From positions 372,001 through 436,000 of the forward strand of contig JBAIAA010000315.1 of NCBI GenBank assembly GCA_037893245.1: a DNA stretch of 64,000 bases, given 5' to 3'. The translations under genes were made by a program, and so were the position numbers. The stretch is from Crossaster papposus. Lineage: Eukaryota > Echinodermata > Asteroidea > Velatida > Solasteridae. Below the pieces are notes generated by a model. The model made no database searches. It saw only the letters and a program-made list of their open reading frames with translations, and was not told where the DNA came from. Positions 1-64,000 of the stretch are shown piece after piece (position 1 is the stretch's first letter; the number at the start of each line of letters is the position of its first letter).

Positions 1-1060
1 GGTCCCTAGAATGACATACTAAAAATCTCTAAAAATCCAAGTGGTGGAAATATGACTAATTTGCATAAATCGATAATCCCTGCCGCGTAATATAATTTAT
101 TCCTATATTTATTCCTATATTTGGGTATATTATTATTTTTATTTTTATTTTAAAGTTTCGTTTGGTGATTCTACTTACACATCCTTACTTCAATAACATT
201 TTCTAAAGCATAGGCCTATAAGTATAAGTGACTGAATAATTATTCAAAACGACAACTTTGGAAACCTTAATGTGCGCACATTGCACTGTCTCCAGATATC
301 ATCAAGTAGTCAGTATTAAACTTCAAATTCACCAAGTTGCTTACTGGCACAGTTATTATATTTTTTAAAACCTTATGGAAAATCATATGAACAATGATAA
401 CATTTTGATATTCAGCCCAGCAAACAAAAACTGGGAAAAATGCTGTGTCCATAAATTAGGCGAAACAGTAGTTAAAAGGTTGCCTAACATGTGAGACTTG
501 AACAAGTTGTAAGCAACAAAACAATTTCATTTGGTGGGTTTCCTTGAACTTGTTCAAGTCTCTCACCTTAGGCAACAATTGACCTACTTTTCAACCCAAT
601 TTATGGACACACCATTTCCCCCCAGTTTTTGTTTGCTGGGCTAAATATCAAAATGTTATCATTGTTCATATGATTTTCCATAAGGTTTTAATATGATAAC
701 TGTGCCAGTAAGCAACTTGGTGAATTTAAAGCACGTCAATACTGACTACTTGATGATATCTGCAGACAGTGTAATGTACGCACATTTATGGGCTCCCAAA
801 GTTGTCGTTTCGAATAATTACTATGTTTACATAATTATTCAGTCACTTATATGCTTTAGAAAATGTTATTGAAGTAAGGATATGTAAGTAGAATCACCAA
901 ACGAAACTTACAAAAATACAATAATACAATAATACAAATAATAATATACCCAAATATAGGAATAAATATATTACGTGGCAGGGATTATCGATTTATGCAA
1001 ATTAGTCATATTTCCACCACTTGGAATTTTTGAGATTTTTAGTATGTCATTCTAGGGACC
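1..1060. repeat. Long palindromic foldback element
   Basis: The two halves are inverted copies of each other. The window opens with GGTCCCTAGAATG and the element closes at 1060 with CATTCTAGGGACC, and similarity runs through both arms to a centre near 530. Internal matching blocks include 245-500 against about 560-815. Arms are about 500 bp with small indels. No protein is encoded; small reading frames across the arms are by-products. It looks like a non-autonomous foldback or MITE-like DNA element. Its left flank is outside the window, so a target-site duplication cannot be read. Confidence 0.85.
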
Positions 1061-2537
1061 TTATAGAAGTGCACTGTGGTGAAGAATATTCTATTGCAAT
1101 TTGTGTGAGGTTGACAAAACAAAATGAAGTATTTTCCATGGACTAAACGTGAAGGCCTGTTGTCTGCTCACAAACTAGATTTGACCTCATCGATAGACTA
1201 GACGCGTTCGAGTGAAAACACAGACCACCCATGCGTGAAGTTGAATCGGAAATCGACAAAAGGGATTAGTTCAACAGCACCCGAACTTGCTCTGTATGCA
1301 CATATAATATGAGCACGCAGTCCAGGAAATAACTTCAATTTATTTAGACATCAGTAAAATTGTGATCAACAATTACAATTTCGAAGGTGTAGCTAGATCT
1401 CACAACAGCTCGGCAAGACGACAGTTTAGAGGGCTATTATTCAACAAATTGCAGTGAGTAATACTGGATTAAAAAGTCCAAATATTTAAGACACGTTGTT
1501 ATTTTTCCGCAGCACAAACTGTTGACAACTATTTTTTATTTTTTTTTTTGGGGGGGATGCTGTCTGGTTGTTGGACTCTCACACACGATTTGTGTGTGGA
1601 TGACAATGAAACCAATTTGTGCACAAACCTATGGTGCGCTGTGAACCAGTTAAACTTTTTTTCTTCTGAATAATTTTTAAATTGTACTTGAAGATTTGAT
1701 CACTCTTGTTTTTAGTTTGAACATTTATTTGTTGCATGCGTACTGTATTACGTAAAATAAAGGCAAATTAGGCTCATTGTCAAAACCATTCGTAATACTT
1801 TGGGATTTTTTACAATAATTTATGTTTCTCCTTACAATTTATGTTTCCAGGCTATTTTAAAACATTTGTTATTCAAATGCACCGATTCTTACAATTATTT
1901 TTACTTTAAGCAAACAATTTTTAGTCATTTACCATTCGATTTCCAATTAAATTAGTTTTCATGTGTATTTGAGTCGATCACACATTTTAGACTAATTTAT
2001 TTAACATAAGTTTGAAATTGATTGATATTAGAGTAATTCGATTGCTAAATGCTGCCTTTCAGCAACAGCTTAGACGAAATTGATATGTAATGATGAATGT
2101 TCACCCAGAAATGTTTAATTGGTTTGACCAAAATTAGAAATTAAATGGTAAACGACTAAAATAGTTTGGTCAAAGCGTGTATACATTTTGTTTAGGGGAC
2201 GAAATTGAATGTTAGAGTTAGTGAATTTAAATGGAAAATGTTTTAATATAGCCGGGAAAACTATTCTGCTTCAATTGATGATGGAAAAATATAATTCATG
2301 ACTGGTTCACAAGTGTCTCAATAGGATTTGTGCCTGAACTGCATTGGTTGTCTGTCATCCATACCCCTGATGCAATGTCAATCATATTTTATTGAACATC
2401 TCAACTGTTCAGACCATTGCCTTGCCTTCTGTCATGTCATGGCAGAGGTCATAGATGTGTTAACAAATCTGCTAGAAGTTAACCTACCAATCATTGTTTA
2501 CAGAACTTGCATTTGTGGGCGGGTGATATAAAGTACC
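1061..2537. other. AT-rich region upstream of first coding exon
   Basis: No open reading frame or recognisable domain is seen. A T-run followed by a G-run lies near 1530-1556. The stretch precedes the proposed first coding exon at 2538, so it may hold the promoter and 5' UTR of the NACHT gene. I cannot identify a convincing core promoter. Confidence 0.4.
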
Positions 2538-2580
2538 ATGGACGAACAGAAGGCTCAACCCACCCCCTCTGCTGCAACAG
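2538..2580 (+). CDS. Proposed first coding exon of NACHT-type gene (segment 1)
   Basis: An ATG in a favourable context (taccATGG) opens 14 codons, M-D-E-Q-K-A-Q-P-T-P-S-A-A-T, plus one base, followed by a gtcagt donor at 2581. It ends in phase 1. The exon at 3233 begins in the matching phase, so the two would join with a Gly or Asp codon at the junction. The encoded peptide is short, polar and Pro/Ala-rich, with no signal peptide. This start was chosen because it gives a chain of phase-1 exons leading to the NACHT exon at 6928. No transcript evidence is available, and a 14-codon exon can occur by chance. Confidence 0.5.
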
Positions 2581-3232
2581 GTCAGTAAGTAGTGGTGTAA
2601 AAGCAGAAACTGGTCTAAATTCTATATCAGAGGTAAAACAGTCACAGGCCCCAATTGACAGCCGCAGACTGAGGCCTCGGTTGTTATTTTGTTTGATAGA
2701 ATTAAAAGATACCCACGACATGCAGCGCGGGCTGGCTTGCCAGCTGACCTGCACCACTGGAGAATAAAAGGGAAATCCCAGTTTATCATAAGACCCCCCC
2801 CCCCCCCCTTTACTTGTGCAATTCTCTTTCCATTTGATAAGGCCCTCTGAGAGATTCAATTTGCTATTTCTAGTTGTTGTCCTGGTTCTTTATCCTTCTG
2901 TTTTCTAGTTTGTACTTGTATTCTAGTTTTTCATGTAGATGAGTGTTTTTTGTGTACTCGCGATTGGGAAGTACAGTTCACTTCCCAATAGAGGGGCCAG
3001 GTAAATACAATCGCAATCTTTAGCTCCACAACAATGACATTTAAATGATATATTCGGATTAGCCGAACATTTTGGGCACACTTATTCTATTTCTGAGAAA
3101 AATGAACTTTGATGTAATTTTTATTTTTTTACTTAGCCTCCTGTACTTTATTTTCTCCTACAAAATATAAATTTGGGGGATGTGATCAGATACTTTATTT
3201 AAGTATATTTTAATTCTTGCTTCTGATTTTAG
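2581..3232. other. Intron 1 with poly-C tract
   Basis: This sequence lies between a gtcagt donor at 2581 and a ttttag acceptor at 3231-3232. It contains a C15 run at 2794-2808. No other coding potential is convincing. Confidence 0.45.
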
Positions 3233-3340
3233 ATTCTCCACAACAAACTGGAACCACCGAGAATATTGACACAGTCAGTGGTAGCCAGAACCCAACCATC
3301 GCTGGTCCAAGTGCAGTTCACTTCCCAATGGAGGGACCAG
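3233..3340 (+). CDS. Small repeated exon, copy 1 (SGSxN motif)
   Basis: This 108-nt exon is bounded by cttctgattttag and gtaaat and is phase 1 at both ends. It encodes a peptide starting D-S-P-Q-Q-T-G-T, followed by E-N-I-D-T-V-S-G-S-Q-N and ending H-F-P-M-E-G-P. Two related exons follow at 5781 and 6247, each with the same acceptor context. All three keep the Q-Q-T-G-T and I-D-T-[VI]-S-G-S-x-N blocks. The exons lie upstream of the NACHT exon in compatible phase. The G-x-x-N core recalls amyloid signalling motifs of the RHIM type, but the match is partial (see findings). No family can be named with certainty. Confidence 0.6.
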
Positions 3341-3624
3341 GTAAATACAATTATGTTAATAACATTTAAGAAATTGTATATCAAATGTAATAGTCTGGGA
3401 GCCAAGTTCGAAAAGAAGCTTATTTTTAAAGTTCGTTTCACCTTTAAAAGGGAAAGGTTTGGCATTTGTACATGGAAGGGGGGGGGGGGGGGGGGTGTCC
3501 CTGAAGTATTTTAAGACCGGATGTAAGCATCCAAGATGGCAGCAAGGTACTTTAATTAACCAATCTCTCAAGGTACCCCTGCCTTGCTACTCCCCCAAAT
3601 GTCTGTTTTGTAGGAACAAATAAT

Positions 3625-5398
3625 ACACTCTAAAAACAGATTGGTTGAAAAAAACCAACATATTGGTCGATTTAAACCAATCCAGTTGGTAGATATTTGT
3701 ATAACCAAAATATTGGTTAAAATAACCAATCTAAATATTGGTTACCTATTTAACCAATCCATATTGGTTATAACACCAACCAATACAATGTTGGTTGATT
3801 TAACCAATCCACAATGGTAGGACCCCAACCAATTTGTATTGGTTACCACGTAACCAATCCATATTGGTTATAGCACTAACCAATACATAATGGTAGGGCT
3901 GCAACCAATTCATATTGGTTAACACGCAACCAATTGCATTGGTTAAAACAAATGCAAAAATACAATATTGGTTATTTCAGCCAATTTATAATGGTTAGAC
4001 TACAAGTACAACCAATATGTATTGGTTCCTACGTTGACAAATTACGTAATGAAATAATACCAATGGAATTAACTTATCACACATTGCAATTACGCATACA
4101 TACAATAATAACCTATTATATATTACCTACTGAACACTTACTACAAACTTAGCTATTGCCATTGTTAGTTTTATAGTACGCTTTTTTGTCCACGACGAAG
4201 TCACAGCTAGTTGTTATCAAAATTAATATACGAATGAAATGTAATGTGAATTATTCACTATGTTTGCACACAAATCTAAATTTAATCATGGAATCGTTTG
4301 AAAAATGCGTTTTGGACTAAATACTACAATTTAACATCGACTATTGTCAAAACAAATTACCTCACTTTTGATTGGTCAGTTGCTGTAGATACATTTCCTA
4401 CAAGCTCAACCAATATGACTGGTTGAAGGCCAACCAATCTATTGGCAATAGACTGGTTAATACCTTGGTTACAAGCTCAACCAATATGACTTGTTGAAGG
4501 ACAACCAATATATTGGTTATTAATAACCAATAGATTAGTTAATACCTTGGTTACAAGCTCAACCAATATAACTGGTTGAAGGACAACCAATATATTGATT
4601 ATAAATGACCAATAGATTGGTTAATACATTGGTTACAAGCTCAACCAATATAACTGATTGAAGGACAACCAATATATTGGTTATAAATGACCAATAGATT
4701 GGTTAATACATTGGTTACAAGCTCAACCAATATGACTGGTTGAAGGCCAACCAAACTATTGGCAATAGACTGGTTAATACCTTGGTTACAAGCTCAACCA
4801 ATATGACTTGTTGAAGGACAACCAATATATTGGTTATTAATAACCAATAGATTAGTTAATACCTTGGTTACAAGCTCAACCAATATAACTGATTAAAGGA
4901 CAACCAATATATTGGTTATAAATGACCAAACGATTGGTTAATACATTGGTTACAAGCTCAACCAATATAACTGATTGAAGGACAACCAATATATTGGTTA
5001 TAAATGACCAATAGATTGGTTAATACATTGGTTACAAGCTCAACCAATATGACTAGTTAAAGGACAACCAATATATTGGTTATTAATAACCAATAGATTA
5101 GTTAATACCTTGGTTACAAGCTCAACCAATATAACTGGTTGAAGGACAACCAATATATTGATTATAAATGACCAATAGATTGGTTGATATACCTTGAACC
5201 AATATGACTGGTTGACGGACAACCAATATATTGGTTATAAATGACCAACTGATTGGTTGATACCTCCAACCAATATGACTGGTTGACGGACAACCAACGC
5301 ATTGGTTACGCTTTAACCAACGCATTGGTTAAAAACAACCAATATAGGGCCAACCAATTAGATTGGTTGGTCTTTTAACCAATCTGATTTTCGAGTGT
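3625..5398. repeat. CCAAT/ATTGG-rich satellite inside a terminal-inverted-repeat element
   Basis: The ends are inverted copies: ACACTCTAAAAACAGATTGG at 3625 and the complement of ACACTCGAAAATCAGATTGG ending at 5398. The interior is made almost wholly of CCAAT and ATTGG words. From about 4390 to 5170 it forms a tandem array of a unit of about 82 bp (TTGGTTACAAGCTCAACCAA and so on), with roughly nine or ten copies that differ slightly. No protein is encoded. A matching short element end, with CCAATCTGTTTTTAGGGTGT, recurs near 43050, 46930, 50150 and 53370. It is probably a non-autonomous DNA transposon with internal satellite expansion. I see no clear target duplication. Confidence 0.8.
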
Positions 5399-5780
5399 AG
5401 GCCGAGTAAAAAACAAAAAATGTACACATCATTATGCTATTGAAAAACAATGGTCTAAGGATGGTGTTGTTTCCCATCAGACCAATCCACACGTTCACTT
5501 TCTCTCGGCTATCAAAACAGGATTTCAATCGGTATAATGATTGAAGGAAACAATAAACAGGTGCTTATACAATCGCAATGTTTAGCTCCACAAAAATGAA
5601 ATTTGAATGATCTAATCAGAATAGCCGGAAATGTTGGGCACAAGTCTTATTCAATTTCTGAGAAAATTGACTTTGATGTAGTTATTTTTGTTTTTACTCG
5701 TCCTATACAAAAATAGAAATTTGGGGGATGTGATTAGCTACTTTATTTAAGGATATTTTAATTCTTGCTTCTGATTTTAG
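5399..5780. other. Intron sequence between small repeated exons
   Basis: This repeats the intron found before the exons at 3233 and 6247; the ggatattttaattcttgctt block precedes each. The similarity shows that the three exons arose by tandem duplication of exon plus flank. No separate gene is seen. Confidence 0.5.
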
Positions 5781-5873
5781 ATTCCCCACAACAAACTGGA
5801 ACCAGCGAGGACATTGATACAATCAGTGGTAGCGGCAACTCTATGATTGTTCACTTCCCAATGGAGGGACCAG
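5781..5873 (+). CDS. Small repeated exon, copy 2 (SGSxN motif)
   Basis: This 93-nt exon is phase 1 at both ends, between cttctgattttag and gtaaat. It begins D-S-P-Q-Q-T-G-T-S-E-D-I-D-T-I and continues S-G-S-G-N-S-M-I-V before the H-F-P-M-E-G-P tail. It is a duplicate of the exon at 3233, shortened by five codons. The following intron carries a long poly-G tract (6016-6033 and 6035-6044), as does the intron after the first copy. Of the three copies this is closest to an I-x-G-x-x-N-x-M pattern. Confidence 0.6.
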
Positions 5874-6246
5874 GTAAATACAATCATGTTTGATAATAAC
5901 ATTAAAGAAATTGTATATCAAATGTAATAGTTTGGGAGCCAAGTTCGAAAAGAAGCTTATTTTTTGAGTTCGTTTCACCTTTAAAAGGGAAATGTTTGGC
6001 ACTTGTACATGGAATGGGGGGGGGGGGGGGGGGAGGGGGGGGGGCGGGTGTCTCTGGGGTATTATAAGACCGGGTGTAAGCATTCAAGGTTGCAGTAAGG
6101 TACACTTATTCTATTTCTGACAAAGTGAACTTTGATGTAATTTTTAACTCATGCAGCCTATACTTTGTTTTTACAAAAATAGAAATTTGGGGGATGTGAT
6201 TAGCTACTTTATTTAAGGATATTTTAATTCAAGCTTCTGATTTTAG

Positions 6247-6318
6247 ATTCCACACAACAAACTGGAACCATCGAAAACATTGACACAGTTAGTGGTAGCA
6301 ACAACATTAGCTTTCTTG
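6247..6318 (+). CDS. Small repeated exon, copy 3 (SGSxN motif)
   Basis: The acceptor gattttag at 6239-6246 is shared with the two earlier copies. The peptide begins D-S-T-Q-Q-T-G-T-I-E-N-I-D-T-V, then S-G-S-N-N-I-S-F-L. Two donors are possible. CTTG|gttata at 6318 gives 72 nt and keeps phase 1, matching the next exon at 6928. CCTG|gtaata at 6338 would add a G-Y-N-Y-N-Y-L tail but changes phase. I chose the first on phase grounds. The exon has lost the H-F-P-M-E-G-P end of its sisters. Confidence 0.5.
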
Positions 6319-6338
6319 GTTATAATTACAACTACCTG

Positions 6339-6927
6339 GTAATAATCTTGTTTGTCAAAATAAAAGTAGCTTTATATCAATTCAAATGTATTTTGGAGGA
6401 GTAGGTGGTAAACCACATAAACACAACAAAAACGTTTGTCAGTTTGCAAGCTAATTAAGAGTCATTCATTTTCGTTGGTGCAATTACAAGGCAGTGGATA
6501 TGCTGGACACAATATGAGGGCGGTATTTATAGCGGTGACGTCTTAGAGTTTGTTCCACACTCCCACAGACATAAATAACCTATAGACGGACAGCAGGGGG
6601 CGCCAGAGTGAAATTATGACTAACGTTACTGTGTGATAACTGCCAAACAGTTTGCCCACGATTTGCAAAAATGGCGGTTTTTTCTGCCATAGAGTCGTGC
6701 AAATTTTTCAATCACTTCCGCCCACGATTTCATACTTAAGAAAACACTTGACAAGTTTGCATCTAACAGCGCTATTTTATATATTTTGTACCAAACTTAT
6801 TTGTGTAGCACCATAAATCCCAGAGTAATTTCTTTTACATACAATTTTATTCTAGACTAGTCACAATCCATTTCAGAAACAATGTATTATCGAAGCAAAA
6901 CTTGTTTCTTGTTTTGGTTTTTAATAG
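6339..6927. other. Intron upstream of NACHT exon, shared with segment 2
   Basis: The block 6400-6560 matches 36375-36535 and the block 6735-6927 matches about 41710-41907. In segment 2 the two blocks are separated by the gypsy element and unrelated flank. The match ties this region to the sequence before the second NACHT exon. No other coding sequence is seen. Confidence 0.6.
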
Positions 6928-7614
6928 GTATTCCTGCACCAATACGTCAGCTTGGCCAGAGACCAGACCAAGAACCAACGTTGGCGGCTTCTAGTCCTGA
7001 AGATGAAGATGTAAGTAACAAGACCAGGGATATTTGGAAGAGAGTTTATAAAACAAAAGGCAGTACGTACAGTTGTTGCCTGACGTTGATAATGACCAGA
7101 AGCACATAGCTGGCATACACACTCAAGTAAAGTTAGAAACACGGGAAGGGGTAGCAGTTGTCACTGGCGAGAAAAGAGAAACTGTAAACTCAACAGATCG
7201 AGTATGACAAAATATTCAGATTAAGATCAAGAACTGGGAAACTTATCAAACGCCTGGTTTACTGTGGTATGGGAGGGGTCGGTAAGTCAACCATTTTTGG
7301 CAAGATTGTATACGATTGGGCCGATGAAGTAAGCGAAATCCTGAACAGATTCAAGCTCATCTTTCTTTTAAAGATGTGTGCCAAGTTGCAGGAATCTAAT
7401 CTCGTTGATTCCTCTTTCGATCATCTTCTCGGCAAAGATTCGGGAATAGCAAATGATGAACTTGATAAATTCATCATGACCAACCCTAATGAGGTCTTGA
7501 TTCTTTTGAATGGTTTCGATAACATTAGGACCAAACCACTCGATGCGGCCTCATTCGGTTCTCTCTTCAAAGCGCTCGATAGAAAATACAGCGAATGTCT
7601 CATATGTGTCTCAA
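6928..7614 (+). pseudogene. NACHT NTPase exon, truncated and frameshifted (segment 1)
   Basis: The exon starts after ttaatag in phase 1 with I-P-A-P-I-R-Q-L-G-Q, then a linker (S-S-P-E-D-E-D) and the start of a NACHT domain. Walker A is G-G-V-G-K-S-T at 7272-7292, followed by I-F-G-K-I-V-Y-D-W-A-D-E. The Walker B region reads L-I-L-L-N-G-F-D-N-I near 7497-7526, with Asn where NACHT proteins usually have Asp and where they have Glu. The frame is broken twice: a missing base near 7055 compared with the copy at 41908, and an extra base at GTATGAC (about 7201-7207) that puts a TGA before the P-loop. Homology stops at a C25 tract (7615-7639). NACHT proteins are cytosolic STAND NTPases of innate immunity; this copy is probably a relic. 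Confidence 0.75.
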
Positions 7615-7639
7615 CCCCCCCCCCCCCCCCCCCCCCCCC

Positions 7640-8090
7640 ATTCACGTTTTTTAACTACACGGATTCAAAGGAATGTCCACAGTACGTATGTAAGGTATGG
7701 GTGTGTGTGCTTGTGTGTTTTTATGTCATGCCCTCCAATATTTTGCAGGCTCTCAAATATTTCATAGATCTTCGAATCTTTTGTAGGCCCCAAATATTTT
7801 GTAGGCCCCCAAATCTTTTGTGCCGAAAAATAGCACCGAACCGGACTCGTCATTTCCATCTGAAAACAACATTATTTGTTTAATTTCAGTTGAATTTCTT
7901 TTAGAGGACGCAACTGTATATAGGTCTCAATTAGCCCTCTCAAAAGGTTTTATCTTCAGTGCAACAATTTGTCATGTAAAGTTACTTGTTGATTTAACCT
8001 ACCAAGAAGTATACATGTAGATACCATAATACTATCATTTCACCTCCAGCTAATAGACACATTTTGGAATTTACAAATCACACCGAAGCA
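7640..8090. other. Non-coding sequence after the poly-C tract
   Basis: Short direct repeats with gtaggcccccaaat occur at 7780-7820. No homology to the second NACHT copy is visible beyond the poly-C tract. I see no gene. Confidence 0.4.
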
Positions 8091-8581
8091 TTCATAAATC
8101 ACCCAATTGCAAGCGAAAGGAAGAAAGTGTAACTTTAAAAAGGAAAGAAGTTAACCCCCGAGCCAGAAATATATATTTACAAAGAAAAGCAAGTCCAGTC
8201 AAATTTCCTTCAACAACAACAAAACTTCTGAGTATTACTGTTCCCCCAAGCCTTGCTTCACTCAATCTTTATGTTTTCGTGATTTTATTACACGGCGGAG
8301 TTTTGCGGGGGGTTTTTGAGGGCGATTTTACAGGTTCAACTTCTTTATACAATTATGTCATTGGAATTATAAAAAAGTCCAGAGGAAAGGAAACAATATC
8401 GAGAAGAAAACGTTGAAACTTTGTAATAGTATATATTTATTGAGACGTAAGATAAAGACAGAGTGTTGAATCCTGTGCCATTTTCTTGGTTCGTATTCCC
8501 TTAAAACACACTATTAAACTTTATCAATGAATGTTTGTCTAACATTTCTGTTTTGTTTCTTTACATGGCTCATCACACAAG

Positions 8582-8596
8582 TATGAAATGGTACCG
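8582..8596 (+). other. Variable microexon-like segment, 15 nt
   Basis: It follows tttctttacATGGCTCATCAC-acaag and precedes gtaagtgtaaattcg. The segment is TATGAAATGGTACCG, a multiple of three, and differs from all other copies although both flanks are conserved. The true acceptor is unknown: either the AG just before the segment, or none, because the usual acceptor position reads AT. An ATG at 8565 gives an alternative reading as a short first exon beginning M-A-H-H. Confidence 0.3.
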
Positions 8597-10165
8597 GTAA
8601 GTGTAAATTCGATTCGCCTTTACTGTTTAACTTCAGAGTTCAAGTATATTTTACGGTTTTGCCATATCTGGTCGATATACGGTCATCAGTGTATATGCGA
8701 ATGTTCTTCGTTAGTTTAACTCTGCCTGAATATCATTGGTTCCATATAAACTCCTACATTGTTCAAGTCAATTACAGGGCTGCAGTATTATTTATTTTGA
8801 CTTAATCTTGTGCAAGACCAAACTTCAAACTTTAAACTACAGTGTTAATAAATGTTACAGAAGTGTCAAGTACACTCATCGATCCTGTCTTGCAAAAAAC
8901 GATTATAGAATGCATACAAACGAATTGTAATTATTTCACTGTCAACCTGCTTTACAGTTTCCACCGAAACATTTTCATGCTGCACAAAAACCTAACATAT
9001 TTACGGGGAAAAGAGTCTGAAGAGTGGCAGAACGATCTTATTTTTGTTTAACGACTTTGTGCCATGCCATGTTTGAGTTCTTGTTGCATACAGATATTAG
9101 TGAATATAGAACCAACTGTGTAATACTATTATGATCAATACACGATATGAATACGACATTGTTCGTATTATTGGTTAAAAGTTACCCGCCATTAATCCCC
9201 AGTTTGCTTTTAACTTTTTATCCGTTTCGGTTGTCAGATAAAAACACAATTTCCGAATGCAATATAATTTCGCTCTGTCCGAAAATTACATCTCGAGTTT
9301 AAATATAAATGGTCATTAAGTTTTATGAACATCTGAATGATTAAGTACACCCCTCGACGCTGTCTTGAAGAATAACACGATGAAGAATGACAAAATGTCA
9401 CTGTCAACCAGCTTTAAACATCTAACAAATATATCGTTGCCTTCACTGTTCATATAAGTTTATTTCACGGTTTCGCCATATTATGTGGTCGGTATACTGT
9501 CATCAGTGTATATGCGATATTTCTTCGTTAGTTTAACTCTGCTTGAAAAACATTGGTTCCATAAAAAAACATTTACATTGTTGAAGTCAATTGCAGGGCT
9601 GCAATATTAAGTCTTTTGACAAACTACAGTGTTAATCAATTTTACCGAAATGTCAAGCACACCCCTGGACCCCGTCCTGTAAAACGATTATAGAATGCAT
9701 TAAAACGAATGGCAATTATTTCACTGTCAACCTGCCTTAAAGTTGCAACCGAATCGTTTCCATGCTGCAAAAAAACCGAACATTTTTACCGCGGAAAAGA
9801 GTCTGAAGAGTGGCAGAACGATCTTTATTTTTTAACGACTTTGTGCCATGCCATGTTTGAGTTCTTGTTGCATACAAATATGAGTGAATATAGAACTAAC
9901 TATGTAATACTATTATGACCAATACACGATATGAATACGACATTTTTCGTATTATTAGTGGAAAGTTACCTCCCAATTATTTACAAATCGTTTCGGTCGT
10001 CAAATAAAAACAATGTATATTTTGGTCCAAGATGTTTTTTCACACGTCTCATTTATTTCCTTGCAGCTGCAATTTGAGCAGTCATCAGTAAGTTTATGCC
10101 GTCATTATTAATGAATGCTTGTCTAACATTTCTGTTTTGTTTCTTTACATGGCTCATCACGCCAG

Positions 10166-10174
10166 AATGTAGGG
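10166..10174 (+). other. Variable microexon-like segment, 9 nt
   Basis: The segment AATGTAGGG lies between catcacgccag and gtaagtgtaaattcg. Flanks match the other array cassettes. In the frame of the upstream ATG this copy contains TAG, so the first-exon reading fails here. Confidence 0.3.
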
Positions 10175-11396
10175 GTAAGTGTAAATTCGATTCTCCTTTA
10201 CTGTTTAACTTCAGAGTTCATATAAGTATATTTTACGGTTTTGCCATATCTGGTCGATATACTGTCATCAGTGTGTATGCGATTTTGTATGCAATATTAT
10301 ATCTTTTGACTTAATGTCGTGCAAGACCAAACCCCACTTTAAACTACAGTGTTAATATGTGTTAAATGTTACCGAAGTGTCAAGTACACACATGGACCTG
10401 GTCTTGTAAAACGATTATAGAGTGAATAGAAACGAATGGTAATTAATTCACTGTCAACCTGCTTTAAAGTTGCAACCGGAACATTTCCATGCTGCACAAA
10501 AACCATGTTTACCGGGAAAGGAGTCTGATGAGTGGCAGAACGATCTTTAATTTGTTTTAACGACTTTGTGTTATGCCATGTTTAAGTTCTTGTTGCATAC
10601 ATATATTATTGAATATAGAACCAACTATGTAATACTATTATGATCAATACACGATCAATGATATTGTCAGGAAACCAGACTAGCTGCCTTGTTTGTAACT
10701 AAAAACAAGTGCCCCCCCCCTGTTTTTGATAGTTTGTTTTTACTCATAGAGGTTCAGCTACGTATGACTTATTTTACATTACCTTCCATTGAAATTGAAT
10801 GAGCTGAAAACGAACCCAATGTGCTTTTTCCGATATTTTGTTGCTTTTACTCACGATAATATGGGCTGGCCCTCCCTCTTATAAATTACCCGATTGCAAG
10901 CGAAAGGAAGAAAGTGTAACTTGAAAAAGGAAAGAAGTTAACCCCCTGAGCCAGAAATATATATTTACAAAGAAAAGCAAGTCCAGTCAAATTTCCTTCA
11001 ACAACAACAAAACTTCTGAGTATTATTGTTTCCCCAAACCTTGCTTTATTCAATCTGTCTGTTTTTGTGATTTTATTACACGGCTGAGTTTTGCGGTGTT
11101 TTTTTTGGGTTTTTTTTTTTGGAGAGGGGGAGGGCGATTTTACAGGTTCAACATTACTTCTTTTTACAATGTCATTGGAATTAAACAACATTAATCCATA
11201 GGAATTGAACAAATTTCCAGAAGAAAACATTCAAACTTTGTAATAATTTATCCATTGAGATGTAAGATGAAGACAAATTGTTGAATCCGGTGCCATTTTC
11301 TAGGGTTTTATTCCCTGTATACACACAATTAAACTTTATCAATGAATGCTTTTCTAACATTTCTGTTTTGTTTCTTTACATGGCTCATCACGCAAG

Positions 11397-11405
11397 ATTT
11401 TACAG
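11397..11405 (+). other. Variable microexon-like segment, 9 nt
   Basis: The segment ATTTTACAG lies between catcacgcaag and gtaagagtaaattcg. The flanks are those of the array cassette. From the upstream ATG it reads M-A-H-H-A-R-F-Y plus two bases. Confidence 0.3.
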
Positions 11406-13372
11406 GTAAGAGTAAATTCGATTCGCCTTCACTTTCTAACTTCGGAGTTCATATTAGTTTATTTCACGGTTTCGCCCTAATCTGGTCGATATTCTGTCAC
11501 TAATTATGGCATTTACATAATTTCTAAATTCAGAAGAATGTGTTCCTGCCAGGAAGTGACATAGTTGCTTCGATATAAAATCGTCAATACATGTTAGGAG
11601 CCTCTGGGTGCCAAGTACATCCCTGGATCCTGTCTTGTAGAACGATTATAGAATGCATTAAAACGAATGGTAATGATTTCACTGTCAACCTGCTTTAAAA
11701 AGTGTAACTTTAAAAAGGAAAGAAGTTGGCCTCACCATCTAGAAATACATATTTTACAAAGTTTATTTTGCATACCGGTAGCCTATAAGTGAACAGAACC
11801 AACTTTCGTTTTATTGGTTACAATAACGTTTATTTTTATCGTCAGATAAAAACAATGTATATACTTATAAAAAGACACGTTCTCAGGTGTCATCCTAAGC
11901 GCATGTGTGTGATTGTATGTGTTCAAAACCAACTTTATTCCAAATGTTGACAACATTTTAAGACGATTGCCTTGGAATACCAACAATAGTATGAAATCAG
12001 TTTTGTTATTTTATAAATATACTGATTTATGATGCCTTGTAGATTGGCTACCTTGTGGTTCAGCTCTATTGTTCGTCAGTATCGATCGCTTTCCATTTTG
12101 CCGCATACATATACCTACGTAGTTCATTAATCTTAGTCGGATTTGTTATAAAGAGTCAATTGTTCATGGTTTGGCCAGGGTTGGTTCAGATTAGACAACC
12201 TGTGCCATAATGGTCACCAAAATGAAGTTGAATCACTTTGTTTATCACTCGTGAGAGTTCATGATGCCGGTGACATATGAATATCAGGTTAAACCCTCTC
12301 ACGTGACCGGTCACTCTTCTAATTATCTTCACTTAGTCATGCGCATTACTATACAAATGAGTCCGGATTTTATAAAGTCTGAAATTTATGCCAAAATAAA
12401 ACTAGACGTCCAAAATTTGGTCAAATGTCCTCCAGGCGATTAGTGTATGCAAGTCGTCTCAGTAAAGTGCAAATCCCCTCAACTCCTACCACCGTACCGT
12501 TTAGGAACGTAATCCTGTTCGGAAGTCCTAAGAACAGTCGAAGAACATCGGGCTTATCAAATCGGATAATCTTATGGTTACGTGGATATGTACGTATACG
12601 TATTTATCTAATTGTGATCTCCCCAATATACATTGTAATACAGTGGACCTACATAATATTTTGTCATTTATTGCTCATTCCCTTCTTATTGATTATTTTA
12701 CTGAGGTTCAAAGCAACCACAGACTGACTGAAAATGCTACCAACATCCAACAAATGTCACTGGGTCAAAATGATCGAGATTATCTTGATATGACTGTTTA
12801 CACACAATGTCTCTGGGCGATGAGGAGTTTTCTGTCTATAATTATTCCCTAATCTGTTTTAAACCTGCTTTAAAGTTGTAACCGAAGCAATCATTAATCA
12901 CCCAATTGCAAGCGAAAGGAACAAAGTGTAACTTTAAAAAGGAAAGAAGTTAACCTCCTGAGCCAGAAATATATCTTTACAAAGAAAAACAAGCCCAGTC
13001 AAATTTCCTTAAACAACCAAACTTCTGAGTATTACTGTTCCCTAAGCCTTGCTTCACTCAATCTTTATGTTTTCGTGATTTTATTACACGGCGGAGTTTT
13101 GCGTTTTTCTTGGAGGACGATTTTACAGGTTGAACGTCTTTATACAATTATGTCATTGGAATAAGAAAAATCCAGAGGAAAGGAGGAAATGTCCAGAAAA
13201 AAACATTGAAACTTTGTAATAATATATTCATTGAGACGTAAGATGAAGACAAAGTGTTGAATCCTGTGCCATTTTCTTGGTTTGTATTCTCTGAATACAC
13301 ACTATTAAACTTTACCAATGAATGCTTTTCTAACATTTCTGTTTTGTTTCTTTACATGGCTCATCACGGAAG

Positions 13373-13381
13373 CTTTTTCCG
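13373..13381 (+). other. Variable microexon-like segment, 9 nt
   Basis: The segment CTTTTTCCG lies between catcacggaag and gtaagtgtaaattcg. From the upstream ATG it reads M-A-H-H-G-S-F-F plus two bases. Confidence 0.3.
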
Positions 13382-14082
13382 GTAAGTGTAAATTCGATTT
13401 GCCTTTACTGTTTAATTTCAAGTATATTTTACGGTTTTGCCATATCTGGTCGATATACTGTCATCAGTGTATATGAGATTTTTCTTCGTTAGTTTAAATC
13501 TGCCTGAAAATCATTGGTTTCATATAAACTCTTACAGTGATGAAGTCAATATTACAGAGCTGCAATATTATATCTCTTGACTTAATGTCGTGCAGGACCA
13601 AACTCCACTTTAAACTACAGTGTTATTCAATTTTACCAAAATGTTGGTGAATTGTTTAAAAAATGTTTTAAAATGAGTATTACTGTTTCCACAAGCCTTG
13701 CTTTATTCAATCTGTCTGTTTTCGTGATTTCATTACACAGCGGAGTTTTGCAGGTTTTTTTGGAGGGCGATTTTACATTATTTTACTGAGGTTCAAAGCA
13801 ACCACAGACTGAGTGAAACTCCCACCAACATGAAACGAATGTCGCTGGGTCAAAATGATCGAAGTTATCTTGATACGACTGTGTACACACAATGTCTCTG
13901 GCAATTAGGAGTTTTATGTCTATAAATATTCCCTCATCTGTTTTAATGAAGTATCAGTTGAAGACGAAGATGATTACAAAGTGTTCAATTCGGTGTCATT
14001 TTCTTGGTATTTATTTCCGTTATACACACAATTAAACATTTTCAATTAATGTTTTTCTAAAATCTCTTGTGTTTCTTTACAG

Positions 14083-14106
14083 GGCTCAGCAGACCTGGCG
14101 CCATCG
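14083..14106 (+). CDS. Microexon, 24 nt, phase 1-1
   Basis: A proper acceptor (gtttctttacag) and donor (gtaagtgt) bound GGCTCAGCAGACCTGGCG plus CCATCG. In phase 1 it encodes x-L-S-R-P-G-A-I followed by a split Gly codon. Its counterpart in segment 2 is at 55501, which differs inside the exon (R-P-G versus R-R-G), while the adjoining intron is nearly the same. It ends with one base of a codon, whereas the next certain exon (21027) reads open only from phase 0, so direct splicing to that exon is not supported. Confidence 0.45.
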
Positions 14107-14408
14107 GTAAGTGTACATTTTACAAGTATATTTCACGGTTTTGCCATAATCTGGTCGGTATACTGTCATCAGTGTGCGATTTTTCTTCGTTTGTTTAAAT
14201 CTGCCTGAAAATCATTGGTTCCATATAAACTCTTATACATTGTCAAAAAAGTCAATTGCAGGGCTGCAATATTATTTCTTTTGACTTAATGTCGTGCAAG
14301 ACAACACTCTATTTTAAACTGTAGTGTTAATCAATTTTACCGAAAGGTCAAGTACACTCATGGATCCTATATAATTACTATAAAAAATATTTTCCCTTTT
14401 GAAATTAG

Positions 14409-14433
14409 CCTGCGTGGTCAATGCTTTTTACGG
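14409..14433 (+). other. Possible microexon, 25 nt
   Basis: The 25-nt stretch lies between gaaattag and gtaagta, and segment 2 has a counterpart near 55820-55845 with both splice signals kept. From phase 0 it would end in phase 1. It is small, and splice-like signals are common in AT-rich sequence, so support is weak. Confidence 0.2.
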
Positions 14434-15241
14434 GTAAGTAATAATCTTTAGAATGGCAGATAGGCCTACTGCCTGCAAAAGACTGGCTTTTGGAATAGTT
14501 ATTGGAACACAGTGGTTGTATTCCACTATCAAGTGATATGCAATTGCGTATCACCATGGGCTACGTACAATAAGTATCAGCTAACCAGACATGTTGTTTT
14601 TAACGACTGTTTTTAAATATCTTTTAGAGGTTGGTGTCATATGAAAATCAGACTCCTATGGAAATCGGACATTTTTTCCCTATTATTGGTTAAACCCTCT
14701 CACGTGACAGATCACGCTCCTAATTATCTCTCCTAATCATGCGCAATACTACCAATGAGTCTGGATTTCATAGAGTCTAAAATTCATGCTACCCCGGATT
14801 TGCAAAAAGGACCGCCTCTGTGTATTAACAGGAGGTATATATGGCATGTTAGTACCTAAAATAGCTCATCTCATCTCAAAGATTTTGGCTTGATCATTGA
14901 CGTAACGATTAAAGATAGTATACACCATTTGCAGATATCGGAAAAAATTAATACCGGAAATATTTACTACCGAAATATTAGGAAATATCTTACTCATTTG
15001 AAAGTAAATAATGATTCTAGGCATCCAGCAAAATGATTGCGCTAAATATCCTGTAATTATTCTGAAAAATAGCATTGTATAAAGAAAAATTCGCCGGACG
15101 GCGATCGCGAAAAAACAAACATAACATAAGAATAACTGCTCGACGCAGGTTAAAAACAAACACTGTTTTTCGTGCTTTTCTCGGCATCAATGACTATAAA
15201 ACTTCGGACAGCTCAGTTAAACGGTATTTACTACAAAATAC
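14434..15241. other. Intron sequence shared with segment 2, interrupted by Academ insertion
   Basis: This stretch matches about 55844-56644. It ends at the left boundary of the Academ-like transposon. No coding sequence is seen. Confidence 0.6.
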
Positions 15242-15244
15242 AAC

Positions 15245-15535
15245 TAGTGGGGGGCCGTACATGGGTATATTTAGTTTTTCATTTCAAATTGATGCAAAAG
15301 TTTTGTTTTCAGTACCAATTTGAAGGTAAAGGTCTATAGAACAATTTTGGTTCGAGTGTCAAGCACTCAGATCAAAAAATTCAAAATGGCCGCCAAAATC
15401 CAAGATGGCTGCCAATTTCGAGCTTTTTTTTGCATTACGTCTCATAACTTTTGTCCTATGGAACCTAGAATGGTTATTTTGGTGTCTATATCTAGGTTTT
15501 CATGTATGAGTAATTGATTAAAAACAAAATAAACA
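15245..15535 (+). repeat. Left terminal inverted repeat of Academ-like element
   Basis: Matches the complement of 20690-20967. Shared blocks include atttcaaattgatgcaaaag, aacaattttggttcgagtgt and the gccgcc/ccaagatggc region. The two repeats differ by substitutions and small indels. Confidence 0.85.
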
Positions 15536-15794
15536 TGATTGGAATATATCTTATATGGTATTTCACACCAATGAGACAATAAATACAAAATGTGATGATA
15601 CAAATGGGTTATTTGTATCTCTTTCCTGTTGAACCTTTTCTATTTTTCTTTGTTATAGCCATGTCAACGAGCTGAGGATGGTCTGTTTTTGCCAAAATCA
15701 AACCGAAGAAAACCGTTCATTATGCTGATCACTTTCTCTTTCCACCTTGGATTGCTAAGAAGCTGTAATGGGGTTTTTCACTGCAACCTGAAGA

Positions 15795-16106
15795 GACACC
15801 AAGAAAAAACAATATTAAATAACTGCTGTCTGTATGCATAACAATGTTGGATTCATGAAGGGACAGAGACAGGTTACACTGTACAACCCGAATGTATACA
15901 ACCTTGAAATGTATACACCACTTGAAATGTATACAACACTCGAAATGTATACAACACTTGAAATGTATACACTTGTCCAGATGGAGACGTTTAGGTTGTA
16001 CAGTGTAACCTGTCTCTATAGACAGCTGTCCCTTCACGAATCCAACATTGTTATGCATACAGACAGCAGTTATTTAATATTGTTTTTTCTTGGTGTCTTT
16101 CCAGTT
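15795..16106. repeat. Palindrome with tandem core upstream of transposase
   Basis: The arms 15795-15893 and about 16003-16106 are inverted copies, starting gacaccaagaaaaaac and including ataacaatgttggattc. The loop (about 15894-15990) holds four copies of a unit of about 20 bp built on cttgaaatgtatacaaca. The structure lies immediately before the transposase ATG and after a degenerate copy of its N-terminal coding region (about 15670-15715). It looks like an insertion within the 5' part of the transposon. Confidence 0.75.
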
Positions 16107-16116
16107 TGTTTCTAAG

Positions 16117-19100
16117 ATGGCTGGGGTAAGGGTATGGCAGTTGTGTATTTTGTGCCAAAAGCAAACTGAGGAAGTGCTTGTTTGTCCTCTTGCGAATCCA
16201 GTCACCAGTCGAAGAGAGGGAGCCTACACAGAAATCACTAGGCTCGCAAGTCAGTTCAGAGCAATGGGTGCTGCTCCCCACCCAGACGTAGAACTTCCAG
16301 ATGAAGAATCCATGCAGAAGAATCATGCATCCTGGCATAAATCTTGTCGTCAGCTTTACAGGGCATCAGCACTTGAACATTCAAAAAAACGTCATAATGA
16401 AGGATTGCCTCCTGTAAGAAAAAGACCCCGGCGGGGTAATGCAAATGTTAATCGTAATCTGTGTATCTTCTGTGGTGATGAAACAAATGCAGCAGACCAT
16501 TCTTTCCAGAAGGTTAAACTCACCCAACAGATACATGACAAGGCAGTCGCGCTGGAGGAAGAGCGTATCGTGGCACTCCTTGCTGAAGGCGATCTAGTCG
16601 CCATTGAAGCGAAGTACCATCGGAATTGCTACACAGGGTTCAATCGCCGTTACGATGCGATTTGTAAAAAAGACACAGCTAGCGAAAATCTTGAGGCCAC
16701 AACAGAAAATGAATTGCTCCAATTTATAAAGGAAGAAGTCACCGGAGGTCGTAGAATTTTTGCATTGCAAGATCTGACAGATATGATGACCGAGAGACTA
16801 GAACAACATGGGATCCAGAAGACCGTGAACCGGACACGCCTAAAGGAAAGAGTCCTGGAACACTTCCCGAATTTGACAGAGGAGAAAGGTATCCGAGACC
16901 GAGTTTTCATCGTTTGTTCGAAGACGGCTAGAAAGATCATATCAGATGCAACTCAAACACCAGATGAGGAAGCACGTACATTACTTATGGCAGCATCGAT
17001 TCTCCGTAAAGCTGTTTTTGATCATGACACTGCATTCAGGTTTGATGGTTCATTTCCCAATGGTTGTGAAGAATCATCTGTTCCACAACGTATAAAGTAT
17101 TTCTTCCGTCAACTCCTCGCAGGACCCAAATCATCACCAGAACAAGATAATTCCAGGAAGATCCTCTCTGTGAGTCAGTTGGCCATGCTAAATATGACTT
17201 CTCTTTCTTCAAACTTGAATTGTGAGCCTCCACTGGCAGTGTTCCTGGCCCTCAAATTACATTCCCAAACAAGAAGCAAGAAGCTGGTCGAACTACTACA
17301 CAAATATGCTCTGAGCGTGTCATATAAGAAAGTCCTCAGCATTGAATCTAGATTTGCACAGGCTATTGCAGATCAGACAAGGAACAACGCTGATATAGTC
17401 TGTCCTACAAATTTGCATCAGCACATTTTCACAGTTGCAGCCCTGGATAACTTGGATCACAATCCCACATCTCGCACTGCAAGCTCATCCTTCCATGGAA
17501 CTGGTATTTCAATCTTTCAGTTTCCTTCATCACAAACGCCTGGGTTTGACCAAGAATGTCTACGAATCAACTCACAGAAAACAGGAGCACGCAGCAGTGA
17601 ACCCATCCTGCCTCGTTCATATACGTTTGTACCACCTGTGGGCCGAAATCTTGTCACCCAACCTCCGGTAAAAGATGTGCAACCAGTGGCAACGAGTTCA
17701 TTCGATGAGGAGAAACAGCACGAACAGGCATGGATGACTGCAGTGCATGACACCCTATATGTGGATTCTGATACAGAAAAATGCACTCCAGCGATGTGGT
17801 CTTCCTACCATGCTGCTCGATCAGATACTGTTGGACAACCGGAAAAGGGCATTGAAGCCCTTCTGCCACTTTTCCATGAAAAAGCCGCCACTCCAGAAAT
17901 GATTCGACATGGAATGGAACTGGTGAAAAAGACAACCGAACACCTCAACCCACACCAAGTCTCTGTGTTGGTAGTGGACCAACCACTCTATGACCTCGCA
18001 AAAAAAATGCAGTGGACCTTTCCCGACATCTTCGGGGAAGACAAGTTTGTGGTTATGCTAGGTGGGCTCCACATTGAAATGGCTTTGTGGAGCACCATGG
18101 GAGATCTTCTGCGCGGGTGTGGATGGCCTGAAACCCTGAAAAAAGCTGGGCTAGTGAAGACAGAAGCAGCAGCAACAGCTTTTCTGAAAGCATCCAATGC
18201 AATGAGAACAAGGTATGCTCATCAAGTTACTGTTATGGTACTCGACAGCCTTCTGAAGCGAGCCTACGAAGACAGTGGAACCGAGATGGCTTTTGAGGAT
18301 TGGGTCGTGGTAGCTTCTCAACAGAGTCCAACGTTCAAATTCTGGCTACTCGTACACAAGTACCAACAGATCATATTCATGTTCATCCGGGCACATCGGG
18401 AACGGAAAATCGAACTCATGGTCACTACCCTGCGGAAGCTTGTGCCTCTGTTCTTTGCTCTCGATCACCAGAATTATGCTAGGTGGATTCCAATCTTTAT
18501 CCGAGATCTGGAAGTTCTACCAGATAGCATCCAGGCAGAGTTTGAGAAGGGACACTGGACAATAACTCGAAGCAATCGCCGTTTCTCATCCTTACCAATC
18601 GATCAAGCACACGAGCAAGCCAACAAAAGGGTGAAAGGAGTTGGTGGCATTATCGGTCTCACAGAGAACCCTGACATGCTGGAGCGCTGGATCGTGACTG
18701 GCCCGGAAATCAGCCGTGTCGTTGAGGAGTTTACTGGTGCAAACGATAACGATGATGATGAAGAACTCCCTCATCATGAGGAAGGATATGCATCTCAGCA
18801 CCGATTCCTACGCCATGCCAAAGACCTGATTGAGGTGTTTCTGAGCAATGGGAATCCTTTTGATGAGCACAGTGGAGACCTGGTTACATTGGACAACAAG
18901 GTGTGCGAGTCTGCGGCTGCTGCCGTATCTGTCCGTAAAGTCGAGTCTATGGGACAAGAGCAGTACAGCAACTTTAGACAGAGTGTGCTTGACTCAAATG
19001 ACACACCTCTGACAGCACCAATCAAGCGAAACAACTTACTGTTGTTCCATGAGAAGAAAACACAAAAGAAGTCAGCAATTAAGCTAAAAATGCAGCACTT

Positions 19101-20538
19101 CAAACGTCATGCAGAGCTTTATGGGCAAGCTTTTCTTGTACTAGACAGCCGCGGGGGGGATTTGGAGGAGTTTTTTCATCACGAATCTTCCCCATACCCA
19201 CCTGCATTGTCAACCGAAGGGTCCCTCAACTCTTGTACCAAGTCAGATTTGTTGGTATATATCATGGAAGCCAGTACAAGTAGCGCCATTTCTGTCGACG
19301 ACGAGCTAGTTGCGCCAGATAATTACGACTTCATTATTATTGACGGTGGAGTACTGATACACTCACTTCCTGGTACAACTGTCCAAGGAAAGACTTTTGA
19401 TTCATATTTCGACAAGGTATTCTGCCCAAGAGTTCGCCACGACTTGAAGCGATCGACAAGAGTAGATATTGTCTGGGACCAGTATCGTGCACTGACAATC
19501 AAAGGAGGCACAAGGGAAAAACGAGGAACAGGCATCCGACAACGCATATGTGGTACTGCCAAAATCCCAGGAAATTGGCAGCAGTTTCTGGCGAACGCTG
19601 ATAACAAGAAGGAACTGTTCTCATTCCTGTCAAAAAAGATAACAGAAGAACATTTCCCAGATGACAAGAATGTCTACATCACTGCAGGAGATCAAGTCAA
19701 CCATGTTGGAAACAGTCCACCAATGGATCAATGTAACCATGAGGAAGCTGACACGCGTGTCTTAGTACATCTTCTCCACGCCCTCCAATCATCGTCACTT
19801 GGGATGGTGTATACTGGAGACACAGATGTTGTCGTAATCCTTCTAAGTAATTTCCATCACATCAAGGCTCTGAATCCAGCCGCAGAAATCTGGATCTCCT
19901 TCAAAGCGGGAAAGACAACCAGAATGATCTCCCTGAACACTATCGCCACAAACCTGGGCACAACAACGTGCAAAGCCATGGCCCTCTTCCACGCATTCAC
20001 TGGATCAGACAGTACTTCTTCCTTCAAGTTCAAGGGTAAGCGATCCTGCTGCACGTTGATGCACGAAGTGCCATCCCTTATGGAGCAATTTGCAACTATT
20101 GTCGACACTCCATTTCAAACATCGCCAAGGTTGAAAGAAGTGGCAACAAACTGTGTATGTAGGCTGTATTCGAATGAGTCAAACGAGGTCAATGATGTTG
20201 ACCTTGTCCGAATGAGGTTGTTCTCACAGAAGACTAGGGACGTGGAGAGAATTCCCCCAACCAGTGATGCTTTGGATCAACATCTCAAAAGGAGTGTCTT
20301 CCAAGCGAGCATCTGGACAACAGCCCACAGGTCCATGGTGCCTGTCAACAACCCAACTAATCATGGGTGGAAGGAAGAGGACGGCAAGCTGCTTCCCATT
20401 TGGACCTCGCTGCCCCTTGCCAAGGATGTGTTCCACCTGGATGTTAAGTGCGCTTGCCCACTTACCTGCTCTCGGTGCAAATGTGTGAAGACAAAGTTGA
20501 AGTGCACACGTCAGTGCAAGTGTACATGCGAGAAGTAG
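16117..20538 (+). CDS. Academ-type transposase with XPG-like nuclease and CXC tail, 1473 aa
   Basis: The first ATG in the frame is at 16117 (M-A-G-V-R-V-W-Q). The N-terminus has two Cys/His modules: C-I-L-C...H-K-S-C and C-I-F-C...H-R-N-C. The middle has a candidate DDE-type core: V-V-D-Q (D621), G-G-L-H-I-E (H652, E654) and D-Q-A-H-E (D829, E833), preceded by F-A-L-D-H-Q-N-Y-A-R-W. The C-terminal third resembles an XPG/FEN1 or PIN-like nuclease: D-G-G-V-L-I-H (D1076), H-E-E-A-D-T (about 1208-1213), G-D-T-D-V (D1235, D1237) and F-T-G-S-D (D1298). It ends in a cysteine cluster, C-A-C-P-L-T-C-S-R-C-K-C, like a CXC domain. The frame is uninterrupted, so the element may be recently active. Residue roles are inferred from motif spacing. 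An upstream 5' exon is possible. Confidence 0.8.
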   Translation: MAGVRVWQLCILCQKQTEEVLVCPLANPVTSRREGAYTEITRLASQFRAMGAAPHPDVELPDEESMQKNHASWHKSCRQLYRASALEHSKKRHNEGLPPVRKRPRRGNANVNRNLCIFCGDETNAADHSFQKVKLTQQIHDKAVALEEERIVALLAEGDLVAIEAKYHRNCYTGFNRRYDAICKKDTASENLEATTENELLQFIKEEVTGGRRIFALQDLTDMMTERLEQHGIQKTVNRTRLKERVLEHFPNLTEEKGIRDRVFIVCSKTARKIISDATQTPDEEARTLLMAASILRKAVFDHDTAFRFDGSFPNGCEESSVPQRIKYFFRQLLAGPKSSPEQDNSRKILSVSQLAMLNMTSLSSNLNCEPPLAVFLALKLHSQTRSKKLVELLHKYALSVSYKKVLSIESRFAQAIADQTRNNADIVCPTNLHQHIFTVAALDNLDHNPTSRTASSSFHGTGISIFQFPSSQTPGFDQECLRINSQKTGARSSEPILPRSYTFVPPVGRNLVTQPPVKDVQPVATSSFDEEKQHEQAWMTAVHDTLYVDSDTEKCTPAMWSSYHAARSDTVGQPEKGIEALLPLFHEKAATPEMIRHGMELVKKTTEHLNPHQVSVLVVDQPLYDLAKKMQWTFPDIFGEDKFVVMLGGLHIEMALWSTMGDLLRGCGWPETLKKAGLVKTEAAATAFLKASNAMRTRYAHQVTVMVLDSLLKRAYEDSGTEMAFEDWVVVASQQSPTFKFWLLVHKYQQIIFMFIRAHRERKIELMVTTLRKLVPLFFALDHQNYARWIPIFIRDLEVLPDSIQAEFEKGHWTITRSNRRFSSLPIDQAHEQANKRVKGVGGIIGLTENPDMLERWIVTGPEISRVVEEFTGANDNDDDEELPHHEEGYASQHRFLRHAKDLIEVFLSNGNPFDEHSGDLVTLDNKVCESAAAAVSVRKVESMGQEQYSNFRQSVLDSNDTPLTAPIKRNNLLLFHEKKTQKKSAIKLKMQHFKRHAELYGQAFLVLDSRGGDLEEFFHHESSPYPPALSTEGSLNSCTKSDLLVYIMEASTSSAISVDDELVAPDNYDFIIIDGGVLIHSLPGTTVQGKTFDSYFDKVFCPRVRHDLKRSTRVDIVWDQYRALTIKGGTREKRGTGIRQRICGTAKIPGNWQQFLANADNKKELFSFLSKKITEEHFPDDKNVYITAGDQVNHVGNSPPMDQCNHEEADTRVLVHLLHALQSSSLGMVYTGDTDVVVILLSNFHHIKALNPAAEIWISFKAGKTTRMISLNTIATNLGTTTCKAMALFHAFTGSDSTSSFKFKGKRSCCTLMHEVPSLMEQFATIVDTPFQTSPRLKEVATNCVCRLYSNESNEVNDVDLVRMRLFSQKTRDVERIPPTSDALDQHLKRSVFQASIWTTAHRSMVPVNNPTNHGWKEEDGKLLPIWTSLPLAKDVFHLDVKCACPLTCSRCKCVKTKLKCTRQCKCTCEK

Positions 20539-20689
20539 CTGGACTAGAACAATTTCCAATACTAACATGATATAGGTTAATTTGGTTAATTTGTTAGCCA
20601 TTTTCTTATTAAATGTATTGTTCAAGGATTTTTTCAACCAGTTACTCGGAATTAGGACTCAATATAAGAGAAGATATGCTCCAATCATG

Positions 20690-20967
20690 TTTATTTTATT
20701 TTTATTCAATTACTCATACATGCAAACCTAGGTATAGAGACCAGAATCACCATTCTAGGTTCAATAGTACAAAAGTTATGAGGCGTAATGCAAAAAAAAC
20801 CTCGAAATTGGCAGCCATCTTGGATTTTGGCGGCCATTTTGATTTTTTTTATCGGAGTGCTTGACACTCGAACCAAAATTGTTCTATAGACCCTTACCTT
20901 CAAATTGGTACTGAAAACGAAACTTTTGCATCAATTTGAAATGACTGAGTGCCCGGGCACCCCACTA
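20690..20967 (-). repeat. Right terminal inverted repeat of Academ-like element
   Basis: Inverted partner of the left repeat. It ends in CCCCACTA directly before the AAC target duplication. Confidence 0.85.
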
Positions 20968-21026
20968 AACCCCCTAAATCTACCCATTCATGATAATTCA
21001 AGCAATTACCAATGGTTTGTTTTCAG

Positions 21027-21102
21027 GAAACCAGCTTTGCTATAACAGCGGAGAGATCTGTGAATTTACAATCATCTACTGTGGGGGCAATTGGTATCCC
21101 AG
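21027..21102 (+). CDS. Linker exon upstream of ZU5 (segment 1)
   Basis: This 76-nt exon lies between gtttgttttcag and gtatgt. Read from phase 0 it is open (E-T-S-F-A-I-T-A-E-R-S-V-N-L, ending G-A-I-G-I-P) and ends in phase 1, as the ZU5 exon requires. The other frames contain a stop or give the wrong exit phase. The copy at 56704 has the same length and differs by a few residues. The Academ transposon ends only 56 bp before the acceptor side of this exon. I do not recognise a domain; it is likely a flexible N-terminal linker. The exon that precedes it was not found. Confidence 0.65.
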
Positions 21103-21569
21103 GTATGTATATCCACGGATAATGTTCACCTACGCTGATTGGTATGCGTCGAATGTTGGTGGAATATTATATGCAGTCTGCATTATAATACGTTATAATG
21201 CAATGTCACTAAGTTTAGTGGCCATATTGTGTAGTTAAACTTGTTTGTGAACTTTCACACAATGTACGAGGCTAATTTTGAACAGAAGGTCACTTAAATC
21301 ACTAACAGAGTGATTTTACTTATTGGTTTAATACACTTTTAAAGGCTGGTTCATAATTTATGCAAATGCAATGCGTTGCGAATTTGACGTTATAATAAAG
21401 CATTCGCTGCGAATTTTGCCGGTGCTGAAATGTGTTTAACTGTTGGCGAATTGGCAGTGCGAAAACTTACGTCGTGAATCCCGGGTCGCCGTGAATCCCG
21501 GGTCGCCTTGGCTTTTTGCGCCGAGTATGAACCGGGCTTAACGTACATGCATCATGGTTTTTATTGCAG
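21103..21569. other. Intron before the ZU5 exon (segment 1)
   Basis: This intron matches 57130-57554 in segment 2, where a LINE tail is inserted near the 5' end. No gene is seen inside. Confidence 0.6.
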
Positions 21570-22222
21570 GCGGTTCGTCCGCTCTGCCAACTCTCCTGAA
21601 AAGGATCCTCGAGAAACACGACCAATTTGCGAAAGGATGCAGCGAAGAGACGCTGAGGAAGAACACCTTCCAGTTGATGTGCATTGCAATCGGTTACTTC
21701 GACCAGGAGGGTGGGAGCCTGTCCTTGAACGAGAACAAAGTCCACCTGTACATCCCCCGTGGGGCACTTCCCAAAGGTCGACTGCAGCAGGTGTATATCT
21801 ACGTCAATCCCAACGCGCCGACAGTTGACGGGGTCAGTCCGTCGGACTGTGTCCTGTCGCCGATGATCCAGTGCGGCCCAACAGGTCTGAAGTTTCTGGA
21901 CAGCGTGGTGCTGTCTTACCCACACTTTGCCCAGGGGGGGAGCGGGTGGAAGTTGAACGTACAGTTGTGCAATGACGAAGGAGGCTCGCCAAAATCATGG
22001 AAGACTCTTGATGCAGACGGCGACGGCATGCTGGTGTCTACCAAAGACCAGACCGTCGTACTCCTGATGAAGCATTTGACAGGGGCAGCTTTAGTGGGCG
22101 AACCATCCGAAACCAGCACCAAAATAATGGAGGCAGGAGTGTTTGGGAGCACCTTTGATCCGTCTGAAAATAACTATCTCTTCCGGATCCACCTCTGGAA
22201 CGATGAACCAAGTGTACAACAG
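21570..22222 (+). CDS. ZU5 domain exon (segment 1)
   Basis: The exon of 653 nt runs from ttattgcag to gtaagc, enters in phase 1 and leaves in phase 0, giving 217 codons. Hallmarks of ZU5 are G-G-S-L-S-L, then H-L-Y-I-P-R-G-A-L-P, Q-Q-V-Y-I-Y-V-N, L-S-P-M-I-Q-C-G-P-T-G-L-K-F, V-V-L-S-Y-P-H-F-A and a following W-K-L-N-V-Q-L. ZU5 is a beta-strand protein-binding domain of ankyrins, UNC5 receptors, ZO-1 and PIDD. Here it is followed by UPA-like and Death exons, as in UNC5 and PIDD. No transmembrane segment is visible, so a cytosolic adaptor is more likely than an UNC5-type receptor, though the N-terminus is not known. The base composition is clearly richer in GC than the introns. Confidence 0.85.
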
Positions 22223-23215
22223 GTAAGCTCCCTGTTTCTTTGTTTTAAGGGTTGACACTTTCTATCTATATTTTGGGGGCACAATGCAAGCGTCGGGACT
22301 ATTTTGGTATTTTTGTAAATGTAATATCACCCAAGCAAAACAAAAAGCACTCTAGGCAAAGGGCTACATAAAAAAGAAAAACAAATCAGGAAAACTGGAA
22401 TAAGGAATTGATATTTCGCTTAGCGGTAGGATACACCATTGGTAATTGCTTCAACTACCAGAATTGGGTGGATTTGGGGGGTTGTATTTTTGATGCCGAG
22501 AAAAATAAAATACAAGAACATTTGGATTTTTTTTAAAATAAAATCAATTTTTCGGAACAATTACAGGATAATCTAGCGCAATAATTTTGCTGGATGCCTG
22601 GAATCATTATTTACTTTCAAATAACTACGATATTTCTTAGTAATTTGGTAGTAATTGGTTTTCTCAATATGTGCAAATGGTGTATCCTCCCTTTAAAAAA
22701 AGGCCAAATCATAAGAAGGGGGGAAATAACTACTGGGCAAATTGGTCCAAAGAGAGACAGACCGTGAACAAAAACACAATTAGAGTATCTCTCTGTTCTA
22801 TATCTCTACACAGCTAAAGTATATATAGGTGAGAGGATGCAGAGAGACTGGGTAAAGGAAACCACACTGACATTATTATTCATTCATAAATACCTGAGAC
22901 AATAACCGTTCGTATTGGTCAAGAGCTTGACACGTCGGTATGTTTAAACGACCGGTAAAACATGGCCCACAAAGTTGTTAACGCATTTTCGGTGTCAGAT
23001 TATATTTGGAGTCCTATGAAGTCTGGTTCATGAACCTTTTATTTGTTGAAGTTTCACACGGCATGCGCAATTTTAGTCCATATATTAATAGTCCTCTATT
23101 ACTCTGCAACACAATTCACTTCATATCGATCATTAGGTGGAACGCACGCGTCATAATGACACTTGCGTGAGGTACATACCTATAGCTGGTTGAACCAAGA
23201 TGGCGTGTGAGTACT
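22223..23215. other. Intron following ZU5 exon (segment 1)
   Basis: Sequence is shared with 58670-59630 in segment 2. It ends at the junction with the L1-like insertion near gtactaaagtac. No gene is visible. Confidence 0.6.
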
Positions 23216-23365
23216 AAAGTACTAAGGTTGACGGTGCAAGAAGTCCCACAACTTGGCGGTCAAATGCCGTATTATTTCCGTTTCCACCTGTTCTGGATTG
23301 TTGTATTCCATTGCGATCGGCCAGCTCCTACTTTGAGACCAGTCAGGATTGACACCGGTAAAGTT

Positions 23366-24116
23366 ATGCCTAGGAAAGGAATACAACCGATAGGTGATAC
23401 TGACTTGCCACCTACACTATCACCTCAGGCCGTTACCCCTGGCAGTGCGACGTATTTTTCCGACACCGAAATAGAGCAGTTCGAAAGCTTTGTTCGCGAA
23501 GCTCTGATCGAAATACGTCAAGGACAGGTAGAGTTACGTAATCGCATTGAACTGCTTGAATCAAACATCAGTAAATCAATCTATTTCCAAACAAACGCAT
23601 CGATGCACTCAAAGCTGAACGACTTTGATCTGATGGCAATGCGGATGGCCGAGTGTGAGAAAGCAATGGCAGAACACCCGAACTGATAAACAAACTCAAG
23701 AGATTCCCCAGAAGAAATAACCTGCGGATATGACGTGGTGACGTGGAACTTTGGTGCCAAATGGAGCCCATGGTAGCGAAAGGTTTAAGCTTGAGAGAGC
23801 GCACCAGGACGGCCTAAAAATTGACGGCAAGCCACAACATCTACAGATAAAGCTGAATTGCTACCAGGACGAAATCAAGATCCTGCAGCAGCAACGGCAA
23901 GCCCTGTCAAGTGACCCCTTCTGTTGCGTCGAGTACGTCACCAAACACGATCTTCATGAAAAGAGAAAGTGGTCGTCGCAAGTCTCGGCAACGTACAGGG
24001 ATGGAAGGAAGTACCGGTTGGTGGGTTGTAAGTGGAGAGGCCCTGGAGGAGCCCCTTTCTATCAACAAGCCCGTTACAATCATCCTGCATGTTCCCATCT
24101 CTTGCTTAAGCTATGA
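23366..24116 (+). pseudogene. L1-type ORF1 protein, frameshifted
   Basis: The first part (23366-23686, ATG giving M-P-R-K-G) has a coiled-coil-like stretch with I-E-Q-F-E-S-F and R-N-R-I-E-L-L-E. After a stop, another frame gives R-R-N-N-L-R-I at about 23713-23733, the usual entry to the L1 ORF1p RNA-binding domain. A third frame (about 23781-24108) gives R-A-H-Q-D-G, G-K-P-Q-H, K-I-L-Q-Q-Q-R-Q-A-L and the C-terminal K-Y-R-L-V-G-C-K-W-R. The order matches L1 ORF1p: coiled coil, RRM, C-terminal domain. The protein would bind RNA as a trimer in the LINE ribonucleoprotein. The breaks mean that this copy does not make a full protein. Confidence 0.65.
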
Positions 24117-24593
24117 ATTGATTTTATATCCCAATTTTAAGAATTTTATTTTATGAAAAAGAGTTTGGTTTTGTTTATTTTACGTCCTTAATGCTATTTG
24201 ATCCCTCTTTTTTTTTGTCTGACGGAAATTTTCTTTTATTTACTTGTCTATTATTTTGGTCCAAGTTTGTAGCTAGAGTGTTGAGTCGGCATATATGTGT
24301 GCAGTCGGAGGCTTTACTTTGGGTGTTGGGATTCAATGCATTAGGCTGACGGACTCAACATTCATAGTGTTGAGTTTGTTATAGTTTGATGTTCCGACTT
24401 TTAGGGGCCTTTATAGGGAGTGGTTGATGGCCGCACGCTCGTGATGTTGATTCGGCACTTTGGTTTTAAGCTTGTATTTGCATTTTCAGTGTTGAGTTTT
24501 CTATTATATATCTATTATATATATTATTTTATTTTCTATTATATATTCTTTTATCTTCTTTTTTCTCGAACATTTTGCGTTTTTAACCTTAAT
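24117..24593. other. T-rich non-coding part of the L1-like element
   Basis: Highly T-rich sequence follows ORF1, with no reading frame similar to LINE ORF2. The DIRS element starts at its end. Confidence 0.5.
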
Positions 24594-24612
24594 GTCTACG
24601 TCACTCTACTTA

Positions 24613-24755
24613 CCTGTAGAGCCACTACATATGCATAGTCCAAGCCGGCAGGCGTCAACGCTAAGATTTTTCTCACAATAGCGCCCCCTATTGACCCTCC
24701 CACAGTGCCCCGCGGCATGGGCGCCATGTTGGCATCCTCTTTTCTCTTAGCGGCC
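24613..24755 (+). repeat. Left inverted terminal repeat of DIRS
   Basis: Inverted match to 30578-30715, including the blocks tgttggcatcctcttttctc and ctcccacagtgccccgcggc. It carries an ATGCATAG-like end motif next to gtagagccactac. Confidence 0.8.
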
Positions 24756-24894
24756 GTGAAGTCAACACGTACTTTTGGACAGCTCCGTCTAAGTGTTTTC
24801 TTCACGAGTCGACGTTAAGGTTTTTTCGTGTATTATTAATAAAAGATTATTGTAGAGTACGATCTTCATTGTGGTTTTGTTTTTTGGAGTGGTT

Positions 24895-26965
24895 ATGAAG
24901 AAACGTTTGGCGAGGAACGAGTCGGTCCATAACGGGGAAAAATTTCTTTCCCCGGGACGGCCCGTTTCCTCGGGGGATCGTACCGGTGGCGTTGAATCGT
25001 CTCACCGTGACGGCTCCCCCAGCCAGCACTCGGAGCTGCAGAAGGCTCCGAATGCTGCCCGTCCCGTTGACCGGGCCGAGGACACGATCCAGTCCCCGGC
25101 CCCGGCCAATACACCCGGGACTAGCCAACGTAAAGGGTCCCGCCCCGGCAAGGTTATTTCTAAAAAATCTTCCTTTGCCGGTGCGGGCCCGAATAAGGGC
25201 CGTCAGTCGAAGCTGACAACGGCTCCACTGTTATCGGACAATGTCCGTTCCGATTCAGTGGTTACCGGGCCCTCGGGCTTCCCCGGCCCTATGGCCCCGG
25301 CCACGGGGCTGCGTGACGGCCTGCTGAAGCAGACCGATCACGCTTCATCACCCGGTAGTACAGTGCTAACAAAATCTCACTGTACTACTCGAGCACAAGC
25401 GGGACAGCTGTCTCTCGCTCCGTCCTTCGGGTCGGATTTTGGGCCCTATTCGGGCGTACCAGCCCTACCGGTTCTTCAGTTGTCCCCGGGAACTTCTCCG
25501 AAATCTTCCCGGGCCAGACCCAAGAAGAAATCAAAGAAGAGCCGACGGACATCGAGCTCTTCTTCGGAGGGCTCACGCCAGGACAAACGGCATCGTCCCC
25601 ACGACGCCGTCTCTTCGGCTGACTTCATGCAGGCCTTTCAGTCTATCAGTGCCTCGCTGTCAGCTATTGCCTCGGCTCATCGACAGCCGGCCCCACCCGG
25701 TCTCGGGGAACGGGCTAGTGGAGCACAGGGCGGCCACGAGATCCCACATACAGTGATTCGCGCCCCATCCTCCCCTCCGGGTATAAGCATTCATCCTTCG
25801 ATGACCTTACTGCTGGAACCAGGGGAAACTCTCGCTCCGTCGGGTCCGGCCCACGCTACCGATCTGCGTGATGACCCGGCTCGCTCCCCGTGTTCGCCTC
25901 GCCCGTCCCATTCCGGGGATTCGGCCGAGGACGAGGACGAATGGGCTCAGCTTCAGCGTCTTTCTATCTCCGAGACTGAGTTGCGCCTCGTCCAACGCGA
26001 CATGGTTCGCGTCTTGAAGCTCCCGCAACCTGAAGAGCCCGCCGCTGTAGAACGCAGATCTTTCAAGCGCCGGACGGGCTCGTCGGAGTCCCGCCATACT
26101 CCAGTTTTTTCGGAGTTACCGCTGGATCAGGTGTGCGTGGAACGCTTCAATGCTATAGCGGGGGAACCCACTTGGAAACCCTATCGTAAGCGTGCGTTGG
26201 CTTACTATATCGTTTCCCTCCGGCGGACTTTGGAAAATTCTTTAGCCCGCCTGCCTTGCCGGACTTTGCCAAAGACAAACTGGCAGCGGATGGCGGTTTT
26301 TCGACATCGAAATCCCCTTTTTCGGATCGATCTCGAAACAAGCTAGAGGATATCTTAAGGAAATTAGATACAGCCTCTCGCTTCGGATCACGGACATCTT
26401 CATTCCTCCTCCTTCTCACGGAGTACCTTGTCTCCGGCTGTGAGGAGGATTCCTCCAACCTACGGATTTATTGGCGGCGGCTTTCCATTGCCTTGACTTT
26501 GGTTTACGCACAGTTCTCGAGCAATTCACTCGGATCTCGACTCTGGCGACTTCTTCCCGTCGGGCTAACGTTTTGGACGCGCTCTTCCTTCCATCGGAGG
26601 GCGCTCGCAAACGCCTTGAGACCCTACCTCTTTTGGATGATGACCTCTTCGCCTGGAAATTTTCAAGAATCAATGGAAGCCGAAGCAAAGCGGATCGAGG
26701 CTACCGATAAGATTAATCTCAAGAAGCCAGCCGGTCCGCCCGCAAAATTTGCCCAAAAGCCCAAGCCTACAACGGTTTTCCGCATCCCGCGCCGTCAGCC
26801 CCTGAAGTCAGTTCGGGGCGGCCCGCGGGGTCGAGGTGGCTACCAGGGTCGAGGTGTCAACCAGATGGGTTCGCGTTTTTACTCGCCCCCAGTCTGCCGT
26901 TGGTCGCCAGACCCAACAAGGTTCACGCGGCACCCATACTCCGGCCCCCCGTTTCTCCGGGGGCT
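24895..26965 (+). pseudogene. DIRS gag-like protein, multiply frameshifted
   Basis: The first ATG in the opening frame is at 24895 (M-K-K-R-L-A-R-N). The N-terminal 400 residues are Ser/Pro/Arg-rich with low complexity (K-K-K-S-K-K-S-R-R). The conserved gag block then moves between frames: to frame 3 near 26256 (S-K-S-P-F-S-D-R-S-R), frame 2 near 26471 (F-H-C-L-D-F-G-L-R) and frame 3 again near 26660 (F-Q-E-S-M-E-A-E-A-K-R). At least three indels are therefore present. The C-terminus is Arg/Gly-rich (G-G-P-R-G-R-G-G-Y-Q-G-R-G), consistent with nucleic-acid binding. The protein would form the particle of the element. Confidence 0.7.
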
Positions 26966-29923
26966 GGCGTGCTCGCGCCGAGGCGGCCCCCTTCCGACGG
27001 ACCCGTGGGCAGCCGCCTTCAATTTTTCGTAGGGTCCTGGGCTCAAGTTTCGTCCGATCGATGGGTACTCGAAACCATCAGACACGGTTACGTGTTGGAA
27101 TTCACGAGTCCCCCTCCGTCGGACACATTCGTCCGCCAGACTCGAGTTCCATCAGAGCTGGCGAAACGTCGCGCTCTGGAGGAAGAGATCAAGTCTCTTC
27201 TTTCGAAGCATGCGCTACGCGTGACCCCGTACGGAGCCACGCCATCGGGCTTCATGTCAACCTTCTTCCTGGTCCCGAAAATGGAATCCGACACCTGGCG
27301 CCCAATTCTAAACTTGAAGCCCCTCAACAAGTTTATCAAACCGCGTCGGTTCCGAATGGAAACACTCAAGTCCATCTTCGAGTCCATCGATTCCCTGACG
27401 TGGGCGGCGAGCCTCGACCTAAAGGACGCCTACCTCCACGTGCCCATTCATCCCGATCATTGCAGGTTTCTCTGTTTCATGTACAAAAGCGTCTTGTACC
27501 AATTCACGGCGCTCCCCTTCGGGCTTTCAACTTCCTCACGCGTGTTTACGCGGGTGGTAAGAGAAATCGGCGCGGCGCTTCGCAAACGCGGTCTAGTGAT
27601 ATTTCAGTACCTCGAAGACTGGATCGTTTTTGGCCGATCTCATGAAATCACGGCCAACGCGATCCGCGAGACCTGGGACCTGACGGAGAGCTTGGGGTTC
27701 ATCATAAACTCAGCCAAGTCCCATCCTCTTCCATCACAGTCTCCAACTTTTCTGGGCGCGAGGCTAGATCTCCGCGCGTGATTAGCCCGCCCGACGGACG
27801 AGCGGGTGGCCAATCTGCTCCAGTGTGTCAGTCTTTTTCTGTCTGTTCCACTGGCCCCAGCACGTGCGTGGCTGAAATTGCTGGGTCTTATGGCCAGTAT
27901 GATAGACTTGGTGGACTTTTGCAGGCTTCGAATGCGCCCGATTCAACTCCACCTCCTCACGTTCTATCAACCCAGTCGACACCATATCGACCATATGGTA
28001 CCGACTTCACTATGGTTAGTTTCTCACCTTCGTTGGTGGACAGTTCCCACCAACCTTACGCGAGGACGCAGATTCAGTCGGCCTCGACCATCGGTCGTCG
28101 TCACGACCGACGCTTCACTGTCGGTCTGGGGGGCTACGTTGCCCCCCTATCAAGTAGCGAGGCTCTGGGATGCCGAACACCGCACATTCCACATCAACAC
28201 TCTGGAATTGATTGCGGTGTCCAGGGCTCTGGAACACTTCCTACCCTCGATCTCCGGTCGGGCAGTTCGTGTTCGTTGCGACAACATGACTGTGGTAACA
28301 TACATAAATCGCCAAGGGGGCACCCGGTCAGCTCGCCTTTGCGCACTGACCTGGGAACTCCTTCATTGGTCCATGCGACACAAGGTTGTCCTGTCAGCGA
28401 CCCATCTCCCGGGCGTGGAGAATGGCACCGCCGACGCCTTGTCCCGGGGTCACATCATTCCGACGGAATGGTCTCTGCTCCCTCCGGTGGTTCGGTCGAT
28501 CTTCACTCTGATCGACCGGCCTCACGTCGATCTTTTTGCGACGTCCCTCAACAATCAACTGCCGGTTTATTGCTCGAGGTTTCCCGACCCCAACGCCTGG
28601 CGGACAGACGCTCTAGCAATTCATTGGGACGGGCTGTTCGCTTACGCCTTCCCGCCCCTATCCCTCATCGCCCGGGTCTTGTCCAAGATCGAACAGGAGA
28701 ATTGCAAGATCCTTCTGGTGGCCCCGTGTTGGCCTCGCCAACCGTGGTTTGCCAGGCTAATCAGGCTCCTCGTGTTCAGACCCGTGATTCTTCCACGGCG
28801 TCCGGACATCCTGTTTCAGCCCCAGTCGGGTCTTCTTCATCCGGCACCGGAAGGTCTTCACCTGACGTGCTGGATGTTATCCAACGATCCCTCCGCGCAG
28901 CGGGCCTTTTTAGATCGGGCTGCAATCGTTGCGGCACACAGTCGCAGGCCATCAACCCGATCTGTATATAACAGCAGACTACGTCATTTGTATAAATGGT
29001 GCCGGCGTCACTCTCACTGTCCCACCGATTCTTCTGTAGGAACAGTGGGTGACTTCCTTTTGTACCTATTTGAGAGTGGCCTATCTACGGCCACAATCAA
29101 GAATTACCGTTCAGCCATCTCGGCGATCCATAAAGGTTTCCCGGACGGTTCCTCGATCTCTGACAACCAGGCATTGGGTCATCTTGTCCGGGGCATGTTC
29201 GTTGATCGCCCCCCGACACGTAAACTCGTCCCTTCCTGGGACCTATTCCAGGTGCTCTCGGTCTTGTCTAGAGCACCATTCGAGCCCCTGGCCAATGCCT
29301 CGTTATTACAGCTATCGCTGAAGGTTGCCTTTCTGTTAGCAGTTGCTACCTCCAGGCGCCGTAGTGAGCTACAGTCTCTTTCATTAGAGCCGGGGCACAT
29401 CCGTTGGGAACCTGCCGGTGTCCGTCTGATTCCTAGGACGGGTTTCCTCTCAAAGAATCAGTCCGCTTCTTTCCTCCCGCCTGATATCTTTGTTCCAGAC
29501 ATTAAGTCTTTCTCATCGATCTCGTCCGACAAGCTTTGGTGCCCGGTCCGGGCTCTCAAATGGTACGTCGAACGAACTCGACCGTGTAGGGGTGACCTCA
29601 AGCAATTGTTCATTACTACGGTCCCACCTTACCGATCAGCGTCCCGTGACACCATCTCTCGGTGGCTTGTGACGGCTATCCGTTCGGCCCTTTCTGATTG
29701 GCCGAACGAACCTGGGTCTTCTGCCCGGGCTCACGATGTAAGATCAACATCAACCTCGTGGGCCTTCTTCAAGGGCGTTCCCATCGCAGACATCGTCAAG
29801 GCTGCTTCATGGAAATCTGCTAGCACCTTCACGGAATGTTACCTGAAGGACGTCTTACAATCTGAGGGCATTGCTGGCAGAACCGTCCTGAAGGCTGCTG
29901 CAGCCTCATCTCGGCGTCATTAG
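26960..29923 (+). pseudogene. DIRS pol: reverse transcriptase, RNase H, tyrosine recombinase; one internal stop
   Basis: One frame runs through with a single TGA at 27779-27781. The reverse transcriptase part has W-R-P-I-L-N-L-K-P-L-N, S-L-D-L-K-D-A-Y-L-H-V-P-I, L-P-F-G-L-S-T-S and Y-L-E-D-W-I (near 27607) in place of the usual YxDD box. RNase H follows with T-T-D-A-S-L-S-V-W-G, N-T-L-E-L-I-A, R-C-D-N-M-T and A-D-A-L-S-R-G. The recombinase (about 28870-29900) has an N-terminal core-binding part and a catalytic part with T-S-R-R-R-S-E-L, H-D-V-R-S-T-S-T-S-W and F-T-E-C-Y-L, giving the R, H-x-x-R and Y residues. No methyltransferase domain was found. No ATG is obvious at the start; expression may come from gag readthrough or a spliced RNA. 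Confidence 0.8.
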
Positions 29924-30411
29924 TCGCTTCGCCTCTCCTCCTCGTTTTTCGGTGAGTGCGACATTGCTCTTCCTCAGATTAACGGATTGGTGATATGATT
30001 TATTCACATGTGCTCGCTTTAACGATTCACGTGTACCTATCTACCTAATTATCGCTTGCCCCAGTGACTTTTTTCCCTCAGGACGGTCTATACATATCAT
30101 CCGTGCTGATGATCTCTATGTCCTCGGGCTGACGAATTTTGGGTTTTCCGCATCCTCCCTTCGATGCTCCAGCCCATTGTTTCCAAGGGTTCTACTTGTG
30201 GTTGATTAAATAAGATACTTTGTCTTGATGCTTATTTACTCCAGACTCAGCCTACTGGTTGTAGGACTTCTTTCGGAGGTTGCACATACAACCTCTGAAA
30301 CAGAGTTTGGAACCGCTTTAGTTAGCACGTCTTATTTGCGACCGTGCAGTTCAGGACCCTTATTCACAGTAGCATCTCGCATACCCACCACCGGTCTACG
30401 GTGCCATATCA
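29924..30411. other. DIRS 3' non-coding region
   Basis: Non-coding sequence lies between the recombinase stop and the internal complementary region. No further domain is seen. Confidence 0.6.
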
Positions 30412-30523
30412 TGCATATGTAGTGGCTCTACAGGTAAGTAGAGTGACGTAGACTCTCCCCCCCCCCCCCCCCCCCCCATAGTAGTGTGGTAGGGGTCTAC
30501 GAATGAATACTTACCTGTAGAGC
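30412..30523. repeat. DIRS internal complementary region with poly-C tract
   Basis: The first half (30412-30455) is the complement of the left terminus, and the second half (30481-30523) is the complement of the right terminus with one mismatch. They are separated by a C21 run (30457-30477). This arrangement is diagnostic of DIRS elements. Confidence 0.75.
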
Positions 30524-30577
30524 TCCCCCCCCCGCCTCCCCACTTATTCTCGATCTTGTGGTTGTGCTTTAGCACGC

Positions 30578-30715
30578 ACGAGAAAAGAGGATGCCAACAT
30601 GGCGCCCATGCCGCGGGGCACTGTGGGAGGGTCAATAGAGGGCGCTATTGTGAGAAAAATCTTAGTGTTGACGCCTGCCGGCTAGGACTATGCATATGTA
30701 GTGGCTCTACAGGTA
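30578..30715 (-). repeat. Right inverted terminal repeat of DIRS
   Basis: Inverted partner of 24613-24755; carries gagaaaagaggatgccaac and gccgcggggcactgtgggag. It is followed by the unique right end to 30747 and a G16 tract at 30754-30769. Confidence 0.8.
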
Positions 30716-30769
30716 AGTATTCGTTCGTAGACCCCTACCACACTACTGTGGGTGGGGGGGGGGGGGGGG

Positions 30770-31851
30770 ATTTTGCCTTTTTCATTTGAAATTTTGCATG
30801 ATTTTAATGTTTTTGTTTACCTGTTATTTCATTACGTATCATCGTTGTGTTGTATTATCTTGATCTTGTAGCTGTTTTGGTTTTTTCTTTGATAAATTAG
30901 TTTAGTTAAATTGTTTTGTTTTTCTTTCATTGACAAGCCCGGGCGCGCCCTCTCGTGGCATATTCTGGTAAATTTATTGTTTCTCCATGCATCACAGTTA
31001 AGTTTGCCTGTTTTGATTTCTGTGTCTAATTCTGCTTGTTTTATAATTTTGGTCGTTTGATTATGTTTCTGTCGTTTACATTCAAACGTTATTTTGTGAC
31101 AATGACCGTTATTTTATCAATTTAGCCAGAGTTTGGTTTTGGACTTAAGGCACTTCGTTTTTTTTACATATAGTTTGCCTCTTGTCTTTCTTTTTTTATC
31201 CAAGTATTTATTTCAAATGTTATTCCATTAGTTTGTTGTGTGTATAATGTTGCCTGATTTTAATGTGGACGATAGTGATGACACTGCCTGCTTAAATCTA
31301 TTCATATATAGCTTTAACAACTTGGATATAGACTACAATTCCTTCTCTGTCTTTTGAAAGAATTCCAGGAGTCCAAGATTACCTTTCCTGTCTTTCTCAT
31401 TCATTTTCTGTACTTGGTTTCCCCGAAACTTGATTCAAAGAAAGTCCTCGTCCTTATGTCAACATGACCCGTTATGACCTTTATTCCTCACGCGCGCTCT
31501 CTTAAACTTGGAGGAGGTGCCGCCTTGTTCACCATCAGTAAGTCCCTGAAATACCATGTGCCTACTGACATCATGCCGTCCTCGCCCTGACTATGAATGT
31601 GTTTTTATGAATGTGACTTATCTTTTGATTTGTTTTGACTTTTTATGAATAGAAAAAAATGTGGTTGGCCTGTATTAAATATATAATCCCATCAGTATAA
31701 AACCGACTGATGGGATTGAGCATTAACACATCCAGGCCCATACTTGTAACTTAAAACAAAGTTAAATTTGAACGTGGAGTAATTTGTAGGCAGCAAATAA
31801 ATACTGAACATAAGTCTGTAAAGTTTAATTTGCTTTATTTATGCTGCTCAG
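30770..31851. other. T-rich non-coding sequence, right part of L1-like insertion and intron end
   Basis: No open frame of note. A perfect 12-bp stem (AATCCCATCAGT at 31685-31696, complement at 31706-31717, 9-nt loop) lies near the right end. From about 31811 the sequence again matches segment 2 and leads to the acceptor at 31851. Confidence 0.5.
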
Positions 31852-31983
31852 AAAGTAACGGATATGGAAAACGAAACTGGCTCCAAGCTGTTGGACGCTT
31901 ACCGATGTCTGATAGTGGGCATATCAGGAGACGTACAAGCTGAAATTGAGAAAATCAAGCCTGGCTGGGAACTGGAAAAAAAG
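31852..31983 (+). CDS. Exon between ZU5 and UPA-like regions (segment 1)
   Basis: This exon of 132 nt (44 codons, phase 0 at both ends) lies between tatgctgctcag and gtagta. It encodes a mostly helical, charged segment with S-K-L-L-D-A-Y-R-C-L-I-V-G, then I-E-K-I-K-P-G-W-E-L-E-K-K. Phase fits the ZU5 exon upstream and the exon at 33131 downstream. The copy at 59669 has equal length with conservative changes. No known domain is recognised; by position it links ZU5 to the UPA-like region. The DIRS and L1-like insertions lie in the intron just before it and do not disturb the acceptor. Confidence 0.75.
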
Positions 31984-33130
31984 GTAGTATATCCGCAGAT
32001 CAGAGTATTATAGTGTCGGCACTTTCTCATTTCTGTATAGTATAGCCTATGGCGCCGAGTGAAATTATAAAAAGTCGAAGGACTACAATGCGGCAGCGTG
32101 CATTGAGTGCAGAATGGCTGAACATACTAATATCACTCGGTCGGGACTACATGTACATTGTAAATTCCTCACAAAAAATATCGGGACACTTAAAAATGAG
32201 CCAATAATTAACAGCCCAAAAGGGTATATATTTACCAAAAGCTAATAACCCAGTGCATAATTTTGTTCTGCGTATGTTGACACCTCGATTGTTGACATAC
32301 GATGTTGCAGAGCGGAGTTAATGTCATTGCAATGGTCGTAGGTCCAGTTTCAAAAGTGACAATCATCCCTATAAGCAGGTTTGCATTATTGTTTTGAATG
32401 ATCAGGTTCTGCTTCTGCTTCTGCTTCTATAGGGATGATTGTCACTTTTGAAACTTGACCTACGACCATTGAAACGACATTAACTCCGCTCTGCAACATC
32501 GTATCTCAACAATCGAGGTGTCGAAATACGCAGAACAAAATTACGGACTGGGTTATTTGCTTTGATTAATCCACACCATTTCGGGCCGTTAATGATTGGC
32601 TCATTTTTAAGTGTCTCGATACTTTTTGTGAGCAGTATATAATGAATATATTGCACAATTTTAAGTGATGTAACTTTTTAATACAAGCTTGTTTTTCATT
32701 TTGTTTTCGTTATTATCTTTGTCTTATCACAGGCTTTAATTTGATGTATACAAGTATATTTGTATACATTTTCAGTTTTACAGACGTTAATACACATGAA
32801 GAGATTGTATGTCCGTTTTTCGAGCTTCATTTCCGAGCTCTCGTTAAAATCTCGTGAATTCTCTAAATGTTGATGTGTACGTCATTATCGAGTACGCTGC
32901 GCTGTGACTGTGTTGACGCACTTATGCAATGTTTTGACGCACATTGTATTAATGAAACTACGGAAATAAATCAATAATAGAAACAAATACTATATAAATA
33001 ATTTTTCAATTGAAGCACGTACAGTAAAGGGCCACAACGTGTATACAGCATGTATCGCAATTGGTTTTCAAATTAATTCCTTTTAAAAATAAATAACCAC
33101 TTAAAATTGTGGTTTTTTTTTACAAAATAG
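31984..33130. other. Intron containing a conserved palindrome
   Basis: The intron corresponds to 59801-60932 in segment 2. Apart from the 466-bp palindrome at 32167-32632 and a short gcttct tandem repeat near its centre, nothing coding is seen. Confidence 0.6.
32167..32632. repeat. Foldback palindrome (segment 1 copy)
   Basis: The arms are inverted copies: cctcacaaaaaat at 32167 pairs with attttttgtgag-type sequence ending 32632, and agggatgattgtcacttttg near the centre pairs with its complement. The same palindrome stands at 59982-60436, so the insertion predates the segment duplication. No protein is encoded. Confidence 0.8.
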
Positions 33131-33310
33131 AAACAGACAATATCTGTCAGCAGAATCTGGAAGTTACCAATGGACTCGGTGACCTTCAACTTTGAGCGCC
33201 AAAATTGGAACGAGGATCCTTATTGCCAGAGTTTCATTTCCCAGTGTGGCACCGGAACGAAAGTCAAATCAAGCAGAGACAGCTTTCGATTTACCATTAG
33301 ACCACCAAAG
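33131..33310 (+). CDS. UPA-like domain exon (segment 1)
   Basis: The exon is 180 nt, phase 0 at both ends, between acaaaatag and gtacga. It encodes K-Q-T-I-S-V-S-R-I-W-K-L-P, V-T-F-N-F-E-R, S-F-I-S-Q-C-G-T-G-T and F-R-F-T-I-R-P-P-K, a beta-rich pattern. In UNC5 and PIDD a UPA domain follows ZU5 and precedes the Death domain, so position and predicted strand content suggest a UPA-like or ZU5-associated domain; I cannot confirm this from residues alone. The copy at 60933 is the same length with about ten substitutions, many of them charge changes. Confidence 0.65.
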
Positions 33311-33828
33311 GTACGACTTGAGGGAGAAATTAGATAAAAACTATAATGTTAACATGCATTCGGTGTACATTTTCAAAGCTTCTTTTAACGGGGCCGTATC
33401 GTAAGTCGACGTCTCATAAGTCCGTAATTTTGGAATTATGAGGCGTCGGACCTTTGAGGCGTCGGACCTTTGGGGCGTCGGACCTGTGGGGCGTCGGACC
33501 TGTGGGGCGTCGGACCTGTGGGGCGTCGGACCTGTGGGGCGTCGGACCTGTGAGCCTTAATATTTAATTGGGGTGAAATTTTGTCGAACCTATGAGGTGT
33601 CGGATTTGCGAGCGGACCCTTTTTGAATGCTTCCATTATGTTCCCACTTCTTTCTATATTAGACACTTTATTTCGCAATTCAGCTTCTCAGCGTTTAGAT
33701 CCCACCACAATATGATTTTAGTCCACATGACACTTGCATTATAATGCTTGATTGTGTACACCTACTTTGGCTTTATGAACAATTAATTCTGAAAGTGTAA
33801 AACAGATTTGTTTTTCCTCACAAAACAG
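33311..33828. other. Intron with minisatellite
   Basis: The intron matches 61113-61554. It holds the 16-bp minisatellite at 33440-33553. No gene otherwise. Confidence 0.6.
33440..33553. repeat. 16-bp minisatellite, seven copies
   Basis: The unit GGGGCGTCGGACCTGT recurs seven times at exactly 16-bp spacing (core GGCGTCGGACC at 33442, 33458, 33474, 33490, 33506, 33522 and 33538). Segment 2 has only two diverged copies at about 61248-61278, so the array expanded after duplication or contracted in the other copy. Confidence 0.9.
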
Positions 33829-33882
33829 AGCGGATCGACGCAACAGTCAAACAAGCAGCGTCTGTGCTACAGTTGCCATCAG
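33829..33882 (+). CDS. First half of CxxC knuckle (segment 1)
   Basis: An exon of 54 nt, phase 0 at both ends, between acaaaacag and gtaagt. It encodes S-G-S-T-Q-Q-S-N-K-Q-R-L and then C-Y-S-C-H-Q. Joined in phase to the 33-nt exon at 34406 it makes C-x2-C-x8-C-x2-C, a spacing suitable for binding one zinc ion. The copy at 61555 keeps both cysteines. Confidence 0.65.
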
Positions 33883-34405
33883 GTAAGTTTAAAAGATTGG
33901 AGAGATATTGACTTGTTGCAAAATGGCTTCGACCTCGTTAGGAAACACGTACATGTCCAACCGGCGGGTACCCGCTAATTAGCTCACGGGTCACTGGACA
34001 ATCAGCCCTACGTCAGAGGGTTATGCATGACTCTGTCTGGCAGTATGAGTTATTGCAGGGCAAACAAAGAGACAATTACACGTGGTTTGCTTCTCAATAA
34101 TCCAATGTTTGTGTGCTTACTAGCAGCTTTATGAAATTGTCCCCAGGTTTAGATATCGATATTTTGTGACTATTTTGTATACATTCACATCAAAATTCTA
34201 TGTTGTCGATAGCAATTTTCTATTACACAAGTTGTATTTGTATTACGGTAAAAGCTAAACCCCTGCGATGCATACTTGTATTTGCATATAGCTACCGCTC
34301 ATGTTTATTGATGCACGTCTACACGCTGGACTAACAGTAAACACGTTAATACAACTGGACTGGACTTCTTGAATTCTAAACTTAGTTATTTGGTTTTGTT
34401 TCCAG
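33883..34405. other. Intron within the CxxC knuckle
   Basis: Shared with 61609-62422, where a LINE tail is inserted. No gene seen. Confidence 0.55.
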
Positions 34406-34438
34406 GATGAAGCCCGCGAAATCTGCGCTTCCTGTGAG
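34406..34438 (+). CDS. Second half of CxxC knuckle (segment 1)
   Basis: An exon of 33 nt (11 codons, phase 0 at both ends) between tttgtttccag and gtgagt. It encodes D-E-A-R-E-I-C-A-S-C-E. The copy at 62423 keeps the two cysteines, with small changes around them (C-P-S-C-D). The conserved splice sites and cysteines in both segments argue for real use despite the small size. Confidence 0.65.
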
Positions 34439-34692
34439 GTGAGTTATTCTCCTAATAATCTCTGCTACATCGTTCTATAACATATTGAATCTGTGTCCGT
34501 GAATTTGTTGCATTCGTGATAGTCTTAGACATATCTAGAAGCAACAAAACACTGTAAACCCACCGAACGTGAGCCCTCAAACGCGTGACAATTATGTAAA
34601 AACTGTTGCAAAAAGGCGTATATTCATGAGTTCAAAAGTTAATCACTTTTAGAGTGTGTATATTTACTGATATTGTATGTTTATTTGTTTAG

Positions 34693-34981
34693 GAGAAGAT
34701 GAATTGTGTTCAAGATCCCAAGAATTCACAGTCTTCGGATGGTGATTATGGAGGTTTGTCAGAGGAGATGGTACGCGCTCTCTGTCGACAACCAAACATG
34801 ACCAGATTGATGGCGGAGCTAACAGGTGTCGGCCACAGCTCCATGGAAACACAGGATTTCTTAAAGATCTTCTTTGCACATCAAAGGGCGCATGGCTGCA
34901 AAGACGGGACATCCATTGGGCGTCTGCTGGATTCGTCTCCTGAAATCACCCAGTCCATTTCGACGAAACTTCGAGTGACAG
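34693..34981 (+). CDS. Helical region before Death domain (segment 1)
   Basis: The exon is 289 nt, entering phase 0 and leaving phase 1, between tttgtttag and gtatat. It encodes about 96 residues starting E-K-M-N-C-V-Q-D-P, with L-S-E-E-M-V-R-A-L-C-R-Q, M-T-R-L-M-A-E-L-T-G, D-F-L-K-I-F-F-A-H-Q-R and S-I-G-R-L-L-D-S-S. The pattern is amphipathic helices. It may be a divergent helical interaction domain; I do not recognise a family. The copy at 62737 has the same length and about 85-90 percent identity by eye. Confidence 0.7.
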
Positions 34982-35194
34982 GTATATATAAAAATATCGG
35001 GTGAAAATGACATTTCTCCGACTAACTTTATGGGATATTTTTTTACCCGAAATCTGTCAAAACGTGAAGTTTTGACCTAGACAAAATTAGTGTCAGGGAA
35101 AATAAAAGTCTAGTTATTGGTTTACCGGAATAACAAAATACAATGTTGTTTCATATTTTGTATACAATTGTTGTTTTATTTGCTCTTGCCCTAG

Positions 35195-35238
35195 AAACTT
35201 TGCCTGAAGGGAGCTCCATATCGACGGGAATGCTAACC
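35195..35238 (+). CDS. Short linker exon before Death domain (segment 1)
   Basis: A 44-nt exon, phase 1 in and phase 0 out, between cttgccctag and gtgagt. It encodes E-T-L-P-E-G-S-S-I-S-T-G-M-L-T. Segment 2 has the same exon at 63240 with P-E-G-S changed to S-E-E-D. Confidence 0.6.
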
Positions 35239-35428
35239 GTGAGTATTATGCTTGACAGTTTCAACTGGTCAATATAAAAAGGAAACGTACATGTACAACG
35301 TTTCATTTCGGTCAATCATTACGGACGGATAATCTTCAGTTGCGATGATTGTTTTTCGCTCTTTTATGTAATCTGTCTCTTTTCTTGTTTCCAGGTCTCT
35401 TTAACTTTATGATTTGTGTTTTTTTCAG

Positions 35429-35684
35429 TCGGAGATTGCTGGCGAGAAAGGTTTTCGTCAGCTTGCAGAAAAATTTGGAAAGGAGTGGGAGACAGTGGCC
35501 ACAGAGTTAGGCTTCACTTCGGCGGACCTGTACAAGATAACAACAAACTACAAACATGACGTCGGTGAACAGATATTTGAAATGCTTGTGCAGTGGAGGC
35601 AGCGATGTGGAAAGTTGGATGGAAGCATCTTAGCTGGGGCTTTGAGCAAGGTTGGGCTACATGATCTGGCACAGCAGTTCAAAG
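35429..35684 (+). CDS. Death domain exon (segment 1)
   Basis: The exon is 256 nt, phase 0 in and phase 1 out, between tttttcag and gtgaga. It encodes a complete Death domain of about 85 residues: F-R-Q-L-A-E-K-F-G-K-E-W, V-A-T-E-L-G-F, Y-K-I, Q-I-F-E-M-L-V-Q-W-R-Q-R and L-A-G-A-L-S-K-V-G-L-H-D-L-A-Q-Q-F. The six-helix pattern, the W in helix 1 and the L-x-x-W in helix 4 are typical. Death domains assemble signalling complexes in apoptosis and innate immunity. The exon exits in phase 1, so more coding sequence should follow. The NACHT exon at 41908 enters in phase 1, but no transcript evidence joins them; readthrough into the intron would also terminate after some residues. Confidence 0.85.
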
Positions 35685-35739
35685 GTGAGATTTATATTAT
35701 TCGGCGATTACCATATTTGTTGTTAGTGAAACCAACAAG

Positions 35740-35962
35740 GATCCCCTCAAAAGCGCCACTAAAGGTTTCTTTAGGCTTTCGAGCTATGCTTACGGTGCAC
35801 ACTGTAGAAGAAGTTACAGTTTTAGAGGTTGGAGAAAAACCCAAGAAGAATATTCTGGGAGAAACCCACGGATGTACCCAAGCGGGATTCGGGATTCGGG
35901 ATTCGAACCCAGGTCATAGTGGTAAAAGGCGCGAGAAAGAACCCTACACCAGCCTGACTACC
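35740..35962 (-). mobile_element. tRNA-derived SINE-like repeat (segment 1)
   Basis: On the minus strand an A-box-like TAGTCAGGCTGG (35949-35960) is followed at suitable distance by a B-box-like GGTTCGAATCC (35899-35909), then a tail with tgggtttctcccagaatatt. The same repeat follows the Death exon at 63734. The internal promoter boxes resemble RNA polymerase III SINEs. It is not a tRNA gene, because acceptor stem pairing is not seen. Confidence 0.55.
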
Positions 35963-36564
35963 CTACACAAAATAGCTTATTGTACGTTAACATCACTTGC
36001 AAGCTAAATCATAAGTCCTCCTGTCCAAAATCAATAGGCACGTTGTTGAAAAATAAAGCTTTGACAAAATACAATCACCTGGTGTTCCTTGCGCCACTTG
36101 TAAACATCTCTAAGTATTATGACAACAAGGTCCATATTATCGGTTTGTGATCGTAAATCCAGGCTCACATGCACACAGTGCATTGCGCACGTATTGCGCT
36201 GCGTTCGATTCGGCAGCTCGCCCTATCTTCTATACTAACCACGCCTTTAATGAATCCCGCAGCCACCAGATCGAGACATTCCTGAACATCACCAAGCGCG
36301 CGCTATACCCAGGTAATGGGATTACCTATACCCCCACGCCTGCAGTCCCTGTCCCAGGTAATGGGATCATCTACCTATAGTAGGTGGTAAACCACATAAA
36401 CACAACACAAACTGTTAAGACTATTAAGAGTCATTCATTTTTGTTGGTGCAAATATTACAAGCCAGTTGGATATGCTGAACACAATATGAGGGCGGTAAT
36501 ATTATAGCGGTGACGTCTTAGAGTTTGTTCCTTTATGAACCCACGCCAAATAGCGCCCTCTATG
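35963..36564. other. Non-coding stretch between Death exon and gypsy element
   Basis: The block 36375-36535 matches 6400-6560 in segment 1. Nothing coding is seen. Confidence 0.5.
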
Positions 36565-36569
36565 TGTAC

Positions 36570-36731
36570 TGTAATATGCTCGTGGGCTATATCTTTAATG
36601 AGGAAGAGACTGACAGACTTTAGAACTGAACTGTTTTATTTGTACTCATACTTAGTCGATAGTGCCATCTTGGACTAGCATGTTGGCTATATCAACAGAG
36701 GGCGCTATATAGGATAAGTGTGAATGTAACA
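36570..36731 (-). repeat. 3' LTR of gypsy element
   Basis: 162 bp, TG to CA on the minus strand, identical by eye to 41266-41427. Contains a TATA-like CCTATATAGC on the minus strand. Confidence 0.95.
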
Positions 36732-36744
36732 TCCCCTTTTCTTT
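36732..36744 (-). other. Polypurine tract of gypsy element
   Basis: On the minus strand AAAGAAAAGGGGA abuts the 3' LTR, as expected for plus-strand DNA priming. Confidence 0.8.
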
Positions 36745-36903
36745 AAAGATTGATACAGTGTATAATCTCAATAATCTGATAATTAAATGAGTTCAACAAT
36801 GTCCATTGTTCATGAGTCCAATTATTTCAATCAGAGTTCAATCACAGTTTAGTGAGTTCACAGGGTTCAAAATCTTTCCGTATAACCTTGTTCAAGTGTA
36901 CTG

Positions 36904-38880
36904 TCATAAATTGTTATAATCTTGTCTGTTTGAATGTTTGATTTTGATCAGTTCAATCTTACTGTGAAATATACAAGCTTTACAAATCAAGTCGTTGAGG
37001 TTTGACGATCTTCCTGCCGGAACGAGTGAATGTACCGGTAGGTGTGTCTGTGTGAGAGGTGGGGGTAGTTTGCGCGGAGGGTTTGGAGCAGTGATGTCGT
37101 TGCGTGCTGGGTTTGTAGACTTCGGTTGTGCTGGTCTCAGATGAATCCTGTTTCGTCGGAGCTGACTTCCTGTATCAGTTTCCACCTGGAAAGATCGTGG
37201 GGTGACGGATTTGCTCACTATTTTGCCTCTGCTCCACGTCTTGCTAAGTGGGTTTTGGACGTAGACTGGCTGACCTTGGAGGAGGTCTCGAAGTGGGGTG
37301 GTGTGTTTGTTGTAGTTGTCAGCTTGTGAAGACTGGTTCGACGCAAGTTGTGAGCGGACATCCTCGTGATCTGGTGAGGGGCGAGGACGTGAGGGTAGTG
37401 TTGTCTTGTACGTTCGTCTGTTTAGTAGCTCAGCAGGGGACGCGAGGTTGGACTTCAGTGGGGTTGTGCGCAAACTGAGGAGGGCGAGGTTTGGGTCGTC
37501 TCCGGATTCACTGCATTTGCTTAGGATGCGCTTAGTTGACTGAATGTGGCGTTCAATAAAGCCATGGCCTCTGGGGTAGTATGGTGATGATGTCTGAATC
37601 TGGAAACCATACTGCTGTGCTAGAGCTCGGAACTGTGCTGAGGTGAATTGAGTGCCATTATCACATATGATAACGTGTGGAATGCCTTGTTCGGCGAATA
37701 GCACTCGTGTAATTTTGGTGATTGTGTTCGCTGTGAGGTTGTCCAGTTTGCGAATAAAGGGAAACTTTGAATAATAATCTGCAATGATCAAAAATTTGTC
37801 ATGATGGAAGAGGTCTGCTCCCAGTGTGTGCCATGGGCGTGGTGGGACTTCCATGGTGATCATTGGTTCTCGCGGTTGGGACCGTTGGTATTTCTGGCAT
37901 GCTTGACATTCTGTCACAATGTTGTCAATGTCTTTGTAGATTCCTGGCCAATAGACACAGGTTTTGGCGCGCAGTTTACACTTTTCTGCACCTTGATGAC
38001 CGTTGTGGACTTGCTGGAGTATGTCCTGTTGGAGTGTTGCTGGAATCAGGATTCTACTGCCAACTAGAAGTACCCCATCTTCGATCGCGATATCATGTCT
38101 GACTGACCAGTATGGTCTGATGGATCGATGTATCTTCTTGATACTGTCCGGCCAGCCTTCTGTGATTTGCTGTATCAGGAGTTGAAGGTTGGCATCTTTG
38201 GTTGTTTCTTGTTTGATCTTCTCAAGCTTTGTCGGTGTAACACTGACGATGTCGTGTATGCGCACTTTCATGTGCGGGATCGCATGTCTCTCATGCGGCG
38301 ATAGACGTGAGAGAGCATCTGCAACAACCATTTCCTTTCCAGGCTTGTAGCGTAACTCAAAATCATATGCCTGTAGGCGCAGAAGAATTCGCTGTAGTCG
38401 TGGTGGAGCTGTCATCAAGTTCTTCCTGTGGATGTGTTCGAGGGGACGGTGGTCGCTTTCCACCGTGAACTCCCTACCGTAGAGGTATGTATGAAATTTC
38501 TCACATCCGTACATTACTGCGAGTAGTTCTCGTTCAATGTTTGCGTATCGTGTTTCCGCTGGAGTGAGGGCTTTCGATGCGAATGCGATTGGTCGGCCAT
38601 TCTGTACCAGTGTGGCACCCAGTCCCTTGGTCGATGCGTCGACTTGAAGTATTACTGGCTGTTTCCGACAGTAATATGCCAGTGTGGTTTCTGTAGCTAT
38701 CATAGACTTGATAGCTTTGAAGACTTTCGTGTGAGATGGGGACCAGTTGTACTCGACATATTGACGAAGTAGTTCCCTTAGTGGCAATGTGTGGTCAGCC
38801 AAGTTAGGGACGAAGGGGCCCATGTAATTCACTAGGCCAAGAAAGGTGCGTAGTTCCTTTCTGGTACCCGGAGGGTGCAT
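36904..38880 (-). CDS. Gypsy pol, 3' part: RNase H and integrase
   Basis: It continues the reverse transcriptase thumb (R-T-F-L-G-L-V-N-Y-M). RNase H has V-D-A-S-T-K-G-L-G-A-T-L, E-R-E-L-L-A-V and D-A-L-S-R-L. Integrase has the HHCC zinc module (H-N-G-H, then C-Q-A-C) and the catalytic set A-D-Y-Y-S-K, C-D-N-G-T-Q-F and F-I-E-R-H. A C-terminal basic region follows. The frame overlaps the upstream one at 38832-38880 and must join it by a -1 shift within an A run at C-G-G-A-A-A-T-G. A shift inside reverse transcriptase is unusual, so a one-base deletion is the simpler explanation. Confidence 0.9.
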   Translation of the reverse strand: MHPPGTRKELRTFLGLVNYMGPFVPNLADHTLPLRELLRQYVEYNWSPSHTKVFKAIKSMIATETTLAYYCRKQPVILQVDASTKGLGATLVQNGRPIAFASKALTPAETRYANIERELLAVMYGCEKFHTYLYGREFTVESDHRPLEHIHRKNLMTAPPRLQRILLRLQAYDFELRYKPGKEMVVADALSRLSPHERHAIPHMKVRIHDIVSVTPTKLEKIKQETTKDANLQLLIQQITEGWPDSIKKIHRSIRPYWSVRHDIAIEDGVLLVGSRILIPATLQQDILQQVHNGHQGAEKCKLRAKTCVYWPGIYKDIDNIVTECQACQKYQRSQPREPMITMEVPPRPWHTLGADLFHHDKFLIIADYYSKFPFIRKLDNLTANTITKITRVLFAEQGIPHVIICDNGTQFTSAQFRALAQQYGFQIQTSSPYYPRGHGFIERHIQSTKRILSKCSESGDDPNLALLSLRTTPLKSNLASPAELLNRRTYKTTLPSRPRPSPDHEDVRSQLASNQSSQADNYNKHTTPLRDLLQGQPVYVQNPLSKTWSRGKIVSKSVTPRSFQVETDTGSQLRRNRIHLRPAQPKSTNPARNDITAPNPPRKLPPPLTQTHLPVHSLVPAGRSSNLNDLICKACIFHSKIELIKIKHSNRQDYNNL

Positions 38881-41114
38881 TTCCGAAGTGCTTTAACCTT
38901 TTCTGGGTTTGGCTTCACCCCTTCTGCTGAGTACAGTAACCCAAAGAAACTGCACTCTGGTGTCTTGATGACGCATTTGTCTGCATTGAGTTTGATGCCG
39001 GATTTGCGAGTGCGTTCCATGGCCTCATGCAGGTGTATGTCATGGTCACGCTCACTGGAGCCGTATACCTGAACGTCATCCGCTATTCCAACAGTGCCTG
39101 CACATTCACGGTAGGTTTCGTCAACTTTCTGTTGGAAAACATCTTGACTCATCCGAAGGCCAAAGGGCATGCGCAGGAACCTGTACCGTCCGAAGGGGGT
39201 GTTGAACGTAGTGAGGTATGTAGAGTCCTCAGCTAACTGGACGTTCCAGTAGCCGTTTCGTGCATCGAGCTTACTGAACATCTTGGCACCGGATAACTTT
39301 GGGGTGATTTCCTCCAGAGTAGGCACGGGGTAGTGATCTCGCTTGATCGCTTTATTGAGATCCTTCGCGTCGAGGCACAAGCGTAGTCTGCCGTCCTTTT
39401 TTTCACGTATGACAAGGGAGTTCACCCAATCTGTTGGTTTTGATACCTTCGCGATGATGTATTTGTTTTCCATCTTTGTGAGTTCTGCCTTGAGCCTGCT
39501 TTTGAGCTCCAATGGGACTCGGCGTGGTGGGTGTACAACTGGCTTCGCCTCTGGGTCAAGGCTAATGCGGTATTTAAAGTTCACAAAGCACCCAACTGCC
39601 TCATCAAAACAATCAGGGTACATTTCTAGCAGGTCTGCCTTGTCTTTGATCGGTGGTCGATCCTCGAGTGGTCTATCACTGCGAATGTATTTCGGAGACC
39701 TGTGCACTGGAGGTGTTGTAGCAGGCTTGGTTATCGGGTCAGCAAAGTTAACTCGTCGTACTTTACTGGGTCGCATTTGTTCCGTTTTCGGTTCGTGGGG
39801 ACTGGTTGAAATCTTGGGCCCGTTGGTCTCAACCATCGGATTTCTCTCCACAGAGCAGTGCAATGTTATTAGGTTCAAAGCTTGGCACGTTCTCAAACCA
39901 AGGATAGCTGGTCCTGCTGCGTCGGTGACGTAGAAGACACAGCTGTATCTCGTGTCTTTGTAGGCACATGGGAATTTGATGGTACCCAGCTGTGTTATCT
40001 TGGAACCGCCGTATGCTGTGAGAGCCATTTTACTGTTCACTAGGCTCCCGGGCTTTGGGTTCCCCTCACTGTCCAGTTTATCCGGAAAGATGATGCGGAA
40101 GAGGTGAAGGGGTAGTAGGTTGCTCTGTGCTCCAGTGTCAACCTTGCAACGGAGCATGACTGGTCGCCTATTCTTTTGTGTGATACACAGTTTGGCGAAT
40201 ACTTCTTCTCTAGTATCGCCAGTTGATCCAATGCTGCTGACGTCGATTGTGCCAATCGTGAGGAATTCATCAGGGCTGTCATCAGCAACGAGATAGTGGA
40301 CGCGTCTGCGTGGAGACTTGGAGCGTTGATCACGTCCATCGCGTCGCTGGGGTTTCCCAGCTCTGCACACCGACTGCCAGTGGTTGTCTTTTCCACATTT
40401 ACGACATGTGTTGCCATAGGCAGGGCAGTTACTTCTTGGTAGTAGTTCATGTACACGACCACAGTTGTTGCATGTTTTCTGCTTTTGTTGCTTGCGATAC
40501 TGCTTTGGCTTGATTGCGTTCACAGTCCTTTCTGCTCTGGCACTTTGGAAGGTCTGTGCTTTATCTGGCAGTGACTGGAGCTGCTTTGCGGTTGCCTCAT
40601 GACTTCGGGCAGCTTCGATGGCCTCATTCAGTGTCAGAGTTTCGTCTCTCCCAATGAGTGCTTTCTGTACATGTTTGTGGGCTGATCCCCAGATGAGCTG
40701 ATCAACCAGTCTGTCCTCCCGTTCCTTATCATCGCGATATTTGCATTTCACTGCTACTGCTTTTATCTTGGTTACAAAGTCATCAGCAGTCTCGTCCAGG
40801 TTTTGTCTCATGTCCTGTAGTTTGTACCGGAAAATGCGATGGTTTGACCGGGGCTCGTGTTGTTCGAAGCGAGACAACAGCACATCAGGTTTCTTTCTGT
40901 CATCCTCATTATCAAAGCTCCAACTATTGTATTTATCCAGGCCCTGTTCTCCGACCCACAAGAGGAGGTAACTTGCTCTTTCTTCATCAGTGGCAGTCTT
41001 CAGGACACTGGAGAACATCAGTTGGCATTTTTGTTTGAATCTAGCGAAAGTTACGACAATATCTGTGGCCTCCCAATCCATATTGGGGGCAGAAACTGCC
41101 GAGCTGAATGCCAT
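38832..41114 (-). CDS. Gypsy gag, protease and reverse transcriptase
   Basis: An ATG (M-A-F-S-S-A-V-S) opens a 760-residue frame. The gag part is helical with W-S-F-D-N-E. Two zinc knuckles follow, the second canonical (C-R-K-C-G-K-D-N-H-W-Q-S-V-C). Protease has V-D-T-G-A-Q-S-N-L-L. Reverse transcriptase has D-L-N-K-A-I, S-K-L-D-A-R-N-G-Y-W, M-P-F-G-L and I-A-D-D-V-Q-V-Y. Gag and pol are in one frame, with no stop between them. The frame ends prematurely at 38832 because of the one-base shift described for the 3' part. Confidence 0.9.
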   Translation of the reverse strand: MAFSSAVSAPNMDWEATDIVVTFARFKQKCQLMFSSVLKTATDEERASYLLLWVGEQGLDKYNSWSFDNEDDRKKPDVLLSRFEQHEPRSNHRIFRYKLQDMRQNLDETADDFVTKIKAVAVKCKYRDDKEREDRLVDQLIWGSAHKHVQKALIGRDETLTLNEAIEAARSHEATAKQLQSLPDKAQTFQSARAERTVNAIKPKQYRKQQKQKTCNNCGRVHELLPRSNCPAYGNTCRKCGKDNHWQSVCRAGKPQRRDGRDQRSKSPRRRVHYLVADDSPDEFLTIGTIDVSSIGSTGDTREEVFAKLCITQKNRRPVMLRCKVDTGAQSNLLPLHLFRIIFPDKLDSEGNPKPGSLVNSKMALTAYGGSKITQLGTIKFPCAYKDTRYSCVFYVTDAAGPAILGLRTCQALNLITLHCSVERNPMVETNGPKISTSPHEPKTEQMRPSKVRRVNFADPITKPATTPPVHRSPKYIRSDRPLEDRPPIKDKADLLEMYPDCFDEAVGCFVNFKYRISLDPEAKPVVHPPRRVPLELKSRLKAELTKMENKYIIAKVSKPTDWVNSLVIREKKDGRLRLCLDAKDLNKAIKRDHYPVPTLEEITPKLSGAKMFSKLDARNGYWNVQLAEDSTYLTTFNTPFGRYRFLRMPFGLRMSQDVFQQKVDETYRECAGTVGIADDVQVYGSSERDHDIHLHEAMERTRKSGIKLNADKCVIKTPECSFFGLLYSAEGVKPNPEKVKALRKCTLRVPERNYAPFLA

Positions 41115-41252
41115 TGTGTACAGTTATTGTTGTAGCGGTATACACGTGGTTGAGTATTCACGTCGAAAAATTCGTGGCCGTAAATGCAGTCAATTTTAGC
41201 TTAAAACATCATCTGAGATCTAGTTTCGGTACTCACATAGATCCTTAGCTTT

Positions 41253-41265
41253 ACCGCTGCCACCA
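41253..41265 (-). other. Primer-binding site, probably tRNA-Leu
   Basis: On the minus strand TGGTGGCAGCGGT follows the 5' LTR directly. It is complementary to the 3' end of a tRNA-Leu of the type ending CCGCTGCCA plus CCA. The tRNA identity is from memory of metazoan tRNA-Leu. Confidence 0.65.
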
Positions 41266-41427
41266 TGTAATATGCTCGTGGGCTATATCTTTAATGAGGA
41301 AGAGACTGACAGACTTTAGAACTGAACTGTTTTATTTGTACTCATACTTAGTCGATAGTGCCATCTTGGACTAGCATGTTGGCTATATCAACAGAGGGCG
41401 CTATATAGGATAAGTGTGAATGTAACA
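41266..41427 (-). repeat. 5' LTR of gypsy element
   Basis: 162 bp, identical by eye to the other LTR. It acts as promoter end for the minus-strand element. Confidence 0.95.
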
Positions 41428-41432
41428 TGTAC

Positions 41433-41907
41433 CACTTCTGAAAATGGTTAAGACGTACATTAATTAATGGATTCATGCACGAATTACATGAATAAATGGC
41501 ACTATTGTGGGGGAAAATAATAAATAATCATGATAAATGTGCGTGGTGGTGCGTGAGTTTGTACATTGCAACGGACATCAACTTATCTTTAATTAAAATT
41601 TGAGGAACCAGATTTGCGGTCCAGAATGAGGTCCAGTCATTTTGTTTGTACACCTGCAGTTACCAGCTTTTTGTCTGGATTTCTTTTTGTTGGTTTTAAA
41701 AATTTGAATGTACCTTAAGAAAACACTTCACAAGTTTGCATCTAACAGCGCTATAGTTGCCCAAACATGTATATATTATGCACCAAACTTATTTGTGTAG
41801 CACCATAGATCACAGAGTCATTTCTTTTATTCTAGACTAGTCACAATCCATTTCAGAAACAATGTATTATTGAAGCAAAACTTGTTTCTTGTTTTGGGTT
41901 TAAATAG
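41433..41907. other. Intron-like sequence before NACHT exon (segment 2)
   Basis: From about 41710 it matches 6735-6927. The earlier part has no match in the window and no gene. Confidence 0.55.
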
Positions 41908-42592
41908 GTATTCCTGCACCAATACATCAGCTTGGCCAGAGACCAGACCAAGTGCCAGCGTTGGCGGCTTCTAGTCCTGAAGATGAAGATGTAAGTAACA
42001 AGACCAGGGATATTTTGAAGAGAGTTTATAAAACAACAGGCAGCTACGTACAGATGTTGCCTGACGTTGATAATGACCAGAAGCACATAGCTGGCATATA
42101 CACTAAAGTACAGTTAGAAACACGGGAAGGGGTAGCAGTTGTCACTGACCAGAAAAGAGAAACTGTAAACTCAACAGATCGAGTATGACAAAATATTCAG
42201 ATTAAGATCAAGAACTGGGAAACTTATCAAACGCCTCGTTTACTGTGGTATGGGAGGGGTCGGTAAATCAACCATTTTTGGCAAGATTGTATACGATTGG
42301 GCCGATGAAGTAAGCGAAATCCTGAACAGATTCAAGCTCGTCTTTCTTTTAAAGATGTGTGCCATGTTGCAGGAATCTAATCTTGTTGATTCCTCTTTCG
42401 ATCATCTTCTCGGCAAAGATTTGGGAATAGCAAATGATGAACTTGATAAATTCATCATGACTAACCCTAATGAGGTCTTGATTCTTTTGAATGGTTTCGA
42501 TAACATTAGGACCAAACCACTCGATGCGGCCTCATTCGGTTCTATCTTCAAAGCGCTCGATAGAAAATACAGCGAATGTCTCATATGTGTCA
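41908..42592 (+). pseudogene. NACHT NTPase exon, truncated with in-frame stop (segment 2)
   Basis: This duplicate of 6928-7614 starts in phase 1 after taaatag with I-P-A-P-I-H-Q-L-G-Q. Its first part is open for about 93 codons (D-I-L-K-R-V-Y-K-T-T-G-S-Y-V-Q-M), then hits TGA at 42186-42188 through the same extra base (GTATGAC) as the first copy. In the shifted frame the P-loop domain resumes: G-G-V-G-K-S-T near 42253, E-V-L-I-L-L-N-G-F-D-N-I, then R-K-Y-S-E-C-L-I-C-V. After this, homology switches abruptly to array intron (ttcttcgttagtttaactct), so the rest of NACHT is missing. The Asn changes in Walker B are shared with the first copy. Likely a relic. Confidence 0.75.
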
Positions 42593-45500
42593 TATATATT
42601 TTTCTTCGTTAGTTTAACTCTGCCTGAAAATCATTGGTTCCATATAAACTCTTATATTGTTCAAGTCAATTGCAGGGCTGCAATATTATATCTTCTGACT
42701 TAATGTCGTGCAAGACCAAACTCCACTTTAAACTTCAGTGTTAATCAATTTTACCGAAATGTCAAATACACTCGTGGACCCTGTCTTGTAAAACGGTTAT
42801 AGAATACATACAAACAAATGGTAATTACTTCACTGTCAACCGAAACATATTTACCGGAAAAAGTGTCTGAGGAGTGGCAAAACGATCTTCATTGTTTTAA
42901 ACGACTTTGTGCCACGTTGAAACCCCCGCAATGATATTGGTCATTTTAACAAAAATATTGCTCAAAATAACAAATATTTAGGTTAAAATTAACTAATATA
43001 TTGGTAGGACACATATCTACCAATCAATTAGTTATTTCCAACCAATCTGTTTTTATGGTGTAGTTGTAAATTGTGAAAGCAATTCTCTCTGCCAGGACAC
43101 GTTAGTTCGCTAAAATGCAAGATTTCCTTTGACGAAACTCCACTTTAAATTTAGTCTTACTTCATTTTACCGAAAACAAATGTAAGCCGAACCAAACAAA
43201 ATGTCATCCAGCAGTGGGTTTCTAAGTTTATGCTGTCATTCGAGAGGTTGATATTTTACAACGTATGCATGTGCGTGTATACGTAAGCATACGTATGCAT
43301 TTATTACCAACAAAAAAACACGTTCTCACTTTTCATCTTAAGCGCATGTGTGTGATTTCATGTGTTCAAAACCAAGTTTCGTTATTTTATAAATATACTG
43401 ATTAATGATGCCTTGTAGATTGGCTACCTTGTGGTTTAGCGCTATTGTTCGTCAGTATCGATTGCTTTCCATTTTGCCGCATACATACCTACGTAGTTCA
43501 TTAATCTTAGTCGGATTTGTTATAAAGAGTAAATTTTTCATGGTTTGGCCAGGGTTGGTTCAGATTAGACAACCTGTTCCATTATGGTCATCAAAAAGGA
43601 GTTAAATCACTTTGTTTATCACTCGTGAGAGTTCATTTTGCCAGTACCATATGACCGGAAAACGAACTCAATGTGCTTTTTCCGATATTGTGTTCCTTTT
43701 ACTCATGATAATATGTGACCCACTCCACAATAATGGGTATTATGTCACAAAATAGTGAAATTGAGTTATATGCATCAGGCCTTCATTTTAATAAATCTGA
43801 GGAGAGCTGTGCATCGCTCTCCTTAAATCAAAAGGTGAATTAAGGAGAGTGATTTTAAAATCGCTCTCCTTAAATCAAAACAATGAATTAAGGAGAGTGA
43901 TTTGCTCTCGCTAACAAAACGCAAGTTTAAAGGCCCCTGGACACTATCTGTAGTTACTCAAAATGACAACCAAAGGTGTCTATGCCTTTAATAAACACAT
44001 ACCTTTAACACAGCCTTTAATTAAGTGCGAATTAGTCTAGGCCCGTTATGTCCGAAATAAATGGAATAGGCGAACACGAAAGACTAGATGGCTTTCCTAT
44101 GCGGAAATTGTAGATGAATATAATGAATATATTCGGATTGTGGGGCACATTGTAGGCAAGAAAAACCGTTTGGTTTGTTTTGGTTGATGAGATGTTTAGG
44201 AGGGATGTTTCCCTGGTTTTGTTGGTATTCTCTGGGGTATATATGTACGGTTTGCGTACGTAAGATGGGTAGCGTGCAAAGCGGCGTGGCATGGTGGATG
44301 ATACCGTGTTGTGATTGGTCATCGTATTATCCAATGGGTGCTCGGATACGGTAGTGCGGAAAACAGAGCCTGGGTTGTGAACTCATGTTGTGGTTTTGGG
44401 CTAAAAGTGTGTTTGTTTTTTGTTTGAAAAAGCCATTATTTATATTTTCCTATTTTGGAAAATAGTTAAATGAGGTATGGGCTTTTAGAGAATTTTTTCT
44501 TCTATCTTTTGATAGTTGTTTAAGAAAAACCGTAACATCTAACCGTGTGCGGTGATGAATTTTTTTTTTTTTTTTTGTTTTTTTTTTTGCTTTTCTTAAA
44601 ATTGTAAGGAGCGCTTTTTTTTGCTCTCCTTAAAATTTTTAAGGAGCGCGGAGGAGCGCGAGCGCGATCGCGCTCCTTTAAAATGAAGGCCTGATGCATG
44701 GTTGGAAAGCCCACAGCGTAAGCTTCCAGTTGGTATATAATAGAGCTCCATAGCTACCCCCGTTCTGGAGATATGACATGTTTGCTTTTGATTACTTCCT
44801 TGGAGTTCAAATTACACAACTGAGAAAACAGGCTTTGAAAAAGTCGGTTTTGTTGTAGAACAACAGAACGATGAACACACAATGGGCGTGTTTTCCACTT
44901 TAATCGTCAAAATCAATCTTTCTTTGAATGAAACCTGAAAATATTGGGGTTAAAGATGTCATTAATGGCAAAAAATGTAAATCACATTTTGTTGAAATGT
45001 TTATCCTCTCAACGTTGAGTAGTCCATTACATAATAGTGCACAGCGCGACTTAATACCCTTTATTGCAGAGCCGGTCACATATGGGCTGACCCTCCCTCT
45101 CTGACTATATGAACCCTGTGATGAGCGTCCGTGTGTATGTATGAGCGTCCGGGGCCGAATTTGTGTCCCAGTTCGCCCCTGTTAAAGTCCTTGAGCGTAC
45201 ACTAAGATTAAATAGAATCCACCATCTAATCATGATCAATACTCGAATAGAGATAATTTTAGTGTCGTTGATTGCAAGTTGCCACCCATGTTTTGTTGTG
45301 TTCGTTCAGTCGTATTATTATTAAGGTAATAATTTGTCCACTCTTGTCAAATACGTTTTCCTACTATTCTTTTATTTAGTTTCCTATTCGCAGCATAACA
45401 TTTGTTTGGAGTGTATCAATGTAGTTGATATACTGAGATTGAAAATAACCACAGACTCAGTGAAAATGCTACCAACATCCAACGAGTGTCGCTGGGTCAA

Positions 45501-45732
45501 AATGATCGAGATTATCTTGATACGACTGTTTACACACAATGTCTCTGGGCGATTAGGGGTTTTCTATTTAGAATTATTCCCTCATCTGTTTTAATGAAGT
45601 ATCGGTTGAAGAAGTAAAATGAAGACAAAGTGTTCAATCCTAAGCCATTTTCTTGGTATTTCTGTTATATGTACACACAATTAAACTGTATCAATTAATG
45701 TTATTTATCACATCTATTTTGTTTTTTTACAG
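42593..45732. repeat. Array region of segment 2, proximal part, with TIR element
   Basis: Intron-type array sequence matching the blocks of segment 1 and of 46.4-47.6 kb, interrupted by a 918-bp terminal-inverted-repeat element (43776-44693). The block 42950-43070 is a short relative of the CCAAT element. No intact gene. Confidence 0.6.
43776..44693. mobile_element. Non-autonomous TIR element with ATGCAT duplication
   Basis: Ends are CAGGCCTTCATTTTAA at 43776 and its complement ending 44693, flanked by ATGCAT on both sides (43770-43775 and 44694-44699). The interior holds repeated ggagagcgat/atcgctctcc words near both ends and a T-rich stretch at 44560-44590. The inner block gacactatctgtagttactc may be a separate repeat. 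No transposase is encoded. A 6-bp duplication narrows the superfamily but does not identify it. Confidence 0.75.
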
Positions 45733-45753
45733 CCCCTATCCATGCAGCTATCG
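45733..45753 (+). CDS. Microexon, 21 nt, phase 1-1
   Basis: A proper acceptor (gtttttttacag) and donor (gtaagtg) bound CCCCTATCCATGCAGCTATCG. In phase 1 it reads x-P-I-H-A-A-I plus one base of a Gly codon. It belongs to the same cassette family as 14083 and 48333. Confidence 0.4.
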
Positions 45754-46364
45754 GTAAGTGTACTTTCGATCCTTTTTCCGATTTTTGTTCCTTTTACTCA
45801 CGATAATAATGGGCTGGCCCTTCCTCTCATAAATCACCCGATTGCAAGCGAAAGGAAGAAAGTGTAACTTGAAAAAGAAAAGAAGTTAACCTCCTGAGCC
45901 AGAAATATATATTTACAAAGAAAGGCAAGTCCAGTCAAATTTCCTTTAACAACAACAACACTTTTGGGTATTATTGTTTCCCCAAGCCTTGCTTCACTCA
46001 ATCTGTCTGTTTTCGTGATTTCATTACACGACGGAGTTTTGCGGGTTTGTTTGTTTTTTGTTTTTTATCTTTTTTTTGTTTTGTTTGGGGGGGGGGGGGA
46101 GGCGATTTTACAGGTTCAACTTCTTTTTACAATTATGTCATTGGAATAAGAAAAATCCAGAGGAAAGAAGGAAATATCCAGAAGAAAACGTTGAAACTTT
46201 GTACATGTAATACTAATATTAATTGAGACGTAAGATGAAGACAAAGTGTTGAATCCTGTGCCATTTTCTTGGTTCGTATTCCCGTAATACACAATATTAA
46301 ACCTTATCAATGAATGCTTTTCTAACATTTCTGTTTTGTTTCTTTACATGGCTCATCACGCAAG

Positions 46365-46373
46365 ATTAAAGAC
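46365..46373 (+). other. Variable microexon-like segment, 9 nt
   Basis: ATTAAAGAC between catcacgcaag and gtgagtgtaaattcg. From the upstream ATG it reads M-A-H-H-A-R-L-K plus two bases. Confidence 0.3.
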
Positions 46374-48332
46374 GTGAGTGTAAATTCGATTCGCCTTTAC
46401 TGTTTAACTTCAGAGTTCATATAAGTATATTTTACGGTTTTGCCATATCTGGTCGATATACTGTCATCAGTGTATATGCGATTCTTCTTCGTTAGTTTAA
46501 CTCTGCCTGAAAATCATTGGTTCCATAAAAAACTCTTACATTGTTAAAGTCAATTTACAGGGCTGCAATATTAATTATTTTGACTTAATGTCGTGCAAGA
46601 CCAAACCCCACTTTAAACTACAGTGTTAATAAATGTTACCGAAATGTCAAGTACACTCATGGATCCTGTCTTGTAAAACGATTATGGAATGCATTAAAAC
46701 GAATGGTAATTACTTCACTGTCAACCGAAACATATATTTACCGGAAAAATTGTCTGAAGAGTGGCAAAACAATCTTCATTGTTTTAAACGACTTTGTGCC
46801 ACGTTGCAACCCCCGCAATGATATTGGTCATTTTAACAAAAACATTGCTCAAAATAACATATATTTAGGTTAAAATTAACCAATATATTGGTAGGACACA
46901 TATCTACCAATCATTTAGTTATTTCCAACCATACTGTTTTTAGGGTGTAGTTGTAAATTGTGGAAACAATTCTCTCTGCCAGGAAACTTTAGTTCGCTGA
47001 AATGCAAGATTTCCTTTGACGAAACTTCACTTTAAATTAAGTCTTAATTCATTTTACCGAAAACAAATTTAAGCCGAACCAAACAAAATGTCATCAAGTA
47101 GTGGGTTTGTAAGTTTATGGTGTCATTAGAGAGGTTGATATTTTACAACGTATGCATGTGCGTGTATACGTAAGCATACGTATGCATTTATTACCAACAA
47201 AACACGTTCTCACTTTTCATCTTGAGCGCATGTGTGTGATTTCATGTGTTCAAAACCAAGTTTACCCTAAATGTTGACAACATTTTAAGACGATTGCCTT
47301 GCGATACCAACAATAGTATGAAATCAGTTTTGTTATTTTATAAATACACTGATTTAAGATGCCTTGTAGATTGGCTACCTTGTGGTTCAGCGCTATTGTT
47401 CGTCAGTATCGATCGCTTTCCATTTTGCCGCATACATACCTACGTAGTACATTAATCTTAGTCAGATTTGTTATAAATAGTCAATTTTTCATGGTTTGGC
47501 CAGGGTTGGTTAAGATTAGACAACCTGTTCCATTATGGTCATCAAAGAGGAGTTGAATCACTTTGTTTATCACTCGTGAGAGTTCATTATGCCGGTGTCA
47601 TATGAATATCAGGTTAAACCCTCTCACGTGACCGGTCACTCTTCTAATTATCTTCCCTTAGTCATGCGCAATACTATACCAATGAGTCCGGATTTTAGAA
47701 AGTCTGAAATCCATGCCAAAATAAAACCAGACGTCCAAAATTTGGTCAAATGTCCTCCAGGCGATTAGTGTATGCAAGTCGTATCAGTACTGTGCAAATC
47801 CCCTCAACTCCTACCACTATACCGTTTAGGAACGTAATGTTGTTCGAAAGTCCTAATGATAAGAACAGTCGAAGAACATCGGGCTTATCAAATCGGATAA
47901 TCTTATGTATTACGCGGATATGTACGTATACGTTTTTTATTTAATTTTGATCTCCCCAATATACATTGTAATACAGCGGGCCTACATAATATTTTCGTCT
48001 GCGTTGTTATTTATCGCTCATTCCCTTCTTATTGATTATTTTACTGAGGTTCAAAGCAACCACAGACTGAGTGAAAATGCTACCAACATCCAACGAATGT
48101 CGCTGGGTCAAAATGATCGAGATTATCTTTATATGACTGTTTACACACAATGCCTCTGGGCGAACTGTCTAGAATTATTCCCTCATCTGTTTTAATGAAG
48201 TATCAGTTGAAGACGCGAGACGAAGACAAATTGTTCAACCCTGTGCCATTTTCTTGATATTTCTTTTCTATATACACACAATTAAACTGTATCAAATAAT
48301 GTTTTTCTAACAACTCTTTTGTTTCTACACAG

Positions 48333-48356
48333 AGCTTATCACGCAAGGTGCGAACG
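48333..48356 (+). CDS. Microexon, 24 nt, phase 1-1
   Basis: Acceptor gtttctacacag and donor gtaagtgt bound a 24-nt exon reading x-L-I-T-Q-G-A-N plus one base in phase 1. Copies at 51554 and 54768 are identical. Confidence 0.4.
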
Positions 48357-49583
48357 GTAAGTGTACATTCGAGTCGCCTTCACTGTTTAACTTCAGAGAA
48401 GTATATTTTACGGTTTTGCCATATCTGGTCGATATACTGTCATCAGTGTATATGCGATTCTTCTTCGTTAGTTTAACTCTGCCTGAATATCATTGGTTCC
48501 ATATAAACTCTTACATTGTTAAAGTCAATCGCAGGGCTGCAATATTATTTCTTTTGACTTAATGTCGTGCAAGACCAAACTTCAAACTTTAAACTACAGG
48601 GTTAATAAATGTTACAGAAATGTCAAGTACACTCATCGATCCCGTCTTGCAAAAAAACGATTATAGAATGCATACAAACGAATTGTAATTATTTCACTGT
48701 CGACCTGCTTTAAAGTTTCAACCGAAACATTTTTATGCTGCACAAAAACCTAACATATTTACCGGGGAAAAGAGTCTGAAGAGTGGCAGAACGATTTTTA
48801 TTTTTGTTTAACGACTTTGTGCCATGCCATGTTTGAGTTCTTGTTGCATACAGATATTATTAAATATAGAACCAACTATGTAATACTATTATGATCAATA
48901 CACGATCAATGATTTTGCCAGGAAACCAGACTATAGCTGCCTTGTTTGTAACTAAAAACTAGTGTTTTTTCCTTCCTGTTTTTGATAGTTTGTTTTTACT
49001 CATAGAGGTTCAGCTACGTATGACTTACTTTCCATTACCTTCCATTGAAATTGAATAAGCTGAAAACGAACTCAATGTGATTTTTCCGACATTTTTTTCC
49101 TTTTACTCACGATAATAATGGGCTGGCCCTTCCTCTCATAAATCACCCGATTGCAAGCGAAAGGAAGAAAGTGTAACTTGAAAAAAGGAAAGAAGTTAAC
49201 CTCCCGAGCCAGAAATATATATTTACAAAGAAAAGCAAGTCCAGTCAAATTTCCTTTAACAACAACAACACTTCTGAGTATTACTGTTTCCCCAAACCTT
49301 GCTTCACTCAATCTGTCTGTTTTCGTGATTTCATTACACGACGGAGTTTTGCGGGTTTGTTTGTTTGTTTGTTGTGGTTTTTTTTTTTTTTGGGGGGGGG
49401 GGGCGATTTTACAGGTTCAACTTCTTTTTACAATTATGTCATTGGAATAAGAAAAATCCAGAGGAAAGAAGGAAATATCCAGAAGAAAACGTTGAAACTT
49501 TGTAATACTAATATTCATTGTTTTATCAATGAATGCTTTTCTAACATTTCTGTTTTGTTTCTTTACATGGCTCATCACGCAAG

Positions 49584-49592
49584 GTTAAAGAG
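49584..49592 (+). other. Variable microexon-like segment, 9 nt
   Basis: GTTAAAGAG between catcacgcaag and gtgagtgtaaattcg; the same segment recurs at 52798. Confidence 0.3.
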
Positions 49593-51553
49593 GTGAGTGT
49601 AAATTCGATTCGCCTTTACTGTTTAACTTCAGAGTTCATATAAGTATATTTTGCGGTTTTGCCATATCTGGTCGATATACTGTCATCAGTGTATAGGCGA
49701 TTCTTCTTCGTTAGTTTAACTCTGCCTGAAAATCATTGGCTCCATATAAACTCTTACATTGTTGAAGTCAATTGCAGGGCTGCAATGTTATATCTTTTGA
49801 CTTAATGTCGTGCAAGACCAAACTCCACTTTAAACTACAGTGTTAATCAATTTTACCGAAATGTCAAATACACTCATGGACCCTGTCTTGTAAAACGATT
49901 ATAGAATACATACAAACAAATGGTAATTACTTCACTGTCAACCGAAACATATTTACCGGAAAAAGTGTCTGAGGAGTGGCAAAACGATCTTTATTGTTTT
50001 AAACGACTTTGTGCCACGTTGCAACCCCCGCAATGATATTGGTCATTTTAACAAAAAATATTGGTCAAAATAACAAATATTTAGGTTAAAATTAACCAAT
50101 ATATTGGTAGGACACATATCCACCAATCAATTAGTTATTTCCAACCAATCTGTTTTTAGGGTGTAGTTGTAAATTGTGGAAGCAATTCTCTCTGCCAGGA
50201 AACGTTAGTTTGCTGAAATGCAAGATTTCCTTTGACGAAACTCCACTTTAAATTTAGTCTTACTTTATTTTACCGAAAACAAATTTAAGCCGAACCAAAC
50301 AAAATGTCATCAAGTAGTGGGTTTGTAAGTTTATGCTGTCATTAGAGAGGTTGATATTTTACAACGTATGCATGTGCGTGTATACGTAAGCATACTATCC
50401 GTTTACCAAAAAAAAAAAAACACGTTCTCACTTTTAATCTTAAGCGCATGTGTGTGATTTCATGTGTTCAAAACCAAGTTTACCCTAAATGTTGACAACA
50501 TTTTAAGACGATTGCCTTGCGATATCAACAATAGTATGAAATCAGTTTTGTTATTTTATAAATATACTGATTTATGATGCCTTGTAGATTGGCTACCTTG
50601 TGGTTTAGCTCTATTGTTCGTCAGTATCGATCGCTTTCCATTTTGCCGCATACATACCTACGTAGTTCATTAATCTTATAGTCGGATTTGCCATAAAGAG
50701 TCAATTGTTCATGGTTTGGCCAGGGTTGGTTCAGATTAGACAACCTGTTCCATTATGGTCATCAAAGAGGAGTTGAATCACTTTGTTTATCACTCGTGAG
50801 AGTTCATTATGCCGGTGTCATATGAATATCAGGTTAAACCCTCTCACGTGACCGGTCACTCTTCTAATTATCTTCACTTAGTCATGCGCATTACTATACA
50901 AAATGAGTCCGGATTTTATAAAGTCTGAAATTCATGCCAAAATAAAACCAGACGTCCAAAATTTGGTCAAATGTCCTCCAGGCGATTAGTGTATGCAAGT
51001 CGTATCAGTACTGTGCAAATCCCCTCAACTCCTACCACTATACCGTTTAGGAACGTAATGTTGTTCGAAAGTCCTAATGATGAGAACAGTCGAAGAACAT
51101 CGGGCTTATCAAATCGGATAATCTTATGTATTACGCGGATATGTACGTATACGTTTTTTATTTAATTTTGATCTCCCCAATATACATTGTAATACAGCGG
51201 GCCTACATAATATTTTCGTCTGCGTTGTTATTTATCGCTCATTCCCTTCTTATTGATTATTTTACTGAGGTTCAAAGCAACCACAGACTGAGTGAAAATG
51301 CTACCAACATCCAACGAATGTCGCTGGGTCAAAATGATCGAGATTATCTTTATATGACTGTTTACACACAATGCCTCTGGGCGAACTGTCTAGAATTATT
51401 CCCTCATCTGTTTTAATGAAGTATCAGTTGAAGACGCGAGACGAAGACAAATTGTTCAACCCTGTGCCATTTTCTTGATATTTCTTTTCTATATACACAC
51501 AATTAAACTGTATCAAATAATGTTTTTCTAACAACTCTTTTGTTTCTACACAG

Positions 51554-51577
51554 AGCTTATCACGCAAGGTGCGAACG
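51554..51577 (+). CDS. Microexon, 24 nt, phase 1-1
   Basis: Second copy of the L-I-T-Q-G-A-N microexon with intact acceptor cacag and donor gtaagtg, 3221 bp after the first. Confidence 0.4.
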
Positions 51578-52797
51578 GTAAGTGTACATTCGAGTCGCCT
51601 TCACTGTTTAACTTCAGAGAAGTATATTTTACGGTTTTGCCATATCTGGTCGATATACTGTCATCAGTGTATATGCGATTCTTCTTCGTTAGTTTAACTC
51701 TGCCTGAATATCATTGGTTCCATATAAACTCTTACATTGTTAAAGTCAATCGCAGGGCTGCAATATTATTTCTTTTGACTTAATGTCGTGCAAGACCAAA
51801 CTTCAAACTTTAAACTACAGGGTTAATAAATGTTACAGAAATGTCAAGTACACTCATCGATCCCGTCTTGCAAAAAAACGATTATAGAATGCATACAAAC
51901 GAATGGTAATTATTTCACTGTCGACCTGCTTTAAAGTTTCAACCGAAACATTTTTATGCTGCACAAAAACCTAACATATTTACCGGGGAAAAGAGTCTGA
52001 AGAGTGGCAGAACGATTTTTATTTTTGTTTAACGACTTTGTGCCATGCCATGTTTGAGTTCTTGTTGCATACAGATATTATTAAATATAGAACCAACTAT
52101 GTAATACTATTATGATCAATACACGATCAATGATTTTGTCAGGAAACCAGACTAGCTGCCTTGTTTGTAACTAAAAACTAGTGTTTTTTCCCTCCTGTTT
52201 TTGATAGTTTGTTTTTACTCATAGAGGTTCAGCTACGTATGACTTACTTTCCATTACCTTCCATTGAAATTGAATAAGCTGAAAACGAACTCAATGTGAT
52301 TTTTCCGATATTTTTTTCCTTTTACTCACGATAATAATGGGCTGGCCCTTCCTCTCATAAATCACCCGATTGCAAGCGAAAGGAAGAAAGTGTAACTTGA
52401 AAAAAGGAAAGAAGTTAACCTCCCGAGCCAGAAATATATATTTACAAAGAAAAGCAAGTCCAGTCAAATTTCCTTTAACAACAACAACACTTCTGAGTAT
52501 TACTGTTCCCCCAAACCTTGCTTCACTCAATCTGTCTGTTTTCGTGATTTCATTACACGACGGAGTTTTGCGGGTTTGTTTGTTTGTTTGTTTGTTTGGT
52601 TTTTTTTTTTGGGGGGGCGATTTTACAGGTTCAACTTCTTTTTACAATTATGTCATTGGAATAAGAAAAATCCAGAGGAAAGAAGGAAATATCCAGAAGA
52701 AAACGTTGAAACTTTGTAATACTAATATTCATTGTTTTATCAATGAATGCTTTTCTAACATTTCTGTTTTGTTTCTTTACATGGCTCATCACGCAAG

Positions 52798-52806
52798 GTT
52801 AAAGAG
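52798..52806 (+). other. Variable microexon-like segment, 9 nt
   Basis: GTTAAAGAG, identical to 49584-49592, in the third tandem unit. Confidence 0.3.
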
Positions 52807-54767
52807 GTGAGTGTAAATTCGATTCGCCTTTACTGTTTAACTTCAGAGTTCATATAAGTATATTTTGCGGTTTTGCCATATCTGGTCGATATACTGTCAT
52901 CAGTGTATAGGCGATTCTTCTTCGTTAGTTTAACTCTGCCTGAAAATCATTGGTTCCATAAAAAACTCTTACATTGTTGAAGTCAATTGCAGGGCTGCAA
53001 TGTTATATCTTTTGACTTAATGTCGTGCAAGACCAAACTCCACTTTAAACTACAGTGTTAATCAATTTTACCGAAATGTCAAATACACTCATGGACCCTG
53101 TCTTGTAAAACGATTATAGAATGCATACAAACAAATGGTAATTACTTCACTGTCAACCGAAACATATTTACCGGAAAAAGTGTCTGAGGAGTGGCAAAAC
53201 GATCTTTATTGTTTTAAACGACTTTGTGCCACGTTGCAACCCCCGCAATGATATTGGTCATTTTAACAAAAAATATTGGTCAAAATAACAAATATTTAGG
53301 TTAAAATTAACCAATATATTGGTAGGACACATATCCACCAATCAATTAGTTATTTCCAACCAATCTGTTTTTAGGGTGTAGTTGTAAATTGTGGAAGCAA
53401 TTCTCTCTGCCAGGAAACGTTAGTTTGCTGAAATGCAAGATTTCCTTTGACGAAACTCCACTTTAAATTTAGTCTTACTTTATTTTACCGAAAACAAATT
53501 TAAGCCGAACCAAACAAAATGTCATCAAGTAGTGGGTTTGTAAGTTTATGCTGTCATTAGAGAGGTTGATATTTTACAACGTATGCATGTGCGTGTATAC
53601 GTAAGCATACTATCCGTTTACCAACAACAAAAAAACACGTTCTCACTTTTAATCTTAAGCGCATGTGTGTGATTTCATGTGTTCAAAACCAAGTTTACCC
53701 TAAATGTTGACAACATTTTAAGACGATTGCCTTGCGATACCAACAATAGTATGAAATCAGTTTTGTTATTTTATAAATATACTGATTTATGATGCCTTGT
53801 AGATTGGCTACCTTGTGGTTTAGCGCTATTGTTCGTCAGTATCGATCGCTTTCCATTTTGCCGCATACATACCTACGTAGTACATTAATCTTATAGTCGG
53901 ATTTGCCATAAAGAGTCAATTTTTCATGGTTTGGCCAGGGTTGGTTCAGATTAAACAACCTGTTCCATTATGGTCATCAAAGAGGAGTTGAATCACTTTG
54001 TTTATCACTCGTGAGAGTTCATTATGCCGGTGACATATAAATATCGGGTTAAACCCTCCCACGTGACCGGTCAATATCCTAATTATCTTCACTTAGCCAT
54101 GCGCAATACTATACAAATGAGTCCGGATTTTATAAAGTCTGAAATTCATGCCAAAATAAAACCAGACGTCCAAAATTTGGTCAAATGTCCTCCAGGCGAT
54201 TAGTGTATGCAAGTCGTATCAGTACTGTGCAATTCCCCTCAACTCCTACCACTGTACCGTTTAGGAACGTAATGTTGTTCGAAAGTCCTAATGATGAGAA
54301 CAGTCGAAGAACATCGGGCTTATCAAATCGGATAATCTTATGTATTACGCGGATATGTACGTATACGTTTTTTATTTAATTTTGATCTCCCCAATATACA
54401 TTTTAATACAGTGGGCCTACATAATATTTTCGTCTGCGTTGTTATTTATCGCTCATTCCCTTCTTATTTATTATTTTACTGAGGTTCAAAGCAACCACAG
54501 ACTGAGTGAAAATGCTACCAACATCCAACGAATGTCGCTGGGTCAAAATGATCGAGATTATCTTTATATGACTGTTTACACACAATGCCTCTGGGCGAAC
54601 TGTCTAGAATTATTCCCTCATCTGTTTTAATGAAGTATCAGTTGAAGACGCGAGACGAAGACAAATTGTTCAACCCTGTGCCATTTTCTTGATATTTCTT
54701 TTCTATATACACACAATTAAACTGTATCAAATAATGTTTTTCGAACAACTCTTTTGTTTCTACACAG

Positions 54768-54791
54768 AGCTTATCACGCAAGGTGCGAACG
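54768..54791 (+). CDS. Microexon, 24 nt, phase 1-1
   Basis: Third copy of the L-I-T-Q-G-A-N microexon, with intact splice signals, 3214 bp after the second. The following intron differs from the other two units and matches 13400 onward. Confidence 0.4.
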
Positions 54792-55500
54792 GTAAGTGTA
54801 CATTCGATTCGCCTTCACTGTTTAACTTCATAGTGTTTATTTCACGGTTTTGCCATATCTGGTCGAAATACTGTCATCAGTGTATATGAGATTTTTCTTC
54901 GTTAGTTTAAATCTGCCTGAAAATCATTGGTTTCATATAAACTCTTACAGTGATGAAGTCAATATTACAGAGCTGCAATATTATATCTTTTGACTTAATG
55001 TCGTGCAGGACCAAACTCCACTTTAAACTACAGTGTTATTCAATTTTACCAAAATGTTGGTGAATTGTTTAAAAAATGTTTTAAAATGAGTATTACTGTT
55101 TCCACAAGCCTTGCTTTATTCAATCTGTCTGTTTTCGTGATTTCATTACACAGCGGAGTTTTGCGGGTTTTTTTGGAGGGCGATTTTACATTATTTTACT
55201 GAGGTTCAAAGCAACCACAGACTGAGTGAAACTCCCACCAACATGAAACGAATGTCGCTGGGTCAAAATGATCGAAGTTATCTTGATACGACTGTGTACA
55301 CACAATGTCTCTGGCGATTAGGAGTTTTCTGTCTAGAAATATTCCCTCATCTGTTTTTTGTTTATGAAGTATCAGTTGAAGACGAAGATGATTACAAAGT
55401 GTTCAATTCTGTGTCATTTTCTTGGTATTTATTTCCGTTATACACACAATTAAACATTTTCAATTAATGTTTTTCTAAAATCTCTTTTGTTTCTTTACAG

Positions 55501-55524
55501 GGCTCAGCAGACGCGGGGCCATCG
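55501..55524 (+). CDS. Microexon, 24 nt, phase 1-1
   Basis: Acceptor gtttctttacag and donor gtaagtgt; reads x-L-S-R-R-G-A-I plus one base in phase 1. Counterpart of 14083-14106. Confidence 0.45.
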
Positions 55525-56703
55525 GTAAGTGTACATTTCACAAGTATATTTCACGGTTTTGCCATATCTGGTCGGTGTACTGTTATCAGTTTGCGATTTT
55601 TCTTCGTTTGTTTAAATCTGCCTGAAAATCATTGGTTCCATATAAACTCTTACATTGTCAAAAAAGTCAATTGCAGGGCTGCAATATTATTTGTTTTCAC
55701 TTAATGTCGTGCAAGACAACACTCTATTTTAAACTGCAGTGTTAATCAATTTTACCGAAATGTCAAGTACACTCATGGATCCTGTATATTACTATAAGGA
55801 ATATTTTCCCTCTTGAAATTAGCCTACATGGTCAATTCTTTTTATGGGTAAGTAAGTAATACTTTTTAGAATGGTAGATAGGCCTACTGCCTGCAGAAGA
55901 CTGGCTTTTGGAATAGTTATTAAAACACTGTGGTGGTAGTCCACTATCAAGTGATATGCAATCGAGTATCACCATAGGCGACGTACAAGAAGTATTAGCT
56001 AACCAGACGTGTTGTCAAGACGACTGTTATTAAATCTCTTTGAGAGGCTGGTGTCATATGAAAATCAGACTCCTATGGAAATCGGACCTTTGTTTCCTAT
56101 TATTGGTTAAACCCTCTCACGTGACAGATCACGCTCCTAATTATCTCTCCTTAATCGTGCGCAATACTACCAATGAGTCTTCATTTCATGGAGTCTGAAA
56201 TTCATGCTACCCCGGATTTGCAAAAAGGAACGACTCTGTGTATTGAAAGGGGGGTATATATGGCATGTTGGTACCTTAAATAGCTCATCTCATCTCAAAG
56301 ATTTTGGCTTGGTCATTGACGTAACGATTAAAGATAGTATACACCATTTGCAGATATCGGAAAAAATTAATACCGAATTATTAGGAAATATCTTACTCAT
56401 TTGAAAGTAAATAATGATTCTAGGCATCCAGCAAAATGATTGCGCTAAATATCCTGTAATTATTCTGAAAAATAGCATTGTATAAAGAAAAATTCTCCGG
56501 ACGGCGATCGCGAAAAAACAAACATAACATAAGAATAACTGCTCGACGCAGGTTACAAACAAACACTGTTTTTCGTTTTTTTCTCGGCATCAATGACTAT
56601 AAAACTTTGGACAGCTCAGTTAAACGGTATTTACTACAAAATACAACCCCCTAAATCTACCCATTCATGATAATTCAAGCAATTACCAATGGTTTGTTTT
56701 CAG
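55525..56703. other. Intron before linker exon (segment 2), with empty Academ site
   Basis: Matches segment 1 at 14107-15244 and 20968-21026 without the transposon. The single AAC at 56645-56647 is the uninterrupted target. No gene seen. Confidence 0.7.
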
Positions 56704-56779
56704 GAAACCAGCTTTGCTATAACAGCGGAGAGATCTGTGAATTTAGAATCATCTCCTGTGGGGGCAATTGGTATCCCAG
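56704..56779 (+). CDS. Linker exon upstream of ZU5 (segment 2)
   Basis: A 76-nt exon, phase 0 in and phase 1 out, between gtttgttttcag and gtatgt. Same reading as the exon at 21027, with E and P for Q and T in the V-N-L-E-S-S-P-V region. It ends G-A-I-G-I-P. A LINE tail is inserted seven bases or so after the donor. The upstream exon is not identified. Confidence 0.65.
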
Positions 56780-56786
56780 GTATGTA

Positions 56787-57135
56787 TATTTTATTTATTT
56801 ATTTATTCCATTTTTTTACCCAGGGTGTGCCCAAACAGTTTAAAACTGGTTTTCATTGGGGCCCTGCATACATCGTTCAATAAAATAACAGTACATATAA
56901 AATCAACATTTACAGAAAGTTACAAACATAATATTTACAGACGTACAATGATATTTACAGGAATCCAAAACATTGATATCAATTCTGATTTACGAGATGG
57001 GCGAAAACCCGCCAAAAAAAAAAAACCTTTGGGGGAAAAAAGAGAAGGGGAAATTCCCATCTGGCTCCATATTAGTGGCAACCAAGTTATAACTCCGTAG
57101 ATCAGCGCAATTGGCATAATATCTAACGGATGACA
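56787..57135 (-). mobile_element. LINE 3' tail, reverse orientation
   Basis: Absent from segment 1, where gtatgtatatccacgg is continuous. On the minus strand it ends with an agggccccaatg...accctggg stem region and a run of (aata)n, typical of CR1/Jockey-like 3' ends. 5'-truncated; no coding sequence. Confidence 0.65.
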
Positions 57136-57554
57136 TGTCGGATATCCACGGATAATGTTCACCTACGCTGATTGGTATGCGTCGAATGTTGGTGGAATAT
57201 TATATGCAGTCTGCATTATAATACGTTATAATGCAATGTCACTAAGTTTAGTGGCCATATTGTGTAGTTAAACTTGTTTGTGAACTTTCATACAATGTAC
57301 GAGGCTAATTTTGAACAGAAGGTCACTTAAATCACTAACAGAGTGATTTTACTTATTGGTTTAATACACTTTTAAAGGCTGGTTCATAATTTATGCAAAT
57401 GCAATGCGTTGCGAATTTGACGTCATAATAAAGCATTCGCTGCGAATTTTGCCGGTGCTGAAATGTGTTTAACTGTTGGCGAATTGGCAGCGCGAAAACT
57501 GACGTTGTGAATCCCGGGTCGCTTAACGTACATGCATCATGATTTGTATTACAG

Positions 57555-58207
57555 GCGGTTCGTCTGCTCTGCCAACTCTCCTGAAAAGGATCCTCGAGAA
57601 ACACGACCAATTTGCCAAAGGATGCAGCGAAGAGACGCGGAGGAAGAACACCTTCCAGTCGAAGTGCATTGCAATCGGTTACTTCGACCAGTGGGGTGGG
57701 AGCCTGTCCTTGAACGAGTACAAAGTCCACCTGTATATCCCCCGTGGGGCACTTTCCAAAGGTCGACTGCAGCAGGTGTATATCTACGTCAACCCCAACG
57801 CGCCGACAGTTGACGGGGTCAGTCCGTCGGACTGTGTCCTGTCGCCGATGATCCAGTGCGGCCCAACAGGTCTGAAGTTTCTGGACAGCGTGGTGCTGTC
57901 TTACCCACACTTTGCCCAGGAGGGGAGCGGGTGGAAGTTGAACGTACAGTTGTGCAATGACGAAGGAGGCTCGCCAAAATCCTGGAAGACTCTTGATGCA
58001 GACGACGACGGCATGCTGGTGTCTACCAAAGACCAGACCGCCGTACTCCTGATGAAGCATTTCACAGGGGCAGCTTTAGTTGGCGAACCATCCGAAACCA
58101 GCACCAAAATAATGATGGCAGGAGTGTTTGGGAGCCCCTTTGATCCGTCTGAAAATCACTATCTCTTCCGGATCCACTTCTGTAACGACGAACCAGTTGT
58201 AAAACAG
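57555..58207 (+). CDS. ZU5 domain exon (segment 2)
   Basis: The exon is 653 nt with the same phases as 21570-22222, between gtattacag and gtaagc. All ZU5 hallmarks are kept: L-Y-I-P-R-G-A-L, L-S-P-M-I-Q-C-G-P-T-G-L and V-V-L-S-Y-P-H-F-A. Substitutions are scattered (for example Q-S-K for Q-L-M near the start and F-C-N for L-W-N near the end). No stop or indel occurs in 217 codons, which argues for selection on both copies. The role is as proposed for the first copy: protein binding ahead of UPA-like and Death domains. Confidence 0.85.
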
Positions 58208-58223
58208 GTAAGCTCCCTGTTTC

Positions 58224-58670
58224 CTAACCCCCTAGGCCTTACTTTGGGCTAAAGATCTGCGTACTACATAATACTACTTAGTATTTTGTAGCGCTGGGTC
58301 TCTCCGTGACTGATGATTGGGTGTGTACTGACAGAGTACAGATACTGCCAACTACAAAATACTAATAGTGGCAATACAGGTCAGTAATACTTACCTGGCA
58401 AAATATGCAGTAGTCCAGCCTTGACCCATTGCTATGTCCCAAGTGACATTTGTTTGCTGTAGAGTTTAGAACGGCCCTACACAGCATACATGGGCCATGC
58501 ACACTCAGCAAGCAGAGGGACCCAATGCTAAAAAGTGCTACGAGTGCAATTAGGGGTGAAGTACCAAATACTAAAAATTACTACAGGCATTGCACACAAG
58601 TCAGTGAGAGTACTGCATACTACTTTTTACTTCTAGTAGTAAACAGTAGCATTAGGTAGGGTTAGGGTTA
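58224..58670. mobile_element. 450-bp insertion specific to segment 2
   Basis: Segment 1 reads directly from ctccctgtttc to ggttgacac, while segment 2 has about 450 bp between. The ends cctaaccccc and gggttagggttaa are roughly inverted. The interior has many short inverted words around agtact/tactaa. Probably a MITE-like element. No coding sequence. Confidence 0.5.
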
Positions 58671-59668
58671 ATGGTTGACACTTATCTATATTTTGGGGGC
58701 ACAATGCAAGCGTCACTATTTTGGTATTTTTGTAAATGTAATATCACCCCAAGCAAAAAAAAAAACACTCTAGGCAAAGGGCTACAGAAAAAAGAAAAAC
58801 AAATCAGGAAAACTGGAAAAAGGAATTGATATTTCGCTTAGCTGTAGGATACACCATTGGTAATTGCTTCAACTACCAGGAATGGGTGGATTTTGGGGGT
58901 TGTATTTTGGATGCCGAGAACAAAGCAAGAACATTTGGATTTTTAAAAAATACAATTCAATTTTTCGGAATAATTACAGGATATCTAGCGCAATAATTGT
59001 GCTGGATGCCTGGAATCATTATTTACTTTCAAATAACTACGATATTTCTTAGTAATTTGGTAGTCATTGGTTGTCTCAATATGTGCAAATGGTGTATCCT
59101 CCCTTTAAAAAAAGGCCAAATCATAAGGGGGAAAATAACTACTGGGAAAATTGGTCCAAAGAGAGACAGACCGTGAACAAAAAACACAATTAGAGTATCT
59201 CTCTGTTCTATATCTCTACACAGCTAAAGTGTATAGGTGAGAGGAAGCAGAGATACTGGGTAAAGGAAAACACACTGACATTATTATTCATTCATAAATA
59301 CATGAGACAATAACCATTCGTATTGGTCAAGAGTTCGACACGTCAGTATGTTTAAACGACCGATAAAACATGGCCCACAAAGTTGTTAACGCATTTCCGG
59401 TGTTAGATTATATTTGGAGTCCTATGAAGTCTGGTTCATGAACCTTTTATTTGTTGAAGTTTCACACGGCCTGCGCACAGTCCATATATTATTAGTCCTC
59501 TATTACTCTGCAACACACATCACTTCATATCGATCATTAGGTGGAACGCACGCGTCATAATGACACTTGCGTGAGGTACATACCTACAGCTGGTTGAACC
59601 AAGATGGCGTGTGAGTACTAAAGTACATAAGCCTGTAAAGTTTAATTTGCTTTATTTATGCTGCTCAG
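58671..59668. other. Intron after ZU5 exon (segment 2)
   Basis: Matches 22250-23215 and then directly 31812-31851, without the L1-like and DIRS insertions. Confidence 0.6.
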
Positions 59669-59800
59669 AAAGTAGAGGAGATGGAAAACAAAATGGGCTC
59701 CAAGCTGTTGGACGTTTACCGATGTCTGATAGTGGGCAGATCAGGAGACGTACAATCTGAAATCGAGAATATTAAGCCTGGCTGGGAACTGGAAAAAAAG
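59669..59800 (+). CDS. Exon between ZU5 and UPA-like regions (segment 2)
   Basis: A 132-nt exon, phase 0 at both ends, with the same splice signals as 31852. It reads K-V-E-E-M-E-N-K-M-G-S-K-L-L-D-V-Y-R, then I-K-P-G-W-E-L-E-K-K. Differences from the first copy are conservative or change charge. No known domain. Confidence 0.75.
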
Positions 59801-59981
59801 GTAGTATACCCGCAAATCAGAGTATTATAGTTTCGGCACTTTCTCATGTCCGAAGGATAGCCTATGGCGCCGAGTGAAATTATAAAAGGTCGAGGGACTA
59901 CAATGCGGCAGCGTGCATCGAGTGCAGGATGGCTGAACATACTAATATCACTCGGTCGGGACTACATGTACATTGTAAAAT

Positions 59982-60436
59982 CCTCACAAAAAATGTCGGG
60001 ACACTTAAAAATGAGCCAATAATTAACGGCCCAAAAGGGTATATATTAATCAAAAGCTAATAACTCAGTGCATAATTTTGTTCTGCGTATGTTGACACCT
60101 GGATTGTTGAGATACGATGTTGCAGAGCGGAGTTATTGTCATTTCAATGGTCGTAGGTCCAGTTTCAAAAGTGACAATCATCCCTATAAGCAGGTTTGCA
60201 TTATTGTTTTGAATGATCAGGTTCTGCTTCTAAAGGGATGATTGTCACTTTTGAAACTTGTCCTATGACCATTGAAACGAAATTAACTCCGCTCTGCAAC
60301 ATCGTATCTCAACAATCGAGGTGTCGAAATACGCAGAACAAAATTATGGACTGGGTTATTTGCTTTGATAAATCCACACCATGTCGGGCCGTTGATGATT
60401 GGCTCATTTTTAAGTGTCTCGATACTTTTTGTGAGG
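59982..60436. repeat. Foldback palindrome (segment 2 copy)
   Basis: Same inverted structure as 32167-32632, with small indels including fewer gcttct repeats at the centre. Confidence 0.8.
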
Positions 60437-60932
60437 AGTATATAATGAATATATTGCACAATTTTAAGTGATGTAACTTTTTAATACAAGCTTGTTTTAA
60501 ATTTTTTTTTTTCGTTATTATCTTTGTCTTATCACAGGCTTTAATTTGATGTATACAAGTATATTTGTATACATTTTCAGTTTTACGGACGTTAATGCAC
60601 ATGAAGAGATTGTATGTCCGTTTTTCGAGCTTCACTTCCGAGCTCTCGTTAAAATCTCGTGAATTCTCTAAATGTTGCTGTGTACGTCATTATCGAGTAC
60701 GCTGCGCTGTGACTGTGTTGACGCACTTATGCAATGTTTTGACGCACATTGTATTAATGAAACTACGAAAATAAATAAATAATAGAAACAAATACTATAT
60801 AAATAATTGTTTAATTGAAGCACGTACAGTAAAGGACCACAACGTGTATAAAGCATGTATCGCAATTGGTTTTCAAATTAATTCCTTTAAAAAATAAATA
60901 ACCCCTTAAAATTGTTGTTTTTTACAAAATAG
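60437..60932. other. Intron following palindrome (segment 2)
   Basis: Matches 32633-33130. Nothing coding seen. Confidence 0.6.
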
Positions 60933-61112
60933 AAACAGACAATATCTGTCAAAAGAATCTGGAAGTTACCAATGGACTCGGTGACCTTCGACCTTGAGCG
61001 CGAATATTGTAACAAGGATCCTTCTTGCGAGAGTTTCATATCCCAGTGTGGCACCGGAACGGAAGTCGAATCAAGCGGAGACGGCTTTCGATTTACCATT
61101 AGACCACTAAAG
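60933..61112 (+). CDS. UPA-like domain exon (segment 2)
   Basis: A 180-nt exon, phase 0 at both ends. It keeps R-I-W-K-L-P-M-D-S-V-T-F, S-F-I-S-Q-C-G-T-G-T and F-R-F-T-I-R-P. Compared with 33131 it changes several charged positions (V-E-S-S-G-D-G for V-K-S-S-R-D-S), so the two proteins may bind differently. The UPA-like call rests on position and strand pattern. Confidence 0.65.
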
Positions 61113-61554
61113 GTACGACTTGAGGGAGAAATTAGATAAAAACTATAATGTTAACATGCATTTAGTGTACATTTTTAAAGCTTTTTTTGAACGGGGCCGT
61201 ATCGTAAGTCGGACGTCTCATAAGTCCAAAATAATTTCGGAATTATGAGGCGTTAGACCTTTGGGGCGTCGGACCTGTAAGCCTTAATATTTAATTGGGG
61301 TGAAATTTTGTCGGACCTATGAGGTGTCGGGCTTACGAGCATACCCTTTTTGAATGCTTCCATTATGTTCTCACTTCTTTCTATATTAGGCACTTTACTT
61401 CGCAATTCAGCTTCTCAGCGTTTAGATCCCACCACAATAGGGTTTTAGTCCACATGACACTTGCATTATAATGCTTGATTGTGTACACCTACTTTGACTT
61501 ATGAACAATTAATTCTGAAAGTGTAAAACATATTAATTTTTTTCCACAAAACAG
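61113..61554. other. Intron with two-copy minisatellite (segment 2)
   Basis: Counterpart of 33311-33828 with two diverged 16-bp units near 61248-61278 instead of seven. No gene seen. Confidence 0.6.
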
Positions 61555-61608
61555 AGCGGATCGACGCAACAGTCAAACAACCAGCGTCTGTGCTACAGTT
61601 GCTACCAG
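61555..61608 (+). CDS. First half of CxxC knuckle (segment 2)
   Basis: A 54-nt exon, phase 0 at both ends, ending C-Y-S-C-Y-Q. Both cysteines are kept; a His in the first copy is Tyr here, so that His is probably not a metal ligand. Confidence 0.65.
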
Positions 61609-61641
61609 GTAAGTTAACAAGATTGGAGAAATATTGACTTG

Positions 61642-61935
61642 GAGGGAATTCATTATTTTGAGCTTCGTATGTTGGTGGTGTTATTTTTCTTAAATCTTTT
61701 TTTAAAATTTCTTGTACGTCTTTACTTCTTACTCAACCTTTTAACTTATACGTTTTTAAATTGTCTTTGAATTAGTGTTTTTAGGTATTCGTACGTTTTA
61801 CCTTTTACTTCACCTTTTAAATAAAATGTTATTGTATACTTTGTATTGTTTTTAAGTCAGGGCCCTATGGGAGACCACCTTATGGTGAATAGGTTATACC
61901 CTGGATAAATATGAGAAGTAAATAAATAAATAAAA
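61642..61935 (+). mobile_element. LINE 3' tail
   Basis: An insertion absent from segment 1, flanked by ACTTG on both sides (61637-61641 and 61936-61940). It ends with an agggccctatgggag...accctggataaat region and (aaat)n tail like CR1/Jockey-type LINEs. 5'-truncated. Confidence 0.75.
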
Positions 61936-61940
61936 ACTTG

Positions 61941-62422
61941 TGCCAATGGCTTCGACCTCGTTAGGAAACACGTACATGTCCAACCGGCGGGTACCCGCTA
62001 ATTAGCTCACGGGTCACTGGACAATCTGCCCTACGTCAGAGGGTTATGCATGACTCTGTCTGGCAGTAGGAGTTCTTGCAGGGCAAACAAAGAGACAATT
62101 ACACGTGGTTTGCTTCTCAATAATCAAATGTTTGTGTGCTTACAGCTTTATGAAATTGGCCCCAGGTTTAGATATCATTATTTTTTGACTATTTTGTATA
62201 CACTTACATCGAAATTATATGTTGTCGATAGCAATGTTCTATTACACAAGTTGTATTTGTATTACGGTAAATGCTAAACCCCTGCGATGCATACTTGTAT
62301 TTGCATAGCTATCGATCATGTTTATTGATGCACGTCTACACGTTGGACTAACAGTAAACACGTTAATACAACTGGACTGGACTTCTTGAATTCTAAACTT
62401 AGTTATTTGGTTTTGTTTCCAG
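61941..62422. other. Intron within CxxC knuckle (segment 2)
   Basis: Matches 33920-34405. Nothing coding seen. Confidence 0.55.
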
Positions 62423-62455
62423 GATGAAGCCCGCGAAATCTGCCCTTCCTGTGAT
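62423..62455 (+). CDS. Second half of CxxC knuckle (segment 2)
   Basis: A 33-nt exon, phase 0 at both ends, reading D-E-A-R-E-I-C-P-S-C-D with the gtgagt donor. With the previous exon it completes C-x2-C-x8-C-x2-C. Confidence 0.65.
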
Positions 62456-62736
62456 GTGAGTTATTCGCTAAATATGTTATTCTTTTTCTATTTTTCCTAA
62501 TAATCTCTGCTACATCGTTCTACAACATATCGAATCTGTGTCCTTGAATTTGTTGCATTCGTGATAGTCTTAGACATATTTAGAAGCAACAAAACACTGT
62601 AAACCCACCGAACGTGAGCCCTTAAACGCGTGACAATTATGTATAAACTGTTGCAAAAGGCGTATATTTATGAGTTCAAAAGTTAATCACTTTTAGAGTG
62701 TGTATATTTACTGATATTGTATGATTATTTGTTTAG

Positions 62737-63025
62737 GAGAAGATGAATTGTGTTCAAGATCCCAAGAATTCACAGTCTTCGGATGGTGATTATGGAGGTT
62801 TGTCAGAGGAGATGGTACGCGCTCTCTGTCGACAACCAAACATGACCAGATTGCTGGCGGAGCTGACAGGTGTCGACCACAGCTCCATGGAAACACGGGA
62901 TTTATTAAAGATCTTCTTTGCACATCAAAGGGCGCTGGGCTGCGAAGACGGGAAATCCATTAAGCGTCTGCTGGATTCGTCTTCTGAAATCGCCATGCCC
63001 ATTTCAAAGAAACTTCGAGTGACAG
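62737..63025 (+). CDS. Helical region before Death domain (segment 2)
   Basis: A 289-nt exon, phase 0 in and phase 1 out. It keeps L-S-E-E-M-V-R-A-L-C-R-Q, L-L-A-E-L-T-G-V and D-L-L-K-I-F-F-A-H-Q-R. The C-terminal part differs most from the first copy (S-S-E-I-A-M-P-I-S-K-K). The fold is unknown; helices are likely. Confidence 0.7.
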
Positions 63026-63239
63026 GTATTTAGCAAAATATCGGGTGAAAAAGACATTTCTCCGACTAACTTTATGGGATATTTTTTAACCCGAAATCTG
63101 GCAAAACGTGAAGTTTTGACCTAGACAAAATTAGTGTCAGGGAAAATAAAAGTCTAGTTATTGGTTTACCGGAATAACAAAATACGATGTTGTTTCATAT
63201 TTTGTATACAAGTTATTGTTTTATTTGCTCTTGCCCTAG

Positions 63240-63283
63240 AAACTTTGTCTGAAGAGGACTCTATATCGACGGAAATGCTAACC
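63240..63283 (+). CDS. Short linker exon before Death domain (segment 2)
   Basis: A 44-nt exon, phase 1 in and phase 0 out, reading E-T-L-S-E-E-D-S-I-S-T-E-M-L-T. It corresponds to 35195-35238. Confidence 0.6.
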
Positions 63284-63478
63284 GTGAGTTTTATGCTTGA
63301 CATGCAGTTTCAACTGGTCCATATAAAAAGAAAACGTACATATGTACACGTTTCATTTCGGTCAATCATTACGGACGGATAATGATCAGTTACGATGATT
63401 GTTTTTCGCTCTTTTATGTAATCTGTCTCTTTTCTTGTTTCCAGGTCTCTTTAACTTTATGATTTGTTTTCTTTTCAG

Positions 63479-63734
63479 TCGGAAATTGCTGACGAGAAAT
63501 GTTTCCGTCGGCTTGCAGAGAAATTGGGAGAGGAGTGGGAGCCACTGGCCACAGAGTTAGGCTTCACTCCGGCGAACCTGTACAAGATAAAAGAGAACAA
63601 CCAAAATGGCGTCGATGAACAGATATTTCAAATGCTTGTGCAGTGGAGGCAGCGATGTGGAAAGTTGGATGGAAGCATCTTAGCTGGGGCTTTGAAGAAG
63701 GTTGGGCTACATGATCTGGCACAGCAGTTCGAAG
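63479..63734 (+). CDS. Death domain exon (segment 2)
   Basis: A 256-nt exon, phase 0 in and phase 1 out, between ttttcag and gtgaga. A complete Death domain: F-R-R-L-A-E-K-L-G-E-E-W, L-A-T-E-L-G-F, Y-K-I-K-E-N-N, Q-M-L-V-Q-W-R-Q-R and L-K-K-V-G-L-H-D-L-A-Q-Q-F. Relative to 35429 several surface charges differ (K-E-N-N-Q-N-G-V-D for T-T-N-Y-K-H-D-V-G). Surface changes in Death domains can alter partner choice. The gene should continue beyond the window because the exon exits in phase 1. Confidence 0.85.
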
Positions 63735-63789
63735 GTGAGATTTATATTATCCGGCGATTACCATATTTGTTGTTATATATACTTAATTA

Positions 63790-64000
63790 CCTCTTTATGG
63801 TAGTGAAACCAACAAGGATCCCTCAAAAGCGCCACTAAAGGTTTCTTTAGGCTTTCGAGCTATACCTACTGTGCACACTGTAGAAGAAGTTACAGTTTTA
63901 GAGGTTGGAGAAAAACCCAAGAAGAATATTCTGGGAGAAACCCACGGATGTACCCAAGCGGGATTCGGGATTCGAACCCAGGTCATAGTGGTAAAAGGCG
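63790..64000 (-). mobile_element. tRNA-derived SINE-like repeat (segment 2), cut by window end
   Basis: Same minus-strand repeat as 35740-35962, with the B-box-like GGTTCGAATCC complement near 63970. The A-box side lies outside the window. Confidence 0.5.

Follow-up and report, generated by a model that had tools for sequence, protein, structure and literature searches.

Introduction

Where the exon-like core of a repeated cassette varies while the intron on both sides stays alike, are the copies exons in decay, or is a short peptide being diversified? The question is raised by a 64,000-nucleotide stretch of DNA from the sea star Crossaster papposus, here called the window, in which a first-pass annotation had described thirteen such cassettes and suggested diversification of a short peptide. 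The frame test, the pattern by codon position and pN/pS agree in supporting that suggestion. The array is best read, with good probability, as a group of phase 0-0 micro-exons that can stand in for one another in the N-terminal linker of ZU5-Death genes and would encode diversifying short peptides selected by splicing.

The host genes

Two gene copies are recognizable in the window (Table 1). They are predicted to encode ZU5-Death proteins, death-domain proteins of an immune type, in which a low-complexity N-terminal region is followed by a ZU5 domain and then by a Death domain. The ZU5 exon (653 nt) matches the UNC5B structure 3g5b with an E value of 9e-12, and the Death exon is about 256 nt long. 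At the end of ZU5, seven of nine copies have the motif KHFT and one has KHLT; the remaining copy is cut off after KHF. UNC5 and PIDD are ZU5-UPA-Death proteins. The window genes share with them the order of ZU5 and Death, and differ in that no receptor ectodomain or LRR was recognized in the frames examined. The candidate UPA exon (60933-61113) has no Pfam match at E 0.1. Within the window, no 5′ exon other than the pre-array exon was recognized for copy 2. The pre-array exon is 83 nt long and open, with an identical donor, in all six distinct copies located by an exact start motif. In the window copies it ends in GAAGAT, and the linker exon beyond the array begins with GAAACC.

Identity as an NLR (NACHT) gene was rejected. 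The NACHT fragment is a broken intronic relic, which lies behind an intact donor and is truncated and interrupted by a frame break in each of six copies examined. Between the window copies there are no indels in the ZU5 and linker exons, but this is poor evidence of function because a 353-nt stretch of the NACHT relic is equally free of them.

Table 1. Features of the two gene copies and their micro-exon arrays, in window coordinates.
Feature	Position	Strand	Details
Candidate first coding exon, gene copy 1	2538..2580	+	ATG, MDEQKAQPTPSAAT, phase 0 to 1; open frame and donor
Linker exon	3233..3340	+	phase 1-1
Linker exon	5781..5873	+	phase 1-1
Linker exon-like copy	6247..6338	+	phase 1 to 0
Pre-array exon, copy 1	6928..7010	+	83 nt, phase 1 to 0, donor gtaagtaac
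NACHT fragment, intronic relic	7269..7610	+	Pfam PF05729; truncated into poly-C; frame breaks upstream of fragment
Micro-exon, shifted acceptor	8582..8596	+	15 nt, YEMVP
Micro-exon, shifted acceptor	10166..10174	+	9 nt, NVG
Micro-exon, shifted acceptor	11397..11405	+	9 nt, ILQ
Micro-exon, shifted acceptor	13373..13381	+	9 nt, LFP
Micro-exon	14083..14106	+	24 nt, GSADLAPS
Post-array linker exon, copy 1	21027..21102	+	phase 0 to 1
ZU5 exon, copy 1	21570..22222	+	Pfam PF00791
Death domain exon, copy 1 (extent of match)	35429..35683	+	Pfam PF00531
Pre-array exon, copy 2	41908..41990	+	83 nt, phase 1 to 0
NACHT fragment, copy 2	42250..42591	+	relic fused to array repeat
Micro-exon	45733..45753	+	21 nt, PLSMQLS
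Micro-exon, shifted acceptor	46365..46373	+	9 nt, IKD
Micro-exon	48333..48356	+	24 nt, SLSRKVRT; downstream AG as in AT class
Micro-exon, shifted acceptor	49584..49592	+	9 nt, VKE
Micro-exon	51554..51577	+	24 nt, SLSRKVRT
Micro-exon, shifted acceptor	52798..52806	+	9 nt, VKE
Micro-exon	54768..54791	+	24 nt, SLSRKVRT
Micro-exon	55501..55524	+	24 nt, GSADAGPS
Post-array linker exon, copy 2	56704..56779	+	phase 0 to 1
ZU5 exon, copy 2	57555..58207	+	KHFT motif
Death domain exon, copy 2	63479..63734	+	Pfam PF00531

Two classes of cassette

All thirteen cassettes lie where they had been placed, and when the window was scanned on both strands with a profile the same thirteen were returned, the next-best match having an E value of 0.36. 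The array is not confined to the window: the window together with stretches fetched from the same genome yielded 105 parsed cassettes, 92 of them outside the window, but the fetched stretches were picked around scan matches (40 of 387 candidates scored), so that cassette number and density are not genome-wide values. Eighteen of the 145 profile hits were unparsed: hits at the edge of a locus, repeat hits to a single place, hits whose tract or donor the rule missed, and three broken places in which the cassette is truncated or has lost its donor (C315 741250, 745705 and 554969). The parsing rule requires an AG; none of the 18 failed through the lack of one.

A cassette consists of a branch-site-like motif, a pyrimidine tract, an acceptor and a donor, all near-constant, which enclose a variable peptide of 3-9 residues. 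The micro-exons in the sample range from 9 to 27 nt, and many are 9 nt. Six cassettes in the window form the AG class, with an acceptor AG and cores of 21 or 24 nt, as originally described. The other seven form the AT class, in which ACAT stands where ACAG is expected and a variable 9 or 15 nt precedes the donor; ACAT is found in 42 of the 105 parsed cassettes. Four cassettes with ACACAG were kept apart from the AT class in the clean class split, and were excluded from the 17 AT pairs considered below. The AG-class cassette at 48333..48356 also has the downstream AG that is typical of the AT class.

A shifted acceptor and a single open frame

The first-pass annotation was right about ACAT and about the variable letters before the donor, but not in regarding the AT cassettes as lacking an acceptor. 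A second AG is present immediately 5′ of the variable letters in 7/7 window AT cassettes and in 42/42 parsed AT cassettes of the sample, displacing the exon start downstream by 15 nt in 39 of the 42 and by 10 nt in three. The seven AT cassettes of the window do not look dead. In each, the second AG lies 15 nt further on and abuts the variable 9 or 15 nt, which would itself be the whole exon. On the proposed mechanism the first acceptor would have been lost and the downstream AG would have taken over, leaving mostly three codons with the frame kept. Scored with a generic acceptor matrix, the shifted AGs of the seven window AT cassettes are poor (−1.8 to 4.1).

The T of ACAT also creates an ATG in 7/7 window AT cassettes. 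These could then be alternative first exons encoding MAHHA and a variable tail, with a possible frame chain to the linker exon through a 25-nt exon-like element (14409, 55823). This is extremely improbable. An in-frame stop precedes the donor in 7 of 42 AT cassettes, compared with none in the frame of the shifted acceptor, and the branch-site-like motif and pyrimidine tract, needless for a first exon, are conserved. For the 25-nt element beside the array the comparison gave 4/25 vs 28/391 (p 0.12).

Exon length is divisible by three in 105/105 parsed cassettes, including 92/92 outside the window. Among 76 distinct exons, phase 0-0 contains no stop in 419 codons, as against 14/343 and 13/343 for the two alternative frames (Fisher 2.5e-6). 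The count for 66 distinct exons outside the window, made after the open phase 0 had been noticed in the window AT cassettes, gave 0/368 in phase 0 vs 13/302 and 10/302. The AT class alone (36 distinct exons) has 0/120 vs 7/84 and 11/84 (p 7e-5); in the AG class the depletion is modest, with 0/299 vs 7/259 and 2/259 (p 0.03). When the columns of the 9-nt cores were shuffled, 1% of trials were stop-free. Phase 0 borders the array on both sides, in 6/6 distinct pre-array exons, located by an exact start motif, and in 9/9 linker exons. The frame is thus 0-0 rather than 1-1 as first proposed; phase 1-1 is ruled out by its stops, three in 10 distinct window exons and 11 among 84 AT-class codons.

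In length, and in having one open frame that matches the flanking exons, the cassettes look like functional symmetric micro-exons. They lie after the pre-array exon (phase 1 to 0) and ahead of a linker exon (phase 0 to 1), and we infer that they are spliced in alternatively, giving several protein versions per gene.

That the cassettes are instead decaying pseudo-exons, those of the AT class having lost their acceptor and now drifting, is very unlikely. ACAT in 42 of 105 parsed cassettes and the three places with truncation or donor loss are in keeping with decay, as is the near-neutral divergence of the ZU5 exons when the two window copies are compared (dN 0.041, dS 0.049). Drift does not account for zero stops in one frame only, with every length divisible by three, and it cannot outpace the surrounding intron. 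Structured RNA was rejected after four folds gave z-scores inconsistent in sign (1.98, −0.60, −2.35 and 0.31), and there was no match to a known RNA family or tRNA. Scanning for the cassette pattern gave 0 matches in viral contigs. A 17-letter pattern matched 74 times in bacterial and archaeal genomes, which by our own estimate is near what chance would give. A ZU5 search of viral contigs found none.

Exons change faster than introns

With respect to variability, all nine core columns of the window AT class vary, compared with 19 of the 102 columns in the flanks (Fisher 1.4e-6), which answers, for the near flanks, the caveat that chance might be responsible; the cassettes are related and exchange sequence, so that this and the other p-values overstate independence. 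No other 9-nt segment within the near flanks varies as much as the core. Minimum changes per site are 1.1-1.3 in the core, 0.05-0.10 from −60 to +90, and mostly 0.17-0.45 in farther homologous intron, with a few bins outside that range. The four distinct AG-class exons show 17 changes over 21 columns. When a fixed 24-nt core was used, which takes in the constant 15 nt and leaves some pairs self-overlapping, pairwise tests within the window were mostly not significant. With cassettes of non-homologous flanks retained, 5/197 and 5/235 flank windows reach the value of the core.

Core and flank also remain unequal in the fetched copies. In 17 matched AT pairs, 58 of 165 exon sites differ (35%), against 372 of 7381 in far intron (5%), which starts beyond 70 nt on the left side of the exon and 90 nt on its right, and 92 of 2651 in near intron. 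The 24 AG pairs, of which one joins an AG with an AT cassette and two are clearly different exons (16/24 sites), gave 77/534 for exon, 486/10851 for far intron and 139/3631 for near intron. They are uneven: 11 of the 24 exceed the intron rate, and 10 exons are identical.

In phase 0 pN/pS is 1.55 for the AT class and 2.37 for the AG class, while the wrong frames give 0.47-0.88. Bootstrapping of the AT class placed pN/pS in the interval 1.0-3.0, with a lower limit of 5.1 for pN over intron; pS of this class (0.247) is likewise above the intron rate. Eight of the 17 AT pairs have few changes, eight non-synonymous and none synonymous. Entropy at the three codon positions of 36 AT cassettes is 1.88, 1.68 and 1.00, the third including the last exon base, which is constrained by the donor consensus; flanks have 0.21-0.35. 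As a control, the ZU5 exon behaves normally in seven of nine copies (mean pS 0.048, pN 0.032; pN/pS 0.67). The values of pN, above both pS and the neutral intron, point to diversifying selection, which would alter the encoded residues and leave those of the AT class hypervariable. These residues appear to change several times faster than the surrounding DNA, as in an arms-race peptide.

Two other sources of variable cores were weighed. Gene conversion could have homogenized the flanks while the cores retained older differences, making core diversity old rather than accelerated. The cassettes are mosaic, with exchange points close to the exon, and in the AT pairs the near intron has diverged less than the far intron (p 0.0008), both of which favor such conversion. 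It is nevertheless unlikely as the explanation: far introns are also about seven times less diverged than AT exons, the greater variation at codon positions 1 and 2 than at 3 is not explained by conversion alone, and keeping core differences would itself require selection. A mutation process targeted to the core, such as hypermutation of the somatic or element-driven kind, would fit the clustering of core changes (in one case 7 of the 9 sites, beside 4 of 160 in the near flank). It is highly improbable, since the codon-position bias and the avoidance of stops in phase 0 require selection on protein. Under the preferred reading, diversifying selection on spliced micro-exons, the cassettes would have been multiplied and shuffled by tandem duplication and unequal exchange.

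Comparison with known systems

In arthropod Dscam, constant exons enclose arrays of alternative exons that are duplicates of one another. The arrangement is similar here, but the variable exons of Dscam are much larger than the 3 to 9 codons of these cassettes. Schistosome micro-exon genes are reported to contain tiny symmetrical exons, to give alternatively spliced protein variants with raised dN/dS, and to have duplicated with transposable elements enriched (PMC4350168). The cassette exons of C. papposus are also very small and symmetrical, and their pN/pS is raised. In the schistosome genes micro-exons make up the greater part of what codes for a gland or secreted protein. Here a single cassette is repeated in tandem, its splice signals conserved and its core hypervariable, within a gene that has large ZU5 and Death exons. 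Short exon segments are described as radically replaced in the snake venom ASSET process (PMC2711939), there among toxin paralogs and not in cassettes arrayed inside one gene.

In the tripwire proteins CARD8 and NLRP1, an unstructured N-terminus is reported to precede ZU5-UPA and a death-fold domain, with the variable part under positive selection (PMC10249858, PMC11760013, PMC3210808). The HF/T that ends ZU5 in seven of nine copies may be a counterpart of the HF/S or SF/S site at which these proteins are cleaved. The sea star genes differ in having T for S (HLT in one copy), a Death domain for CARD, and micro-exon arrays as the supply of variation, and CARD8-like autocleavage and protease sensing are candidate properties. 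By analogy, the variable peptide might, tentatively, bait the proteases of pathogens from a place in front of a ZU5-UPA-Death signalling module, like the disordered N-terminus of CARD8.

Implications

No description of such an array was found among the top-ranked titles and abstract openings in searches of open-licence papers. To our knowledge there is no smaller diversified exon unit than these three codons under strong selection between near-constant splice signals. It is conceivable, though doubtful, that the germline holds a repertoire of three-codon cassettes by which one family of innate death-domain sensors shows many short baits through splicing. It would keep pace with pathogen proteases or effectors that change fast, and would amount to an immune system of segment shuffling in miniature. 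The AT class suggests a route by which a downstream AG rescues a lost acceptor with the frame kept. If the cassettes are spliced in as predicted, the tripwire idea would be directly testable in a new animal group, and they would illustrate how receptor variety can arise in a family of animal genes from exons of only a few codons.

Cassette exons and their reading frame

All 13 cassettes, micro-exon units with a pyrimidine tract, an acceptor, a variable core and a donor, were found where the first-pass annotation had placed them. Its description of strongly variable letters just 5′ of the donor was borne out, here over 9–15 nt; the surrounding block is almost fixed and comprises the pyrimidine tract, the donor and a motif resembling the branch-site consensus. 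Exons of the AG class (ACAG acceptor) are also variable in sequence. In the AT class the reported AT for the acceptor AG stands, with ACAT for ACAG, yet another AG lies 15 nt downstream in all seven window cases. This shifted AG (CAAG, CCAG or GAAG) abuts the variable letters in 7/7, and on this reading the variable part would be the entire exon. Cassette 48333, with both AGs, resembles an intermediate. In the genome sample described next, the tract of three AT cassettes contains an earlier AG, giving 18-nt exons with the frame kept.

A cassette profile scan of the window and 33 loci of the same genome (1841 contigs, 1.02 Gb), a biased sample of loci, gave 145 matches, from which 105 distinct cassettes were parsed; 18 matches were unparsed. 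The claim that lengths are multiples of three held for 105/105, at 9, 12, 15, 18, 21, 24 or 27 nt. Openness of phase 0, in which the exon is read as whole codons, had been noted in all AT cassettes from the window alone, before further stretches were fetched. Among 76 distinct exons, stops occupied 0/419 codons in phase 0 and 14/343 and 13/343 in the other frames (p 2.5e-6, for cassettes that are mutually related and not independent). For exons outside the window only, the counts were 0/368, 13/302 and 10/302.

Exon and intron divergence

Window-only evidence for core variability is uneven: most pairwise tests of the fixed 24-nt core were not significant, and the variability of non-homologous far flanks can equal that of the core. 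The 17 AT-class pairs, few and picked by similarity of the far intron (beyond 70 nt to the left and 90 nt to the right), differed at 58/165 exon, 372/7381 far-intron and 92/2651 near-intron sites; the exon exceeded the intron rate in 13 and was identical in four. For 24 AG-class pairs (one mixed) the values were 77/534, 486/10851 and 139/3631, with the exon above the intron rate in 11 and identical in 10.

The phase-0 pN/pS was 1.55 in the AT class (bootstrap interval 1.0–3.0) and 2.37 in the AG class; wrong frames gave 0.47–0.88. At moderate divergence (21/24 AG-class pairs) pN was 0.095 and pS 0.036, close to the intron value of 0.045. AT-class pS is also raised (0.247), and therefore some AT-class changes swap whole codons. 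Entropy per codon position in 36 AT cassettes was 1.88, 1.68 and 1.00; in the flanks it was 0.21–0.35. The ZU5 exon had a pN/pS of 0.67 in 7/9 copies, two incomplete or offset copies being excluded. The proposed diversification of a short peptide is supported among the copies sampled, exon change exceeding intron change and phase-0 pN exceeding pS in both classes. The nearest precedent is the MEGs, described in PMC4350168 as having symmetric micro-exons with raised dN/dS.

The genes around the array

The DNA of the window is of animal type, and NACHT, ZU5 and Death matches fall in two tandem gene copies within it. The pre-array exon (83 nt, gtaagtaac donor) ends in phase 0 in 6/6 distinct copies found by exact start motif search; the linker exon downstream of the array starts in phase 0 in 9/9, and phase 1 is the entry phase of the ZU5 exon in the nine copies shown. 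Between the window copies, ZU5 and linker exons have no indels over 728 nt, and neither does a 353-nt NACHT stretch; introns have 18 events in 2130 aligned nt. Candidate upstream exons, one with an ATG, keep the frame; none of them is recognised in copy 2 within the window. The NACHT fragment ends at about the same residue, with a poly-C run there in 5/6 copies looked at. Because it lies behind the gtaagtaac donor, shortened and frame-broken in 6/6, it is read as an intronic relic.

Features in the window (C315:372001-436000, contig JBAIAA010000315.1)
Feature	Positions	Strand	Observation
Candidate upstream ATG exon	2538		
Tandem repeat	4446-5265		82-nt period, AACCAAT/ATTGGTT units
NACHT fragment	7269-7610; 42250-42591		same fragment in 6/6 copies looked at
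25-nt exon-like element	14409-14433; 55823-55847		splice-site-like ends; copies differ at 4/25; length would interrupt phase-0 chain
284-nt inverted repeats	15279-15562; 20661-20944		bracket the long open frame
Long open frame	16090-20538		DUF6589 match below Pfam cut-off; element around it probably a DNA transposon
Element with 153-nt inverted repeats	24594-30732		RNase H and phage-integrase-like matches, both weak and under the Pfam cut-offs; presumably DIRS-like
Gypsy-type retrotransposon frames	36904-41114	minus	separate gene copies 1 and 2

Proposed mechanism and function

The array's growth through tandem duplication and exchange can be seen in its near-identical units and mosaic flanks. 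The encoded residues are probably the target of selection. The cassette peptide lies upstream of ZU5, related to UNC5B, and also of the Death domain, in a stretch that on visual inspection seems unstructured. KHFT occurs in 7/9 copies, KHLT in one, and one ends after KHF; KHFT recalls the autocleavage sites HF/S and SF/S (PMC3210808). CARD8 (PMC10249858, PMC11760013) has the same layout, a peptide ahead of ZU5 and a death-fold part, and its disordered, rapidly evolving N-terminus is a protease tripwire. The cassette peptide may conceivably play such a CARD8-like role, a reading to which we give a rather low probability.
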